Shown here piece by piece: positions 1 through 64,000 of a stretch of DNA of 64,000 nt (within the stretch, counting starts at the first letter, position 1; every line of letters starts with the position of its first letter). Under the pieces are notes generated by a model. It ran no database searches and was not told the DNA's origin. It was given only the letters and a program-made list of their open reading frames with translations. The stretch spans positions 2,416,001 through 2,480,000 of the forward strand of contig NZ_CP075190.1 of assembly GCF_020510585.1 (NCBI RefSeq). Direction: 5' to 3'. Position numbers and translations under genes: made by a program. This stretch comes from Ferribacterium limneticum. Its GTDB lineage: Bacteria; Pseudomonadota; Gammaproteobacteria; Burkholderiales; Rhodocyclaceae.

Positions 1-32
1 ATGAGCCGTATAACGACTCGACTTTGATTCGG

Positions 33-60
33 TTGACACGAAAGTGAGAGAAGTTTGAAT
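33..60 (+). promoter_or_regulatory. sigma-70-like promoter of the first methyltransferase
   Basis: A TTGACA hexamer (33-38) is followed after 16 bp by TTGAAT (55-60). Transcription would begin near 67, about 10 nt before the ATG at 77. A GATAAT at 63-68 is too far from the -35 box to pair with it. This is prediction from sequence only. Confidence 0.45.
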
Positions 61-76
61 GCGATAATGTCGCCCC

Positions 77-898
77 ATGAAGAAGCCAAATACCACCGCC
101 GAGATTCCTGAAATCCGTCCCGGGCAGTCCATCGAACTGCTCAAGGAACTCCACATCCTTACCCGTGACGGCAAGCTCAATCAGGACACGCGGCGCAAGC
201 TCAAACAGGTCTATCACCTCTACCAGTTCATCGAACCGCTGCTGGATGGCGCCGAGACCCTGGTCGACCATGGGGCCGGCAAGTCCTATCTCGGTTTCAT
301 CCTCTATGATTTATGTATCAAGGATCGTGCCAATGGAGAGATCATTGGCATAGAAACGCGCCAGGAACTCGTCGAAAAATCGCGCGAACTGGCCGCCAGG
401 CTTGGCTTTGAGCGCATGCGCTTCCTCGCCTGCACGGTCGAGGACTCGCTGACCGCTGCGGAGCTGCCAGCCCAGGTCGATGTCGTGACAGCGCTACACG
501 CCTGCAACACGGCGACCGACGACGCCATCCGTTTCGCCCTGACCAAGAACGCCCGCCATATTGTCCTCGTCCCTTGCTGTCAGGCCGAAGTAGCCGCCAC
601 CATGCGGGCCAGAAAGAACGAATCGCTGTCGCAAAAACCGCTGTCCGAACTTTGGCGACACCCCATCCACACCCGCGAGCTCGGTAGCCACCTGACCAAC
701 GTCCTGCGCTGCCTGCTGCTCGAATCGCACGGCTACGACGTCACCGTCACCGAGCTGGTTGGCTGGGAGCATTCGATGAAGAACGAATTGATCATCGCCA
801 GCCAGCGTGGCAACCCGCGCAAAAACGCCCGCGAACGCGCCGAAGCCATCCTGCGTGAATTCAATATCGAAGAACTTGCTCCACGTTTCACGTACTAA
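77..898 (+). CDS. SAM-dependent methyltransferase (Methyltransf_32-like)
   Basis: The 273-residue cytoplasmic protein has a Rossmann methyltransferase core. The SAM-binding motif I is VDHGAGKSYLGF (about residues 63-74), an acidic loop GIE (91-93) would hold the ribose, and ALHACNTATDDAI (139-151) and VPCCQ (165-169) are typical of the Methyltransf_32 family. The substrate is not known; members of this family are often near tRNA/rRNA modification genes, and the next gene, six bases downstream, is the rRNA hydroxylase gene rlhA, so an RNA target is a reasonable guess. The ATG at 77 is preceded by a plausible promoter and leaves a very short leader. Confidence 0.8.
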   Translation: MKKPNTTAEIPEIRPGQSIELLKELHILTRDGKLNQDTRRKLKQVYHLYQFIEPLLDGAETLVDHGAGKSYLGFILYDLCIKDRANGEIIGIETRQELVEKSRELAARLGFERMRFLACTVEDSLTAAELPAQVDVVTALHACNTATDDAIRFALTKNARHIVLVPCCQAEVAATMRARKNESLSQKPLSELWRHPIHTRELGSHLTNVLRCLLLESHGYDVTVTELVGWEHSMKNELIIASQRGNPRKNARERAEAILREFNIEELAPRFTY

Positions 899-904
899 GT
901 CGCC

Positions 905-2797
905 ATGACTCGAATTCAACACCCTCTCGAACTCCTGGCGCCGGCCAAGAACGCCGATTTCGGCATCGAAGCCATCAAGCACGGGGCCGACGCCGTCTAC
1001 ATCGGCGGCCCGGCTTTCGGCGCTCGTTACGGCGCCGGCAACGACGTCGCGGAAATACGACGCCTGTGCGATTTCGCCCATCGCTACCGCGCCAGGGTCT
1101 TCGTCGCGCTCAATACCATCCTGCGCGACGACGAGCTCGAAGACAGCCGCCAGCTCGCCTGGCAACTTTACGAAGCCGGGGCCGATGCGCTGATCATCCA
1201 GGACATGGGCCTGCTCGAACTCGACCTGCCGCCCATCCAGCTCCACGCCAGCACGCAGACCGATAATCGCAACGCCGACAAGGTGAGGTTTCTCGAAGAC
1301 GTCGGCTTCTCGCAGGTCGTTCTGGCGCGCGAATGCAGCTTAAACGAAATTATCAAGATTGCTTCGCAAACCAATGTTTCATTGGAATATTTTGTTCATG
1401 GCGCGCTGTGCGTTGCGTTCAGCGGCCAGTGTTACATCAGTCAGGCCCACACCGGGCGCAGCGCCAATCGTGGCGAGTGTTCGCAGGCCTGCCGCCTGCC
1501 CTACACGCTGGTCGACGACAAGGGCAAGACGATCACCGAGAACCAGCATCTACTCTCGATGAAGGACAACAACCAGACCGCCAACATGCTCGATCTGGCC
1601 CGCGCCGGCGTCTGCTCCTTCAAGATCGAGGGGCGGCTCAAAGACCTCAGCTACGTCAAGAACATCACCGCGCACTACCGCGGCCTGCTCGACGAAATCA
1701 TCGCCAACAATCCCGAATTCACCCGCGCCTCAAGCGGCCGCAGCACGTACACCTTCACGCCGCAACCGGACAAGACCTTCAACCGCGGCTACACCGATTA
1801 TTTCGCCAACGACCGCCAGGACGACATCGGCGCCTTCGATTCGCCGGCTTTTGTCGGTGAACTGATCGGCGAGGTTGTCGAAATCGGCGACGGCTCTTTC
1901 ACCGTCAATGCCGAAAAGCCCTTCAACAACGGCGATGGCGTCTGTTTCTACGACGCCCACGGCGAAGTCGTCGGTATGCGCATCAACCGCGCCGACGGCA
2001 AAACCCTGTTCCCGGCCGAAATGCCTGAAGAACTGACCGAAGGCGCCAGCCTCTTCCGCAACCGTGACCAGGAATTCGAGCGTTCGCTGGAAAAGGAATC
2101 GGCCGACCGCCGCATTTCGGTCAAGCCAGCGCTGGTCGAAACCGAAGACGGCTTTGCGCTGACCCTGACCGACGAAGATGGCGTGAATGTTACGGTCAAC
2201 CGGAAAAACGGGCCAAAATCGGAATGGCAACTGGCCCAGAACCCCGAGCCGGCGATGGCCAAGCTCACCGAAAACCTCGGCAAATTCGGCAACACGATGT
2301 TCGTCGCCGAGCCGGTCGAACTCAAACTCAGCCAGCCCTGGTTCATGCCGGTCAGCGCCATCAACGCCCTGCGCCGCGAAGCCACCGAACAACTCGACGC
2401 CGCCCGCATCGCCAGCCACCCGCGCCCGCCGCGCGCCACGCCGGCCGCCAACCCGGTGCCCTACCCGCAGGAAGAACTGACCTACCTCGGCAACGTCTTC
2501 AACGCCAAGGCCCGCCAGTTCTACGAAAAACACGGCGTCAAACTGATCGAGGAAGCCTACGAGGCCGGCAACGAAAAGGGCATGGTCTCGCTCATGATCA
2601 CGCGCCATTGCCTGCGCTACAGCTTCAACCTGTGCCCGAAGGAAGTGAAGCACCTCAAGCCGGACCCGATGACGCTGATCAACGGCAACGAAAAGCTGAT
2701 CCTCAAATTCGACTGCAAGGCCTGCGAAATGCACGTCGTCGGCAAGATGAAGAAGGGCGTGACGCTCAACCTCGGCAGCATCCGCCCCGCCGCCTGA
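905..2797 (+). CDS. rlhA: 23S rRNA 5-hydroxycytidine synthase RlhA (U32 peptidase family)
   Basis: The 630-residue protein matches the long U32-family RNA hydroxylases (E. coli RlhA/YdcP is similar in length), not the shorter tRNA enzyme TrhP. The N-terminal barrel begins with LLAPAKNADFGIEAIKHGAD. Cysteines at about 169, 176, 192 and 196 (CVAFSGQC and GECSQACRLP) are the family's Fe-S candidates. The C-terminal block RHCLRYSFNLCPKE and FDCKACEMHVVGK is typical of RlhA. In E. coli the enzyme hydroxylates C2501 of 23S rRNA using a prephenate-derived group. Residues about 428-440 (TVNRKNGPKSE) are encoded by a copy of the dispersed 36-nt repeat read in frame. Confidence 0.9.
   Translation: MTRIQHPLELLAPAKNADFGIEAIKHGADAVYIGGPAFGARYGAGNDVAEIRRLCDFAHRYRARVFVALNTILRDDELEDSRQLAWQLYEAGADALIIQDMGLLELDLPPIQLHASTQTDNRNADKVRFLEDVGFSQVVLARECSLNEIIKIASQTNVSLEYFVHGALCVAFSGQCYISQAHTGRSANRGECSQACRLPYTLVDDKGKTITENQHLLSMKDNNQTANMLDLARAGVCSFKIEGRLKDLSYVKNITAHYRGLLDEIIANNPEFTRASSGRSTYTFTPQPDKTFNRGYTDYFANDRQDDIGAFDSPAFVGELIGEVVEIGDGSFTVNAEKPFNNGDGVCFYDAHGEVVGMRINRADGKTLFPAEMPEELTEGASLFRNRDQEFERSLEKESADRRISVKPALVETEDGFALTLTDEDGVNVTVNRKNGPKSEWQLAQNPEPAMAKLTENLGKFGNTMFVAEPVELKLSQPWFMPVSAINALRREATEQLDAARIASHPRPPRATPAANPVPYPQEELTYLGNVFNAKARQFYEKHGVKLIEEAYEAGNEKGMVSLMITRHCLRYSFNLCPKEVKHLKPDPMTLINGNEKLILKFDCKACEMHVVGKMKKGVTLNLGSIRPAA
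2190..2225 (+). repeat. dispersed 36-nt repeat, copy inside rlhA
   Basis: This copy starts TTACGGTCAACCGG, continues with AAAAACGGGCCAAAAT and ends CGGAAT. The palindrome CGGT-CA-ACCG is intact and both AT-tracts are recognisable. It is read in frame as TVNRKNGPKSE and does not interrupt rlhA. Confidence 0.7.
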
Positions 2798-2814
2798 TCA
2801 CTCGCCCCGGCTGA

Positions 2815-3525
2815 TCAGCCCGGCTTGCGGAGCAGATCGACGCGCTGCGGATTGAGGAAGGTGGCGCCGTCCGGCCCCATGAAGGACTCGAACTTTTCCT
2901 GCACTTGCCGGTAGAGTTCCGGGGCCAGCCGGTGATCGGTGTGCGTAACCTGGATCATCCGGCTATCGAACTGGGCAAAACTCTCGAAATAGCTGCGGGT
3001 GTTGAAGAACATCTGCTTTTCGAGTTGCAGGCTGCCTGAATCCACCGCCTTGCAGATCGCCGCGAAGGCCGCCTCGCGGACCAGTTGCTCGTTGTGGAAC
3101 AAGCGAAAAACCTCGTTCAGATCACCGGCAAAGACCGGTTCGGAAATCCAAGCCAGGCCGCCCGGCTTCAGCACGCGGGCAATCTCGGCCAGGGCGCGAT
3201 CCATGTCGGCCACCGGCACATGGTGCAGCGACTTGAACATCAGCACGACGTCGACGCTGGCATCGTCGACCGGAATCGCCTCGGCACCACCGTGGCTGAA
3301 GCGCACCGTCGGCAAATCGGTGATTTCCAGATTGCGCGCATGCTGGATGGTGTCGACTTCGAGGGCGATAATTTCTCTCGGCCGCCCGGTTTCCGCCAGA
3401 ACCCGCGTCTTTTCTGCCTTGCCGCAGCCGAGTTCGAGGACGCACGCGCCATCGAGCGGCAATTCTTCGAGCAACAGTTTGATTTCATTGCACAGCGCAG
3501 TCTGCGCGGGATCAGCGATCTTCAT
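2815..3525 (-). CDS. class I SAM-dependent methyltransferase
   Basis: The 236-residue protein has motif I VLELGCGKAEKT (29-40), an acidic residue in ALEVD (54-58), FKSLHHVP (97-104) and LKPGG (119-123), the standard Methyltransf_11 layout of a small-molecule methyltransferase. The substrate is unknown. The open frame extends upstream to 3930, but that extension is antisense to the next gene and has no domain; the ATG at 3525 (MKIADPAQ) was chosen because the conserved fold starts there. It is convergent with rlhA, with only 17 bases between the two stop codons. Confidence 0.8.
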   Translation of the reverse strand: MKIADPAQTALCNEIKLLLEELPLDGACVLELGCGKAEKTRVLAETGRPREIIALEVDTIQHARNLEITDLPTVRFSHGGAEAIPVDDASVDVVLMFKSLHHVPVADMDRALAEIARVLKPGGLAWISEPVFAGDLNEVFRLFHNEQLVREAAFAAICKAVDSGSLQLEKQMFFNTRSYFESFAQFDSRMIQVTHTDHRLAPELYRQVQEKFESFMGPDGATFLNPQRVDLLRKPG

Positions 3526-3640
3526 GGCACATCCGGAAATAGGGTCGAGCCAGAATTTTAGCGGATGCTGATACAGGAAGGCGCGCCAGTACGCCCAAAG
3601 CCCGGCTATAGTCTCGCCTGTTGCCCGGTCCCCGATCACC

Positions 3641-4357
3641 ATGAAACCCACGCCCTGCCCCTCCTGCCAGCAGCCGATGGTCAAGAAGACCTTCGAGCGC
3701 CTGTTGCATGGCACTGTCGTCCTTGACCTCTGTTTCAACTGCCAGGGCATCTGGTTCGACGAGTTTGAAAGCGTGCAGATCACCCCTGGCGGCACCATCA
3801 AACTGTTCGAACTGCTGCATGAACACCACGACGACCAACGCACGCCCCTGCGCGACCCGCTGAAATGCCCGCGCTGCAGTGAAAAATTACTGCACGGCCT
3901 CGATGTCGCCAAACACGGCGGCAAGTTCAACTACCACCGCTGCCTGCAAAAACACGGCCGTTTCACCACCTTCGCCCAGTTCATGATCGAAAAGGGCTTC
4001 GTCCGCCAGCTCAACCCTGCCGAAATCGACGAACTGTCGGCCAAGGTCGGCATCGTCCGCTGCATGGGCTGCGGCGCCCCGGTCGATATCCGCCGGGACC
4101 ACGCCTGTGGCCACTGCCGGGCGCCGATCACCATCCTTGACCCGTCCGCCGTCGAACAGGCGCTCACCCGCTACCAGCACGCCGAAGTGCGCCGGACGAC
4201 GCGCGATGTCGAAGCGCTCGGCGACGCCATCGTGATGCGCGAACGGGAAAAATCGCGCCAGAAACGCATGCAGGAGCCGGAAAACGCCGGCATCATCGAT
4301 GCCATCGACCTTCTTTCGGCCGGCGCCGAATTTGTCTGGACGCTGATCAAGCGCTAA
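3641..4357 (+). CDS. zinc-ribbon protein with TFIIB-like zinc finger
   Basis: The 238-residue soluble protein has five paired-cysteine knuckles: CPSC (6-9), CFNC (31-34), CPRC (76-79), CMGC (141-144) and CGHC (156-159). The first pair with FNCQGIWFD fits the zf-TFIIB (PF13453) family; the last two pairs form a second zinc ribbon. The C-terminal part (about 170-238) is charged and helical. Members bind zinc and are seldom characterised; no enzymatic residues are apparent. It starts 115 bases from the divergent methyltransferase and has no obvious operon partner. Confidence 0.75.
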   Translation: MKPTPCPSCQQPMVKKTFERLLHGTVVLDLCFNCQGIWFDEFESVQITPGGTIKLFELLHEHHDDQRTPLRDPLKCPRCSEKLLHGLDVAKHGGKFNYHRCLQKHGRFTTFAQFMIEKGFVRQLNPAEIDELSAKVGIVRCMGCGAPVDIRRDHACGHCRAPITILDPSAVEQALTRYQHAEVRRTTRDVEALGDAIVMREREKSRQKRMQEPENAGIIDAIDLLSAGAEFVWTLIKR

Positions 4358-4426
4358 GCCGAAGGCAGCCGCCCCTCTCCGGACACCGGCCACCATTCTT
4401 TTTGCATTGAGCATTGCCGGCGGCGA

Positions 4427-4454
4427 ACTTAGGAAACAACCCCATGTCCTAAGT
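4427..4454 (+). other. hairpin in the leader of the CBS-domain gene
   Basis: ACTTAGGA (4427-4434) and TCCTAAGT (4447-4454) form a perfect 8-bp stem with a 12-nt loop, about 40 nt upstream of the CBS gene start. There is no T-tract, so it is not a standard terminator. It may be an operator or an mRNA 5' structure. Confidence 0.35.
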
Positions 4455-4495
4455 CAAGGCAGCAACTTACTCAACCCGAAGCGAAAGGATCCATC

Positions 4496-4930
4496 ATGCC
4501 AAACCGCCTGGTTAGTGAAGTCATTAAAGGACGGCCATTCCCCACCACTGTCACCGGCACCACCGTGCGTGAAGCCGCGATCATCATGAAGGAATGGCAT
4601 TCATCGGCAATTCTCATCGTAGATAAAGGCGTTCTCGCGGGTATCTGTACCGAACGTGACATCGTCTTTCGTGTGGTCGCCAACAACTGCGACCCGGCCA
4701 ATACCGCAGTCAGCACCATCATGACCCGAAATCTCCAGACTGTCGGCCTCGACAAGCCTTTCGGGCATGCGCTGCACATCATGTACGAAGGCGGCTTCCG
4801 GCACATTCCCGTCGTTGATGAGGCCGGCCATCCAGTCGGCTTGCTGGCGGCACACGACGCGCTCGATATGGACGGCCTGCAGATGGAACGCGATCTGGTT
4901 CGGCGCGAGGAAATCACCGTCATTCTGTAA
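4496..4930 (+). CDS. two-CBS-domain protein
   Basis: The 144-residue protein consists of two CBS repeats (about residues 8-62 and 72-128), each with the characteristic G-x-x-T/S-x-x-D type end: GICTERDIVFR near 49-59 and GLLAAHDALD near 116-125. CBS pairs bind adenosine nucleotides (AMP, ATP, SAM) and sense energy state; this stand-alone protein has no attached enzyme domain. An AAAGGA ribosome site lies about 7 bases before the ATG at 4496. It is convergent with the OmpA-like gene, and a hairpin terminator lies between them. Confidence 0.85.
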   Translation: MPNRLVSEVIKGRPFPTTVTGTTVREAAIIMKEWHSSAILIVDKGVLAGICTERDIVFRVVANNCDPANTAVSTIMTRNLQTVGLDKPFGHALHIMYEGGFRHIPVVDEAGHPVGLLAAHDALDMDGLQMERDLVRREEITVIL

Positions 4931-4937
4931 ACAAAAA

Positions 4938-4958
4938 AGCGAGCCGTTCAGGCTCGCT
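4938..4958 (-). terminator. rho-independent terminator of the OmpA-like gene
   Basis: AGCGAGCC (4938-4945) pairs with GGCTCGCT (4951-4958) around a 5-nt loop. On the minus strand the stem is followed by six T residues, so it terminates the OmpA-like gene. On the plus strand there is no T run, so it acts less clearly for the CBS gene. Confidence 0.8.
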
Positions 4959-4977
4959 CTGCGCCAGCATAAAACCC

Positions 4978-5457
4978 TTACTGGACGCGGATTTCGACCC
5001 GCCGGCCCTCTTCCGGGCTGCCCGTACCCAGCGTCGATTCCGGCTTGCGGAACTTGATCCGCTCGGCAGCAACGCCGCCAGCGACCAGCGCATCACGCAC
5101 CGTCTCAGCGCGGTGCTTGGCCAGTTGGGCATTTTGGGCCGGATCACCGGATGGATCGTGAAAACCGGAAAGCAGCACGATGGCCTGCTCGTTTGCTCTG
5201 AGCGCCTCCAGCGTCCTGGCGGCAATATCCTTGTCGGCGTCCTTCAACTTGGCGGCGCCAATGGCGAAATAGACCTTGGCCAGCGGCTCGCCAACCGGGG
5301 CAATCTCGCCCTGCTCGGCAACCGGCTTCGTTGTCGCCTGAACGTTCTTGCCGGCACTGGCTCCAAAAACCACAGCCACAATGGCCAGCACGATCCCGGC
5401 CAACACCCCGACAATTACCGCGGTTGATTCGTCTTCATCATTAGCAGCCATAGTCAC
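4978..5457 (-). CDS. small membrane-anchored OmpA-family protein
   Basis: The 159-residue protein has a short acidic cytoplasmic start, one membrane segment (about 12-33, TAVIVGVLAGIVLAIVAVVF) and a periplasmic OmpA-C-like domain. The peptidoglycan-binding signature is seen as NAQLAKHRAETVRDALVAGG (about 109-128) and RRVEIRV at the end. It lacks a beta-barrel and a lipobox, so it is anchored in the inner membrane and probably contacts peptidoglycan. An alternative start two codons later (MAANDE) is possible. It is followed by its own terminator. Confidence 0.75.
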   Translation of the reverse strand: MTMAANDEDESTAVIVGVLAGIVLAIVAVVFGASAGKNVQATTKPVAEQGEIAPVGEPLAKVYFAIGAAKLKDADKDIAARTLEALRANEQAIVLLSGFHDPSGDPAQNAQLAKHRAETVRDALVAGGVAAERIKFRKPESTLGTGSPEEGRRVEIRVQ

Positions 5458-5500
5458 CTCTCAAGAAAGTTGCTCGGAGCCTGAAAAACGTCTTCGGATT

Positions 5501-6055
5501 CTATGCCGATTCGCTATCGAAGAGAACTCTCGGTGCCAGCTCGACATGTTCCTGATCGCCGCCCAACCAGATCACGCCATCCTGAATCGTGCATTGCAGG
5601 CGCATGCCGCGTGCCGCCAGCGCAGCCAGCGCCTTGCCCTCCTCGACGCTCAAGGACAGCACGCGCAGATTCTTCTGCCCCGAGACCTTGCCCTGAGTCT
5701 GCTGCCACCAGATTTCCGCCGACCGCCCGCCATAACTGAGCACCATGACATGCCGCGAGCGGTTGCAGGCCCGGCGAATCGCCTTTTCGTCTGGCAGCCC
5801 GACGTCGATCCAGCGCTCGACGCTGCCCGTCGGGTCAAGCTCCTGCAGATCCGCCTCATCCTCGGTCGCCGACAGGCCGCGCCCGAAAGTCAGCGTCTCC
5901 GACGCATTCAGCGCGAAGGCCAGCAGGCGGACCATCATTCGCTCGTCGGTTTCCGAAGGGTGTCTGGCAATGGTCAGCGTGTAGTCGCCGAAATGCGAAC
6001 GGTCGAGGTCGGCGAGCTGCAATTCGGCCTTGAAAATGGTGGATTTGAGCGCCAT
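5501..6055 (-). CDS. yaeQ: YaeQ family protein
   Basis: The 184-residue protein aligns over its full length with YaeQ: the start MALKSTIFKAELQLADLDR, the central HPSETDERMMVRLLAFAL and the end of the fold with WIDVGLPDEKAIRRA are family hallmarks. YaeQ has a PD-(D/E)XK nuclease-like fold and was linked in E. coli to suppression of RfaH loss, but its activity is not established. It is transcribed towards the OmpA-like gene, 43 bases away, and may share a transcript with it. Confidence 0.88.
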   Translation of the reverse strand: MALKSTIFKAELQLADLDRSHFGDYTLTIARHPSETDERMMVRLLAFALNASETLTFGRGLSATEDEADLQELDPTGSVERWIDVGLPDEKAIRRACNRSRHVMVLSYGGRSAEIWWQQTQGKVSGQKNLRVLSLSVEEGKALAALAARGMRLQCTIQDGVIWLGGDQEHVELAPRVLFDSESA

Positions 6056-6126
6056 GCCGGTTCCCGTAAAAAGCGCGGATTATCCCATGACGCCTTGTCC
6101 AAAGCAGACTACGATTATCATCAGGG

Positions 6127-6218
6127 GAACGCTGAACAATTCGTCATCCCCGCAAAAGCGGGGATCCAGTACGTTGAATCTTTCGCGGGAATGACAAATC
6201 CGAATTGATCAGCGCTTC
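6127..6218. repeat. REP-type palindromic element
   Basis: GTCATCCCCGCAAAAGCGGG (from 6143) is mirrored by CTTTCGCGGGAATGAC (to 6195). It is enclosed by an outer imperfect inverted repeat (GAACGCTGAACAATTCG from 6127; CGAATTGATCAGCGCTTC ending at 6218). The inner sequence is the widespread proteobacterial REP-like core (TTCCCGCGAAAGCGGGAA). It fills most of the 190 bases between yaeQ and the DUF3617-like gene. Confidence 0.6.
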
Positions 6219-6245
6219 CCTAGCCAATTTTCAGGAGATTCCGTC

Positions 6246-6773
6246 ATGAGCCCACTGCGCATCCTTCCCCTGTTGCTCGCCAGCCTCTTCGCCGTTCAGG
6301 CCGCCGCCGATGCCCCGCGCCGCAAATCCGGCCTGTGGGAAACAAAGACCCAGATGGCTGGCATGCCCGCACAAGGTCCGATGCAGATGTGCGTCGATCA
6401 GGCCAGCGATAACGTGATGCAGGAACGCGCCAAGGAAAAGGTCAGTTGTCCGGTCATGGATGTCAGTCGCGGCGCCGGCAAGATGACCATTCATTCCGTC
6501 TGCAAACACGAGGGTGTGACCAGCACCAGCGATTCGGTCATCACCGGCGATTTCGACTCGGCCTACCGCAACGACATGGTGGTTCGCTACGATCCGCCGC
6601 AGCACGGCATGAAGGAGATGAAGATGGTTCAGGAAGCCCGCTGGCTCGGCCCCTGCAAGGCCGGCCAAAAACCGGGCGACGTCGTCATGCCCGGCATGCA
6701 GAAATTCAACATGCAGGAAATGATGAACGATCCGCAAGTACGCGAAATGATGAAGCGCCAGCAAAAGCAGTAA
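6246..6773 (+). CDS. periplasmic DUF3617 family protein
   Basis: The 175-residue protein has a clear signal peptide (MSPLRILPLLLASLFAVQAAA, cut near residue 21) and the DUF3617 features RKSGLWETKTQM near the mature start and conserved cysteines in MCVDQASD, VSCPVMDV and SVCKHEG. DUF3617 proteins are exported and have no known activity. The C-terminus is Met/Gln-rich (about 150-175). It is 42 bases upstream of the secreted rhodanese gene, in the same direction, suggesting a shared transcript. Confidence 0.78.
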   Translation: MSPLRILPLLLASLFAVQAAADAPRRKSGLWETKTQMAGMPAQGPMQMCVDQASDNVMQERAKEKVSCPVMDVSRGAGKMTIHSVCKHEGVTSTSDSVITGDFDSAYRNDMVVRYDPPQHGMKEMKMVQEARWLGPCKAGQKPGDVVMPGMQKFNMQEMMNDPQVREMMKRQQKQ

Positions 6774-6815
6774 AGCGCCCCATATAATCAGCGTTTTCTA
6801 ATACACGAGATTGCC

Positions 6816-7256
6816 ATGCGCCACCTGCTCCTAGCCTGCCTGATCGCCGCCACCAGCTTCGCCCACGCCGAAGTCATCGACATCGACAACGCCCAGCTCG
6901 ACAAACTGCGCCAAAGCGGCGTCCCCGTCGTCGATATTCGCCTGCAATCGGAATGGGAAGAAACCGGCATCGTCGGCGGCAGCAAACTGCTCACCTTCTT
7001 CGACGAAAAAGGCCGCGCCGACGCCGCCGGCTGGCTCGAAAAGGTCAAACCCTTCGCCAAGCCGAACGAGCCGGTCATCGTCATCTGCCGCACCGGCAAC
7101 CGGACCAAGGCCGTCAGCCAGTTCCTCTCGCAACAGGCCGGCTACACCACTGTTTACAACGTCAAGAGCGGCATCAAAGGCTGGATCGGCGCCGGCGGCC
7201 CGGTCGTCCCGGCAACGCAAACCATCGCCTCGTGCAAGGCCGCGAAAACTTGCTGA
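6816..7256 (+). CDS. exported rhodanese-like sulfurtransferase
   Basis: The 146-residue protein has a signal peptide (cut after about SFAHA, residue 18) and one rhodanese domain. The active-site loop is CRTGNRT with the catalytic cysteine at residue 91; the preceding VVDIRLQSEWEETGIVGG (38-55) is the usual N-terminal rhodanese motif. It would act in the periplasm as a persulfide carrier; the physiological acceptor is unknown. Its stop codon overlaps the TTG start of a small Cys-rich ORF, and its last 49 bases belong to a 132-bp segment that is duplicated at 9.4 kb. Confidence 0.82.
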   Translation: MRHLLLACLIAATSFAHAEVIDIDNAQLDKLRQSGVPVVDIRLQSEWEETGIVGGSKLLTFFDEKGRADAAGWLEKVKPFAKPNEPVIVICRTGNRTKAVSQFLSQQAGYTTVYNVKSGIKGWIGAGGPVVPATQTIASCKAAKTC

Positions 7257-7339
7257 ACCACGCCGTCGACCGCAAAAGGTGCGCCAGTTGCGAGCACTGG
7301 CGCGGTTGGCGCCAACCCGGTGAAGAGCCGGGAACCGTC
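7208..7339 (+). repeat. 132-bp segment duplicated at 9405-9534 (left copy)
   Basis: This segment spans the 3' end of the rhodanese gene and the first part of the small Cys-rich ORF. A diverged direct copy of about 130 bp lies beyond hipBA at 9405-9534. Shared blocks include GGCAACGCAAACCATCGCCT and GGTTGGCGCCAACCCGG. Confidence 0.7.
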
Positions 7340-7465
7340 ATTATCGAAGCCGAAACCGCGGAAGGCCTCTGCCTCGGCGGCGGCTGGGACAACTCCGAAC
7401 GCCGCGCCCGCTCGGCCTGCGGGCACTGGCGGATCTGGGAAGTGCTGAATCAGACGACGCCGTAG
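7250..7465 (+). CDS. small Cys/Trp-rich hypothetical protein
   Basis: A 71-codon frame starts with TTG at 7250, overlapping the rhodanese stop codon. It contains CASCEHWRGWRQPGEEPGT, then LCLGGGWDN and SACGHWRIW. The CxxCxHW...C...CGHW spacing looks like a small metal-binding fold and is unlikely to arise by chance from non-coding DNA. I do not recognise the family. The start codon is uncertain, and no separate ribosome site is visible, which fits translational coupling to the rhodanese. Its stop codon lies inside the direct repeat that flanks a MITE-like element. A broken partial copy lies at 9.4-9.5 kb. Confidence 0.45.
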   Translation: MLNHAVDRKRCASCEHWRGWRQPGEEPGTVIIEAETAEGLCLGGGWDNSERRARSACGHWRIWEVLNQTTP

Positions 7466-7602
7466 CTGTAATGCAGTTCAGTTAAGCGTCATTCCCGCGA
7501 AAGCGGGAATCCAGATGTCTTGCATTTGCTGGGTTCCCGCTTTCGCGGGAACGACAATTTAACGAGGCATTTGCTTAACCGAATGGCATTAGCGCCGTAG
7601 CT
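7458..7602. mobile_element. MITE-like element with 10-bp flanking direct repeats
   Basis: The 10-bp sequence CGCCGTAGCT occurs at 7458-7467 and again at 7593-7602. Between them, 18-bp imperfect terminal inverted repeats (7470-7487, AATGCAGTTCAGTTAAGC; 7573-7590, 15 of 18 matching in reverse complement) enclose a REP hairpin with 27-bp arms (7488-7559; TTCCCGCGAAAGCGGGAATC and its mirror). The direct repeat plus inverted ends look like target-site duplication and transposon termini. No transposase is encoded, so it would be non-autonomous. Confidence 0.6.
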
Positions 7603-7613
7603 AAGCCTTATTG

Positions 7614-7649
7614 CCACGGTCAACCGGAAAAAACGGCCAAAATTGAAAT
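7614..7649 (+). repeat. dispersed 36-nt repeat, copy between the MITE and hipA
   Basis: The copy reads CCACGGTCAACCGG, six A, then CGGCCAAAATTGAAAT, a near-perfect match to the consensus. With the following GAGGTTGAGGCG it shares about 48 bases with the copy at 10738. Confidence 0.85.
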
Positions 7650-7718
7650 GAGGTTGAGGCGGCCAGCCTGCGGCCCCCGGGCGACGCTGCTAGCCGGTTA
7701 TCGCAAATGTACCGTGGC

Positions 7719-9014
7719 TTATACCGACGGCTCGGTCTCGTCGTCCATGTCAGCGGCAGACGCGCTGAGCCTTCTTACTGTCAGAGCACAGCGTTGCTCG
7801 ATCAACGTTACGATTTGCTCAATCACGGCATGGCAAGCAAAGCCATGCCCAGGCTTGGACTGGAGTTCACGCGCTGTCGGCGGCAGCGACTTTGCCAAGG
7901 CAAGAATGCGCTTTCTGGCCTGCGCCTTGCCAAGCCCGACTGTTTCAGCGAACTGGTCCCAGTGCCGTGCCTGGACTTCGCTGAACTTGTACTTGCTGCC
8001 GATTTTCATCGCCATCCTGGGCGTCAGGGTCGGATAGACCGCCGTCGACAGCAGGTCGTAGCACGGCGCCAGCACGGGAGCTCTGCCCCCATACAGGAGC
8101 GAAAAATTCTTGGCGTGAGCATCGTGATTGCCGATCAAGGCGTTGAAGATCACGTAGTCGAGCAAGCGCAGAACCTGAGGTGCGCTGGGGCGCGTGACGC
8201 GCCTGACCAAGTCGAAACACTGCGCCAGATCCGGACCACCTTCGTTCTGGTATTTCATTTCCGGAACCACGCCCAGCGCTTGGCAAAAGTCCTCCTGGTG
8301 CAGGCGCTGCCGATTGCCTTGTGCATCGACAACCCGGTCATAGCGCTCGACCAACAACAACTGTCGGCCCGACACGAAATGCACCTGTGACTTGGCCGGT
8401 TTGAGCTGCATGGCCTCAGCCAGCGCCAGGCAGAACCCTTCATTGGTCACCGTGTCATCCAGACCGCGGATGGCAGGCTTCAAAATGTGAGAGCTGGGCG
8501 TGCCATTCCTGGGCAGCCCCAGCCGCGCGCCATCGAAAACCACCGGCAGCTTGTCCTGAGCGCCGGCCAACGAAAGCCGCAAGCCATCCTTGCCAGCCAA
8601 CATCGGCCGATACAGCAGTTCATCGAGAATGGCGACGACCTCCTCGTCACTAAGCCACTGAACGTCGCCCCTCGATTCAGGACCGGACGCCCCCTGCCCT
8701 GGCTCCAGCAAGCTCACGGCCCCGGCACATTCCCCACCGATATGATCCAGCAGCGCAAAATCATTCTGACTCGACACCTGAAATTGCTGCGCAATGAGGC
8801 GGCGCAGTTGCCCCTCTGGCAACAAGCCTGCAAAGAAGGGCCTGGCGTGATAATCGTCGAACGGTTCTGCTTGCAGCGGCAGCGAGCAGGACAATGTCAA
8901 CGCGGCTGGCCGGGAGAGCCAATCAGGGCTGTAACGAAAATTCAGCCGGCCCTCGGTCAGCGTCAGGGTGCCAACCCGGTCAGTGAACAACCAGACCTCC
9001 AGCTCATGCACCAT
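7719..9014 (-). CDS. hipA: HipA-family serine/threonine kinase toxin
   Basis: The 431-residue protein has the HipA N-terminal domain (about 1-105) and the HipA-like kinase C-domain. The G-loop LSLAGAQDK (147-155) carries Ser148, equivalent to the autophosphorylated serine of E. coli HipA; the catalytic segment is GNHDAHAKNF (295-304, Asp298) and the metal-binding aspartate is in CYDLLS (Asp320). All catalytic residues are present, so it should be active. HipA kinases phosphorylate aminoacyl-tRNA synthetases and cause growth arrest. The ATG at 9014 (MVHELEVWLF) is chosen because it overlaps the end of hipB by 11 bases; a longer frame to 9080 adds only sequence antisense-like to hipB. Confidence 0.92.
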   Translation of the reverse strand: MVHELEVWLFTDRVGTLTLTEGRLNFRYSPDWLSRPAALTLSCSLPLQAEPFDDYHARPFFAGLLPEGQLRRLIAQQFQVSSQNDFALLDHIGGECAGAVSLLEPGQGASGPESRGDVQWLSDEEVVAILDELLYRPMLAGKDGLRLSLAGAQDKLPVVFDGARLGLPRNGTPSSHILKPAIRGLDDTVTNEGFCLALAEAMQLKPAKSQVHFVSGRQLLLVERYDRVVDAQGNRQRLHQEDFCQALGVVPEMKYQNEGGPDLAQCFDLVRRVTRPSAPQVLRLLDYVIFNALIGNHDAHAKNFSLLYGGRAPVLAPCYDLLSTAVYPTLTPRMAMKIGSKYKFSEVQARHWDQFAETVGLGKAQARKRILALAKSLPPTARELQSKPGHGFACHAVIEQIVTLIEQRCALTVRRLSASAADMDDETEPSV

Positions 9015-9264
9015 GATCGTTGCCCTCGCGCTGATCTTCGGGGGCTGCCGATGGCAAGCCAATGAGCTGGAGCTCCCCACCCAAGGCGTCGATCACGCGC
9101 AGCACGTTTTCCAGCCGGAGGGTGGGCTTACCAGCTTCCAGATCGACGATGAAGCGCACACCAACCCCCGCCGCCAAAGCCAACTGGGGCTGCGTAAGGC
9201 CCAGTTGCTTGCGTGCGGCACGCAGTGCATCACCGAGTTGTCCTGTAGTTCGTATGGAGCTCAT
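9004..9264 (-). CDS. hipB: HipB-like Xre antitoxin/autorepressor
   Basis: The 86-residue protein has an Xre-type helix-turn-helix (about residues 15-70: LGDALRAARKQLGLTQPQLA, then AGVGVRFIVDLEAGKPTLRL). The C-terminal tail (70-86) is acidic and flexible. It should bind HipA and repress the operon through the three TTTCCCG-type palindromes directly upstream. The ATG at 9264 is chosen over the GTG one codon upstream. It overlaps hipA by 11 bases, so antitoxin and toxin are translationally coupled. Confidence 0.9.
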   Translation of the reverse strand: MSSIRTTGQLGDALRAARKQLGLTQPQLALAAGVGVRFIVDLEAGKPTLRLENVLRVIDALGGELQLIGLPSAAPEDQREGNDHGA

Positions 9265-9274
9265 CACCAACCTT

Positions 9275-9292
9275 ATTTCCCGTTCGGGAAAT
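9275..9292. promoter_or_regulatory. hip operator O1
   Basis: ATTTCCCGTTCGGGAAAT is an almost perfect palindrome, centred 19-20 bp upstream of the hipB start. It covers the predicted transcription start and touches the -10 box. Confidence 0.75.
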
Positions 9293-9319
9293 TATCGGCC
9301 AGAACGAAGGATGGGGCAA
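9291..9319 (-). promoter_or_regulatory. predicted hipBA promoter
   Basis: On the minus strand TTGCCC (9319-9314) is followed after 17 bp by GATAAT (9296-9291), giving a start near 9284. The promoter is bracketed by operators O1 and O2, which fits autorepression. Confidence 0.5.
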
Positions 9320-9325
9320 GCAATG

Positions 9326-9341
9326 TTTCCCGATCGGGAAA
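9326..9341. promoter_or_regulatory. hip operator O2
   Basis: TTTCCCGATCGGGAAA is a perfect 16-bp palindrome just upstream of the predicted -35 box, 50 bp (centre to centre) from O1. Confidence 0.75.
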
Positions 9342-9375
9342 TTTCCGTGTGAGAGTGCGGTTACGAACCAAAACA

Positions 9376-9389
9376 TTCCCGATCGGGAA
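9376..9389. promoter_or_regulatory. hip operator O3
   Basis: TTCCCGATCGGGAA is a perfect 14-bp palindrome, centred 49 bp from O2. Equal spacing of about five helical turns places all three sites on one face of the DNA. Confidence 0.72.
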
Positions 9390-9404
9390 ATTTTGTCAAA
9401 TCAC

Positions 9405-9534
9405 CCCGGCAACGCAAACCATCGCCTGCTACAAGGCCGCGAAAACTTGCCAAGCCTGGCCGTCGACCGCAAAGGTGCGCCAGTTCGAGCACTGGAGCGG
9501 TTGGCGCCAACCCGGCGAAGAACCGGGAACCGTC
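9405..9534 (+). pseudogene. degenerate copy of the rhodanese end and small Cys-rich ORF
   Basis: This is a diverged direct copy of 7208-7339. It retains GGCAACGCAAACCATCGCCT and GCACTGGAGCGGTTGGCGCC but single-base deletions break the frame: the CxxC pair is lost, although HWSGWRQPGEEPGT can be read in another frame. Nothing corresponding to the later half of the small ORF is present. With the left copy it flanks hipBA as a direct repeat. Confidence 0.6.
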
Positions 9535-9556
9535 CCATAACCCGGCATCCGACTTG

Positions 9557-9592
9557 CCACGGTCAACCGGGAAAAATGGCCAAAAATGAAAT
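9557..9592 (+). repeat. dispersed 36-nt repeat, copy before the nucleotidyltransferase gene
   Basis: CCACGGTCAACCGG followed by GAAAAATGGCCAAAAATGAA and AT. It lies at the right end of the duplicated segment, 17 bp before an operator-like inverted repeat. Confidence 0.82.
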
Positions 9593-9608
9593 CGGGTAGC
9601 GCAAGGGT

Positions 9609-9639
9609 TTATACTCACTTATAAATTATGTGAGTATAA
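9609..9639 (+). promoter_or_regulatory. inverted repeat with -10 box; probable leaderless promoter
   Basis: TTATACTCAC (9609-9618) and GTGAGTATAA (9630-9639) form a perfect 10-bp inverted repeat. The right arm runs into TATAAT (9635-9640), which puts the expected transcription start at 9647, the A of the ATG. No Shine-Dalgarno sequence is present. The arrangement suggests a leaderless mRNA repressed by a dimer bound over the -10 region. Confidence 0.55.
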
Positions 9640-9646
9640 TTTCGCC

Positions 9647-10714
9647 ATGAAACGACTTTCTGAAACCTGCGCCACCTTGTATGCCGACCTCAAGGACCGG
9701 GCCTGCGGAGATTCGGGCCGACTGCCTCCGGGTGGAGCGTTCACCAAGAAAACCGTCAACGGAGGGATTTACTGGTATTACCAGACACCTCAGGTCGACG
9801 GGCAACGGCGGCAAATCTCGCTGGGCAGGGAATCCGACGAATTGCTGGCAAAAATTGACCAGTGGCGGACAACGCAGTCAGATGCCGCAGGCTTGAGCGA
9901 CGCCCGCAAACGACTCGTCGCCATGTTGGGCGTAGGTGGTGCCCATCTGGAGCCAGGGCGCCCCGCAAAACTGTTGTCACGGATGAGCCAGGCGGGCCTG
10001 TTTGACGCCGGCGGCGTCCTCGTTGGTTCCTTTGCCTTCGCTTGCTACGGGAACATGCTGGGAGTCTCCTTCGGCTCGGCCCTGATGCGAACAAGCGACA
10101 TGGACTTTTCCCTGGAGCGGGAACTCGATATCGGCCTCCAGCGCTCAATACCCGACGATCTTCGGCTAGCCGAGCCGGCCCTCAAGTGGCCGCCACAACT
10201 GCTACCAAGCGCTCCCCCCTTCAACCTGATCGCCCCCGACGGCTTCAAGGTCGAATTCTTGACCGCACAAAACGCTGCGACAGAGCGAACACCCGTACTC
10301 ATTGAGCGCTTCTCTGTTCACGCAATGCCGCTTCCTTACATGGACTACCTTCTCAACCAAACTCAGGACGCCGTAGTCCTCAACGGCGCGGGAATCCCGG
10401 TAAAAGTGCCGGACCCAGCGAGGTTCGCACTTCACAAACTGGCCGTTTCCCAGCTGCGCCCGGTAGGTGAGAAAACAAAATCCGATAAGGACATACGCCA
10501 GGCTAAGCAACTACTGGAAGTACTCCTGGCAGACAACCCGGGGTCCGCGATGCTCGCCGCCGACGCCGTCAACGAACGGGAAGACCTTCTGGGAAACTTG
10601 ATCCTCAAGGGTGCAAGTCGGTTACCACCAGAAATGCGGGATACCTTGGGCGGCTGGGTTCACGAGAAGGTTTGGGATGCCGAACTTGGCAAAGCCATCC
10701 CTGGAGAGCCATAA
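9647..10714 (+). CDS. GSU2403-type nucleotidyltransferase-fold protein
   Basis: The 355-residue protein carries a Pol-beta-like nucleotidyltransferase core: LVGSFAFACYGN (125-136) supplies the GS motif, TSDMDF (149-154) the two metal-binding aspartates 151 and 153, and GFKVEF (near 208-213) a likely third acidic residue. This pattern fits the GSU2403/NTP_transf_8 family found mostly in accessory DNA. The role is not established; related folds act as antitoxin-paired AMPylators or defence proteins, but no HEPN-type partner gene is adjacent. The ATG at 9647 sits exactly where transcription should begin. Confidence 0.7.
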   Translation: MKRLSETCATLYADLKDRACGDSGRLPPGGAFTKKTVNGGIYWYYQTPQVDGQRRQISLGRESDELLAKIDQWRTTQSDAAGLSDARKRLVAMLGVGGAHLEPGRPAKLLSRMSQAGLFDAGGVLVGSFAFACYGNMLGVSFGSALMRTSDMDFSLERELDIGLQRSIPDDLRLAEPALKWPPQLLPSAPPFNLIAPDGFKVEFLTAQNAATERTPVLIERFSVHAMPLPYMDYLLNQTQDAVVLNGAGIPVKVPDPARFALHKLAVSQLRPVGEKTKSDKDIRQAKQLLEVLLADNPGSAMLAADAVNEREDLLGNLILKGASRLPPEMRDTLGGWVHEKVWDAELGKAIPGEP

Positions 10715-10737
10715 GAACGATGACCTCCGGCTGAAGG

Positions 10738-10773
10738 TTACGGTCAACCGGAAAAAATGGCCAAAATTGAAAT
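10738..10773 (+). repeat. dispersed 36-nt repeat, copy after the nucleotidyltransferase gene
   Basis: TTACGGTCAACCGG, six A, then TGGCCAAAATTGAAAT: identical to the consensus except for the first two bases. It starts 24 bp after the stop codon of the nucleotidyltransferase gene. The 100 bases that follow, up to the TOPRIM gene, hold no gene I can support. Confidence 0.87.
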
Positions 10774-10889
10774 GGGGTTGAGGCGATGGCAAAGCCAAAG
10801 CAACCAGACCTGAGTAAAACCGTGGTCTGTCCCCTATTGTCGTACTATAAACATCGTGCCAATGTAAATCTCAAAACCGTGATGTCTGA

Positions 10890-11477
10890 TCAGGCTTTCT
10901 TCTTACCAATTTCAAGCTCAACAAATTCACGAAAATATTTAAATGACGGACATTTGATATCAATTTTATCGATTGAGATTTCCTTCGCAATCAATGAGTT
11001 ATGCTCGGTATTACAATATATCTTTACCCTGTTTTTTGAGTTCAATGTAACAAGGTCAGCCAGATGTTCCTTCGGAGAGTTGATAGTTTCTGGAAAGTTA
11101 TCTATTTTGGGCTCTTTTTCAAGCTTCAAAGCGCGCTGTATGGCAGAAGGATCAGAGAGCAACCATGCCTCTAACTCCTCTGCGGGAATAGTTACATATC
11201 CATTACTTATTACAGTACTTTTCATGATTACTTGTAACTCTTCACGAAGTTTCTGAGAATTTTTCTTATCCCGATCGTGAACAAGAACAACAGCGCTACA
11301 ACCCTTTGCCTTAAGAGCCTTACACCATCCTGGTGTCTTGGATTTTAATGGTCCACATCCTTTACCAAAGTGTTGGGATACCGAAAAATTTCGGCCGCTA
11401 ACTTTACGTGCAAGTTCCTTCAAGACATCAACATCACTAACGTCCTCTGCAATCACGCCTATATGAATTTTGCTCAC
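10890..11477 (-). CDS. TOPRIM-like DUF4276-type protein of an ATPase/TOPRIM pair
   Basis: The 195-residue protein has the acidic residues of a TOPRIM/DUF4276 nuclease-like fold: IAEDVSDVDVL (9-19, Glu11), VLVHDRDKK (64-72, Asp68 and Asp70) and IPAEELEAWLL (97-107). A GTG at 11477 (MSKIHIGVIAED) overlaps the stop of the ATPase gene in a GTGA arrangement and is preferred to an upstream TTG. Pairs of an ABC-type ATPase with a separate TOPRIM protein occur in anti-phage systems such as PARIS and AbiL-like modules; assignment to any named system cannot be made here. The gene is markedly AT-rich compared with its surroundings. Confidence 0.65.
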   Translation of the reverse strand: MSKIHIGVIAEDVSDVDVLKELARKVSGRNFSVSQHFGKGCGPLKSKTPGWCKALKAKGCSAVVLVHDRDKKNSQKLREELQVIMKSTVISNGYVTIPAEELEAWLLSDPSAIQRALKLEKEPKIDNFPETINSPKEHLADLVTLNSKNRVKIYCNTEHNSLIAKEISIDKIDIKCPSFKYFREFVELEIGKKKA

Positions 11478-12730
11478 GAAGTTAATCCCCCGGTTCGCCA
11501 ATATTCACCCAATGTCCCAGACTCCTCTAGATAAGCATCCAAGGCTGCCATACCGTCCTTACCCGCCCAATCTGCGAGTTGATTAACGCGTGTTATAGAA
11601 CGCTTCATATCGACGACAAAAACATTTTCCTTATCGATAGTATCCAATACCAAGTCCGAATGAGTGGTAAAAACAACCTGTCGAATTCTAGAATGGGATT
11701 TCATGATCCCAAGTATTCTTCTAAGCAACCCATGATGTATGCAAACTTCCGGTTCTTCAATTAAGAAACAAGATGCATCTTCGGTCATAATGTAGAAAAT
11801 CAAGGCAAGCGTCTTGAAAGTTCCTTCGGACAGCTGATTAAATGTGATATGCGATGAGCCGATTTGAACTTTTGGTATAACTAGGGTCTTGTATTGCCTT
11901 ACCTTCTTTATTGTTCCACCGGTTTTCATTTCGACAGTATTTGAACTCAATTTAACTGGCTTCCAAGAAATCCTGCTGACGAGTCCAAGCATCCTAGTGG
12001 AAACATACTCTTCGTACTCTTTATAGAGTTCGATATTTTTCTTTTTTAAATTGTAAAGATCGAACAAAAAGCGCAGATGCTGAGAGGATCTGTTCGAATA
12101 ATTTGTCTCCAGCCTACCGGAAGCATCTAATTCAAAACTACTAGGGCATCTAGACGGGTCAGTAAACTGGGAAGCACTGTAGTACTTTATATTTCTTCTA
12201 TATTCAGAAACCAATCGCAGGCTTCGAGATATCGTCTTGTCATTCAATATCTCTTCCATATTACTTGACGATGCATTTGTTTTTCGTCTCAGATCGCCTG
12301 AAATATACCAATGCTGCATAACTTGACTAATATGTTTTTTATCAAATGTCGCGAATACAGGGATTTCAATCCAAGCATCCTCCCTTCCGAATTCACGAAA
12401 GTTCCATTTTTCTATTGCACTCACAACTTCTTCCTCACCTCGGACGGAAGCTATTTTTAGCGACAATGAGAAATATATTCGGCGCTTGCCTGTAAGGAAA
12501 GTAGCGTAGATATTTGTTTCTGGAATTTGTGAATCCTCTTGGATCGAGCGATAGCTTCTTCCATCAAGGTATTCAAAAGGATTCAATAATCGTAATGCGC
12601 TAAGAATATTAGTTTTTCCAGAACCGTTGATACCGATTAGGCCACTGAGAGAGGAATGTGGTTGAAACTTAGTTCCGGCACAAGACCGATAGCCATTAAT
12701 TTCTATACTCTCTAAATATACTGATGCCAT
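11474..12730 (-). CDS. AAA_15/21-type ATPase (OLD/RecF-like), probable defence ATPase
   Basis: The 418-residue protein has an SMC/ABC-like ATPase core: Walker A GINGSGKT (33-40), ABC signature-like LSEGTFKTLAL (about 300-310), Walker B CFLIEEPE (about 320-327) and the H-loop FTTHSD (about 354-359). The middle (100-290) is poorly conserved, as in AAA_15/AAA_21 ATPases of OLD, PARIS AriA and AbiLi type. It is translationally coupled to the following TOPRIM gene, so the two probably form one complex in which ATPase sensing controls a nuclease. Low GC and A/T-ending codons suggest recent transfer. Confidence 0.78.
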   Translation of the reverse strand: MASVYLESIEINGYRSCAGTKFQPHSSLSGLIGINGSGKTNILSALRLLNPFEYLDGRSYRSIQEDSQIPETNIYATFLTGKRRIYFSLSLKIASVRGEEEVVSAIEKWNFREFGREDAWIEIPVFATFDKKHISQVMQHWYISGDLRRKTNASSSNMEEILNDKTISRSLRLVSEYRRNIKYYSASQFTDPSRCPSSFELDASGRLETNYSNRSSQHLRFLFDLYNLKKKNIELYKEYEEYVSTRMLGLVSRISWKPVKLSSNTVEMKTGGTIKKVRQYKTLVIPKVQIGSSHITFNQLSEGTFKTLALIFYIMTEDASCFLIEEPEVCIHHGLLRRILGIMKSHSRIRQVVFTTHSDLVLDTIDKENVFVVDMKRSITRVNQLADWAGKDGMAALDAYLEESGTLGEYWRTGGLTS

Positions 12731-13007
12731 TTAATCGATTCCTTTGTTGAGCAACCACATTCGCCGTACGTTATTGATAATCCCGGCGAAAAACAAATAG
12801 CTTAGCTATCTCCGCCATTTAAGTAAATTGCTCCCCGTCCAAGTAACACGGGGGGTTATGGATACATGGAAAAGTGCCAGTCTATTGCTTTGCATTGCCA
12901 GCCGCAATGAACTGGCCATACATCGATAGCATAAACAACGGGAGCGCATTGGCTGCCACGAACGAAAAAAAGGCACTTCCTGAGAAGTGCCTTTTTTTGT
13001 GTATTCT
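12731..13007. other. AT-rich intergenic stretch between the ATPase gene and tRNA-Asn
   Basis: These 277 bases hold no convincing ORF. There is a weak hairpin CCCCGT/ACGGGG at 12833-12853 without a T-tract and the tRNA terminator at the right end. I looked for a partial copy of the tRNA-Asn 3' end as an attachment site and did not find one. Confidence 0.4.
12964..12998 (-). terminator. terminator of tRNA-Asn
   Basis: AGGCACTTC (12971-12979) pairs with GAAGTGCCT (12984-12992), flanked by runs of seven A and seven T, so it works in both directions. It ends tRNA-Asn transcription on the minus strand. Confidence 0.88.
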
Positions 13008-13083
13008 TGGCTCCCCGACCTGGGCTCGAACCAGGGACCTACGGATTAACAGTCCGGCGCTCTACCAACTGAGCTATCGAGGA
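13008..13083 (-). tRNA. tRNA-Asn (anticodon GTT)
   Basis: The minus strand folds into a complete 76-nt cloverleaf. The acceptor stem TCCTCGA pairs with TCGGGGA, the D-loop is AGCTCAGTTGGTAGAGC, the anticodon loop reads CTGTTAA with GTT for asparagine, and the T-arm contains GGTTCGAGCCC. CCA is encoded. The accessory island ends 278 bases beyond its 3' end, a common integration position. Confidence 0.96.
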
Positions 13084-13183
13084 ACGGTGCTGTCGGCCGT
13101 GCGGCTGACAGGGCGCGGATTATATACAAATCCGCTGAGAGGCTGCAATAGAGAGCGTCTTGCAGCGGCAAATAAATTGAAAA

Positions 13184-14107
13184 TCAGGCTTTTCCGTCGT
13201 CGACCGCAAGATCCGGATTCACTGGCAGTTTGCCCGCGGCCTTCAACTCGGCTTGCCGGGATGCGCGCAGCGCTGGCGTTTCCAGGCTGATGCGGCCGAG
13301 GGCGCCGGAGCGGTAGTCGAGGATCAGGATGGCGGCGGCTCTTTCCATGTCCAGTTCGCCGCCCCGCCCCTTGATCACGCAGCCGCGCTTTTTGGCGATG
13401 GCTTCGATGACGCCGACGGCATCCATGCCTTCAGTGGCAAAGCCGTAGCGCGCCATGAGCAGCTTGGGGTAGACCTCGAGCAGGTAATTGGCGAGCCAGG
13501 TGCCGACTTCTTCGTCGATGTAGGCATTGATGCCGACGGCGTGGCTGGCGGCGAGCATGAGGCCGTCGATGGGGTGGTCGATCTTCGGCCAGAGCATACC
13601 CGGGGTGTCGTAGAGGGTCAGCCGGTTGCTGATGTCGATGCGCTGCTGGGTCTTGGTGACGGCCGGCTGGTCGCCGACGGCGGCGACTTTTTTCTTGACC
13701 AGGGCGTTCATGAGCGTCGATTTGCCGACGTTGGGGATGCCCATGATCATCAGGCGCAGCGGCTTGACGGCGTCGTTGCGGTGCGGCGCCAGCTTCTGGG
13801 CCAGCCCGGGGATGCGCGCCACGTCGCTGGCTTTCTTGCACGAAATGGCGACGGCCTTGACGCCTGGCTGGGCGTCAAAATAAGCGAGCCAGGCTTTGGT
13901 GGCTTCGGGATCGGCCAGATCGGCCTTGTTGAGCAGCTTGAGGCACGGACGCTGACGGAAGACGCGCAGCTCGTGGATCATCGGATTGCTGCTCGCCTGC
14001 GGCAGGCGGGCGTCGAGGACTTCGACAACGACGTCGGCCACGGCCAGCGTCTCGCCGGCCTTCTTGCGGGCCTGGGTCATGTGCCCCGGGAACCATTGGA
14101 TGGACAT
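13184..14107 (-). CDS. rbgA: ribosome biogenesis GTPase YlqF/RbgA
   Basis: The 307-residue protein is a circularly permuted GTPase: the G4 motif NKAD (60-63) comes before G1 GIPNVGKST (123-131) and G3 DTPG (167-170). The start IQWFPGHMTQARK is characteristic of YlqF. In Bacillus RbgA assists late assembly of the 50S subunit; the proteobacterial orthologue is assumed to do the same. It lies 17 bases downstream of moaD in the same direction, so it may be the last gene of the molybdopterin transcript. Confidence 0.92.
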   Translation of the reverse strand: MSIQWFPGHMTQARKKAGETLAVADVVVEVLDARLPQASSNPMIHELRVFRQRPCLKLLNKADLADPEATKAWLAYFDAQPGVKAVAISCKKASDVARIPGLAQKLAPHRNDAVKPLRLMIMGIPNVGKSTLMNALVKKKVAAVGDQPAVTKTQQRIDISNRLTLYDTPGMLWPKIDHPIDGLMLAASHAVGINAYIDEEVGTWLANYLLEVYPKLLMARYGFATEGMDAVGVIEAIAKKRGCVIKGRGGELDMERAAAILILDYRSGALGRISLETPALRASRQAELKAAGKLPVNPDLAVDDGKA

Positions 14108-14124
14108 TTTTTATCTTTCTATTT

Positions 14125-14373
14125 TCAGCCGCCGGTGACCGGCGGGAAGAAGGCTATTTCGTCGCCGTCTTTTATTGTGGCATCAAGTTTCGCCATGTCC
14201 TGATTGACGGCGCAGCGCAGGTTTTTGGCGGTAACCAGCTTGTCGCGCCCCTGGCCGACCAGCCAGTCACGCAAGCCGCCGACGGTGGCGATACCGGCCG
14301 GCAGCTCGACGGTTTCGCCAGGCAGGCCGAGGGCCTCCTTGAGGCCGGCAAAGTAGAGAATCCTGACGCTCAC
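14125..14373 (-). CDS. moaD: molybdopterin synthase small subunit MoaD
   Basis: The 82-residue ubiquitin-fold protein begins VRILYFAGLKEALG and ends FFPPVTGG; the terminal GlyGly is the site that carries the thiocarboxylate used to make molybdopterin. A GTG start at 14373 overlaps the moeA stop (GTGA), fixing the start. The large subunit MoaE, the sulfur carrier's partner, is not in the window. Confidence 0.92.
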   Translation of the reverse strand: MSVRILYFAGLKEALGLPGETVELPAGIATVGGLRDWLVGQGRDKLVTAKNLRCAVNQDMAKLDATIKDGDEIAFFPPVTGG

Positions 14374-15590
14374 GACAGCAGCTCCGCGAAGGATACAAAG
14401 CGCACCGTGTCGCCGACGGCGATGGTGTTGCCCGGCGGGTTGAGGACCAGCCCGTCGCTCCAGCACAGCGAGGTAACGACGGCCGAGCCCTGGTTTTTGT
14501 ACAGCTCGACGGCGCCTTGCGCGTTGAGCGAAGCGCGGAGGAACTCAAGGCGGGCGCCATCGGCCCTGCCCCACACCGAGGCGCACGGCAGGTTGAGGAT
14601 GCGCGGCGAAACGCTGGCCGCCCCCTGCAAACGCTGGATGAACGGGCGAACCATGGTCATGAAGGTGACGAAGGCGGCGACCGGGTTGCCCGGCAGGCCA
14701 AGGAACCAGGCCTTGCCGTCGGTGTTTCCATCTCGCTTGCGGATTTCGCCGAAGGCCAGCGGCTTGCCGGGCTTGATGGCGATTTTCCACATATTCAGGC
14801 TGCCTTCGGCCTCGACGGCCGGCTTGACGTGGTCTTCCTCGCCGACCGAGACGCCGCCGCTGGTCAGCACCAGATCGTTGTCGGCCGCGGCGCGGCGCAG
14901 GGCGTCGCGGGTGGCTTCGAGCGTATCGGCGACGGCGCCGAGGTCACGGACTTCGCAGCCCATGCCTTCGAGCAGCGCGCGCAGGGCGTAGCGGTTGGAG
15001 TTGTAGATGGCGCCCGGCGGCAGCGGCTCGCCCGGCTGAACGAGTTCGTCGCCGGTGAAGAAGACGCCGACGCGCACACGGCGATAGACCGGCAGTTCGG
15101 GCAGGCCGGCCGAGGCGGCCAGGGCGATTTCCTGCGGGCGCAGCTTGATGCCAGCCTTGAGGATTTCGGCACCGACCGAGATGTCTTCGCCAGCGCGGCG
15201 GATGTTCTCGCCATCGCGCGGGACGTGGTTGATAACGACACCGTTTTCACCATGTTCGCAGCGTTCCTGCATGATCACGGCGTCGGCGCCGGCCGGGACC
15301 GGGGCGCCGGTGAAGATGCGGGCTGCCGTGCCCGGCTGCAAGGTGGTGCCGACCGTGCCGGCCGGAATGCGCTGGCTGACCGGCAGGCAGACGCCGGCGG
15401 CGGTGATGTCGGCGACGCGCACGGCGTAGCCGTCCATGGCCGAGTTGTCGAGCGGCGGCACTGCTACGGTCGACTGCTGCGAAACGGCCAAAATGCGGCC
15501 GGCAGCGGCGGTAATCGGCAGCGAGCGGATTTCCTCGACCGCCTGGGCGGCGGCCAGCAGCTTTTCCAGGGCTTGTTCAAAACTCAGCAT
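14370..15590 (-). CDS. moeA: molybdopterin molybdenumtransferase MoeA
   Basis: The 406-residue protein has the MoeA arrangement: N-terminal linker domain with [15 protein letters not shown] (about 43-57), [15 protein letters not shown], the MoCF domain with [20 protein letters not shown] and [13 protein letters not shown], and a C-terminal beta domain. It inserts molybdate into adenylylated molybdopterin. It overlaps mobB by 7 bases upstream and moaD by 4 bases downstream, so mobB-moeA-moaD form one tightly coupled operon. Confidence 0.95.
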
Positions 15591-16090
15591 GGGCGGGCCT
15601 GCAAATTTAGGTGGTTCATGACGAAATCGGCCATCGCGGCGTAGTCGTTGAGCGGCAGCGTCGGCAGGCTGGTTTCGATGGCGGCGTCGGTGGCCACGGC
15701 GACGATGTCGTTGCGTTCGGGGAAGAGCGGCGGCTTGCCGTTCTCCGGCCGGTAGACTTCGAGCTTGGGCACCGGTTCCTGCTTGAAGCCTTCGATCAAC
15801 ACGAGGTCGCAGGGTGAGAGGTGGCCGATCAGTTCGTTGAGCGTCGGCTCAACCTCGTCGCGCCGCTCGTGCATGAGCGCCCAGCGGTCGCCGCAGGAGA
15901 GCAGCACCTCGGTGGCGCCGGCTTCGCGGTGACGGTAGGAATCCTTGCCCGGCTTGTCGATGTCGAAACCGTGGTGGGCGTGCTTGATGACCGACACCTT
16001 GAGGCCACGCGCCGTCAGCTGGGGGATGAGCTTTTCCAGCAAAGTCGTCTTGCCGGAACCGGAATAACCGGCGATACCGAAAACTTTCAT
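15584..16090 (-). CDS. mobB: molybdopterin-guanine dinucleotide biosynthesis adaptor MobB
   Basis: The 168-residue P-loop protein has Walker [10 protein letters not shown] (8-16), the MobB motif [13 protein letters not shown] (33-45), [10 protein letters not shown] (53-62) and DLVLIEGFK (near 95-103). MobB binds GTP and helps MobA in making the guanine dinucleotide form of the cofactor. mobA is not visible nearby. It is 17 bases after the ATP-grasp-like gene and may be cotranscribed with it. Confidence 0.92.
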
Positions 16091-16107
16091 GGGCGGATTT
16101 TAACCGT

Positions 16108-17241
16108 TCAGGCGACGAAAACCGGGGCAAAACCGCCGCCCAGCGTCCGGAAATTGGTGGTTTGGCCTTGGTACAGGCGGGCGGCGACGAGCTGGATGCG
16201 GCCGGCGTAGACGTAGCAGCGGATGTCGGCCTTCATGGTCGTTTCAACGCCGTCGACGGGCACGACATACTCGGAAGGCAGCGCGATTTCCTGGGCGATG
16301 TAGCCGCCGTGCAGGATTTCCTCGAAGACGCGCTTGGTCAGCTTGTCGCCACGATAGGCGGCGCGGCCGCCGAAGCCGGCGGGCGGCTTGAAAAACCAGC
16401 GTTTGCGTTCGGCCCAGAATTGTTCGCCCTGTTCAGGCGTGACGGCGACGGTTTTCGGAATGCCGGCGAGCAGGGTCTGGCGGGTGGCTTCGTCGACGCC
16501 CAGCACCTGCAGCGCGGTGTCGTCGGAGAGCTGCATGAGGTTGCGCTTGTCGGCGTAGAGGGCGTGGGCGCGCGGATGTGGCGTGATGACAACGCCGCCC
16601 GATTCGAAAATTGCCCGAATTTTCCGGTTGACCGTAGCATCGAGCGCAAAGTCGGTCAGGCGGTTGTAAATCAGGTCGATGGGCTGGCCGGCGTGCAAAA
16701 GTTGCTCGCCGTCGCTCTCGAATTCGCCCGGATCGGCCACCACGGCGGCAATGCCATGCTGCTCGAAGAGTTCCTTGAAGAGCGCGAATTCGGGGGCGAG
16801 AAACTGTTCGGCCGGGTTTTCGTCGACGATGGCGATGCGTTGCAGCGGTGCGTCGCCGCGTTCCAGACGCCATTCCTTGCGGAACATGGCGACGAACTCT
16901 TCGCGAATCCGGGCGCCCTCTTCCGCGTGGCCATGCGAGGCGAGCAGGTAGACGTTGAGCAGGCCGCCGCCGGCGTTGGTATTGATTTCGATGAGCTTGG
17001 GGCCGCTCTCGGTCAGATGAAAATCGTAGCCCATGAAGACGCCGCGCGACTTGACCGGCAGGCGGGCGATTTCCGGCGCCTGGGCCAGCGCGTGCGCCTG
17101 ATAGGCCGGCATGGCGATGACCGATTCGATGGCCGTGATGATGTCGGCCATGGCCTGCATCGGCCCGGCGGCGATGGTGATGTCGGCGCTGGAAAAGAAT
17201 TGCGGCTGCTGGGCGCGCATTTGCTCGAAGATGGTTTTCAT
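16108..17241 (-). CDS. ATP-grasp-like protein of unknown substrate
   Basis: The 377-residue protein resembles ATP-grasp ligases in its last third: RKRWFFKPPAGFGGRAAYRG, then GGYIAQEIALPSEY, ADIRCYVYAGRIQLVAARLY and TNFRTLGGGFAPV. The N-terminal half has SRGVFMGYDFHLTESGPKLI followed by EINTNAGGG. A ligase or kinase activity is likely, but I do not recognise the substrate. The ATG at 17241 lies 5 bases after the dinG stop; the longer open frame upstream is antisense-like DNA inside dinG and is discarded. Residues around 200-212 (TVNRKIRAIFE) come from a copy of the dispersed repeat. Confidence 0.65.
   Translation of the reverse strand: MKTIFEQMRAQQPQFFSSADITIAAGPMQAMADIITAIESVIAMPAYQAHALAQAPEIARLPVKSRGVFMGYDFHLTESGPKLIEINTNAGGGLLNVYLLASHGHAEEGARIREEFVAMFRKEWRLERGDAPLQRIAIVDENPAEQFLAPEFALFKELFEQHGIAAVVADPGEFESDGEQLLHAGQPIDLIYNRLTDFALDATVNRKIRAIFESGGVVITPHPRAHALYADKRNLMQLSDDTALQVLGVDEATRQTLLAGIPKTVAVTPEQGEQFWAERKRWFFKPPAGFGGRAAYRGDKLTKRVFEEILHGGYIAQEIALPSEYVVPVDGVETTMKADIRCYVYAGRIQLVAARLYQGQTTNFRTLGGGFAPVFVA
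16602..16637 (-). repeat. dispersed 36-nt repeat, copy inside the ATP-grasp-like gene
   Basis: On the minus strand it reads CTACGGTCAACCGG, AAAATTCGGGC, then AATTTTCGAAT. The palindrome is intact. It is read in frame as ATVNRKIRAIFE. Confidence 0.72.
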
Positions 17242-17246
17242 CCGCT

Positions 17247-19169
17247 TTACCGGTTGGCGAAGAAATCGAGGACGACCTGCAGTTCGCGGGTCCGTTTCAT
17301 GGGTGGCAGACTTTGCCAGACGCGGCGGCCATACGGCTTTGATATAAGTCGTGGATCGCACATCATGAGCACGCCCTTGTCGTTCTCGTCGCGGATCAGC
17401 CGGCCGGCGCCCTGCTTGACGTTGATAACGGCGCGCGGCAGCTGGTATTCCATGAAGGCGTTGCGGCCTTCCTTTTTCATCTGCTCGATGCGCGCCGAGA
17501 GCACTGGATCGTCGGGCGGCGCGAAGGGAATCTTGTCGATGACAACGAGCGACAGCGCCTCGCCGCGCACGTCGACGCCTTCCCAGAAGCTCTGGCTGCC
17601 GACCAGTATCGAATTCCCATGGTGCCGGAAGCGTTGCAGCAGGTCGTTCTTGCTGCCCTCGCCCTGAACGAGCAACGGCATGTCGATGTTTTCGTCTTCG
17701 AGCTTGGCCTTGAGCAGTTCGTGCGTGCGGCGCATGGCGCGCAGGCTGGTGCACAGGAAGAAGGCCCCGCCGTTGGCCGCCTTGACGGCCGGCCAGGCGG
17801 CCTCGACGACGGCGTCGGTGTAGTTCCAGGCGTTCGGGTCGGGCATGCCGAGCGGGGCGTAGAGAATGGCCTGCTTGTCGTAGTCGAAGGGGCTGTGCCA
17901 GCAGGCGGAATCCGGCTCGCCTAGGCCGAGTTCGGCGCAGTAGTGATGGAACTTGCCCTGCACGGCCAGGGTAGCCGAGGTGAAGATCCACGCCCGCGGA
18001 TGGCCGCCCATCTGCTTGCGGAAAATTTCGGCGACGTTGAGCGGCGTGGCGTTGAGCTGAAGCGAATGGGTGAAGGCTTCGGCCCAGCGGACGTAGCCGG
18101 GCGTCGGGTTCTGCCACTGGCCGAGGTGCTGGACGAGCTCGGTGGCGCGTTGCCAGCACTTCTCCAGCCCCTCGGCGCGTTCGGCCTGGGTTTCGAGCAA
18201 GGCGGCAAAGGCAACGACCTCGGCTTCGAGCGCCTTTAGGGCGATTTCAAAATCGGGCTTTTCTTCCAGTTGACCGTAGGAGAAGCGGCCGCTGTCGACG
18301 CCGACGGCCAGACGCAGATCCTTGGCGGCCTTTTCGACTTTCTTGCTGGTTTCCGGCAGCGCCAGGCAGTCGCGGGCGTTGGTCAATGCTTCAGCGCGGA
18401 CATCGCGGGCCAGATCGAGCACCTGCGCCGTCGAAATGCTGTCGCCGAAGAACAGCGTCGCCACCTCCGGCAACTGGTGGGCTTCGTCGAAGATGACCGT
18501 GTTGCAGGCCGGCAGCAGTTCGGCCATGCCTTCGTCGCGGAGCATGACGTCGGCGAAGAACAGGTGGTGATTGACGACAACCAGATCGGCCGCCATCGCC
18601 TCGCGCCGGGCGAGCATGACGAAGCATTCCTTGTAATCCGGACACTCCTGGCCGAGGCAGTTGTCGCGCGTCGAGGTGGCGTGGCTCCACACCGGTGAGT
18701 TCTCGGAAACCTCGATGCATTCGGCCTTGTCGCCGCTCTGCGTGGTCTTGGCGAAGACCGAGATACGACGCGCGTCGGCGGCATCCTCGCGGGTCAGGAA
18801 ACGGCCATCGGCGATGGCGTGTTGCAGGTGGTAAGGGCAAACGTAGTTGGCCCGGCCCTTCAACAAGGCGATCTTGACCGGCGCCTTGAGGGCGTCGCGG
18901 ACCATCGGCAGGTCTTTGTTGAAGAGCTGGTCCTGCAGGGTCTTGGTGCCGGTCGACACGATGACCTTGCCGCCCGACTGGAGTGCCGGGACGAGGTAGG
19001 CGAAGGTCTTGCCCGTGCCGGTGCCGGCCTCGGCGATGAAGACCGAACAGCCTTTGATGGCGGCGGCGATGCGCTCGGCCATGTCGAGCTGCTGTTCGCG
19101 GATGCGATAACCGCTGATGGCCCGGGCGAGCGGGCCTTCGGGAGAGAATATTTCCGGGAGGGAAGACAA
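17247..19169 (-). CDS. dinG: DinG-family ATP-dependent DNA helicase
   Basis: The 640-residue protein is an XPD-like superfamily 2 helicase: Walker A AGTGTGKT (48-55), four Fe-S cluster cysteines (about 111, 171, 176, 182; CPYHLQH and CLGQECPDYKEC), DEAH in IFDEAHQL (about 228-233) and helicase motif VI near QGAGRLIRDENDKG. It lacks the exonuclease domain found in Gram-positive DinG. It unwinds 5'-tailed DNA, D-loops and R-loops. The YoaA subgroup is equally possible by length; the name is kept at family level. Confidence 0.9.
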   Translation of the reverse strand: MSSLPEIFSPEGPLARAISGYRIREQQLDMAERIAAAIKGCSVFIAEAGTGTGKTFAYLVPALQSGGKVIVSTGTKTLQDQLFNKDLPMVRDALKAPVKIALLKGRANYVCPYHLQHAIADGRFLTREDAADARRISVFAKTTQSGDKAECIEVSENSPVWSHATSTRDNCLGQECPDYKECFVMLARREAMAADLVVVNHHLFFADVMLRDEGMAELLPACNTVIFDEAHQLPEVATLFFGDSISTAQVLDLARDVRAEALTNARDCLALPETSKKVEKAAKDLRLAVGVDSGRFSYGQLEEKPDFEIALKALEAEVVAFAALLETQAERAEGLEKCWQRATELVQHLGQWQNPTPGYVRWAEAFTHSLQLNATPLNVAEIFRKQMGGHPRAWIFTSATLAVQGKFHHYCAELGLGEPDSACWHSPFDYDKQAILYAPLGMPDPNAWNYTDAVVEAAWPAVKAANGGAFFLCTSLRAMRRTHELLKAKLEDENIDMPLLVQGEGSKNDLLQRFRHHGNSILVGSQSFWEGVDVRGEALSLVVIDKIPFAPPDDPVLSARIEQMKKEGRNAFMEYQLPRAVINVKQGAGRLIRDENDKGVLMMCDPRLISKPYGRRVWQSLPPMKRTRELQVVLDFFANR

Positions 19170-19258
19170 GGGAAGAAGCCTGAAAAATCAGGGCCGAATC
19201 TTAGCAGATGCGGGGTCTGCCGAGGAAAACGACGGGCTGCCTGGCTACTGAAAAAGAC

Positions 19259-20170
19259 TCATACTGTTTGATCTCCGACCTGCACCCGATATTCCGGACA
19301 CAACGCCAATCCGGCCTTGAGCACATCGACCAGCAAACGCACCTTGGGCAGCGAGTAGCGTCGTTGCGGATAAACGGCCCAGACAGCGGTGTTGGGCGGC
19401 TGGTTGGCATCGAGCAGGGAAACCAGTTCGCCCCGGCGCAAGGGTTCGAGGACATAATAGTCCGGCAACTGGCACAGGCCGAAACCGCGCAGGGCGGCGT
19501 CGAGCACCGCCTGGCCGCTGTTGCAGCGCCAGTTGCCGCTGGCACGGAACTGGTAATCGCGCCCCGCATGCTGAAAGCTCCAGATGTCGCTGGTGCCGAT
19601 CAGGCAGTTGTGCTGGCCGAGTTCGGACAGAGTATGCGGCCGACCGTATTTTTCCAGGTAGGCCGGCGCGGCGCATAGATACATGGCGCGCGGCGCCAGC
19701 CGGGTGGCGACCAGGCTCGATTCGCTGAGCCGGCCGAGGCGGATGGCCAGATCGAAACCTTCATGGACCATGTCGAGGGTGCGGTTGGTCAGATCGATTT
19801 CGACCTTTAGCGCCGGGTAGCCGGCCATGAATTCATTGACCAGCGGCACGATGAAACGCTCGCCATAGGCCACGGCAGCCGTCATGCGCAGCAGGCCGGT
19901 CGGCGCGCTGTGCAGGTCGCCAATGGTCAGGAAGGCTTCGTCGCGCTCTTCGATCAGGCGCTGGCAACGGGCGAGGAAAGTCTTGCCGGCTTCAGTCAGC
20001 GAAACGCGACGCGTCGTCCGGTAGAGCAATCGGGCTTGCAGGCGTTCTTCGAGCAGCGCCACCTGCCGGCTGACGTGCGACGACGACAGGCGCAGGCGTT
20101 CGGCAGCGCGCGAGAAGTTGCCGCACTCGGCGACGGCGACGAATTCATCCAGTCCTTCCCAGCGACTCAT
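19259..20170 (-). CDS. LysR-type transcriptional regulator, probable regulator of frmAB
   Basis: The 303-residue protein has an N-terminal LysR winged helix (about 1-60, SRAAERLRLSSSHVSRQVAL) and a substrate-binding domain with LRMTAAVAYGERFIVPL. It resembles the CrgA/AaeR-like subgroup. The ATG at 20170 (MSRWEGLDEF) is preferred to a frame extension to 20197. It is divergent from frmA with 126 bases between the starts, the classic arrangement for a LysR regulator and its target; the effector is unknown, and there is no FrmR-type repressor gene in the window. Confidence 0.85.
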   Translation of the reverse strand: MSRWEGLDEFVAVAECGNFSRAAERLRLSSSHVSRQVALLEERLQARLLYRTTRRVSLTEAGKTFLARCQRLIEERDEAFLTIGDLHSAPTGLLRMTAAVAYGERFIVPLVNEFMAGYPALKVEIDLTNRTLDMVHEGFDLAIRLGRLSESSLVATRLAPRAMYLCAAPAYLEKYGRPHTLSELGQHNCLIGTSDIWSFQHAGRDYQFRASGNWRCNSGQAVLDAALRGFGLCQLPDYYVLEPLRRGELVSLLDANQPPNTAVWAVYPQRRYSLPKVRLLVDVLKAGLALCPEYRVQVGDQTV

Positions 20171-20227
20171 TTTCGGCCCCTCCCCGGCGCAAACCATTAT
20201 CCCTATTCAGCAACAATCATTTCTTAA

Positions 20228-21412
<1,185 letters not shown>

Positions 21413-21422
21413 GGTACCGGCC

Positions 21423-22286
21423 ATGCCCCTCGAAAACCTCTCCTGCCAGAAAAGCGCCGGCGGCTGGATCAAGCGCTACCGGCACCGCTCGGCCACGCTC
21501 GGCTGCGACATGGTGTTCTCGATTTATCTGCCACCCCAGATCGAAAGCGGCGAAAAACTGCCGGTGCTCTACTGGCTGTCCGGCCTCAGCTGCACCGACG
21601 AGAATTTCATGCAGAAAGCCGGCGCCCACCGGCTCGCCGCCGAACTCGGCATGGTCATCGTCGCCCCCGACACCAGCCCGCGCGGCGACGACGTGCCGGG
21701 CGATCCGGACGGCGCCTGGGATTTCGGCCACGGCGCCGGTTTCTACCTCAACGCAACGCAAGCCCCGTGGGCGCAGCATTACCGGATGCACGACTACGTC
21801 GTACACGAACTGCCGGCGCTGATCGAGGCCAGCTTTCCGGTTTCCGACAAGCGCGGTATCAGCGGCCATTCGATGGGCGGCCACGGTGCACTGGTCTGCG
21901 CCTTGCGCAATCCGGGTCGCTACCAGTCGCTTTCCGCCTTCGCGCCGATCTGCAATCCGATGATCGTGCCCTGGGGCGAAAAGGCTTTTTCACGCTACCT
22001 CGGCGAAGACCGCTCGCAATGGCGCGAATGGGATGCCAGCCATCTGCTGGCCAATGCTGAGGAAAGGCTACCGATACTGATCGACCAGGGCGACCGCGAC
22101 CAGTTCCTGACCGTCCAGCTCAAGCCGGGGGCGCTGCAGATCGCCGCCCTGGCCGCCGGACATCAGCTCGACTTGCGCATGCAGCACGGCTACGACCACA
22201 GCTACTACTTCATCGCCAGTTTCATCGAAGACCACTTGCGCCATCATGCCTGCGAACTCGGGGCAAGCGGCCTGCTTGCCGATTGA
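21423..22286 (+). CDS. frmB: S-formylglutathione hydrolase
   Basis: The 287-residue esterase-D family alpha/beta hydrolase has the nucleophile in [10 protein letters not shown] (Ser150), the oxyanion region [12 protein letters not shown] (51-62), PDTSPRGDD (82-90) and the catalytic histidine in GYDHSYYF near 260. It splits S-formylglutathione into formate and glutathione, the second step after frmA, with which it forms a two-gene formaldehyde detoxification operon. Confidence 0.95.
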
Positions 22287-22376
22287 TTGACCGCGTCGCC
22301 AGCGGGTGGCGGCGCGCCTCTCTCGGCACAATATTGCGCCGCGCACACAACGACACGCACTGTTGCAATCTGTTAC

Positions 22377-22405
22377 TTGAGGTCGGGAAGCAACTCCCCT
22401 ATCTT
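22377..22405 (+). promoter_or_regulatory. predicted promoter of the candidate small RNA
   Basis: TTGAGG (22377-22382) and TATCTT (22400-22405) are spaced by 17 bp, predicting a start near 22412. The promoter lies 90 bases past the frmB stop. Confidence 0.4.
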
Positions 22406-22411
22406 TAGCAC

Positions 22412-22512
22412 ATGCGCTGACCAGACATCAGCCCTGACGGCCCCACCCACCTCCCCCTCCCCGGGCCGTCCAGAAAGCCTCGTACTCCCCCCGGTACGAG
22501 GCTTTCGCCTTT
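22412..22512 (+). ncRNA. candidate C-rich small RNA
   Basis: A predicted promoter and a strong terminator bound a transcript of about 100 nt with no plausible ORF. It contains a perfect 8-bp hairpin, GACGGCCC (22436-22443) with GGGCCGTC (22463-22470), whose 19-nt loop consists almost only of C (CACCCACCTCCCCCTCCCC). Such a single-stranded C-rich loop can pair with GGAGG Shine-Dalgarno sequences, as in several known C-rich small RNAs. The second hairpin is the terminator. Identity is inferred from structure alone. Confidence 0.45.
22473..22510 (+). terminator. strong hairpin terminator between frmB and the RNase H-like gene
   Basis: GAAAGCCTCGTAC (22473-22485) pairs perfectly over 13 bp with GTACGAGGCTTTC (22494-22506) around an 8-nt C-rich loop, followed by GCCTTTTC. 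It would end a small RNA and any frmB readthrough. Confidence 0.7.
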
Positions 22513-22547
22513 TCAGGACCGGCGTTTCGGCTATGCTTGCAGCCACC

Positions 22548-23039
22548 ATGCCGAGAAGACGAAAAAAGAAGATTGTTCGCCTCATTCACCCGTCGGTGAA
22601 CCCGTTGCCCTTGCGACTCGCCCCGCTCTACGCCGGGCACCTGCAGATCTTCAGCGATGCCAGCCAGAAACGACATGGCGGACTGGCGGCCATTCTCTTC
22701 GCCACGCCAGACAGCGAAGCGCTGGTCAGAACCCGGACAGTGGCCATCATCGGCAGCAACGAACTCGAATTGCAGGCTACCCTGTTTGCGCTGGAACAGG
22801 CGCGAGACTTGTTCCCCAGCCAGCCACTGGCATTGTTTTCGGATAATCAGGATGCGGTGATCCGTCTGAACCGCGGAATAACGCAGGGCCTGAAGCAGGA
22901 CCCCGTGTTGCGAGAAATGATCGGCGCCCTCGACCTTGTTGAAACACTGGCCAATGCGTCCATTTGCTGGATCAAGGGGCACGGCAGTTGCCGGGGCAAC
23001 ATCCTCGCCGACCAGCATGCGGCGGAGGCTGCGAGCTAG
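22548..23039 (+). CDS. RNase H-fold protein with a basic N-terminal tail
   Basis: The 163-residue protein starts with a strongly basic tail (MPRRRKKKIVR) and continues as an RNase HI-like domain. The four metal ligands are visible: Asp37 in FSDAS, Glu74 in NELELQ, Asp99 in FSDNQ and Asp155 in NILADQHA. It therefore looks catalytically competent for RNA in RNA-DNA hybrids. It lacks E. coli RnhA-specific sequence, so it is not the housekeeping rnhA. An ATG at 22533 in the same frame is an alternative start; 22548 is chosen because the basic tail begins there. Confidence 0.65.
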   Translation: MPRRRKKKIVRLIHPSVNPLPLRLAPLYAGHLQIFSDASQKRHGGLAAILFATPDSEALVRTRTVAIIGSNELELQATLFALEQARDLFPSQPLALFSDNQDAVIRLNRGITQGLKQDPVLREMIGALDLVETLANASICWIKGHGSCRGNILADQHAAEAAS

Positions 23040-23056
23040 CCTTCAAAACGCCATTC

Positions 23057-23070
23057 TCACGGTCAACCGG
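23057..23070 (+). repeat. dispersed repeat, truncated core only
   Basis: TCACGGTCAACCGG is the first 14 bases of the 36-nt repeat without the AT-tracts. A full copy follows six bases later, giving a partial tandem arrangement. Confidence 0.65.
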
Positions 23071-23075
23071 GCTTG

Positions 23076-23111
23076 CTACGGTCTACCGAAAAAAATGGCC
23101 AAAATTGAAAT
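23076..23111 (+). repeat. dispersed 36-nt repeat with altered palindrome centre
   Basis: CTACGGTCTACCG, then seven A, then TGGCCAAAATTGAAAT. The palindrome arms CGGT and ACCG are kept while the central CA is changed to CT. It sits between the converging RNase H-like and 2H phosphoesterase genes. Confidence 0.8.
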
Positions 23112-23114
23112 CGC

Positions 23115-23798
23115 TCAGAACAAGGCTCTGTGCCAGCGCATTTCGCCAGAGGCCAGCAGATAATCGGCCAGGCAACTCAGCGGCCCGCCAATTTCGGTAG
23201 GCTGGTAAGCCATCAGGCTGATACGCTCGATGCGGCAGTGTGTTCGATCCTCCCCGGAAAAACTGGCCAGGCAGGCCCCGATCTCTGCCGCCGGCCAGGC
23301 ACCGCCATACAGCCCGACCGTCACATGCGGCACGTAATCGCCAAATAAGCGGGAATGGCCATCAACGGCCAGGCACTCGCGCACAGCCGCGATATGACCA
23401 CCCCGATCGACAGCACCCAGAAATGGCGCCGACGAAAAGCTCGACAAGCCGCCCACTTCGATCTCGAAGGCCGACACGCCAGCCGCCCGCAACGCCGAAC
23501 ACTGGCGCTCCAACATGGCTGGCGAAAACTCGTCGGCGCTCGTCGGCGCCGCACTGGGAAAACCGCACAGATCGAGCGTGACATGGGGCGGACGACCATA
23601 GCCGTCGAGCAGGTATCCGCCCAGAAGCACTGCAGCCCGCGCCACCAGAGCCCTGACCGCCAGCACATCGACATCAAGAGCCCAGAAAACATAGGGCGAG
23701 CGCCCGAGATGCCACTCGGGGAAGTCCCGCCGAACATTGCACACCGTATGCGAGCCCTCAATCAGATTCGCCGACACATCCATTGAAAGCCTGGCCAT
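23115..23798 (-). CDS. 2H phosphoesterase-family protein (2'-5' RNA ligase-like)
   Basis: The 227-residue protein has two H-x-T motifs, PHVTLDLCGF (HVT 72-74) and PHVTVGLYGG (HVT 158-160), the paired catalytic signature of the 2H phosphoesterase/LigT superfamily. Members hydrolyse 2',3'-cyclic phosphates or ligate RNA with 2'-5' bonds. Sequence outside the motifs is unusual, so the substrate is unknown. ATG 23798 (MARLSMD) is chosen; an in-frame TTG at 23822 and an ATG at 23783 are alternatives. The gene ends three bases after a dispersed repeat. Confidence 0.65.
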   Translation of the reverse strand: MARLSMDVSANLIEGSHTVCNVRRDFPEWHLGRSPYVFWALDVDVLAVRALVARAAVLLGGYLLDGYGRPPHVTLDLCGFPSAAPTSADEFSPAMLERQCSALRAAGVSAFEIEVGGLSSFSSAPFLGAVDRGGHIAAVRECLAVDGHSRLFGDYVPHVTVGLYGGAWPAAEIGACLASFSGEDRTHCRIERISLMAYQPTEIGGPLSCLADYLLASGEMRWHRALF

Positions 23799-23847
23799 CG
23801 CTCGTTTTGTTTGTTGAAACAACGATTATCGGGGCAAAGAAACGAGA

Positions 23848-23869
23848 AAGGCCGGGTTTCCCCGGCCTT
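23848..23869. terminator. bidirectional hairpin terminator
   Basis: AAGGCCGGG and CCCGGCCTT form a 9-bp stem with a TTTC loop, followed by GTTTTTAT on the plus strand and TTTCTCGTTT on the minus strand. It probably ends the VWA/PEP-CTERM gene. Practically the same hairpin, inverted, occurs at 25594. Confidence 0.7.
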
Positions 23870-23976
23870 GTTTTTATACACGATATCTATATTGAGACAC
23901 TGAACAGCGTGGCATCACTCTGACAACATTTCTGATATATCCGCTATGTCAGCGATAGCGAGCCATTTTCATTATT

Positions 23977-24777
23977 TCAATAAATTACTTTTCTGCGCAA
24001 ACCTGCTAGGCCAGCCAAAGCCAACCCAAGCAGAGCCAAAGAGCCTGGTTCCGGAACACTAGTGGAGCCTTGGCATTCAGGAGCGGTTGGATTTGCGACA
24101 CAAAAATCAAGAGTTTCTTGCAGCTTGGCAGTTGCGAAAGCCTGAACAAACGCAGCGACTACCGTTTGATCGGTTGTATTCAAACCATTCAAATCGAAAG
24201 ATTGCCCACCATGGTCTGCAGCAAGATCATCATAGGAAGCAATAGCACCAGCACGAGTGATGGCATTGAAAAGCGCATTGTTAGCAGTAAGCTGAGCATC
24301 AACCAACGCTTCAGTCCAGGCTGTACCACCGCCACGAGCAGTCGTATCACCATTCGAAGCCTCGTCAGTAAAAATCATCAGATTTTTAACTGCATTGGTG
24401 CGATAGTTTAGATTAGTGCCACCAAAGGCATTCAACGAAAATGCGGTTGCGGTATAACCAGGCTCGGTACCGCCATTGACCACTAGACCTAAGGCAGCAT
24501 TGGCAAAATTCGTGGCATTAGTAAAATCAGTGAGAACTCGTGGAACGACCAAATTGTTGCCATAGCCGACCAGTGCAAAACGCACATCAAGTCCGCCACC
24601 CGCAAGAATGCTGGCAAATGTCCCAATGTTGGTGCGCAAATTGGCTTGAACATTCCCCATTGATCCAGACTCATCAACCATGAACACGATATCCGATTGA
24701 ATAAGTGCGTGGCTTGCGGATGAAGCGCCCAATGCGGCTGTGAACACCAAGCTTGCTACAAAGCGATTCAATTTCAT
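23977..24777 (-). CDS. secreted VWA-domain protein with PEP-CTERM sorting signal
   Basis: The 266-residue protein has a signal peptide (to about residue 24), a von Willebrand A domain with the MIDAS motif DESGS (35-39) and FTDEASNGD for further metal contacts, and a C-terminal PEP-CTERM tail: VPEPGS (241-246), a hydrophobic stretch and RRK. PEP-CTERM proteins are processed by exosortase and delivered to the surface or matrix; no exosortase gene is in the window. Ribosome site AGGGGGG precedes the ATG at 24777. VWA domains bind ligands through a metal ion, so an adhesive role is likely. Confidence 0.88.
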   Translation of the reverse strand: MKLNRFVASLVFTAALGASSASHALIQSDIVFMVDESGSMGNVQANLRTNIGTFASILAGGGLDVRFALVGYGNNLVVPRVLTDFTNATNFANAALGLVVNGGTEPGYTATAFSLNAFGGTNLNYRTNAVKNLMIFTDEASNGDTTARGGGTAWTEALVDAQLTANNALFNAITRAGAIASYDDLAADHGGQSFDLNGLNTTDQTVVAAFVQAFATAKLQETLDFCVANPTAPECQGSTSVPEPGSLALLGLALAGLAGLRRKVIY

Positions 24778-24850
24778 GGCACCCCCCTATTTATTAGAAC
24801 CCAACATGAACTGTGCGGAAACAGGAGCAAAATTTGAGCCAACAACAATT

Positions 24851-24878
24851 AATGCCTATTTTCAATAAATTAGGCATT
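24851..24878 (-). other. hairpin upstream of the VWA gene
   Basis: AATGCCTA (24851-24858) and TAGGCATT (24871-24878) form a perfect 8-bp stem with a 12-nt AT-rich loop, 74 bp upstream of the VWA start codon. It could be an operator or a weak terminator for sequences to its right; there is no long T-tract. Confidence 0.35.
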
Positions 24879-25214
24879 GCCGCTAATATTCACCAATGTC
24901 ACATGTAAGAAAAATCGACACATTGATTCTGTAAACGGATCTTGATATTTACTTTGCCAAAAACGACGCATAAGGGTGTTACCACGCAGATGACCCACGT
25001 TAGTGGTTAATAATGGCGGTGTGAGCAAGTTTGCCGTGCTCGTCAAAAAATACATGGTGCACGTCATCGTTCCAACTCGAAGTACATAGCCATAGGGGTA
25101 CTCTAGTACGCGGCCTGCCGGCCCGGAACCCTCAGAGCCCAGCAATTGGCGAACACGTTCTCGGGCGTCCCTTGCTTGAGTACCGAACTCTTCAAATCGC
25201 GGACCATAGGCCAC
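24870..25214 (-). CDS. doubtful hypothetical ORF
   Basis: A 114-codon frame with a GTG start (25214) reads FGTQARDARERVRQLLG in its first part, which has protein-like composition, but the second half is irregular. It overlaps the preceding frame by 23 bases. No domain or ribosome site is evident. It may be a remnant of a gene; most of the 24.8-25.6 kb stretch is otherwise empty. Confidence 0.22.
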   Translation of the reverse strand: MAYGPRFEEFGTQARDARERVRQLLGSEGSGPAGRVLEYPYGYVLRVGTMTCTMYFLTSTANLLTPPLLTTNVGHLRGNTLMRRFWQSKYQDPFTESMCRFFLHVTLVNISGNA

Positions 25215-25449
25215 CAGCTAAAACTTTAGTCAATCGGGCGCCCCACAAGAGTGACGTACGCCTAGGGGGCGAATCGGCCACCTTGGCCGTGAGTGGTAGC
25301 TTCGTAGCGATGAAGTGGGCAAGACAGTAGGCTAATCCGCTTACAAAAAGGGCAATGGAGAGCAGGCCCGGCAGCAGGTAGGCCCAAGAGCTAGTCAGCC
25401 CCGCACACAGCAAGGCATGTCCAAAGAAGCACGCAGCACAAGTTATCAA
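25192..25449 (-). CDS. doubtful small two-helix membrane protein
   Basis: An 85-codon frame starts with TTG at 25449. It encodes a hydrophobic segment (about 15-50, SSWAYLLPGLLSIALFVSGL) that could make two membrane helices, and a basic C-terminal part. No ribosome site or family is recognised; the start is uncertain. Confidence 0.25.
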   Translation of the reverse strand: MITCAACFFGHALLCAGLTSSWAYLLPGLLSIALFVSGLAYCLAHFIATKLPLTAKVADSPPRRTSLLWGARLTKVLAGGLWSAI

Positions 25450-25479
25450 TGCGCTCTAGTCAGGATAGAGGAGGGGCTC

Positions 25480-25572
25480 ATGTTGTATTCTTGGGCGGTA
25501 TATGCCGGTATAGCGAGCCCTATCCAACAAGGCCAACTATCTGCTTTTAAAAGAAAATTATCAGCCGCGTAG
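25480..25572 (+). CDS. candidate 30-residue small protein
   Basis: An ATG at 25480 is preceded by the strong ribosome site GGAGGGG at a suitable distance. The frame encodes 30 residues (MLYSWAVYAGIASPIQQGQL and ten more, ending in SAA), with a short hydrophobic start and a basic end, and stops 21 bases before a hairpin terminator. The combination of ribosome site, short ORF and terminator suggests an independent mini-gene, but no homology can be claimed. Confidence 0.35.
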   Translation: MLYSWAVYAGIASPIQQGQLSAFKRKLSAA

Positions 25573-25593
25573 TAACATCAACGTATAAACGAA

Positions 25594-25615
25594 AAGGCCG
25601 GGGAAACCCGGCCTT
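25594..25615. terminator. bidirectional terminator after ppsA
   Basis: AAGGCCGGG and CCCGGCCTT form a 9-bp stem with a GAAA loop. On the plus strand five T follow, and on the minus strand TTTTCGTTT. It would end ppsA and the small ORF at 25480. It is an inverted near-copy of the hairpin at 23848. Confidence 0.8.
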
Positions 25616-25649
25616 TTTATTTTTGGCTCATTTTTACGGTAGACCGTGG
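25614..25649 (-). repeat. dispersed 36-nt repeat, copy downstream of ppsA
   Basis: On the minus strand it reads CCACGGTCTACCG, TAAAAATGAGCC, then AAAAATA. The palindrome arms are kept with the CT centre, as in the copy at 23076. It begins 22 bp after the ppsA stop and runs into the terminator T-tract. Confidence 0.7.
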
Positions 25650-25670
25650 AAACCGCTATCAGAACGGATA

Positions 25671-28046
<2,376 letters not shown>

Positions 28047-28078
28047 GGGGGTTCCTTACAGGAAAGTTGAATTGAAAA

Positions 28079-28867
28079 TCAGGAAGTGGAGTCGGAAAAA
28101 TCAGGGCTGAGACGACGGGCGGCAGTTTCGCGGCGGGCGACACTGCGCAGGGTTTGGGCCAGCGTTTCGCGGACGAAATCGATGTGCGTTTCGGCGGCAG
28201 CACGGGCCGCTTGCGGCTTGCGGCCGACGATTGCTTCGTAGATGGCGGCGTGCTGGCTCTTGAGCAAGTTGCCGGCCGCCGGCACGGTTTTCAGTTCGCC
28301 AAGATTGAGGCGGATGTTGTCGTGCATCAGGCGCAGCAGGGCCGACGACAGATGGCCGAGCAGCGCATTGTGGGCAGCCTCGCCGACAGCCTGGTGAAAG
28401 GCGATGTCGGCTTCGGAGCGCTGATCCATATTTTCGTTGGTAAAGGTGGCATTCAGCGCGGCGAAGCGCTGGCCGAGTCGCGTCAGATCGGCTTCGGTGG
28501 CACGCTCGGCGGCCCACTCTGCGGCCTGGCCTTCAAGCATGCGGCGGAATTCGAGCATGTCTTCGCGCAGATTGGGATGGCTGCCCATCATGTCCTGCCA
28601 CGGGTCGAAGAAAGTCGCCTCGAGCGCATTGGTGACGTAAGTGCCACCGCCCTGCTTGCTCTGCACCATGCCCTTGGATGCCAGTTTCTGAATCGCTTCA
28701 CGCAGCGACGGACGCGAGACGCCAAACTCGGTCGACAGTTCGCGCTCCGGCGGCAGGCGGTCGCCGGATTTCAGCGAGCCTTCCAGGATGCGGCGCTCCA
28801 GCGAAGCAGCGACGGCATCGGAAATACGCGGGACCTGCACTTTATTGATGGGCATCGGGCTCGGCAT
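28079..28867 (-). CDS. lldR: FadR/GntR-type regulator, probable lactate-responsive repressor LldR
   Basis: The 262-residue protein has a GntR winged helix (about 12-78; LPPERELSTEFGVSRPSLRE, recognition helix near 50-62) and a FadR-C all-helical effector domain (about 95-230) with likely metal-binding histidines. It is divergent from the lactate operon and two TGGT-N3-ACCA operators lie in the intergenic region, as for E. coli LldR and PdhR. The symbol is inferred from that context; a GlcC- or PdhR-like role is the alternative. Confidence 0.78.
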   Translation of the reverse strand: MPSPMPINKVQVPRISDAVAASLERRILEGSLKSGDRLPPERELSTEFGVSRPSLREAIQKLASKGMVQSKQGGGTYVTNALEATFFDPWQDMMGSHPNLREDMLEFRRMLEGQAAEWAAERATEADLTRLGQRFAALNATFTNENMDQRSEADIAFHQAVGEAAHNALLGHLSSALLRLMHDNIRLNLGELKTVPAAGNLLKSQHAAIYEAIVGRKPQAARAAAETHIDFVRETLAQTLRSVARRETAARRLSPDFSDSTS

Positions 28868-28870
28868 GAT

Positions 28871-28881
28871 TGGTAAGACCA
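28871..28881. promoter_or_regulatory. LldR-type operator next to lldR
   Basis: TGGTAAGACCA, inside ATTGGTAAGACCAGC, is the TGGT-N3-ACCA palindrome of the LldR/PdhR family. It lies just before the lldR start codon. Confidence 0.6.
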
Positions 28882-28983
28882 GCGCATTTTAATCAGCGTT
28901 TCGGTAAAGCGCAAGTGTAGGATATTCCCTTAGTTATTTGACTAAGTCACGGTATTCACGTAAATTTTCACCTACACGAATAT

Positions 28984-28994
28984 TGGTCTTACCA
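28984..28994. promoter_or_regulatory. LldR-type operator before lldE
   Basis: TGGTCTTACCA, inside ATTGGTCTTACCATT, matches the same palindrome, 33 bp upstream of the lldE start codon and 113 bp from the first operator. Confidence 0.65.
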
Positions 28995-29027
28995 TTTTAC
29001 CGTTAAATAATTCGCAACGGAGACAAG

Positions 29028-29810
29028 ATGAAACAACCGGAATCCGCAGTAGCACGGCCTGGCGACGTTTATTTTTTTGCCACCTGTGTCGTCGACCAGT
29101 TCTTTCCCGGCGCCGGGATGGATGCCATCACCCTGCTTGAGCGCGAAGGTATCCGTGTGCATTTCCCGGAGGAACAAACCTGCTGCGGTCAACCGGCTTA
29201 TACGAGCGGTTTTCCCGATGAAGCGCGCAAGGTCGCGGCGCATCAATTGACGCTCTTTCCGAACGACTGGCCGGTCGTCGTACCGTCCGGCTCCTGCGCC
29301 GGCATGATGAAACATCACTATCCGACGCTGTTCGCTGCCGACCCGGTGCGCAAGGCCCAGGCTGAAGCCCTCTCGGCGCGCATCTATGAGCTGACCGACT
29401 TTCTGGTCAACGTCCTGAATTTCCAGCCGGAAGACAAGGGCAGCGACTGTACCGTCGTGCTGCATACCTCGTGCTCGGCCCGTCGAGAAATGGGCGTGCA
29501 TTTAACCGGGCGCCAACTGCTTGGCGGACTGAAAGGCGTGAAAGTCGCGCAGCAGGACCACGAATCCGAATGCTGCGGCTTTGGCGGCACCTTCTCGGTC
29601 AAGCAACCGGAAATTTCCGGGGCGATGGTCGAGGACAAGGTCAAGGCGCTCAAGGCGACCGGCGCCGAGCGCGTCGTCAGCGCCGATTGCGGCTGCCTCA
29701 TGAACATCCTCGGCCACGCGGCCTGGAAGGACAAACAGGCAGGCCTCGCGAAACCCAGCCTGCCCGGCGAACACATCGCCAGCTTCCTGCTGCGGAGGAC
29801 TTCGAAATGA
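29028..29810 (+). CDS. lldE: L-lactate utilisation protein LldE/LutA
   Basis: The 260-residue protein consists of two CCG domains: the motifs CCGQPAY (about 58) and CCGFGGTFSVK (about 182), each preceded by a conserved cysteine (FFATCVVDQF near 15; LHTSCSARREMG near 147). These cysteine-rich modules bind Fe-S centres as in heterodisulfide reductases and glycolate oxidase GlpC. LldE, LldF and LldG together oxidise L-lactate to pyruvate. Its stop overlaps the next gene's start (ATGA). Confidence 0.93.
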   Translation: MKQPESAVARPGDVYFFATCVVDQFFPGAGMDAITLLEREGIRVHFPEEQTCCGQPAYTSGFPDEARKVAAHQLTLFPNDWPVVVPSGSCAGMMKHHYPTLFAADPVRKAQAEALSARIYELTDFLVNVLNFQPEDKGSDCTVVLHTSCSARREMGVHLTGRQLLGGLKGVKVAQQDHESECCGFGGTFSVKQPEISGAMVEDKVKALKATGAERVVSADCGCLMNILGHAAWKDKQAGLAKPSLPGEHIASFLLRRTSK

Positions 29811-30478
29811 ACGCCCGTGATCGGATTCTTTCGAAATTGAAGGCAAAAATGCCGTCGACCACACCGGCCTTGCCTGATGTCGCCGGCTGGTTTGCGACGC
29901 ATCGCGTCGTTGAATCGGCAGCCGACAAGGCCAAGCGCTTCCGCGCCTGTATCGAACTGGCACACGCCGAAGTGCATGCGGTGACATCCGCCAACTGGCT
30001 GGCCAAACTGCTTGAAGTCCTGCGCGCCAAGCAGATCAACAAACTGCTCGTCGCCGAAGAAACGGCGCATGGCGACGCCGTGCTCAACGACTTCCCGCGC
30101 CACGGCATCGACTGCCAGACCTACGACTTGCCCATCGAAGCCTGGAAGTCGGAAATGTTCCAGCAGACGCCGGCCAGCCTGACCGTTGCCCGCGCCGCGA
30201 TTGCCGAAACCGGGACGCTGATTCTGTGGCCCGATGCCGACGAGCCACGCCTGATGTCGCTGGTCCCGCCGGTGCATGTCGTGCTGCTCGACGCCGGCAA
30301 GATTTACAACACCTTTTTCGAAGCGATGCAGGCGGAAGGTTGGGCCAATGGCCTGCCGACCAATGCACTGCTCATCTCCGGCCCCTCGAAGACGGCCGAC
30401 ATCCAGCAGACGCTGGCCTATGGTGCGCATGGCCCTAAAGAACTGGTTGTACTGATGCTGACGGAGGACGAACAATGA
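29807..30478 (+). CDS. lldG: L-lactate utilisation protein LldG/LutC
   Basis: The 223-residue protein has the LUD domain (about 60-220) with TVARAAIAETGTLILW and SLVPPVHVVLL, as in LutC. The start ATG at 29807 overlaps the lldE stop; the longer open frame further upstream is a shadow of lldE. It ends in a second ATGA overlap with lldF, so the three genes are translationally coupled in the order E-G-F. Confidence 0.92.
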   Translation: MNARDRILSKLKAKMPSTTPALPDVAGWFATHRVVESAADKAKRFRACIELAHAEVHAVTSANWLAKLLEVLRAKQINKLLVAEETAHGDAVLNDFPRHGIDCQTYDLPIEAWKSEMFQQTPASLTVARAAIAETGTLILWPDADEPRLMSLVPPVHVVLLDAGKIYNTFFEAMQAEGWANGLPTNALLISGPSKTADIQQTLAYGAHGPKELVVLMLTEDEQ

Positions 30479-31908
30479 GCGAGCACATCCTGGAGTTCAA
30501 GCCCTCCGAAGGCTTCCGCGCCCGCTCCAAGGCCGTCGTCGACAACCCCTTCCTGCGCCAGAGTTTCCGCGGCGCCATGGATTTCCTGATGAGCAAGCGG
30601 GCGGCGCAGTTTCCCGATTCGGAAGAGCTCGAAAGCCTGCGCACGCTGGGCGAAAGCATCCGCCAATACAATCTCGCGAAGCTGCCGACGCTGCTCGAAC
30701 AGCTCGAAGCCAACCTGATGCGCAACGGCATTCAGGTCCATTGGGCCGAGACGCCGGACGAAGCCAACGCCATCATCCTCGGCATCTGCCAGCAGCACCG
30801 CGCCAAGCTGATGGTCAAGGGCAAGTCGATGGTCAGCGAGGAAATCGAACTCAACCACGCGGCCGAAGCCGCCGGGATCGGCGCGCTGGAATCGGACATG
30901 GGCGAGTACATCGTCCAGTTGGCGGGAGAGAAGCCGTCGCACATCATCATGCCGGCCATCCACAAGACAAAGGAGGAAATCGCCCGACTCTTCGCCGACA
31001 AGGTCGAAGGCGTCGATTACACCGACAATGTCGATGCGCTGATCCAGATCGGCCGCAATGTGCTGCGGCAGAAATTTCTGGAGGCCGACATCGGCCTCTC
31101 CGGTGTCAATTTCGCTGTCGCCGAAACCGGCACGCTGTGTCTGGTCGAAAACGAAGGCAATGGCCGGATGTGCACCACGGCGCCGCCGGTGCATATCGCC
31201 ATCACCGGCATCGAGAAGATCGTCGAAAAACTGGAGCACATTCCGCCGTTACTCTCCTTGCTGACGCGCTCGGCGACCGGCCAGAATATTTCGACCTACT
31301 TCAACATGATCTCCAGCCCACGCAAGCCGGGCGAGAAGGACGGCCCGAGCGAAGTGCATCTCGTGCTGCTCGATAACGGCCGTTCACAAGCCTATGCCGA
31401 TGAGCAATTGCGCAAGACGCTGCAATGTATTCGCTGTGGGGCGTGCATGAACCACTGCCCGGTTTATACGCGGATTGGCGGGCATGCCTACGGGACGACC
31501 TATCCCGGGCCGATTGGCAAGATCATTTCGCCGCATATGCTAGGGCTGGAAGCGACTTCCACGATGGCCACGGCCTCCTCGCTGTGCGGGGCTTGTGGCG
31601 AGGTTTGTCCGGTGAAGATTCCGATTCCGGAGTTGCTGATGCGGTTGCGGGAGGAGGCTTTTACGGCGCCGCATGCGAATCCTGCGATGGTTGGGCAAGG
31701 GGCGGGGTATAGCTGGTTGATGACTTCCGTCTGGAAGGGGTGGGCGGCGGTTTATCGCTCTCCTTCCCTGTACGGTGTCGCGACTTGGCTGGGGAGTCGG
31801 TTTTCGTGGCTGATGCCTTCGAAGCAAGGGGCGTGGACTTCGGTTCGGGTTCCTTTGAAGCCGGCGCCTCGGCGGTTGCGGGATATGTTGAAGGAACGCG
31901 GGGAATGA
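30475..31908 (+). CDS. lldF: L-lactate utilisation iron-sulfur protein LldF/LutB
   Basis: The 477-residue protein combines a LUD domain (about 70-300, with GVNFAVAETGTLCLVENEGN) with two 4Fe-4S motifs, CIRCGACMNHCPVY (near 319-332) and CGACGEVCPVKIP (near 370-382), and a C-terminal domain. It is the electron-transferring subunit of the LldEFG complex. Codon choice changes in the last 130 codons: from about 31490, G- and T-ending codons (TTG, GGG, CGG) replace the C-ending ones used elsewhere. The reading frame remains intact. Confidence 0.93.
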   Translation: MSEHILEFKPSEGFRARSKAVVDNPFLRQSFRGAMDFLMSKRAAQFPDSEELESLRTLGESIRQYNLAKLPTLLEQLEANLMRNGIQVHWAETPDEANAIILGICQQHRAKLMVKGKSMVSEEIELNHAAEAAGIGALESDMGEYIVQLAGEKPSHIIMPAIHKTKEEIARLFADKVEGVDYTDNVDALIQIGRNVLRQKFLEADIGLSGVNFAVAETGTLCLVENEGNGRMCTTAPPVHIAITGIEKIVEKLEHIPPLLSLLTRSATGQNISTYFNMISSPRKPGEKDGPSEVHLVLLDNGRSQAYADEQLRKTLQCIRCGACMNHCPVYTRIGGHAYGTTYPGPIGKIISPHMLGLEATSTMATASSLCGACGEVCPVKIPIPELLMRLREEAFTAPHANPAMVGQGAGYSWLMTSVWKGWAAVYRSPSLYGVATWLGSRFSWLMPSKQGAWTSVRVPLKPAPRRLRDMLKERGE

Positions 31909-31949
31909 CGCTTTCCTTTGGCGGGCTTGGGTTTCCGCCTTGCTGGCGG

Positions 31950-32160
31950 GCGTACTTTCTTTTGCTTCGCCAAAAGAAAGTAGCCAAAGAAAAGGCGACC
32001 CCGGGGGCGGCGCCGGCTTTGCCGGTCCCTTGCGCTACTCGCCACTGGCGGGGGCTGCGGAACTCGGGCTTCGCCCTCAGACAGTCCTCGCCCTTTATCC
32101 GCCAGCGGCTGCGTTGCTCAGCGCCTTCCACGGGGACCCCAAAGACGTCCGGGCTCACCA
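31950..32160 (+). repeat. long extragenic repeat, copy 1 (inverted pair)
   Basis: It begins with a hairpin (ACTTTCTTTTG, CTTCGC, CAAAAGAAAGT at 31954-31982), continues through GGCGACCCCGGGGGCGGC and TGCGGAACTCGGGCTTCGCC, and ends near GACGTCCGGGCTCACC. A diverged inverted copy occupies 32251-32460. Similar sequences are common between genes of betaproteobacteria and are often mistaken for small ORFs. I see no gene in the 31909-32519 interval. Confidence 0.7.
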
Positions 32161-32182
32161 TTTCGTCGCAAAAAACCGGTTT

Positions 32183-32218
32183 CCACGGTCAACCGGAAAA
32201 AAAAACCAAAAATGAAAT
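32183..32218 (+). repeat. dispersed 36-nt repeat between the inverted extragenic repeats
   Basis: CCACGGTCAACCGG followed by an A-run of nine, CCAAAAATGAAAT. Here the GG of TGGCC is replaced by A. It lies between the two arms of the larger inverted repeat. Confidence 0.78.
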
Positions 32219-32250
32219 CTGTTATTCAGGCTCCCAAGCTCAAGCACGGA

Positions 32251-32460
32251 TCGTTTCACCGGGCCCCTTGAGAGGTGCCGAGCAACGCAGGAAGGCCGGG
32301 GGACTTCGGCGAGGACTGTTTGAGGGGCAAAGCCCCGAGTTCCGCAGCCGCCCGGCCTGCCGAGTAGCGCAGGGAACCGGCAACGCCGGCACCGACCCAG
32401 GGTCGCCTTCTTCTTTGCTTACTTTCTTCTTGGCGAAGCAAGAAGAAAGTAAGACGCGCC
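32251..32460 (-). repeat. long extragenic repeat, copy 2 (inverted pair)
   Basis: Read on the minus strand it matches 31950-32160: hairpin ACTTTCTTCTTGCTTCGCC region at 32413-32450, GGTTCCCTGCGCTACTCGGC, GCGGAACTCGGGGCTTTGCC, and TGCGTTGCTCGGCACC. The outer hairpins of both copies face outwards. Confidence 0.7.
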
Positions 32461-32519
32461 TCAAGCGCGGAAAATCACGCCAATCAAGCAACACCAAATA
32501 ACAAATCCGAGACAAACCC

Positions 32520-35285
32520 ATGAGCGACCTCATCCACGCCCTGAGCGACCACCTCCCGCCGCACCAGATCATCGTCGATGACCTCCGTCGCCTGGCCTAT
32601 GGCACCGACGCAAGCTTCTACCGCCTGACGCCCGAGGTCATCGCCGTCATCGAAAACGAGGAAGAAGCGCGCCAGGTCTTAAATGCCGCCAAGCAACACA
32701 ACCGCCCCATCACCTTCCGGGCCGCCGGAACCAGCCTCTCCGGCCAGGCCATCACCGATGGCATCCTCGCCCTGATCGGCGAAGGCTTCGCCACCTATGA
32801 ACTCAACGCCGACGCCAGCCAGGTCAAGGTCGGCCCCGGCATCGTCGGCGGCGAAGTGAACCGTCGTCTCGCCCCGTTCGGCAAGAAGATCGGCCCTGAC
32901 CCCGCCTCCATCGGCGCCGCCAAGATCGGTGGCATCGCTGCCAACAACGCCTCCGGCATGTGCTGCGGCACGGCCCAGAACAGCTACCGGACGCTGGCCG
33001 GCATGCGTGTCATGCTGGCCGACGGCAGCGTGCTCGACACTGAGGATCACATGAGCGTCGATGCTTTCTCGAAGAGCCACGCCGTACTGCTCGGCGAACT
33101 GGAGCGCCTCGGTCGCGACACGCGCAACAACCCGAAGCTGGCCGAGCGCATCCGCCACAAGTTCAAGATCAAGAACACGACCGGCTACAGCCTCAACGCG
33201 CTGATCGATTACGAAGATCCGATCGACATCCTGAGCCACCTGATGATCGGCTCAGAAGGCACGCTCGGCTTCATGTCGCGCATCACCTACAACACCGTCG
33301 TCGAAGACCCGTTCAAGGCGTCAGCGCTGGTTTTCTTCCCGGATATCCGCACTGCCTGCGAGGCCGTCATCCGCCTCAAGCCACAGCCGGTTTCCGCCGT
33401 CGAACTGCTCGACCGCCCCGCCCTGCATTCGGTTGAAAACAAACCCGGCCTACCGGCCATCATGCGCGAATTGGGCGAGGAAGCCGCCGCACTGCTCATC
33501 GAAGTCCGGTCTTCCACGGTCGACGGGATAAATGAGCGAATTTCGCAAGTCCATACTGCGATGGCGGGCGTCGCCACGGTGGAGCCGATGGTTTTCTCGA
33601 TCGATCCGGCGACCTGCGAGATGTACTGGAAAGTCCGCAAGGGCACCTTCCCGGCCGTCGGCGCCATGCGCCGCACGGGCACCACGGTGCTCATCGAGGA
33701 CGTCGCCTTCCACATTGAAAACCTGGCCGACGCCACGCTCGACCTGCAAGCCCTGCTCCGCCACCACGGCTACCACGAGGCGATCATTTTCGGCCACGCG
33801 CTGGAAGGCAATCTGCACTTCGTCATCACCCAGGATTTCGGCGATGCCAGCGAAGTCGACCGTTACGCCCGCTTCATGGACGATCTCTGCCACATGGTGG
33901 TCGATAAATACGACGGCTCGCTCAAGGCCGAGCACGGCACCGGCCGCAACATGGCGCCCTTCGTCGAGCTCGAATGGGGCAAGGAAGCAGCCGACCTGAT
34001 GCGCCGGATCAAGGCCTTGTTCGACCCGGAAAACCGCCTCAACCCGGGCGTCATCCTCAACGACAATCCGCGCGCCCACCTCGAAAACCTCAAGCCGATG
34101 CCGGCCGCCGAAGACATCGTCGACCGCTGCATCGAATGCGGCTTCTGCGAACCGCTCTGCCCCTCGCACCGCCTGACGCTGAGCCCGCGCCAGCGCATCA
34201 CCAGCGTGCGCGAACTGGCGCGGCGTGCTGCAGCGGGCGAACCGGCTGGCAGCGTCGGCGAGGACTACGCCTACATGGGCCTCGACACCTGCGCCGCCTG
34301 CGGCCTGTGCTCGACAGCCTGCCCGGTCGGCATCGACACCGGCGATCTGACCCGCCGCCTGCGCGGGCGTAAGCTTGGCGACACGGCGCGCGCCGTCAAT
34401 GCCTGGACCGGGGAGCATTTCGGCACGCTGGCCAACGCCTCGCGCCTCGGCCTGAATGTCGGCCACGCCGTTTCCGGCGTCCTCGGCGACAACCTCCTCG
34501 GCCGCATTTCGGGCGGTGCCTGGAAAAAGAACATGCCGCACGCCGGGAAAGCCCCAGTGGCGCGCACCACGCAAGGCGACCCGGTCGTCTACTTCCCGAC
34601 TTGCGGCGGCCGCATCTTTGGCCCATCAACGGCCGGTGAAGCTCAACTCGGCAACGTCATTCTCGACCTGCTGACCCGCGCTGGCTACGCGCCGATCCTG
34701 CCAGAAGGTTTCGACAGCCTGTGCTGCGGCCAGATGCTGGCCAGCAAGGGGATGGCCGAAGAAGCCGACGGTATGTCCAACACGCTGGAAGCGGCGCTTA
34801 TGAAAGCCTCGCAGAACGGCAAATACCCGGTAATCATGGACGCCAGCACCTGCACCGTCCGCATGCAGAAACATCTCGCCGACCGCCTCAAACTCTACGA
34901 CTTCCACGAATTCGCCGTCGATGCGCTGCTGCCGCGTCTGATGATCAGCAAGCAATCAGGCCCGGTTGCCCTGCACGTCAATTGCAGCGTGCGCAAGACC
35001 GGCTCCGACGCCAAGCTAAAAATCCTGCTCGCCGCCTGCGTCGAGCAGATCATCGAACCAGCCGGCGTGACCTGCTGCGGCTTTGCCGGTGACCGTGGTT
35101 TTGCTGTGCCAGAACTGAACCGCCACGCCCTGCGCCACATCCACAAGGATCTGCCGGCCAACTGCGCCTGCGGCGTCTCCACCAACCGCACCTGCGAAAT
35201 CGGCCTGACTGCCGAAACCGGCATCAACTACCAGTCCATCGCCTATTTGCTCGAGAAATGCAGTCGACCGCAGCAAACATGTTGA
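32520..35285 (+). CDS. fused FAD/Fe-S D-lactate dehydrogenase (Dld-II type)
   Basis: The 921-residue protein is a fusion: FAD-binding_4 domain (about 35-260, FRAAGTSLSGQAITDG, GSEGTLGFMSRI), FAD-oxidase C domain (about 260-510, ending AEHGTGRN and DPENRLNPG), two 4Fe-4S motifs (CIECGFCEPLCPSH near 536; CAACGLCSTACPVG near 591) and a CCG domain with CCGQML and CCGFAGDRGF. This architecture belongs to membrane-associated D-lactate (or D-2-hydroxyacid) dehydrogenases. With LldEFG next door, both lactate isomers would feed pyruvate to PpsA. Confidence 0.9.
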   Translation: MSDLIHALSDHLPPHQIIVDDLRRLAYGTDASFYRLTPEVIAVIENEEEARQVLNAAKQHNRPITFRAAGTSLSGQAITDGILALIGEGFATYELNADASQVKVGPGIVGGEVNRRLAPFGKKIGPDPASIGAAKIGGIAANNASGMCCGTAQNSYRTLAGMRVMLADGSVLDTEDHMSVDAFSKSHAVLLGELERLGRDTRNNPKLAERIRHKFKIKNTTGYSLNALIDYEDPIDILSHLMIGSEGTLGFMSRITYNTVVEDPFKASALVFFPDIRTACEAVIRLKPQPVSAVELLDRPALHSVENKPGLPAIMRELGEEAAALLIEVRSSTVDGINERISQVHTAMAGVATVEPMVFSIDPATCEMYWKVRKGTFPAVGAMRRTGTTVLIEDVAFHIENLADATLDLQALLRHHGYHEAIIFGHALEGNLHFVITQDFGDASEVDRYARFMDDLCHMVVDKYDGSLKAEHGTGRNMAPFVELEWGKEAADLMRRIKALFDPENRLNPGVILNDNPRAHLENLKPMPAAEDIVDRCIECGFCEPLCPSHRLTLSPRQRITSVRELARRAAAGEPAGSVGEDYAYMGLDTCAACGLCSTACPVGIDTGDLTRRLRGRKLGDTARAVNAWTGEHFGTLANASRLGLNVGHAVSGVLGDNLLGRISGGAWKKNMPHAGKAPVARTTQGDPVVYFPTCGGRIFGPSTAGEAQLGNVILDLLTRAGYAPILPEGFDSLCCGQMLASKGMAEEADGMSNTLEAALMKASQNGKYPVIMDASTCTVRMQKHLADRLKLYDFHEFAVDALLPRLMISKQSGPVALHVNCSVRKTGSDAKLKILLAACVEQIIEPAGVTCCGFAGDRGFAVPELNRHALRHIHKDLPANCACGVSTNRTCEIGLTAETGINYQSIAYLLEKCSRPQQTC
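33514..33549 (+). repeat. possible diverged dispersed repeat in the D-lactate dehydrogenase gene
   Basis: CCACGGTCGACGGGATAAAT and GAGCGAATTTCG resemble the consensus, but the palindrome is broken. It reads STVDGINERIS in frame. Marginal; it may be chance. Confidence 0.3.
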
Positions 35286-35359
35286 GGATTTCCCTAACAG
35301 CGCAAACCCCGGCGAATTGCTAAGTTACGTCCGATCAAACAAATTCAAGGAGAGCACCC

Positions 35360-35806
35360 ATGTACAAGAAGATTCTGGTCGCCATCGACGACAGCGCCAC
35401 CTCCCGCGGCGCACTGGCCGAGGCGCTGCACATTGCCCGGACGAGCAAGGCCAAGCTTTACATCACCCACGTTGCCGACGAAACCGTGCTCAACCTGCAT
35501 GGCCACGCCATGACCAACGCCGTCAATGTCGACGGTGCCGTCGCCAACCTGATCAAGGGCGGGCAAAAGCTGCTCGACGATGCCATGGCGTCGGTTACTG
35601 ATGTCGATGCCGAAGCGCTGATGCTGGAAGCCAGCAACCGGCGCATTTCAGAAGTCATTTCCGACAAGGCCAAAGAACTCGGCGTCGACCTCATCGTCAT
35701 CGGCCGTCACGGCCAGCGCGGCCTGGCCACGCTGATTCTTGGCTCGGTGGCCGAACAACTGGCCAAGATGGCCGATGCGTCGGTACTTTTGGTCAGAAAG
35801 CACTAA
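35360..35806 (+). CDS. universal stress protein UspA family
   Basis: The 148-residue single-domain protein has the start KKILVAIDDSATSRGAL and the ATP-binding motif GRHGQRGLATLILGS (about 115-129; G-2x-G-9x-GS), so it belongs to the ATP-binding Usp subgroup. It has an A-rich leader with AAGGAGAG ahead of the ATG at 35360. Usp proteins bind nucleotides and help in starvation and stress survival; the specific role is unknown. Confidence 0.92.
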   Translation: MYKKILVAIDDSATSRGALAEALHIARTSKAKLYITHVADETVLNLHGHAMTNAVNVDGAVANLIKGGQKLLDDAMASVTDVDAEALMLEASNRRISEVISDKAKELGVDLIVIGRHGQRGLATLILGSVAEQLAKMADASVLLVRKH

Positions 35807-35916
35807 GCAGCCATCGCGGTACAAAACACTTTTATTCTGATTGCCAGCCTGTAGCGCAGAGGTCAGAATATCGAGAAAAACGAACAATACCGAAAAACTC
35901 GATCAGGAAACAGCTC

Positions 35917-38679
35917 ATGCATCAAGCCTCACTGGACACCAGCAAGGACGAACCCCTTCGCGACGATATTCGCCTGCTTGGCCGCATCCTCGGCGATACA
36001 GTCCGTGAGCAGGAGGGCGAATCGGTGTTCGACATCGTCGAACGCGTCCGCCAGACTGCCGTGCGTTTTGCCCGCGACGGCGACCCGGCAGCCCGCAACG
36101 AACTCGCCGCCCTGCTCGACCCGCTGCCGCGCGACACCACCCAGGCCGTCGTCCGCGCCTTCAGCTACTTCCTGCAACTGGCCAACATTGCCGAGGACGA
36201 GCACCACATCCGCCGGCGGCGCGCCCACGACCTGGCCGGCTCGCCGCCGCGCGAAGGCAGTTTGATTTTTGCCCTGGATTCCCTGTCGACCGCAGCGGTC
36301 TCGCCGGAAGCCATCGCCGACTTCTTCGCCCATGCCGTCGTCGCCCCGGTGCTCACCGCCCACCCGACCGAAGTCCAGCGTCAGAGCCTGATCCGCAACC
36401 ACCGCGACCTGGCCCGCCTGCTCGACCAGCGCGAACGCCTGCAGATGACGCCGGAAGAGGAAGCCGAGAACGATCTCGGCATCGCCAATTCCATCCTCAC
36501 CCTGTGGCAGTCGCGCATGCTGCGCCCGGTACGCCTCAAGGTGCTCGACGAGGTCAAGAACGGCATCACCTACTTCAAGGAAACCTTCTTCACCGAACTG
36601 CCGCGCCTCTACATCCAGGCGACGCAGCAACTGCAAAAACGCTACCCCGACACCCATTGGGCGCTACCGCCCTTCTTCCGCGTCGGCAGCTGGATCGGCG
36701 GCGACCGCGACGGCAATCCGTTTGTTACTGCCGAGATCCTGCGTGAAGCCCTGCGCCTGCAATCGGCCGCGGCGCTCAATCACTATCTCGAAGAAATCCA
36801 CGAACTGGGCGGCGAATTGCCACTCTCCGACCTGCTCGTTCAGGTCACGCCGGAACTGTTGGCGCTGGCCGAACACTCCACCGACCACTCGCCGCAACGC
36901 GCCGACGAGCCCTATCGCCGCGCCCTCTCCGGCATTTATGCCCGCCTCGCCGCGACCGCCCGCGTGCTCGACCATGTCGAGCCAGTGCGCCACGAAATAG
37001 GCCACGCCGATGCTTACGAAACGCCGGAAGCCCTGCGCGCCGACCTCAAGGTACTCAACAATTCGCTCAAGCTGAACGGCAGCGGCAACCTGGCGGGCGG
37101 CCGCCTGCGCCGGCTGCTGCGCGCAGTGCAGGTTTTCGGCTTCCACCTGGCGCCGATCGACCTGCGCCAGAACTCCGAAGTCCATGCCCGCAGCGTCGCC
37201 GAACTGCTGGCCGGGGCCGGTCGTTGCCCGGACTACGAAGCACTTTCCGAAATTGAGCGAATTTCCCTGTTGACCGTGGAAATCAGCACCCCGCGCCCGC
37301 TTTACTCGCCCTACCTGAGCTATTCGGAGGAAACGCAGGGCGAACTGGCCATTTTCTTCGCCGCCCGCGAACTGCGCCAGCGCTACGGCGCCGCCGCGCT
37401 GCCCAATTGCATCATCTCGAAGACCGACGGCGTTTCCGACCTGCTCGAACTCGCCCTGCTGCTCAAGGAATCCGGCCTGCTGCTGCCCGGCGCGCAGCCG
37501 AAGCTGGAAGTGAACATCATCCCGCTCTTCGAAACCATCGAAGACCTGCAGAAGAGCGCGGCAACGATGGCCGGCGTCTTCGCCATCCCGGCCTACCGCG
37601 AACTGATCGCCGGCCGTGGTGACGAGCACGAAGTCATGCTCGGCTACTCCGATTCCAACAAGGACGGCGGCTTCCTGACCTCGGGCTGGGAACTCTACAA
37701 GGCCGAAATCGAACTGGCCCAGGTCTTCAAGCAGCACGGCGTTCGCCTGCGCCTGTTCCACGGCCGTGGCGGCTCAGTTGGTCGCGGTGGCGGCCCGACC
37801 TATCACGCCATCCTGGCCCAGCCAGCCGGCGCGGTTTCCGGCCAGATCCGCCTGACCGAACAGGGCGAAGTCATTTCGACCAAATACGGCAACGCCGATA
37901 CCGGCCGCCGCAACCTCGAAGTGCTGCTCGCCGCGACGCTCGAAGCCAGCCTGACCGACCATGAAAACAAGGTCGAGCCGGCCGAGCAGTTCCACGCCGT
38001 AATGGACGAGCTCTCGCTGCGCGCCTTCAACGCCTATCGCGGCCTGGTCTATGAAACGCCGGGCTTCACGACCTATTTCCGCCAATCGACGGTGGTTTCC
38101 GAAATCGCCCTGCTCAACATCGGGAGTCGCCCAGCCTCGCGCAAGGCCTCCGAGCGCATCGAAGATCTACGAGCCATCCCCTGGGTGTTCAGCTGGGCGC
38201 AATGCCGCCTGATGCTGCCCGGCTGGTACGGCTTCGGTGCTGCGGTCGACGGCTATCTGGAGGCCAATCCGCAAGGCCTGACTACGCTGCGCCGCATGGT
38301 CAAATCCTGGCCCTTCTTCCAGAGCCTGCTCTCCAACATGGACATGGTGCTGGCCAAGACCGACCTCGCCATCGCCTCGCGCTACGCCGAACTGGTCGCC
38401 GATGTTGAACTGCGCGAGCGCATCTTCAGCCAGATCAAGGCCGAATGGGCGCTGACCAGAAAGCACCTGCTGGCCATTCTCGAACAGGATGATTTCCTCG
38501 CCGACAACCCCATGCTCAAGCGCTCGCTACAACTGCGCTCGCCCTACATGGACCCGCTCAACCACCTGCAGGTCGAACTGCTCAAGCGTCACCGCGCTGG
38601 CGAAACCGACGAGCGCGTCGCCCGCGGCATCCACCTGTCGATCAATGGCGTCGCTTCCGGACTGCGCAACAGCGGGTAA
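35917..38679 (+). CDS. ppc: phosphoenolpyruvate carboxylase
   Basis: The 920-residue enzyme contains the catalytic histidine in TAHPTEVQRQSL (about residues 145-156), GSWIGGDRDGNP, the lysine/arginine motif GYSDSNKDGG and FHGRGGSVGRGGGP, and ends with the conserved small C-terminus (RNSG). It carboxylates PEP to oxaloacetate to refill the TCA cycle. It precedes ppsR by 9 bases. Near residue 450 the antisense of a diverged dispersed repeat may be present (LLTVEI), but this segment is conserved in other Ppc proteins. Confidence 0.96.
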   Translation: MHQASLDTSKDEPLRDDIRLLGRILGDTVREQEGESVFDIVERVRQTAVRFARDGDPAARNELAALLDPLPRDTTQAVVRAFSYFLQLANIAEDEHHIRRRRAHDLAGSPPREGSLIFALDSLSTAAVSPEAIADFFAHAVVAPVLTAHPTEVQRQSLIRNHRDLARLLDQRERLQMTPEEEAENDLGIANSILTLWQSRMLRPVRLKVLDEVKNGITYFKETFFTELPRLYIQATQQLQKRYPDTHWALPPFFRVGSWIGGDRDGNPFVTAEILREALRLQSAAALNHYLEEIHELGGELPLSDLLVQVTPELLALAEHSTDHSPQRADEPYRRALSGIYARLAATARVLDHVEPVRHEIGHADAYETPEALRADLKVLNNSLKLNGSGNLAGGRLRRLLRAVQVFGFHLAPIDLRQNSEVHARSVAELLAGAGRCPDYEALSEIERISLLTVEISTPRPLYSPYLSYSEETQGELAIFFAARELRQRYGAAALPNCIISKTDGVSDLLELALLLKESGLLLPGAQPKLEVNIIPLFETIEDLQKSAATMAGVFAIPAYRELIAGRGDEHEVMLGYSDSNKDGGFLTSGWELYKAEIELAQVFKQHGVRLRLFHGRGGSVGRGGGPTYHAILAQPAGAVSGQIRLTEQGEVISTKYGNADTGRRNLEVLLAATLEASLTDHENKVEPAEQFHAVMDELSLRAFNAYRGLVYETPGFTTYFRQSTVVSEIALLNIGSRPASRKASERIEDLRAIPWVFSWAQCRLMLPGWYGFGAAVDGYLEANPQGLTTLRRMVKSWPFFQSLLSNMDMVLAKTDLAIASRYAELVADVELRERIFSQIKAEWALTRKHLLAILEQDDFLADNPMLKRSLQLRSPYMDPLNHLQVELLKRHRAGETDERVARGIHLSINGVASGLRNSG
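37244..37279 (-). repeat. possible diverged dispersed repeat in ppc (antisense)
   Basis: On the minus strand it reads CCACGGTCAACAGGGAAATT then CGCTCAATTTCG. The second palindrome arm is changed and the peptide LLTVEI fits normal Ppc conservation, so it may be coincidence. Confidence 0.3.
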
Positions 38680-39507
<828 letters not shown>

Positions 39508-39531
39508 CCGACTAAACAATCGGCAACAGTA

Positions 39532-39561
39532 AAAATGGCGCATCAATTGATGTGCCATTTT
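39532..39561 (+). terminator. terminator after ppsR
   Basis: AAAATGGCGCATC (39532-39544) pairs with GATGTGCCATTTT (39549-39561), one G-T pair, AATT loop, then four further T. It ends the ppc-ppsR transcript. Confidence 0.85.
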
Positions 39562-39603
39562 TTTGCTATTCAGGCCAAAAATAAAACCAATCAGTCCAGT
39601 TTT

Positions 39604-40848
39604 TCAAGATGGCAATAGACCATATGCGTCTTCCAATCGATCCCAGCCGACTTCTTTCAAGGCCAGGTTAAAAAGATCGGCCAGGCTGTCATACTGATAA
39701 ATCCTGCAAAAAACAACGACCGTTTTTAACAAGGCATCCTTGTTTGGCAAAGAATGGGAATCAACACTTATTGCAGAAAGCATAAACCGCAAAATCCCAA
39801 AACGGAAAACAATTCCCAGGTAATTTTGATATGCCGACTGAGCACCAAATGGGAAACAATCCCTGAACATTTCATTCAGGACATAATGCTCGAGAAGATA
39901 CGGGGTTTCTGCGAGAGCACTCGGCAGGTTTTTCAAACCCTTGCGGTAGGTTTCAACCAAAATTTCTGGATCAAGCAAACCCGTTTTCTGATCCGCACCC
40001 AATGCCTTGGCAATCGAATCCTGCATCACTTGGCGTGACGGCGACCTGGGTTGGGCTTTTCTTGTATTCCAGATGGTGTGGAACAGTTTTGCCTGAAAAC
40101 CATAGTCGGGCTGAACCTTGGAGAGCATTTTGACCGCTTCTCCGCTCTCGATAACAAACAGGAAGTTTTCCAGCAGATTTGTTATTCCAGGAGGGCTCTC
40201 ACCTTTAAGCACACGGTCCAGTTCGCGACAGAAGGCCCCGAGAACCACCAATCTCTCCCAGATTTCAAGGCCCTCCGTACGCATCAACTGAAAACAGAAA
40301 ATGCGGATTTCATTCATTTCATCAACAGACATTCCCCATTTTTCATCGATCACGCTTAGTGCCTCGGGGCGGACCGATAATTCTCCCTCGACAAAATCAA
40401 AGGCGTCGGCTTGAAGCAAAGCCAGACGGGCTGCTTCCGGACATGAAAGCGTCAGGGTCTGCTCGATATTCCCTAAAAACTTGCGCGTAAATCGAGGGAA
40501 ATTGAAGCAAGTATTGGAAAGTTTATCTTCACCAATATCGCGGTGAATGGCGCACAAATTCTCTTGCAGAAAAGGACAGTTGTTCGTGCACGGATCATTT
40601 ATGGCACTTGCGTATTTTTCTTTGGTGGGAGATTGAGTTTGAATCCGGATGTTTTTTCCAAACAACTTTTTGAGTGCTGGCGGGTAGTATTTTTTGGGGT
40701 CGGTATAGGCCTCAAATGTTTTTTGATCGATGGAAATATCCCAGCCACTGCAGCAGGTATCTTCGCAGTCAGCCCCGATACATCGAAAATGACTGACATA
40801 GCGAGGGAAGAGTGCCGTAACTGAATCCGTTCGGTGCAATATGGACAT
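39604..40848 (-). CDS. FliB-like lysine-N-methylase
   Basis: The 414-residue protein matches the flagellin lysine-N-methylase family (FliB): a start with FRCIGADCEDTCCSGWDISI, then NNCPFLQENLCAIHRDIGED and LSNTCFNFPRF, which form an Fe-S-like cysteine cluster (about nine cysteines in the first 120 residues). FliB methylates lysines of flagellin. No flagellar gene is in the window. The gene uses more A/T-ending codons than its neighbours, indicating later acquisition; the flanks on both sides are also AT-rich. Confidence 0.78.
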   Translation of the reverse strand: MSILHRTDSVTALFPRYVSHFRCIGADCEDTCCSGWDISIDQKTFEAYTDPKKYYPPALKKLFGKNIRIQTQSPTKEKYASAINDPCTNNCPFLQENLCAIHRDIGEDKLSNTCFNFPRFTRKFLGNIEQTLTLSCPEAARLALLQADAFDFVEGELSVRPEALSVIDEKWGMSVDEMNEIRIFCFQLMRTEGLEIWERLVVLGAFCRELDRVLKGESPPGITNLLENFLFVIESGEAVKMLSKVQPDYGFQAKLFHTIWNTRKAQPRSPSRQVMQDSIAKALGADQKTGLLDPEILVETYRKGLKNLPSALAETPYLLEHYVLNEMFRDCFPFGAQSAYQNYLGIVFRFGILRFMLSAISVDSHSLPNKDALLKTVVVFCRIYQYDSLADLFNLALKEVGWDRLEDAYGLLPS

Positions 40849-40958
40849 AATCTATTCCGATTCGGTAATCGTCTATTTTCCAGTATTCAATGGCAAAACA
40901 CTGTTCCTGACTACTTGTTGTTACTGAGCAGGCCCATCAGAACAGTTATCCGGGAGTC

Positions 40959-41729
40959 TTAGCCCAGCCGGCGCCGAACCATCTCGAACAGGCAAACTGC
41001 CGCAGCAGCAGCTACATTCAGCGACTCGACGGCACCCGGCATCGGTATCTTGATGCGTAGCCCGGCGGCTGCTATCAGTTCAGGGTGGACACCCTGCCCT
41101 TCGGCCCCAAACACCCAGGCTATCGGCCCATCCAGTTTGGCGCCATAAAGCGAAGTGGCATCGTCCAGACAGGTGACCGCCGTAGTGCCTTCGTAGCTGG
41201 CCATGAAACCAGCCAGATCGCACTCTTCATGGATAGCCAGCGCGAAGTGCGCACCCTGCCCGGCGCGCAGAACCTTGGGTGACCAGGGCGAAGCGCAGCC
41301 CGGCGACAGCAATGCCTGCTTGATGCCAGCCGCCGCCGCCGTGCGCAGCAACGTACCGACATTGCCGGGATCCTGCACCCCGTCTATCAAAATTGCGTCT
41401 TTTTTCCGGTTGACCGTGGCATTTGCATGCGGCGTCTTGATCAGCGCCAGCAAACCGCTCGGCGTATCAACCAGGCCGAGGTCACGCATCAGGCTATCGG
41501 CCAGAACGACCGTTTCCCGGCCTTCGACAAACCCGGCCACTTCGCCGCCAGCCGGCGCCGATTCGGCAACGATCAAGGTGTCCACCGGCCCAAATGCGGC
41601 CTCGTAAGCCTCGACCAGATGCACACCATCAAGCAGCGTTTGCCCGGTTTTTCGGCGCTCGCGCCCGGACTCGGCCAGCCGCTTGAGCAACTTGAAAAAC
41701 GGGTTGTCGCGCGACTGGATCAGCTTCAT
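40959..41729 (-). CDS. TrmH/SpoU family RNA 2'-O-methyltransferase
   Basis: The 256-residue protein has an N-terminal substrate-binding domain (about 1-95) and the SPOUT fold with the three motifs [30 protein letters not shown] and [20 protein letters not shown]. It methylates ribose in rRNA or tRNA; RlmB and the TsnR-like group are both possible. It is the last gene of the long rpsB-led run and overlaps rnhB by 4 bases. Residues near 102-114 ([11 protein letters not shown]) are encoded by a copy of the dispersed repeat, just before the SPOUT domain. Confidence 0.88.
41384..41419 (-). repeat. dispersed 36-nt repeat, copy in the SpoU methyltransferase gene
   Basis: On the minus strand it reads CCACGGTCAACCGG, six A, GACGCAATTTTGATAG. 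The palindrome is intact and the A-tract perfect; it is read in frame as [11 protein letters not shown]. Confidence 0.78.
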
Positions 41730-42316
41730 AGCAGGGAAAGCTGCTTCGCCACCGGGCCAAAACTTCGGCGATGCACCGGCGAGGCGCCATGCTCTTCAAG
41801 CGCCTGAAAGTGCGCCGCCGTCGGATAGCCCATGTGCCGGTCAAAACCGTACATCGGATATTGCGCGTGCAGGGTCAGCATTTCGGCATCGCGCACGGTC
41901 TTGGCAAGAATTGACGCGGCGGCAATCGAAGCGATCTTGCCATCGCCCTTGACCACCGCCTCGCAGGGAATATTGAGCTCCGGGCAACGATTGCCGTCAA
42001 CCATGGCGCCAGTCGGCAGGACGGCCAGTCCGGCGACGGCGCGCTGCATGGCCAGCATCGTGGCGTGCAGGATATTCAGGCGGTCGATCTCTTCAACCGA
42101 AGCCGATGCCACGGCCCAGGCCACGGCCCGTTCGCGGATCAGCACAGCCAGCGCATCGCGCTTCTTTTCACTGAGTTTTTTCGAGTCGTTGAGACCGGGA
42201 ATTGGCCGCAGAGGATCGAGAATGACGGCCGCCGCGACGACTGTACCGGCCAGTGGACCACGCCCGGCCTCGTCGATACCGCAGACGAGGCCTTCCGGAA
42301 CGATCAGTTCAGGCAT
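41726..42316 (-). CDS. rnhB: ribonuclease HII
   Basis: The 196-residue protein has the RNase HII motifs [14 protein letters not shown] (about 11-24; Asp and Glu ligands), [12 protein letters not shown] and VDGNRCPEL. It cleaves single ribonucleotides in DNA and RNA-DNA hybrids. It overlaps lpxB by 13 bases and the methyltransferase by 4 bases, in the order usual for proteobacteria (lpxB-rnhB). Confidence 0.96.
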
Positions 42317-43449
42317 TCAATGACCGCGTTGGCGGCCTTTTCCGCCGTGTTCTGACGTAGCTGCAAATGAATGTCGGTAAATGCCTCTTCAACCGCCGCG
42401 GCATTTTCCTTGTCCTCATATAGCTTGAGCAGCGCCTCAGCCAAATTTTCCGGTGTCGCTTCGTCCTGCAGGATTTCCGGCACGACATAACGCCCGGCCA
42501 GCACGTTGGGCAGCCCGACGTACGGCTGATAGGCCATGCGCTTCATAAGCCAGTAGGAAAATTTGGCGATCTTGTAGGTAATGACCATCGGCCGCTTGAT
42601 CAGCGCCGCCTCAAGCGTCGCCGTACCACTGGCAACCAGCGATACATCGGCGGCCCCCAGCGCATCCTGGGCGTGGCCAAAAAGCAGCCTGAAAGGCACC
42701 TCACCGGCCTGCTGGCGATAAATCGCCGCTTCAAACTGGAGGCGTGTCTCACGGGTCGCCAGCGGCACGACAAAAATCGCGTTGGGCAAACGCTCGACTA
42801 TCAATTGGGCAGTCTGCACGAAGGTATCGGCCATCATCGCCAATTCGCCCTGACGGCTCCCCGGCAACATGCCGAAAATCGGGTAATCGCGCGGCAACTC
42901 CAGCTTTTCGCGCACCGCCTGCTTGCTGGTCTGCAGCGGAATGATGTCAGCCAGCGGATGCCCGACATAGGTCACCGGAATATGCTCTTTTTCGTAGAGC
43001 GGCGGTTCCATTGGGAACAGCGCCAGCACACGATTGACAGCACGGGCAATTTTCTTGATACGCCCACCTCGCCAAGCCCAGATCGACGGGCTGACGTAAT
43101 GGATGGTCTTGACGCCAGCCGACTTGAGGCTGGTTTCCAGCCCAAGATTGAAATCCGGCGCATCGATACCAATGAAGATATCGGGCTTGATATCGAGCAG
43201 GCGCTTTTTCAGCTGGCGGCGAATACCGGAAATCTCCCGGTAGTTTTTCAGGGCATCGACGTAACCCATGACCGACAACTTCTCCATCGGCCACCAGGCT
43301 TCGAAACCTTGCGATTCCATGCGCGGCCCACCGATGCCAAAAAAAACGGCATCCGGCAAACGCTCTTTCAGGGCGGCAATGAGGTGGCTGGCCAGGAGAT
43401 CCCCGGAAGGCTCCCCTGCCACCATTGCAATACGTACGGCGCGGCCCAT
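42304..43449 (-). CDS. lpxB: lipid-A-disaccharide synthase
   Basis: The 381-residue GT19 glycosyltransferase has [12 protein letters not shown] (9-20), [14 protein letters not shown] and LLPGSRQGE. It joins UDP-diacylglucosamine and lipid X into the lipid A disaccharide at the inner membrane. The ATG at 43449 ([12 protein letters not shown]) lies 1 base from the lpxA stop; the open frame to 43524 overlaps lpxA and is not used. Confidence 0.96.
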
Positions 43450-43450
43450 A

Positions 43451-44221
43451 TCAGCGAATGATGCCTCGCTTGGAAACTTCCAGGAAGTCCACAAGACGCT
43501 GCAGATCCGGTTGCGTCCTGGCATCCTCGATCAGCTTGCTCTTGGCCTCTTCGAGCAACAGCCCGGACTTGTAGAGCGTACGGTAGGCACGCTTGAGCGA
43601 GGTGATCGAATCCGCCGAGAAGCCGCGACGTTTCAGGCCTTCGACGTTGATACCGTAAGGTGTCGCCGTGTTCCCGGCCGCCATCAGATAAGGCGGCACA
43701 TCCTGCAGGATCACCGTACTGACGGCCGTCATCACATGCGCACCAATACGGCAGAATTGATGGACCCCGGTGAAACCGCCAAGAATTGCCCAGTCATCGA
43801 CCACCACATGGCCAGCAAGCGACGCGTTGTTGGCGAAAGTGACCTTGTTGCCAACCTGGCAATCGTGCGCAATATGCACGTAGGCCATAATCCAGTTGTC
43901 GTCACCCAGTCTGGTGACCCCGGCATCCTGAACGGTACCCAGATTGAAGGTGCAGAATTCGCGGATGACGTTGCGGTCGCCGATCTCGAGACGAGTTGGC
44001 TCACCAGCGTACTTCTTGTCCTGCGGCACTTCGCCGAGCGAACAGAACTGGAAAATACGGTTGTCACGACCGATGCGGGTATGACCACGAATCACGGTAT
44101 GCGGACCGATGACAGTGTTGTCACCGATCTCGACATCCGGACCGATAATCGAATACGGACCGATCTCGACATTGGCGCCGATCTTGGCGCCCGGATCGAC
44201 AATAGCAGTCGAATGGATCAT
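43451..44221 (-). CDS. lpxA: UDP-N-acetylglucosamine acyltransferase
   Basis: The 256-residue protein is a left-handed beta-helix of hexapeptide repeats (about 1-180; [20 protein letters not shown]) with a helical C-terminal domain; [13 protein letters not shown] contains the catalytic histidine of the LpxA family. It transfers a 3-hydroxyacyl chain from ACP to UDP-GlcNAc, the first step of lipid A synthesis. It follows fabZ by 1 base. Confidence 0.96.
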
Positions 44222-44222
44222 T

Positions 44223-44657
44223 TTAGAGCTTCCGCTGGGCGCACATCAGGCGTGCTTCTGCTGCCAATTGGCCATCAACGCGCGCCTCGCCCTTGAACTT
44301 CCATACCCCGCGCATGTGGCGCTCGATCTCGACGTGCAGATGCAACTGGTCCCCAGGCAACACCGGCTTCTTGAAGCGAGCCTCGTCAATGCCGGCAAAG
44401 TAGAAAACCGTATCGGCCGAGGGCTTTTCGGACATCGACTTGAACGACAAAATGCCTGCCGCCTGCGCCAGCGCTTCCATGATCAGCACCCCTGGCATCA
44501 CCGGATGATGGGGAAAATGGCCCATGAAAAATGGCTCGTTGATCGTTACATTCTTGTAGGCATGGATGGACTTGCCCAATTCAATCTCGACAACGCGGTC
44601 GACCAGCAGGAACGGGTAGCGGTGCGGCAGGTGCTCCATGATTGCTTGAATATCCAT
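44223..44657 (-). CDS. fabZ: 3-hydroxyacyl-ACP dehydratase FabZ
   Basis: The 144-residue hotdog-fold enzyme has [13 protein letters not shown] (about 9-21), [20 protein letters not shown] (about 43-62, catalytic His and Glu) and [10 protein letters not shown]. It dehydrates 3-hydroxyacyl-ACP and competes with LpxA/LpxD for the same precursor, which explains its place between lpxD and lpxA. Confidence 0.96.
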
Positions 44658-44679
44658 TTAATCAACCCCTTGTATAATT

Positions 44680-45705
44680 TTATTTAAGTTTTTTCTCAAG
44701 TTCAGCCACACGGTCTGCGAGCTTGGCAAGCCGACGAATATGCGATGCATTACGCAACCAATCCTCATGCGTATCGAGCGGCTGAACGCTCGTGTAAATA
44801 CCGGGCTTCATAATGCTCTTCATGACAGTCGAGCCGCCGGAAATCGTCGTATCGCCAACGATATTGAGGTGCCCGGAAATCATGCCGGCACCGCCGACAA
44901 TGCAGTGCTCACCAAAAACGGTACTACCGGCAACGCCAGTACATCCAGCCAGCACGCTGTTAGCGCCGATCCGGCAGTTGTGTCCGACATGAACCAGATT
45001 GTCGATCTTGCAACCATCACCAACCACCGTGTCTTCCAGAGCACCACGGTCAACCGTCGTATTGGCCCCGATTTCGACATCGTTACCAATCACCACCCCG
45101 CCGATCTGCGGAATTTTTACCCAGGACTGCCCATCCGGTGCAAAGCCAAATCCATCGGCGCCGATCACCGCGCCGGAATGCAATATGCACCCATGCCCGA
45201 TGCGACATCCGTAATAAACAACAACGTTGGGATAAAGCACCGACCCATCGCCGATGCAGACACTATCGCCAATCACGCAGCCGGCATGAATAGCCACGTT
45301 TTCGCCCAAAGTCACCCCGTGCCCGATAACCACGTTCGGGCCGATGGCTACACTAGCGGGAACCGCAGACTCAAGCACGGCACTCGCGTGAACACCGTTG
45401 AAGCCGACAGACTGTGGATTGAGCAGAGCGGTAACCCGAGCGTAGTAAGCATACGGATTGCCAGTGACAATGCGCGCCCCGGAAAACTCGTCAGCAGCAT
45501 CCTGGCGCAAAATAACTGCGGATGCCTTGCAGGTCGCTAGCTGGCTCCGGAATTTCGGATTGGCCAGAAAAGTAATCTCGCCTTCAGCGGCAGAGACCAG
45601 CGGCGCTACACGTGAAACGCGCGTTTGCGGGTCTCCAAGCACATCGCCGCCCAATTGGGCGGCGATGTCGGCAAGAGTATAAGAAGTCTCACCCAAACCA
45701 GCCAT
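44680..45705 (-). CDS. lpxD: UDP-3-O-acylglucosamine N-acyltransferase
   Basis: The 341-residue protein has an N-terminal LpxD domain (about 1-100, EGEITFLANPKFRSQL), a hexapeptide beta-helix (about 105-290) with the conserved GANTTVDRGALEDTVVG and VHVGHNCRIG (catalytic His near 240), and a C-terminal helix. It adds the second hydroxyacyl chain in lipid A synthesis. A 1-base gap separates it from skp. A fortuitous match to the dispersed-repeat core in the TTVDRG codons is not counted as a repeat. Confidence 0.96.
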   Translation of the reverse strand: MAGLGETSYTLADIAAQLGGDVLGDPQTRVSRVAPLVSAAEGEITFLANPKFRSQLATCKASAVILRQDAADEFSGARIVTGNPYAYYARVTALLNPQSVGFNGVHASAVLESAVPASVAIGPNVVIGHGVTLGENVAIHAGCVIGDSVCIGDGSVLYPNVVVYYGCRIGHGCILHSGAVIGADGFGFAPDGQSWVKIPQIGGVVIGNDVEIGANTTVDRGALEDTVVGDGCKIDNLVHVGHNCRIGANSVLAGCTGVAGSTVFGEHCIVGGAGMISGHLNIVGDTTISGGSTVMKSIMKPGIYTSVQPLDTHEDWLRNASHIRRLAKLADRVAELEKKLK

Positions 45706-45706
45706 A

Positions 45707-46210
45707 TTACTTGCCTTCCGACAGAGCCTTGATCACGCGTTCCGTGATATCGAGACGGGGGCTGACCCAAACGACATCCTGCAAAATGAGGTCATACTTC
45801 TCGTTCTCGGCAATCTGCTTGATGGCCTTGTTGGCCTTCTCGATAACCGCCGCATTTTCTTCGTTCTGGCGCAGATTCAGGTCCTCGCGGAACTCACGCT
45901 GGCGACGCTGGAACTCGCGCGAAATCTCGCCGAATTCCTTTTCCTTCGTCCGGCGTTCACTTTCCGCCATGGTCACAGAATTCTTTTCCAGATTTTCCTG
46001 CAGGCCCTGCAACTGCTTGGCCATGCGCTGAAGATCCTGATCGCGCTTGGCAAATTCACCTTCCAGCTTCTTGGCAGCCTTCTGGGCAGCCGGCGCGTCA
46101 CGGAAAATGCGCTGCGTGTTGACGTAACCGACCTTCAACTCGGAAGCGACCGCACCGGTGACGAACAATGCAGACATTAAGGATGCGAGAACTACAGACT
46201 TGATTTTCAA
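45707..46210 (-). CDS. skp: periplasmic OmpH/Skp chaperone
   Basis: The 167-residue protein has a signal peptide (about 1-22, ending AVASE), then KVGYVNTQRIFRDAPAAQKA at the mature start, and a long coiled coil (about 45-125, EREFGEISREFQRRQREF-type heptads). Skp trimers hold unfolded outer membrane proteins in the periplasm and hand them to BamA, encoded 15 bases upstream in the same transcript. Confidence 0.92.
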   Translation of the reverse strand: MKIKSVVLASLMSALFVTGAVASELKVGYVNTQRIFRDAPAAQKAAKKLEGEFAKRDQDLQRMAKQLQGLQENLEKNSVTMAESERRTKEKEFGEISREFQRRQREFREDLNLRQNEENAAVIEKANKAIKQIAENEKYDLILQDVVWVSPRLDITERVIKALSEGK

Positions 46211-46225
46211 CTTGACACTCCTGAA

Positions 46226-48511
46226 TTAGAACGTGGTGCCCATCTGGAACTGGAACGATTCGGACTTATCGGTTTCTTGCTTGTTAAGCGGCCGACCGAA
46301 GCTGAATTTTAGCGGACCAATCGGAGAAATCCACGAAGCCGACAACCCCGTTGAGTAACGAAGACCACTGGAAGACTGAGCGGAATCATTCCCATAAACC
46401 TGGCCGGCATCAAAGAACCATCCCATCCGGAAGCTTTTTTCCATGCCGGGGATACCCCACAGCAACTCGGCATTGCCAATTACACGGCGATTTCCGCCGA
46501 TACGGTAATCAGTGCCGGTGCTGACATCCCGGGTAATCGGGCCAAGACTTGAAGCCTTGTAGCCACGAACTGACCCAATACCGCCCGCATAGAAATTCTT
46601 GAAGAAGGGCAGGCCGGAATCGCCGTATCCCTCGGCATAACCCACTTCGCCATTCAACATCAAAGTAAACCTTGAAGAGAGCGGGACAAAATGCTGCAAC
46701 TGGTAGCTGGCGCGGTAATAGGTCAGATCGCCACCTGGCAGCGCAACTTCAAGCGATGCTTTTTGGAAAGTCCCGCGCGTTGGGAAGAAGTAGCTATCCT
46801 TGCCATCGCTGGACCAACTCAGGGTAAGCGGAATGGAAAGATTGGTCGCGCCAAATTTGGTTACATAATCCTTGTAATAAACCGGACTGGTGTCATAGGT
46901 CGCGATCGTCGTCGAATCGACGCCAAGGCCAAAGCCCAGCGATTCCTTCTCGCCGATCGGAAAGCCGAACCGAAGGCCACCGCCATAAGACGACGAGCTG
47001 TAGGCAGCAATCGCCGTAGTCGTCGTGTTAACTGTTCGCTGATAGAGATCGAACCCCTGGCTAACACCATCCTGCGTGAAATACGGATTGGTGTAGGAAA
47101 ATACATAGGTCCGGTAGGTCTTGGCAGAGTTCACCTGGATGGCAACGTTGTTGCCACTACCCATGAAGTTGTTTTGTGCGATCGAACCGGACAGGATGAT
47201 CTTGTCCGTACTGGAGGTACCAAGACCGAGCATCAGGTTTCCGGTCGGCTTCTCGGTCACATTGACGTTCACGTCCAACTGATCCGCAGTACCAGGCACC
47301 GCTGGCGTCTCGATAGCGACGTCACCAAAGAAGCCCAAGCGGTCAAGCCGCTGCTTGGAGCCTGTCACTTTGTCTGCGTCGTACCAGCCGCCTTCCATCT
47401 GGCGCATTTCACGGCGAATGACCTCGTCGCGCGTCTTGGTGTTACCCGTCACGTTGACCCGGCGCACATAAACCCGCTTGCCCGGATCGACGAAAATGGT
47501 GAAGGCAACCTTGCGCTTCTCCTTGTCAATTTCCGGTGCCGCATTGACGTTGGCAAAGGCATAGCCTTCCTTGCCAAGACGGTCGCTGATAGCCTTGGTC
47601 GTGTCGTTCAGCTTTTCACGGGAAAACACGTCACCCGGCTTGATGGTGACCAGCTTTTTCAACTCATCTTCGGGAATCGAGAAATCACCGGCCATTTTGA
47701 CCGATGACACCTGGAAACGCTCCCCTTCGACAATATTGGCGGTGATGTAGACATCCTGCTTGTCCGGAGAAATCGAAACCTGCGTCGACTCGACGGCAAA
47801 TTCCAAGTAACCCTGATTCATGTAGAAGGACTTCAGCTTTTCCAAATCAGCCGACAATTTCTGCCGGGAATACTGATCGTTCTTGGTATACCAGGTTAAC
47901 AAACCGGGCGTCGTCAGTTCGAACTGACTGAGCAACTCTTTTTCGGAGAAGGCCTTGGCACCAACCAGATTGATCTGCTTGATCTTGGCGGCCACACCTT
48001 CTTCGATCTTGAAATTAATGCCGACACGATTCCGCTCGAGCGGCGTCACGGTCGTCGTGATATTGGCGGCATACTTGCCCCGCGTCAGATACTGGCGTTT
48101 GAGTTCTTGCTCGGCCTTTTCCAGCAAGGCTCGGTCGAAGATGCGCCCGTCGGCAATTCCCGTCTCCTTGAGCGCCTTGACGATGACGTCCTTGTCGAAT
48201 TCCTTGAGGCCAACAAAATTGATGGTCGCAATGGCTGGCCGCTCCTGGACGACAACGACCATGACGTCCTTCTCGACCTCGATCCGCACATCCTTGAAGA
48301 AGCCGGTGGCGAATAGCGCCTTGATCGACTGAGCTGCCTTTTCGTCAGTCAAAGTTTCGCCAACCTTGACCGGCAGATAGCCAAAGACCGTACCGGCTTC
48401 GGTGCGCTGAATACCTTCGACCCGAATGTCCTTGACCGCAAAAGGTTCGAAAGCCAGCGCGGGTGTCGAAAAGATGCCAGCAATCAGGATGGACAACAGG
48501 GATTTTTTCAT
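46226..48511 (-). CDS. bamA: outer membrane protein assembly factor BamA
   Basis: The 761-residue protein has a signal peptide (cut after about residue 20, STPALA), five POTRA repeats (about 22-420) and a C-terminal 16-stranded beta barrel ending in FQFQMGTTF, with the terminal Phe as recognition signal. GSVRGYKASSLGP (near 640) matches the VRGF-type loop motif of Omp85 proteins. It inserts outer membrane proteins. It lies 3 bases after rseP. Confidence 0.96.
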   Translation of the reverse strand: MKKSLLSILIAGIFSTPALAFEPFAVKDIRVEGIQRTEAGTVFGYLPVKVGETLTDEKAAQSIKALFATGFFKDVRIEVEKDVMVVVVQERPAIATINFVGLKEFDKDVIVKALKETGIADGRIFDRALLEKAEQELKRQYLTRGKYAANITTTVTPLERNRVGINFKIEEGVAAKIKQINLVGAKAFSEKELLSQFELTTPGLLTWYTKNDQYSRQKLSADLEKLKSFYMNQGYLEFAVESTQVSISPDKQDVYITANIVEGERFQVSSVKMAGDFSIPEDELKKLVTIKPGDVFSREKLNDTTKAISDRLGKEGYAFANVNAAPEIDKEKRKVAFTIFVDPGKRVYVRRVNVTGNTKTRDEVIRREMRQMEGGWYDADKVTGSKQRLDRLGFFGDVAIETPAVPGTADQLDVNVNVTEKPTGNLMLGLGTSSTDKIILSGSIAQNNFMGSGNNVAIQVNSAKTYRTYVFSYTNPYFTQDGVSQGFDLYQRTVNTTTTAIAAYSSSSYGGGLRFGFPIGEKESLGFGLGVDSTTIATYDTSPVYYKDYVTKFGATNLSIPLTLSWSSDGKDSYFFPTRGTFQKASLEVALPGGDLTYYRASYQLQHFVPLSSRFTLMLNGEVGYAEGYGDSGLPFFKNFYAGGIGSVRGYKASSLGPITRDVSTGTDYRIGGNRRVIGNAELLWGIPGMEKSFRMGWFFDAGQVYGNDSAQSSSGLRYSTGLSASWISPIGPLKFSFGRPLNKQETDKSESFQFQMGTTF

Positions 48512-48514
48512 CGT

Positions 48515-49882
48515 TCAGCCGTTAAACAGGCGAGTCAAGTCATTAAAAAAGGCGAAAGCCATCAAGGCGAACAGAATGGACATGCCTACTTGCTGCCCAA
48601 TTTCCATGGCACGCTCCGAAAGCGGCCTACGCATGACGACTTCGATCGCATGATACAACAAATGGCCACCATCCAGCACCGGTATGGGTAGCAGATTCAA
48701 CACCCCCAGGCTGATACTGACCAGCGCCATAAACTTGAGGTAATAATCAAGCCCAAGACGCGCCGATTGGCCAGCATAGTCGGCAATGGTCACCGGCCCC
48801 GAGAGGTTTCTCCATGAAACCTCACCGGTCAGCATCTTGCCCATCATGACCAGGCTGAATATTGACTTGTCCCATGTTTCTTCAAGCGCCTTGCCTGCGG
48901 CCTCAAAGACGCCGTAACTGATGAAGGTTCTCACTTCACGATGAGGTTTCGGGCCGTCGGCGACCGCTACGCCAATCTTCCCAACCGTCTGTCCACGCTC
49001 CGAAACTGCCTCGGGAACCAAGTCGACCGCAACAATCTGGCCCTGACGCTCCACTTCGAGATGGATGGATTTTGTCGCCGAGTCGCGAATGATTGCGACC
49101 AGTTCGTACCAGGAGGCAACATCCTTTCCGGCAATCGACAGTATCCGGTCGCCAGGTAACAAGCCAACCCGGTCGGCGACACCATTGGCGACGACTTTAC
49201 CGATCACCGCCGGCAGATCCGGCCGATAGAAGCGAATACCCAGACGCTCCAGCGCATCACCTTCCCACCCCTGCTCACCAGCAGCAGCCAAATAGAGATG
49301 ACGGACAGCTATTTCTTCGCGCTCGTTGATCACTTCAAGCGCTACACTTTCGTGATCAACCGCTTTTTGCAAGAGCATCCAGCGCAGGTCGTTCCAGGTT
49401 GCCACCGGCTGACCATCAACTGTCCTGACCTGCTCGCCGTTCCCGATGACAGCCATCGCTGCAGGCGTACCAACAGGTGGAGTACCAAGCACAGGCAGCA
49501 ATTCCTCGCTGCCATGCATGAATACAGCCCAATAGATCAGGATTGCCAGCGCAAAATTGGCCAGCGGCCCGGCTGCGACGATGATGCTGCGCTTGCCAAC
49601 CCCTTGGCGATTGAAGGCGCGATGAACCTCTTCTTCCGCAACCTTGCCTTCACGCTCGTCGAGCATTTTTACGTAGCCACCCAGCGGGAAAATACTGATC
49701 GCCCATTCGGTCTGATCTTTCCCCAGCTGTTTTTTCCACAGCATGCGCCCGAAGCCAACGGAAAAACGCAGCACTTTGACACCACATAGCCTTGCTGCCA
49801 GATAGTGCCCAAATTCATGTACGACAATCAGGACGCCGAGGACTACTAAAAAGGCAGCGAGGTAAAACGGGATGTTATTCAC
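48515..49882 (-). CDS. rseP: regulator of sigma-E protease RseP (site-2 zinc metalloprotease)
   Basis: The 455-residue inner-membrane protease has the zinc motif HEFGH (22-26), two PDZ domains (about 125-290) and the second metal motif [16 protein letters not shown] near 395-410, between terminal membrane helices. It cuts the anti-sigma factor RseA during envelope stress. The overlap of 4 bases with dxr and adjacency to bamA are the usual order. Confidence 0.95.
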
Positions 49883-51075
49883 GCGAAACGACGTTCCCGA
49901 ACCAATTTGTGCGCTAACTGACGCGCCTCGGCGTCGGCCGCCAGCACATCGGCCAGACTGCCTTCCGGGCCTGCCGGCAAAACTTGCAGAACCGCTTCGT
50001 CGAGCCGCGCAATACCTAGAAATGGCAAAGCTCCATCGAGGAAAGCCGCGACTGCGACTTCGTTGGCGGCGTTCAGAATGGCAGGTGCTGTGCCGCCTTC
50101 GCGGAGTACGTCATAGGCCAGTTGCAGACAACGGAATCGTTCGAAATCGGGCGCCACAAAATCCAGACGGGCAATCTTGAACAGGTCCAGCGGCTCGACC
50201 CCGGCGGCAATGCGCTCGGGCCAAGCCATGGCGTAAGCAATGGGCGTCCGCATGTCAGGGTTGCCCATTTGCGCCAGGACAGAACCGTCAACATACTGGA
50301 CGGCGGAATGAATCACGCTTTGCGGATGGACAACGACCTGAATCATTTCCGGCGGCGCATCAAACAGCCAGCGCGCTTCGATGACCTCCAGCCCCTTGTT
50401 CATCATGGTCGCCGAATCGACAGAAATCTTGCGCCCCATCACCCAGTTTGGATGGGCGCAGGCCTGATCCGGGGTCACGTTCGCCAGATCGGCTAAGGGC
50501 GTGTTGCGGAACGGGCCGCCGGAAGCAGTCAGCAGGATTTTCTGGACGCCGCATTGCGTCAGCCCCCGCGCAAAATCACCAGGCAGTGACTGAAAAATCG
50601 CATTGTGTTCGCTATCGACAGGGAGCAGCGACGCACCATGCTCACGCACCGCGTGCATGAACAACTCGCCGGCCATGACCAGCACTTCCTTGTTAGCCAG
50701 CATGACCTTTTTGCCAGCGCGTGCGGCGGCGAGCGTTGGCTCCAGGCCGGCGGCACCGACGATAGCTGCCATCACGGCATCGACTTCCGGCAAGGACGAC
50801 AATTCAACGAGCGATTCGACGCCGTGACGGATTTCCGTATCGAGGCCGGCGGCACGGCAACGCTCAGCGAGCTGGGCCGCCAGCGCGACATCGCGCAACA
50901 CGGCAAAACGCGGACGAAACTCGATGCACTGCTCGAATAGCTTTTCAAGCTGACTATGCGCGCAAAGCGCAAAAGCCCGATAGCGATCAGGATGACACCG
51001 GACCACATCCAGCGTGCTGACGCCAATCGAGCCGGTCGAACCGAGTACGGTGATGTTCTGCAAGGTCGCGCTCAC
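49879..51075 (-). CDS. dxr: 1-deoxy-D-xylulose-5-phosphate reductoisomerase
   Basis: The 398-residue enzyme has the NADPH motif [15 protein letters not shown] (about 10-24), [14 protein letters not shown] (about 128-141), the substrate motif [14 protein letters not shown] (about 152-165) and [11 protein letters not shown]. It makes 2-C-methyl-D-erythritol 4-phosphate, the committed step of MEP isoprenoid synthesis, upstream of UppS. It overlaps both neighbours by 4 bases. Confidence 0.96.
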
Positions 51076-51902
51076 CGGGCTGCGAACAAGAGCCAGACAA
51101 GGGCGACGACGGGCAGTGTCGAGGTCAGGCTGTCAATGCGATCAAGCACGCCACCATGGCCGGGAAGAATGTTGCTGCTGTCCTTGATGCCGGCCTTACG
51201 CTTGAGTAGTGACTCGTAGAGGTCGCCAACGATGCTGACAGCCGTCACACCAACCAGCGCAGCGATCCACAGCGGCAAGGACATGAACTCCAATCCAAAC
51301 AACTGGCGAACAACCAAGCCGTAAATAACCACGCCAACGCCGGCGCCTATGGCGCCCTCCCAGGTCTTGCCCGGGCTGATCGTCGGCGCCAGCTTGTGCT
51401 TGCCGAAAGCTTTTCCGGAAAAATAGGCGGCGATATCAGCCATCCAGACGACGGCAAAAATACCAAGCAGCGCACCGGCGCCAAGCATCCGCAACTGAAC
51501 CATGGCCAACCAGGTCGGCAACAGGACCACGGCCCCGACCAGAAGGCCGGAAAAACCGCCAAGCGGCCACTTGTTTTTCAGCCAAAGTGGTATCACCAAA
51601 CACCAGAAAGCTGCAGCCACTGCATAAGCAATCAGCACCCAGGGCTGTGAAGGTGCAGAAAGTTCGCCGGCACCGATTGCATCCGGAACAACCGCCGAGA
51701 GTAGCGCGCAAAGCAGGGTTGTCGTGACGCCAAGGATGATGCGGCGGCTACTCGGCCAGCCGAGTAGCGCCCCCCATTCCCAAGCTGCGATGCCAATGAA
51801 GCCGGCGACCAGCAAGGCCCAGCCGGCCTGCGATGAATAAAACAGACTGGGCAACAGCAACGCCATCAGGACCAGCGCCGTGATAACGCGTGTTTTAAGC
51901 AT
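51072..51902 (-). CDS. cdsA: phosphatidate cytidylyltransferase
   Basis: The 276-residue protein has about eight membrane helices and the CdsA signature [19 protein letters not shown] followed by [13 protein letters not shown] (about 228-258). It makes CDP-diacylglycerol for all phospholipids. The ATG at 51902 ([10 protein letters not shown]) overlaps uppS by 8 bases; a longer frame to 52112 is antisense to uppS and rejected. Confidence 0.95.
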
Positions 51903-52656
51903 TCGGTTTTTCCACCAGTTGTTCGCTGGTTCGGCCAAAGCGACGTTCGCGCTGTTGAAACGACGTGATCGCCTTGTCAAACTCCGCCGTGTCGAAATCA
52001 GGCCAGAGAATAGGTGTGAAATAGAGTTCGGTATAGGCCAGTTGCCAGAGCAGGAAATTACTGATCCGCTCCTCGCCGCCGGTGCGAATGAACAAATCGG
52101 GTTCCGGCGCAAAACTCATCGACAAATGCGGTTCGAGATCACTCTCCTGCCAGCCGTCGCGCTTTTCGGGCTGGGTGGCCAGCATTTGATTGGTCGCCTG
52201 CATGATGTCCCAGCGCCCGCCGTAGTTGGCGGCGATGGTCAGGTCGAGACGGGTATTGCCGGCAGTCCTCGCCTCGGCCTGGCGAATCAGTTCCTGCAGA
52301 CGGGGCTCGAAACGCGACAAGTCGCCGATGATGCGCAGGCGAACACCATTGCGGTCCAGCTTGTCGACTTCCTGCTCCAGTGCCTTGACGAAGAGCTGCA
52401 TGAGCAGCGACACCTCGTCCTGCGGTCGACGCCAATTTTCGGACGAAAACGCAAAGAGGGTCAGGTACTGGATGCCGCGCTCAAGGCAGGCGCGAACCAT
52501 TTCGCGAACCAGTTCGACACCTTTGACATGACCGGCGACTCGCGGCAGGAAGCGTTTCTTCGCCCAGCGGCCGTTGCCATCCATGATGACGGCGACGTGC
52601 CGGGGCACGACCGCCGCTGGCGGAACCTGTCGTGTTGAACTTGAAAAGAGGGCCAT
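51895..52656 (-). CDS. uppS: undecaprenyl diphosphate synthase
   Basis: The 253-residue cis-prenyltransferase has [16 protein letters not shown] (about 20-35, catalytic Asp26), [13 protein letters not shown] and [20 protein letters not shown] (about 205-224). It makes the C55 lipid carrier for peptidoglycan and O-antigen, using isoprenoids from the dxr pathway. It starts 27 bases after frr. Confidence 0.96.
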
Positions 52657-52683
52657 GCAGCCGGGAACCCGAACGGAACCGGC

Positions 52684-53241
52684 TTAAACCTGCATGAGCT
52701 CGGCCTCTTTGGCGGCGAGCATCTTGTCGACTTCGACGATATAGCGATCGGTCAGCTTCTGAACGTCGTCCTGAGCCTTGCGCTCGTCATCTTCCGGAAT
52801 TTCGCCCTTCTTCAGCGCATCCTTCAGATGGGTATTCGCATCGCGACGCAGATTGCGAATGGCCACCTTGACACCCTCACCTTCGGTCTTGACGATCTTG
52901 ATCATTTCCTTGCGACGCTCTTCAGTCAGGGCCGGCATCGGCACACGAATGAGGTCGCCCTGCGAAGCCGGATTCAGGCCGAGATCGCAATCGCGAATGG
53001 CCTTTTCGACCTTTTGCAGCATGGCCTTTTCCCAAGGCTGAACACCGATGGTCCGGGCGTCGACCAGCGTAATGTTGGCCACCTGATTCACCGGCACCAT
53101 GGAGCCGTAGTAATCGACCTGGACGTGATCGAGCAAGCCGGTATGGGCGCGGCCGGTGCGAATTTTCTGGAGATCAAGTCGCAGTGCTTCCAGCGACTTC
53201 TGCATCTTGGCTTCAGCAGTTTTCTTGAGTTCAGGAATCAT
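52684..53241 (-). CDS. frr: ribosome recycling factor
   Basis: The 185-residue protein has the RRF signatures [36 protein letters not shown] ([17 protein letters not shown]) and the C-terminal KEAELMQV. It splits post-termination ribosomes with EF-G. It follows pyrH by 13 bases. Confidence 0.97.
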
Positions 53242-53254
53242 TTATTAGTCTCCC

Positions 53255-53971
53255 TCAGCAATAGACCAGCGTACCTTCATCTTCGCCGCAGACCACGCGC
53301 TTCAGCGCGCCGGTCTTGAAGATGGAAAACACGTTGATCGGCAATTTTTGATCACGACATAACGCGAAAGCAGTCGCGTCCATGACTGCCAGATTCTTGG
53401 AGATCGCTTCGTTGAAGCTGATCTTGTCGTAACGGGTCGCCAGCGGATCCTTCTTGGGATCGGCCGAGTAAATACCATCGACCTTGGTCGCCTTGAGGAC
53501 GATTTCAGCGCCGATTTCCGAGCCGCGCAATGCTGCAGCGGTATCGGTGGTAAAGAAGGGGTTGCCGGTACCGGCACCAAAGATGACGATCTTGCCTTCT
53601 TCAAGGTAGCGGATGGCCTTGCCGCGGATATACGGCTCGACAACCTGCTCGATATTCAGCGCCGACTGCACGCGGGCATTGAGGCCACACTGGCGGAAGG
53701 CATCGGACAGCGCCATGGCATTCATCACCGTGGCCAGCATACCCATGTAATCCGCAGTGGCGCGATCCATCCCGGTGGCCGTACCGGCCATGCCGCGGAA
53801 GATGTTGCCACCGCCGATCACGACGCCGATTTCCACGCCCATGTCAGCGACCGCCTTGATCTCTCCGCAGATACCCGCGATGGTCTGCGGGTTGATGCCG
53901 TAGGCGTCATTGCCCATGAGGGCCTCGCCGGAGAGTTTCAGGAGAATTCGCTTGTACTTGGATGCAGACAT
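53255..53971 (-). CDS. pyrH: UMP kinase
   Basis: The 238-residue amino-acid-kinase-fold enzyme has [14 protein letters not shown] (about 6-19), [10 protein letters not shown] (about 54-63), [16 protein letters not shown] and [14 protein letters not shown]. It phosphorylates UMP and is allosterically controlled by GTP and UTP in proteobacteria. The ATG at 53971 ([10 protein letters not shown]) is used; a start five codons upstream is unlikely. Confidence 0.97.
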
Positions 53972-53986
53972 CGGCGTTCCTTTCAA

Positions 53987-54886
53987 TTACTTCTTGGCAG
54001 CAGCGGCAGCAGCCTGGGCAGCGACTTCAGCAGCGAAGTCGTCAACCTTCTTCTCGATACCTTCGCCGACCACGAACAGAGCGAAGCCGGCGACGGAAGC
54101 GCCCTTGGCTTTCAGCAGTTGCTCGATGGTTTGCTTGCCATCAGCGGCCTTGACGAAGACTTGCGCCAGCAGGGTAACGTCCTTCAGATACTTCTGAACG
54201 GTACCGTCGGCAATCTTCTCCAGCATGGCTTCCGGCTTGTTGTCGGCGCGGGCCTTTTCGATGGCGATACGACGCTCAGTGTCCAGAAGTTCCTGGGAAA
54301 CCCCCGATGCATCCAGTGCCTTCGGCTTGGAGGCAGCGATATGCATCGCCAGATCCTTGGCCAGTTGTTCGTCACCGCCAACCACGTCGATCACGACGCC
54401 AACCTTGGCGCCACCGTGGATGTAGGAAACCAGCTTGCCCTTGGCTTCGAAACGGGCGAAGCGGCGGATCGACATGTTCTCGCCGATTTTGCCGACCAGA
54501 GCGGAACGCGTCGAATCGACAGTGCCCTCGCCCATCGGCAGCGCGGACAGCGCAGCGACGTCGGCCGGGTTCTTGTCAGCAACCAGCTTGGCTGAGCCAT
54601 TGGCCAGCGCGATGAATTCGTCGTTCTTGGCAACGAAGTCGGTTTCGCTATTAACTTCGATGATTGCACCGAGCTTGCCGTCGGCCGAAATGCTGACGGC
54701 GACGATGCCTTCAGCGGCGACGCGGGTCGCGGCCTTGGAGGCCTTGTTGCCGAGCTTGACGCGAAGGATCTCTTCAGCCTTGGCCATGTCACCATCGGCT
54801 TCGGTCAAGGCCTTCTTGCATTCCATCATGGGTGCGTCGGTCTTGCCGCGCAGTTCTGCCACCATGCCTGCGGTAATTGCCGCCAT
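53987..54886 (-). CDS. tsf: elongation factor Ts
   Basis: The 299-residue protein has the EF-Ts start [20 protein letters not shown] (about 9-28), the UBA-like N-domain, [15 protein letters not shown] and the dimerisation domain. It catalyses GDP release from EF-Tu. It lies 56 bases after rpsB with a hairpin between them. Confidence 0.97.
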
Positions 54887-54912
54887 ATTATTTCTCCTGA
54901 GCTTTTAAAACA

Positions 54913-54933
54913 GGCGGAGCTTAGCGCTCCGCC
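54913..54933 (-). terminator. hairpin attenuator/terminator between rpsB and tsf
   Basis: GGCGGAGC (54913-54920) pairs with GCTCCGCC (54926-54933), 5-nt loop; on the minus strand it is followed by TGTTTTAAAAGC. It probably gives partial termination after rpsB. Confidence 0.72.
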
Positions 54934-54942
54934 GTTACAACT

Positions 54943-55689
54943 TTATTCAGCAGCGTCGACCACTTCGACGAACTCGTCATCGCCACCGGCGCTAACGATT
55001 TCCTGCATGACCTGATTGCGACCTTCGAGGATGGCATCAGCCACGCCGCGGGCGTAGAGCTGAATGGCGCGGGAAGAGTCGTCGTTACCCGGGATGACGT
55101 AAGCAACGCCGTCCGGGGAGTGGTTGGTATCGACCACGCCGATGACCGGAATGCCGAGCTTTTCGGCTTCGGTGATGGCGATCTTGTGGTAGCCGACATC
55201 GATGACGAAGATGGCGTCCGGCAGGCCGGCCATTTCCTTGATGCCGCCGATGGACTTCTGGAGTTTTTCCAGTTCGCGACGGAAGGTCAGCGCTTCCTTC
55301 TTCGGCATCTTTTCCAGTTCGCCGGCTTCAACGGCGACTTCCATGTCCTTCAGACGCTTGATCGACGTCTTGACGGTCTTGAAGTTGGTCAGCATGCCAC
55401 CCAGCCAGCGCTGGTCGACGAACGGGGATTTGGCGCGCTGCGCTTCTTCACCGATGATTTCGCGAGCCTGACGCTTGGTGCCGACAAACATGACGGAACC
55501 GCGATTGGCCGACAGCTTCTTCACGAATGCCATGGCTTCGTTGTACTTGGCCAGGGTCTTTTCGAGGTTGACGATGTGAATCTTGTTGCGGGCGCCGAAG
55601 ATATACGGGGCCATCTTGGGGGACCAGAAACGGGTTTGGTGACCGAAGTGGACACCGGCTTCCAGCATTTCGCGCATGGTAACGGACAT
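54943..55689 (-). CDS. rpsB: 30S ribosomal protein S2
   Basis: The 248-residue protein has the S2 signatures [18 protein letters not shown] at the start and [20 protein letters not shown] (about 150-169). ATG 55689 (MSVTMREML) is used; the codons further upstream belong to the leader. It heads the long envelope/translation run. Confidence 0.98.
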
Positions 55690-55846
55690 TGTAAAACTCC
55701 TTAAGGGTTGTACCTCCACCCGCCTGAAACGCCCACCATTATTGAATTCTGGCAGACACCCTTAATCGGCGGATGTGTGGATTTTGGTTGCCTGCACCGT
55801 GCAGACCACCGTTTTTTCAGCCATAACGGCTAAGAAAAACCCGCGG

Positions 55847-55875
55847 ATTATAGCAGCAGAACAGGCTTTCCGGAA
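55847..55875 (-). promoter_or_regulatory. predicted rpsB promoter
   Basis: On the minus strand a perfect TATAAT (55852-55847) lies about 158 bases upstream of the rpsB start. The -35 region (TTCCGG) is weak. The resulting leader of about 150 nt, with several short inverted repeats, fits the autoregulated S2 leader known in other bacteria. Confidence 0.5.
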
Positions 55876-55877
55876 GA

Positions 55878-56789
55878 TCAATAACCATTCTGCTTGAGCG
55901 CCAGCAACTGCAGCATGCGCTCCAGATAAGGTTGCCAGTCGGGCATCTGCAAGCCGAAGTCGGTTTCGAGGCGGGTGCAGTCGAGACGCGAGTTGGCCGG
56001 GCGCCGGGCCGGCGTCGGATACTGTGCCGTCGCGATGGCGCGAATTGCTTCCGGCTTCAGGCGCAGATCGAAGCCCGGCATCTGCCCGGCCAGCCCGACG
56101 ATGGTTCGGGCAAACTCGCACCAGCTGACCGGTCGTGCCGCGGCCAGATGGTAGATTTCATTTTTGGCCATTTTTTCCGGTTGACCGTGGCGAACCATGG
56201 CCAGCACCACCCCGGTCACCGTCGCGATCAGCGCCGCCGGGGTCGGCGAACCGATCTGGTCATCGACGACATTGAGGCTGTCCTTTTCCCGCGCCAGACG
56301 CAGGATGGTCTTGACGAAATTGCCGCCGCGCGCGCCAAACACCCAACTGGTACGAAAGATCAGCGACCGGCCGCCGGCGGCGCGAATCGCTTCCTCACCG
56401 GCCAGCTTGGTCCGCCCGTAAACACTCTGCGGCGCCGTCGGATCGGTTTCGACATAAGACGTGGTCTTGCTGCCGTCGTAGACGTAGTCGGTCGAGTAAT
56501 GGACGAGCAAGGCGCCGAGTGCGGCAGCCTCTTCGGCCAGAATACCGGGAGCCTCGGCATTGATCCGGTGCGCCAGTTCGGGTTCGGACTCGGCCTTGTC
56601 TACAGCCGTGTAGGCCGTTGCGTTGACGATGACCGAGGGCCGCAGCTGACGAACAACGGAACGAATCTGCTCCGCATCGGCCAAATCGCATTGAGACCGG
56701 CCACAAGCCACCACCGGCCCGTGCGGCGCCAGCGAACGTTGGAGTTGCCAGCCAACCTGGCCATCCTTGCCGAGCAGAAGAATTGTCAT
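55878..56789 (-). CDS. rfbD: dTDP-4-dehydrorhamnose reductase
   Basis: The 303-residue short-chain dehydrogenase has the nucleotide motif GKDGQVGWQL (7-16), STDYVYDG and the catalytic YGRTKLAGEEA (Tyr near 127). It reduces dTDP-4-keto-rhamnose to dTDP-L-rhamnose. The other rhamnose genes (rfbA, rfbB, rfbC) are not adjacent. The ATG at 56789 (MTILLLGKDG) is used. A copy of the dispersed repeat is read in frame as HGQPEKMAKNEI near residues 201-212. Confidence 0.9.
   Translation of the reverse strand: MTILLLGKDGQVGWQLQRSLAPHGPVVACGRSQCDLADAEQIRSVVRQLRPSVIVNATAYTAVDKAESEPELAHRINAEAPGILAEEAAALGALLVHYSTDYVYDGSKTTSYVETDPTAPQSVYGRTKLAGEEAIRAAGGRSLIFRTSWVFGARGGNFVKTILRLAREKDSLNVVDDQIGSPTPAALIATVTGVVLAMVRHGQPEKMAKNEIYHLAAARPVSWCEFARTIVGLAGQMPGFDLRLKPEAIRAIATAQYPTPARRPANSRLDCTRLETDFGLQMPDWQPYLERMLQLLALKQNGY
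56155..56190 (-). repeat. dispersed 36-nt repeat, copy in rfbD
   Basis: On the minus strand it reads CCACGGTCAACCGG, six A, TGGCCAAAAATGAAAT, only one base from the consensus. The frame differs from the other genic copies, giving HGQPEKMAKNEI. Confidence 0.88.
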
Positions 56790-56904
56790 CGAAAAATTCG
56801 CAAGTCGAAGAGCGCGAGTATGCCACTTTGGCCGCTCCCGGCTTTGCGAAACCCGCCCCATCATTTATCCTAGTCCTTTACCAACGCACCACAGAACAGC
56901 CGCC

Positions 56905-57705
56905 ATGAGCATCAGCATCAAGACCCCGGACGAAATCGAAAAAATGAGAATTGCCGGGCGTCTGGCCGGAGAAGTCCTCGACTACATCGCGCCCTACGTC
57001 AAGGTCGGCGTCACCACGGAAGAACTCGACAAGCTCTGCCACGACTACATGGTCGATGTGCAGGGCTGCATTCCCGCCCCGCTCAACTACGCGCCGTCGG
57101 GCTACAACCCCTACCCCAAATCGATCTGCACCTCGGTCAATCAGCAGGTCTGCCATGGTGTTCCCGGTGAGCGCGTGCTGAAGAACGGCGACATCATCAA
57201 TCTCGACATCACGACGATCAAGGATGGCTACCACGGCGACACCAGCCGGATGTTCATCGTCGGCGAAGGTTCGATCCAGGCCAAGCGCCTGTGCGAAATC
57301 ACCTTCGAATGCATGTGGCTGGGCATCTCGGTTATCAAGCCGGGCGCCCACCTCGGCGATATCGGCGCGATCATCCAGAAATATGCCGAAAAGAATGGCT
57401 GCTCGGTCGTCCGCGAGTTTTGCGGCCATGGTATCGGTGCCAAATTTCATGAAGATCCACAGGTTTTGCACTACGGCAAGGGCGGTACCGGGCCGAAGCT
57501 CGAACCGGGCATGATTTTCACCGTCGAGCCGATGATCAACGCCGGCAAGGCCGCCATCCGTGAAATGGCCGACGGCTGGACCATCGTTACCAAGGACCGC
57601 AGCCTCTCGGCGCAGTGGGAACACACCGTGCTGGTCACCGAGACCGGCTACGAAATCATGACGCTTTCTGCCGGCGGCCGCGCCAAACCTGACTGGATCA
57701 ACTGA
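56905..57705 (+). CDS. map: type I methionine aminopeptidase
   Basis: The 266-residue enzyme has [10 protein letters not shown] (His ligand), [19 protein letters not shown] with two Asp ligands, [15 protein letters not shown] and FTVEPMI with the remaining metal residues. It removes the starting methionine. Its TGA stop shares one base with the glnD start (TGATG), so the two are coupled. A longer frame upstream to 56767 is a shadow of rfbD. Confidence 0.96.
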
Positions 57706-60266
57706 TGGGCTGCGATGTCGCCGCCCTGCGGGCTGAAGTCAAGGCGGCACAGATCCGCCTTCAGGAAAATTACGAACGGACCGGCGACGCCGAAGCGCTA
57801 CTCGCCGAACGTAGCCGGCAGGTCGACAGCGTTCTCGAAAGACTCTGGGCCTCGTTCGATTTTCCCGCCACTCTGGCCTTGGCCGCAGTCGGCGGCTACG
57901 GTCGCGGCGAACTTTATCCGGCTTCCGATATAGACCTGCTGATCCTCCTGCCCAAGGAAGCGAACGGCGCCCTGCAGGAAAAACTGGAAAGGCTGATCGG
58001 CTCCTTCTGGGACATCGGTCTGGAGATCGGGCACAGTGTCCGCACCATCCAGGACTGCCTGAACGAAGCGGAAAACGACATCACGGTGCAGACCGCCCTG
58101 CTTGAGGCTCGCCTGCTGACCGGCAACGCCAAGCTCTTCGCAACCTTCCAGAAGCGCCTGCGCGGCCATCTCGACCCCCTCGTTTTCTGCGAAGCCAAGC
58201 AGATTGAGCAACAGGAACGTCACCTCCGTTTCAACGAGACCCCCTATAGCCTGGAACCCAACTGCAAGGACTCCCCTGGCGGCCTGCGCGACTTTCAGGT
58301 CATTTTCTGGATCGCCAAGGCGGCTGGCTACGGGTCAACCTGGGAGGAATTGCACAAGAACGGCATCATCACGCTCGAAGGCATGACCCAGGCCCGGGAG
58401 TGCCAGGAATACCTGTCCCACCTGCGCATTCGCCTGCATTTGATGATCGGGCGGCGTGAAGATCGCCTGCTCTTCGACTACCAGAGCAACCTCGCCGCCA
58501 AGTACGGATTCGTCTCGAACGAAGCCAAACGCGCCTCCGAGCAACTCATGCAGGTGTACTACCGCAACGCCAAAACGGTCAGCCTGCTCAATACCATCCT
58601 GCTGCAAAACATGGCATCGGCGCTGACCCCGGAAAACGAACAGACGCCGCAGCCGCTCGACGACAATTTCCAGATGGTCGGCAACCTGCTCGACGTCCGG
58701 GACGAAGCCCTGTTCGAAAAAAGCCCGGCGGCGATTTTCGACAGCTTCCTGGTTATGCAGGAAACCCACGAACTGTCCGGCATGACCACCCGCACGCTGC
58801 GCGCCCTGTGGCGGGCCCGCGAGCAGATCACGCCGGAATTCCGGGCCGATCCGGAAAACCGGGCGATGTTCCTCAAGTTACTGCAAAGCGACCGCGGCAT
58901 CATTCATGAATTCCGGCGCATGAACCAGCTCGACATTCTCGGCGCCTACCTACCGAATTTCGGGCGCATCGTCGGTCAGATGCAGCACGACCTGTTCCAC
59001 GTCTACACCGTCGACCAGCACATCCTGCAAGTCCTGCGCAACATCCGGCGCTTCACGATGAGCGAGTTTGCTCACGAATATCCGTTGTGCTCACGCATCG
59101 TCAGCGAACTGGACCGTCCGTGGCTGCTCTATATTGCCGCCCTGTTTCACGATATTGCCAAGGGTCGCGGCGGCGATCACTCGGAGCTGGGCACCGCCGA
59201 TGCCTTGGAATTTTGCCAAAATCACCGGTTGACCGTGGAAGACACGGAATTGGTCGTCTGGCTGGTCAGAAATCACCTCGTCATGTCGCAGGTCGCCCAG
59301 AAGGAAGACCTCAGCGATCCCGACGTCATCGCCAATTTCGTCAAACTGGTCGGCGACATCCGCCACCTGCAGGCGCTCTATCTACTGACCCACGCCGACA
59401 TCCGCGGTACCAGCCCGAAAGTGTGGAACCACTGGAAAGGCAAGCTGCTGGCTGACCTCTACTATCTGACCCTGCACCATCTGAATCTGGGTGACGCGCC
59501 TGCCGCGCACGGCGTCATCGCCGACCGTCAGGCCGAAGCAATGCGCCTGCTGCGCTTCTTCGCCCTTTCCGACACCGTCCACGAACGCCTCTGGAAACAG
59601 CTCGACACCGTCTATTTCCTGCGCCATTCGGCGGAAGAAATCGCCTGGCACACCCGCTCGCTGCACTACCGCATCTACAACAACCAGCCGGTCGTCCGTG
59701 CCCGCCCCTACCAGGAAGGCGACGGCCTGCAGGTCATGGTCTACACCCAGGACCAGCCCGATCTTTTCGCCCGTATCGTCGGCTTCTTCGCCCGCGCCGG
59801 TTACAGCATCGTCGACGCCAAGATTCACACCACGGCGCACGGCTACGCGCTCGACAGCTTCGTAGTGCTGGATGTCGAAAATCGCGACAATGACCGGGAA
59901 ATGGTCGCTTACATCGAGCACGAACTGGAACAGCGCCTGGTACAGCAGATGCCAATCGACGTGCCATCCGCGGGTCGCCTGTCAAGACAGGTCAAGCATT
60001 TCCCGATCAAGCCGGAGGTCGACATCCGCGGTGACGAAAAAGGCTCGAATTTCATCTTGTCGCTGATCGCCGCCGACCGGCCTGGCCTGCTCTACACCGT
60101 TGCCAACACGCTGGCCGAACACGGTGCCAACCTGCATACCGCCAAAATCACGACGCTCGGCGAACGGGCCGAAGACGTTTTCCTGATCAGCGGCGGCGAC
60201 CTGCGCGACACCGGCAAACGCATCCGCCTGGAAACCGAGCTGATGGAGCGCCTGAAGATCGGTTAG
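57705..60266 (+). CDS. glnD: bifunctional uridylyltransferase/uridylyl-removing enzyme GlnD
   Basis: The 853-residue enzyme has the nucleotidyltransferase motif [18 protein letters not shown] (about 64-81), the HD hydrolase motif [17 protein letters not shown] (about 480-496) and two C-terminal ACT domains (about 675-750 and 785-850). It modifies PII proteins in response to glutamine. A repeat copy, antisense, lies in codons for [10 protein letters not shown] near residues 504-513; the local protein length is unchanged compared with other GlnD proteins. Confidence 0.96.
59203..59238 (-). repeat. dispersed 36-nt repeat, antisense copy in glnD
   Basis: On the minus strand it reads CCACGGTCAACCGG, TGATTTTGGC, AAAATTCCAAGG. 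Palindrome intact; the first A-tract is T-rich instead. It is coding in the opposite strand of glnD. Confidence 0.65.
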
Positions 60267-60269
60267 TAG

Positions 60270-60322
60270 CTGGTTGTTAGCAGTCAGGATTAGAACTAAC
60301 TACTAACAGCAAATAGCGAGCA
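60270..60322. other. inverted-repeat stretch between convergent glnD and the phosphorylase gene
   Basis: This 50-base AT-rich stretch contains GTTGTTAGCAG and CTAACTACTAACAG, partly self-complementary. It may act as a bidirectional terminator for the convergent genes; no clear single stem with a T-run is seen. Confidence 0.35.
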
Positions 60323-60323
60323 G

Positions 60324-61094
60324 CTAAACCGACATCCCCATCGGCTGGCAGCTATCGGGACTGCCAACCAGTTTCTCGATGACCGACTTGACCCGCCCCA
60401 TCGCCCCGTGCAGGACGTGCTCCAGGCTTTCGAAGTGAATGCCGTTGACGCTGCTGCCACGGCCGGCCGCGTGGTTGGCCACGACGTTGATCGCGGCATA
60501 GGGCAAACCCAGTTCGCGCGCCAGGATGGCTTCCGGCATGCCGGTCATACCGACCACATCGGCCCCGTCACGCTCGAGGCGATTGATTTCCGCCGCGGTT
60601 TCGAGGCGCGGCCCCTGTGTCGCGGCGTAAACCGCGTCGACCTTGATGTCGATGCTCAGTTGCTGGCCGGCCGCCAGAATGCGCCGGCGCAGTTCGGCGT
60701 CATACGGCTCGGTAAAGTCGACGTGCGTCACCGGCGTACCGTTGCCGTCGAACATCGTCGACTTTCGGCCCCAGGTGTAGTCGATGATCTGGTCGGGCAG
60801 GACGATGTCGCCCGGCTGCAGGTCGGGGCGAATGCTGCCGACCGAGGCCACCGAAATGACGCCAATAACCTTGTGGTGGTGCAGTGCCCACATGTTGGCC
60901 CGGTAATTGACCATGTGCGGCGGAATGGTGTGGCCGTAGCCGTGGCGCGGCAGGAAGACCGCCGGCTGGCCGCAGATCTGCCCGAAAACGAGGGCGCCAG
61001 ACGCTTCGCCGTAAGGCGTACGAACCACTTCGCGATGCGAAACGTCAAGATTGGACAGCGTTGTCAGGCCGCTGCCGCCGATGATTGCGAGCAT
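60324..61094 (-). CDS. S-methyl-5'-thioinosine/5'-methylthioadenosine phosphorylase family
   Basis: The 256-residue purine nucleoside phosphorylase family protein has IIGGSGL at the start, LPRHGYGHTIPPHMVNYRAN, the substrate-facing ATQGPRLETAAEI and DVVGMTGMPEAILARELGLP. This fits the MTA/MTI phosphorylase group; the thioinosine form is common in proteobacteria that lack MTA phosphorylase. The ATG at 61094 gives the normal length; frames further upstream are shadow sequence. It follows the methyltransferase by 1 base. Confidence 0.85.
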   Translation of the reverse strand: MLAIIGGSGLTTLSNLDVSHREVVRTPYGEASGALVFGQICGQPAVFLPRHGYGHTIPPHMVNYRANMWALHHHKVIGVISVASVGSIRPDLQPGDIVLPDQIIDYTWGRKSTMFDGNGTPVTHVDFTEPYDAELRRRILAAGQQLSIDIKVDAVYAATQGPRLETAAEINRLERDGADVVGMTGMPEAILARELGLPYAAINVVANHAAGRGSSVNGIHFESLEHVLHGAMGRVKSVIEKLVGSPDSCQPMGMSV

Positions 61095-61095
61095 A

Positions 61096-61797
61096 TTATT
61101 TCTTCCTTTCCACCAGCAACGAAGCCAGCGTCGGCACCACGCCCTTGAGCGACGGGTGCGGTTTGCGCAATTGAGTGTTATTGACCGTCTCATCGCCCAG
61201 CTTGCGATACAGCGCATGCTTGCGTTCAGCAACGAAGGGCAGATCAAGCAAGGTCTTGCCAGCATGGTAGCTGACCAGCGTATCGCGGCCAATGTCCTTG
61301 GCCTGCCACGGAATCGCCGTGCGATCGACGTAGTGCAGCGCCTGCACGGTCGGCAGGCTGGCAGCCAGCTCGGCGACCAGACGATGCAGCTTTTCGCGGT
61401 AGGCGATCACCGCCCGCCCGGCATCGGTAGCCACCGCACCGGTCGTATCGGCCGGCGCCCCCATCAGCCAACAGACCACGGTATCGGGCGCGAAGGCTTC
61501 CATGGTGGCACGCTGCTCGTCGGTCAATGCGGTCAAATCGGCCAGCATCAGCGTTACGTCGCTGCCGTCAAGGCGTTGCCGTGTCAGCTCCAGGCATTCG
61601 CCCAGCGAATCGATGGAGAGCACCGTCAAGCCACGCTTGACCAGTGACTGCGTGGCAAAGCCGACACCGCAGCCGATTTCCAGCACCCGCCGGCCGGGAA
61701 CCAGTGCCGCCATCCAGTCGTAATCGCCGCGCCTGACGTAAGCCTGTCCTTCAGTTTCCCAGTAGCCGATGAACTCGGCGACTGTCGCACCACTCAT
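61096..61797 (-). CDS. class I SAM-dependent methyltransferase
   Basis: The 233-residue protein has VLEIGCGVGFATQSL (about 38-52) and LSIDSLGECLEL, a standard methyltransferase core with unknown substrate. Its start overlaps the hpt end by 4 bases and its end is 1 base from the thioinosine phosphorylase start, so the three form a purine-salvage-like cluster. Confidence 0.8.
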   Translation of the reverse strand: MSGATVAEFIGYWETEGQAYVRRGDYDWMAALVPGRRVLEIGCGVGFATQSLVKRGLTVLSIDSLGECLELTRQRLDGSDVTLMLADLTALTDEQRATMEAFAPDTVVCWLMGAPADTTGAVATDAGRAVIAYREKLHRLVAELAASLPTVQALHYVDRTAIPWQAKDIGRDTLVSYHAGKTLLDLPFVAERKHALYRKLGDETVNNTQLRKPHPSLKGVVPTLASLLVERKK

Positions 61798-62342
61798 GCG
61801 TCGTCCTTCATGGCATAGACGGCCGGCAGGTTGCGCCAGACGCCGCCGGCATCCATGCCGAAGCCAAAGACAAAGCGGTCTGGCACGGTCAGGCCGACAA
61901 AATCTGCGGCAATCGGTTTGATCTTGCCGTTGAGCTTGTCGGCGAAAACGGCAGTCAGCACCTCTTCGGCCCCCATGCGGCGCAGGCTTTCCTTGACGGC
62001 AGCGAGCGTCACGCCTTCATCGAGAATGTCGTCTACAACCAGCACCGAACGGCCCTTGACCGAGGTCCATGGCGCCGAGCGCCAGGAAATCTTGCCGCCC
62101 TGCGTTTCCGGGCCGTAGCGCGTGGCGTGCAGGTAGTCGAAGTCGAGCGGAAAATCGAGTTTGGTCAGCAGTTGACCGCAGAAGACCACGCCGCCGGTCA
62201 TCACGCAAAGGACCAGCGGATATTTGTCGGCCAGCCGTTCGCGAATGGCGGCGGCGACGTCGGCCACCGCACCTAGCACAGCCGCCTCGCTGTGAATCAG
62301 TTCGGCATTGGCCAGCATGGCCTGTGCTTTTTTCAAATCCAT
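61794..62342 (-). CDS. hpt: hypoxanthine-guanine phosphoribosyltransferase
   Basis: The 182-residue type I PRTase has the PRPP motif VLVVDDILDEGVTLA (about 99-113) and VLCVMTGGVVFCGQLL. It would salvage hypoxanthine and guanine with PRPP. It directly abuts galU, with no gap, and is coupled to the methyltransferase. Together with the thioinosine phosphorylase, which yields hypoxanthine, it completes a salvage route. Confidence 0.88.
   Translation of the reverse strand: MDLKKAQAMLANAELIHSEAAVLGAVADVAAAIRERLADKYPLVLCVMTGGVVFCGQLLTKLDFPLDFDYLHATRYGPETQGGKISWRSAPWTSVKGRSVLVVDDILDEGVTLAAVKESLRRMGAEEVLTAVFADKLNGKIKPIAADFVGLTVPDRFVFGFGMDAGGVWRNLPAVYAMKDDA

Positions 62343-64000
<1,658 letters not shown>

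Follow-up and report, generated by a model that had tools for sequence, protein, structure and literature searches.

Copies of the repeat in the window

The window, a stretch of 64,000 nucleotides of the Dechloromonas-like bacterium Ferribacterium limneticum, carries a dispersed repeat for which the initial annotation had listed eleven clear copies. The repeat is real, with 11 matches to CCACGGTCAACCGGAAAAAA at up to three mismatches against a mean of 0.02 and a maximum of 1 in shuffled sequences, and with 14 matches to CGGTNNACCG against 1.07 expected. The extent of the listed copies was correct (first and last at 2190 and 59235), but the list was incomplete, as a scan with a scoring matrix refined on an 864-kb sample of the genome gave 18 window sites above the threshold of >8 bits, 11 within genes and 7 between them, with gene ends taken from our own gene calling of the sequence. 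On the forward strand, intergenic copies lie at 7609..7650 (64.1 bits), 9552..9593 (60.6 bits), 32178..32219 (58.4 bits), and 10733..10774 (60.5 bits), the latter at a gene 3' end. The core of a double-core site lies at 23052..23093 (+, 8.7 bits), with the second core 19 bp on, and an intergenic copy with a CT centre at 23071..23112 (+, 54.7 bits). The remaining intergenic copy (25613..25654, −, 45.6 bits) adjoins the PEP synthase gene at its 3' end and overlaps a terminator-like hairpin. Several copies had been described as lying near gene ends, and the cores at 10741, 23060, 23079, and 25614 are indeed only 3–26 bp away from the 3' end of a called gene.

Within genes, copies occur at 2185..2226 (+, 54.7 bits) in gene 905–2797, at 16601..16642 (−, 50.5 bits) in gene 16108–17241, at 18243..18284 (−, 41.9 bits) in the yoaA-type helicase gene 17247–19169, and, in a weak form, at 52415..52456 (+, 15.2 bits) in the uppS-type gene 51895–52608. 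Gene 32520–35285 holds a copy at 33509..33550 (+, 32.4 bits) and a weak copy of a shorter dialect at 35237..35278 (−, 10.3 bits), and the PEP carboxylase gene likewise holds a shorter-dialect copy at 36259..36300 (−, 26.0 bits) and a copy at 37243..37284 (−, 45.0 bits). Further copies are found in the rRNA-methyltransferase-like gene 40959–41729 (41383..41424, −, 47.0 bits), in rmlD, where the copy is near-perfect (56154..56195, −, 61.0 bits), and in glnD (59202..59243, −, 34.2 bits). In an RNA-family scan of the window, tRNA alone reached the gathering score, and no known RNA family was found at the copies.

Abundance and structure of the motif

A 17-mer of the motif has 413 matches in the genome (207 forward, 206 reverse) and its reversed control none, so that the repeat is neither at chance level nor confined to the window, and the earlier view that it is neither an ordinary REP nor a random motif holds. 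The matrix finds 176 sites in the 864-kb sample, spread over the sampled chromosome, whereas the reversed matrix and five permuted matrices find 0; by extrapolation from the 864 kb, the whole genome would hold about 900 copies, or ∼1 per 5 kb. The motif is 42 bp long and oriented, with the core RCGGTCRAC followed by AT tracts spaced about one helical turn, and its information content in the 864-kb matrix is ∼49 bits, a figure inflated by selection. The 176 copies comprise 83 in genes (51 on the gene's strand, 32 on the opposite strand), 79 between genes, and 14 at gene edges. Near-perfect copies (>55 bits) lie mostly between genes (42/66), and degenerate ones mostly in genes (23/31). A 10-bp palindrome had been proposed as the unit that is kept; of the 83 sampled copies that lie in genes, 82 have an exact left half CGGT but only 36 an exact right half ACCG, which rules out the palindrome as the recognised unit. 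Composite variants of the motif also exist.

Origin and placement of the copies

Seven in-gene copies of the window were compared with orthologues from relatives, and 191 of 194 protein-guided alignment rows show no indel (18/18 at 33509, 8/10 at 35237, 20/20 at both 36259 and 37243, 19/19 at 41383, 45/46 at 56154, and 61/61 at 59202). These alignments show that the in-gene copies examined arose by substitution, with codons overwritten, and that the proteins are bent to keep the motif. Different dialects, the shorter one included, occupy homologous positions in different species. Spread by insertion, as in a miniature mobile repeat (MITE or REP-like), would account for the many near-identical copies, for the intergenic excess among the near-perfect ones, and for the composite variants. 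At the intergenic site 32186, 8/10 blastn rows contain gaps. Mobile repeats of this kind are likewise short, dispersed, and palindrome-bearing, with many near gene ends. This origin is contradicted for the in-gene copies because their alignments with motif-free orthologues are gapless, and about half of all copies here lie in genes, by substitution where examined. The concentration of degenerate copies in genes and the shorter dialect at homologous positions also speak against it, and a mobile repeat is extremely improbable as the general explanation. A transcription terminator or 3'-end element, which is very unlikely, would fit the enrichment near gene ends that had been proposed for checking: an intergenic copy lies ≤60 bp from an adjacent 3' end in 62 of 89 measured distances, where random intergenic positions give 16.5%, and of the 85 copies between genes or at gene edges, 15 overlap with terminator-like hairpins, against 24/400 random positions. 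Against such an element stand the 83 of 176 copies within genes, in both orientations, and the 70/85 intergenic or gene-edge copies that lack a terminator-like hairpin in a simple scan; use in terminators is moreover already known as a side role of DNA uptake sequences (DUS/USS) (PMC1852404).

A site bound by a cytoplasmic protein that organises or segregates the chromosome (nucleoid-associated, or KOPS-, Chi-, or matS-like) would be consistent with a long oriented motif present about once per 5 kb across the sampled chromosome and with AT tracts suited to DNA bending. Recently acquired DNA is poor in copies, as expected of DUS/USS: low-GC samples hold 2 copies in 100 kb against 153 copies in 764 kb, and a 43.3-kb transposon insertion in comEC holds 0 against 7 in the flanking 16.7 kb, although newly acquired DNA would lack an organiser site too. 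The copies show no polarity by replichore (68/155 on the leading strand, p = 0.15, with origin and terminus placed solely from the GC skew of genome samples), in line with the even strand split of the 17-mer, and a polar KOPS/Chi-type motif was rejected on this lack of strand bias. The motif is also patchy within a single genus, where it seems to have been lost repeatedly and its dialect has changed, and proteins are bent to keep it; both points argue against an organiser site, which is unlikely overall.

Dialects and distribution among related genomes

Among 76 Dechloromonas/Azonexus genomes, 11 carry this form of the motif, 22 the shorter form, 9 an intermediate, and 34 neither, and in five profiled genomes the dialects share one layout of core and AT tracts. 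In a 21-genome PEPC tree, this dialect is found in one clade and motif-less genomes are scattered; dialects among related species, as expected of DUS/USS, are thus present. The reversed control of GCGGTCGAC is imperfect, as in some other genera the pattern exceeds it at least tenfold at modest counts (for example, 371 vs. 20 matches in G106 and 217 vs. 15 in G079), so the pattern that includes the AT tract was used for a draw of 300 genomes from the order. With this pattern, no other genus gave >4 matches, and across the draws the motif is confined to a single genus. A k-mer excess on the relatives' loci was uninformative because k-mers are common to orthologous loci, and among the 9-mers in excess in three motif-less genomes (54–74 kb each, with weak power), none was clearly of uptake type.

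Competence genes and candidate receptor

Profile models above cut-off place comEC in 68, dprA in 73, and comEA in 67 of the 76 genomes, and the distribution of these competence genes does not follow that of the motif, as they occur in motif-less genomes too. A comEA-model match above cut-off is absent from 5 of 33 motif-bearing genomes (G144, G152, G157, G172, and G190, of which G157 and G172 are <80% complete), and G177, a 99% complete genome with the shorter dialect, has no dprA match. The comEC of the present genome is split by the 43.3-kb transposon. With comEC scored by eye as split or whole from the profile matches, and with 11 undecided genomes left out, interrupted comEC shows no significant link with motif absence (3/29 vs. 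7/36, p = 0.49). The ComP_DUS-type pilin (PF16732) occurs in 70/76 genomes irrespective of the motif, and its sequences and charge, compared by eye in 14 genomes, show no clear pattern by dialect, so this pilin was rejected as a dialect-tracking receptor. The words competence, natural transformation, and comEC do not appear in the D. aromatica genome paper (PMC2907700).

A putative DNA uptake sequence

The motif is probably a DUS/USS-like self tag of the Dechloromonas/Azonexus lineage. It has the hundreds of copies far above chance that are expected of DUS/USS (413 vs. 0; 176 vs. 0), on both strands, in and between genes, and by substitution at the seven in-gene copies. Of the three options that the initial annotation had left open, an uptake-type signal is the best supported, resting on dialects, in-gene substitution, rarity in foreign DNA, gene-end bias, and some terminator use; the mobile repeat fails on the gapless orthologue alignments, and the chromosome-organising site fits less well. 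The competence genes that do not follow the motif, the split comEC, and the pilin that shows no clear pattern by dialect count against the uptake reading, as do two features of the motif: the ∼49 bits are far above the need for marking ∼900 places, and the 42-bp motif is longer than the 9–12 nt given for the DUS/USS consensus in PMC12616744. Under the uptake reading, the type IV pilus DNA-uptake machinery would have a receptor on the cell surface, presumably of pilin type, that would bind the core RCGGTCRAC, and the downstream AT tracts would be bent or opened, easing duplex entry. Tagged DNA would then be taken up and recombined more often, through recognition in uptake and a recombination drive, and because it would be favoured, point mutations toward the consensus would spread, in or between genes, until ∼1 copy per 5 kb is reached. 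A shift in receptor specificity would let copies drift to a new dialect, and loss of uptake would let them decay.

According to the portion of a 2025 paper that treats these sequences, DUS/USS are reported solely from Neisseriaceae and Pasteurellaceae, and these two families alone are known to select DNA at this first step through short motifs enriched in their genomes (PMC12616744). There is a reasonable case that self-recognition by uptake sequences has arisen a third time, in Dechloromonas/Azonexus (Betaproteobacteria), convergent with the Pasteurellaceae layout of a GC-rich core and phased AT tracts, with a motif longer than the published ones compared here, a dialect change between related species (GCGGTCGAC to GCGGTCAAC with a partial tail to ACGGTCAACCGGAAAAAATGGCCAAAATTGAAAT), and Tn7/Tn5053-like transposons striking the uptake channel gene comEC. 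If so, a third, environmental lineage would allow ideas on the evolution of uptake bias to be tested independently, the motif would predict DNA exchanged among these bacteria, and it would supply a tag for transforming them; with two main dialects, intermediates, and apparent repeated losses in 76 genomes, receptor co-variation and dialect switching would be directly studiable.

Comparison with known uptake sequences

In the Haemophilus influenzae USS, the central GCGG bases are described as crucial and AT tracts are present (PMC7811141, in the part concerned). The motif resembles this Pasteurellaceae USS in its hundreds of copies on both strands, in and between genes, in its GC-rich core followed by AT tracts (as outlined in the same part of PMC7811141), and in its overlap with terminators (as recounted in PMC1852404, in part), and differs in its longer core RCGGTCRAC, its 42-bp length, and its different bacterial class. 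TGCGGT is common to the shorter dialect and AAGTGCGGT, a resemblance that does not test common descent. In the 864 kb, there is no enrichment of the Pasteurellaceae 9-mers (AAGTGCGGT 1 and ACAAGCGGT 2, against 8 and 27 for their reversed controls) or of the neisserial DUS (GCCGTCTGAA 3, reversed control 0; ATGCCGTCTGAA 0). Neisseriaceae DUS are genus- to family-wide, with dialects that track phylogeny and some relatives without them, as set out in one portion of PMC3630211, and the motif is similarly a putative genus-level tag with dialects and with relatives that lack it. A further likeness to the Neisseriaceae is the betaproteobacterial host, which encodes a predicted ComP_DUS-type pilin.

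Abundance and anatomy of the motif

The dispersed repeat that the initial annotation had described was confirmed and its window positions were borne out, with the proposed 20-mer (≤3 mismatches) giving 11 matches in the window (59% GC) vs 0.02 in shuffled sequence. The window spans positions 2,416,001–2,480,000 of the 4.42-Mb single-contig genome (G000), across which a 17-mer with ≤1 mismatch occurs 207 times on the forward and 206 times on the reverse strand, and 0 times in the reversed control. Refinement on 40 evenly spaced 20-kb stretches plus the window (864 kb, one-fifth of the genome) produced a 42-bp oriented matrix, GATTGCCACGGTCAACCGGAAAAAATGGCCAAAATTGAAATC, with ∼49 bits over background, a figure inflated because sites were picked by similarity. 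This sample contains 176 sites scoring >8 bits, vs 0 for the reversed matrix and 0 for five column-permuted matrices, and extrapolation gives a genome total of ∼900 copies, or one per 5 kb. The surplus information in the motif is its main oddity.

The core, RCGGTCRAC, spans −1 to +7 when the C of CGGT is numbered 0. In the form carried by G000 (hereafter this dialect), it is followed by CGG, by three AT tracts (+11 to +16, +22 to +27, +29 to +32), and by a GC-rich GGCC at +18 to +21. The palindrome in the initial annotation proved incidental, its left half being exact in 82 of 83 in-gene copies and its right half in 36 of 83. Four intergenic copies in individual sampled stretches (L009:10710, L010:8252, L024:19704, and L042:3555) are composite, with the core followed by GGTTTACTACGTGAAACGTAAAA or nearly so, and in three of the four the motif tail is repeated after the GGTTTACTACGTGAAACGTAAAA-like part; composite copies number 4 in the 864 kb of G000 and 0 in the other loci scanned. 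Window positions 23052–23112 form a double-core site.

Placement and origin of copies

With genes called by a simple caller of our own (86% coding), the 176 copies fall within genes (83), across a gene edge (14), or between genes (79); 42 of 66 copies >55 bits are intergenic, and 23 of 31 degenerate copies (8–30 bits) lie within genes. In-gene copies occupy frames 0, 1, and 2 unequally (1, 37, and 13 on the same strand; 19, 11, and 2 on the opposite strand), as expected if copies must leave the protein readable. Intergenic copies cluster at neighboring 3′ ends (62 of 89 distances ≤60 bp vs 16.5% for random positions), show no excess at 5′ ends (16 of 67 distances vs 21%), and are densest in convergent gaps (1.2 per kb vs 0.47–0.80 in other gap types, p = 0.006). 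Overlap with terminator-like hairpins is commoner for intergenic or gene-edge copies >30 bits (15 of 85) than for random positions (24 of 400; p = 0.001), with the hairpin opposite to the motif strand in all 15 and on both strands in one of these. Motif orientation shows no association with replication direction: when the GC skew of the sample is used to locate origin and terminus, 68/155 copies lie on the leading strand (p = 0.15).

Protein-guided orthologue alignments were made at seven of the eleven in-gene window copies, with 46 rows for rmlD, 61 for glnD, and, out of 20 genomes, 18 for site 33517, 10 for 35238, 20 for 36260, 20 for 37244, and 19 for 41384 (window coordinates); named relatives among the rmlD and glnD loci include Dechloromonas denitrificans, D. 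hortensis, D. agitata, and Azonexus species. Gap-free rows make up 191 of the 194; of the other three, one belongs to rmlD and two to site 35238, where the gaps are C-terminal. The rmlD protein reads MVRHGQPEKMAKNEIYH when motif-bearing vs MLRQGRAMEVVEHRLYH, of equal length, in a motif-free relative. Motif-bearing proteins are bent to fit the motif, and the gapless rows together with the same-length change in rmlD indicate that the tested in-gene copies arose by substitution. This origin is claimed for in-gene copies only, because blastn alignments contain gaps in some rows at the same in-gene sites and in 8 of 10 rows at intergenic site 32186. Some copies are absent from genomes of the same dialect (33517 and 36260 from G154, 35238 from G133). 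One coding stretch with the motif is present in two copies separated by 1.4 kb (G000:C1:2772844 and 2774219, L133), both of which align to one single place in G133 and G126; it seems to be a partial gene duplication.

Interpretation as a probable uptake signal

Among the options left open by the initial annotation, an uptake-type signal is the best-supported reading and probably the correct one, and a mobile repeat is rejected at the seven tested in-gene copies by their gapless orthologue rows. The features described match those of DNA uptake sequences (DUS/USS). Under the uptake reading, a surface receptor would favor tagged DNA and recombination would fix mutations that create tags. Over-cut-off matches to competence genes in the 76 Dechloromonas/Azonexus genomes (68 for comEC, 73 for dprA, and 67 for comEA) include motif-less genomes and are consistent with uptake but non-discriminating. 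Among motif-bearing genomes, G144, G152, G157, G172, and G190 have no comEA match over the cut-off, G177 has no dprA match, and comEC is missing or under the cut-off in G139 and G163. Matches to a ComP_DUS-type pilin (PF16732) occur in 70 of the 76 genomes, including G000, where the pilin gene adjoins one whose product is read as IspH, and in 0 of 14 controls; by analogy only, this pilin is a candidate receptor.

In open-licence PMC text (titles and abstract starts) covering Rhodocyclales, Dechloromonas, Azonexus, Betaproteobacteria, and new families, no description of such a motif was found for the group of G000. Neisseriaceae and Pasteurellaceae are named as the sole families known to have uptake motifs in one source (PMC12616744), and another also refers to two families (PMC5031613). 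Further sources describe neisserial dialects, eight in number, together with five relatives that have no obvious DUS (PMC3630211), a crucial central GCGG and AT tracts in USS (PMC7811141), USS in terminators, the word Dechloromonas being absent from that paper (PMC1852404), and a suggested sequence-selective uptake in Verminephrobacter, with no motif given in the portion available (PMC4212676). The G000 motif matches neither DUS nor USS by sequence and is therefore not classed with either; that it would work like them is the best-supported reading.

Foreign DNA and the interrupted comEC

The motif is scarce in DNA read as foreign. Only 2 copies >20 bits fall in the sampled stretches below 57% GC (5 of 41, totaling 100 kb) vs 153 in the other 764 kb (p = 2e-6). 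In G000, comEC is interrupted by a 43.3-kb insert (G000:C1:2720413-2763732; L131, L132, L021, and L133) flanked by the 5-bp repeat AGCAA. Its gene content, with a DDE transposase (rve, Mu-transpos_C) and also a TniB-type ATPase, leads to its reading as a Tn7/Tn5053-like transposon. The insert contains zero motif copies >8 bits, and the adjoining 16.7 kb contain seven. Given its interrupted comEC, G000 may be non-transforming at present unless the element leaves; comEC is whole in G133, which has the same dialect. By our own reading, comEC pieces lie kilobases apart on one contig, at several positions, in nine more genomes of the genus (G121, G129, G130, G154, G166, G169, G174, G191, and G192), and in G121 this region has a 4.7-kb stretch, carrying a transposase, in common with G000 at 81% identity. 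For Piscirickettsia, transposable elements are reported to interrupt comEC (PMC12955456). Interrupted comEC and motif absence are not significantly associated (3/29 vs 7/36, p = 0.49, with 11 undecided genomes dropped).

Dialects and phylogenetic spread

Across the 76 genomes, ACGGTCAACCGG is present in 97–462 copies in 11 and in ≤45 in the others (reversed control ≤7), and GCGGTCGAC reaches at least 150 per Mb and >1.45 times its control in 22 other genomes (maximum 1,758 copies, in G170); under these self-chosen cut-offs 9 genomes are intermediate and 34 have neither dialect, so that "motif-less" allows for another dialect. Profiles of CGGTCRAC sites in G170, G122, G147, G190, and G000 share a common frame that is AT-enriched around +12 to +16 (only weakly so in G170) and +23 to +27, and a homologous position may carry different dialects in different species, for example site 41384. 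On a PEPC tree of 21 genomes, all six genomes of this dialect fall in one clade (98/96), which also includes one motif-less genome and is adjoined by the transitional G147. Motif-less genomes are scattered (five changes, as with shuffled labels), which suggests repeated loss of the motif on this single-gene tree, with weak support at 8 of its 18 inner forks.

A draw of 121 genomes of the family gave ≤3 hits of the 17-mer beyond the genus, and in a draw of 300 genomes of the order the shorter core plus second AT tract gave 80 hits in G000, 200 in G062, 11 in G112, and ≤4 in all others. Bare GCGGTCGAC exceeds its reversed control, an imperfect one, in some other genera at modest counts. The G038 genome, from another genus, has three motif hits within 8 kb of one contig (G038:C15:3513-11507) and no further hit, either through transfer or through contamination. 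G166 (L125) lacks the motif at the in-gene sites aligned across 20 genomes. It retains this dialect's core in 40 copies, and one copy stands at the intergenic position equivalent to window site 32186, a picture resembling decay of the tag once it had been lost. The exact 15-mer ACGGTCAACCGGAAA is also present in 27 stretches of IMG/VR contigs (L204–L230).
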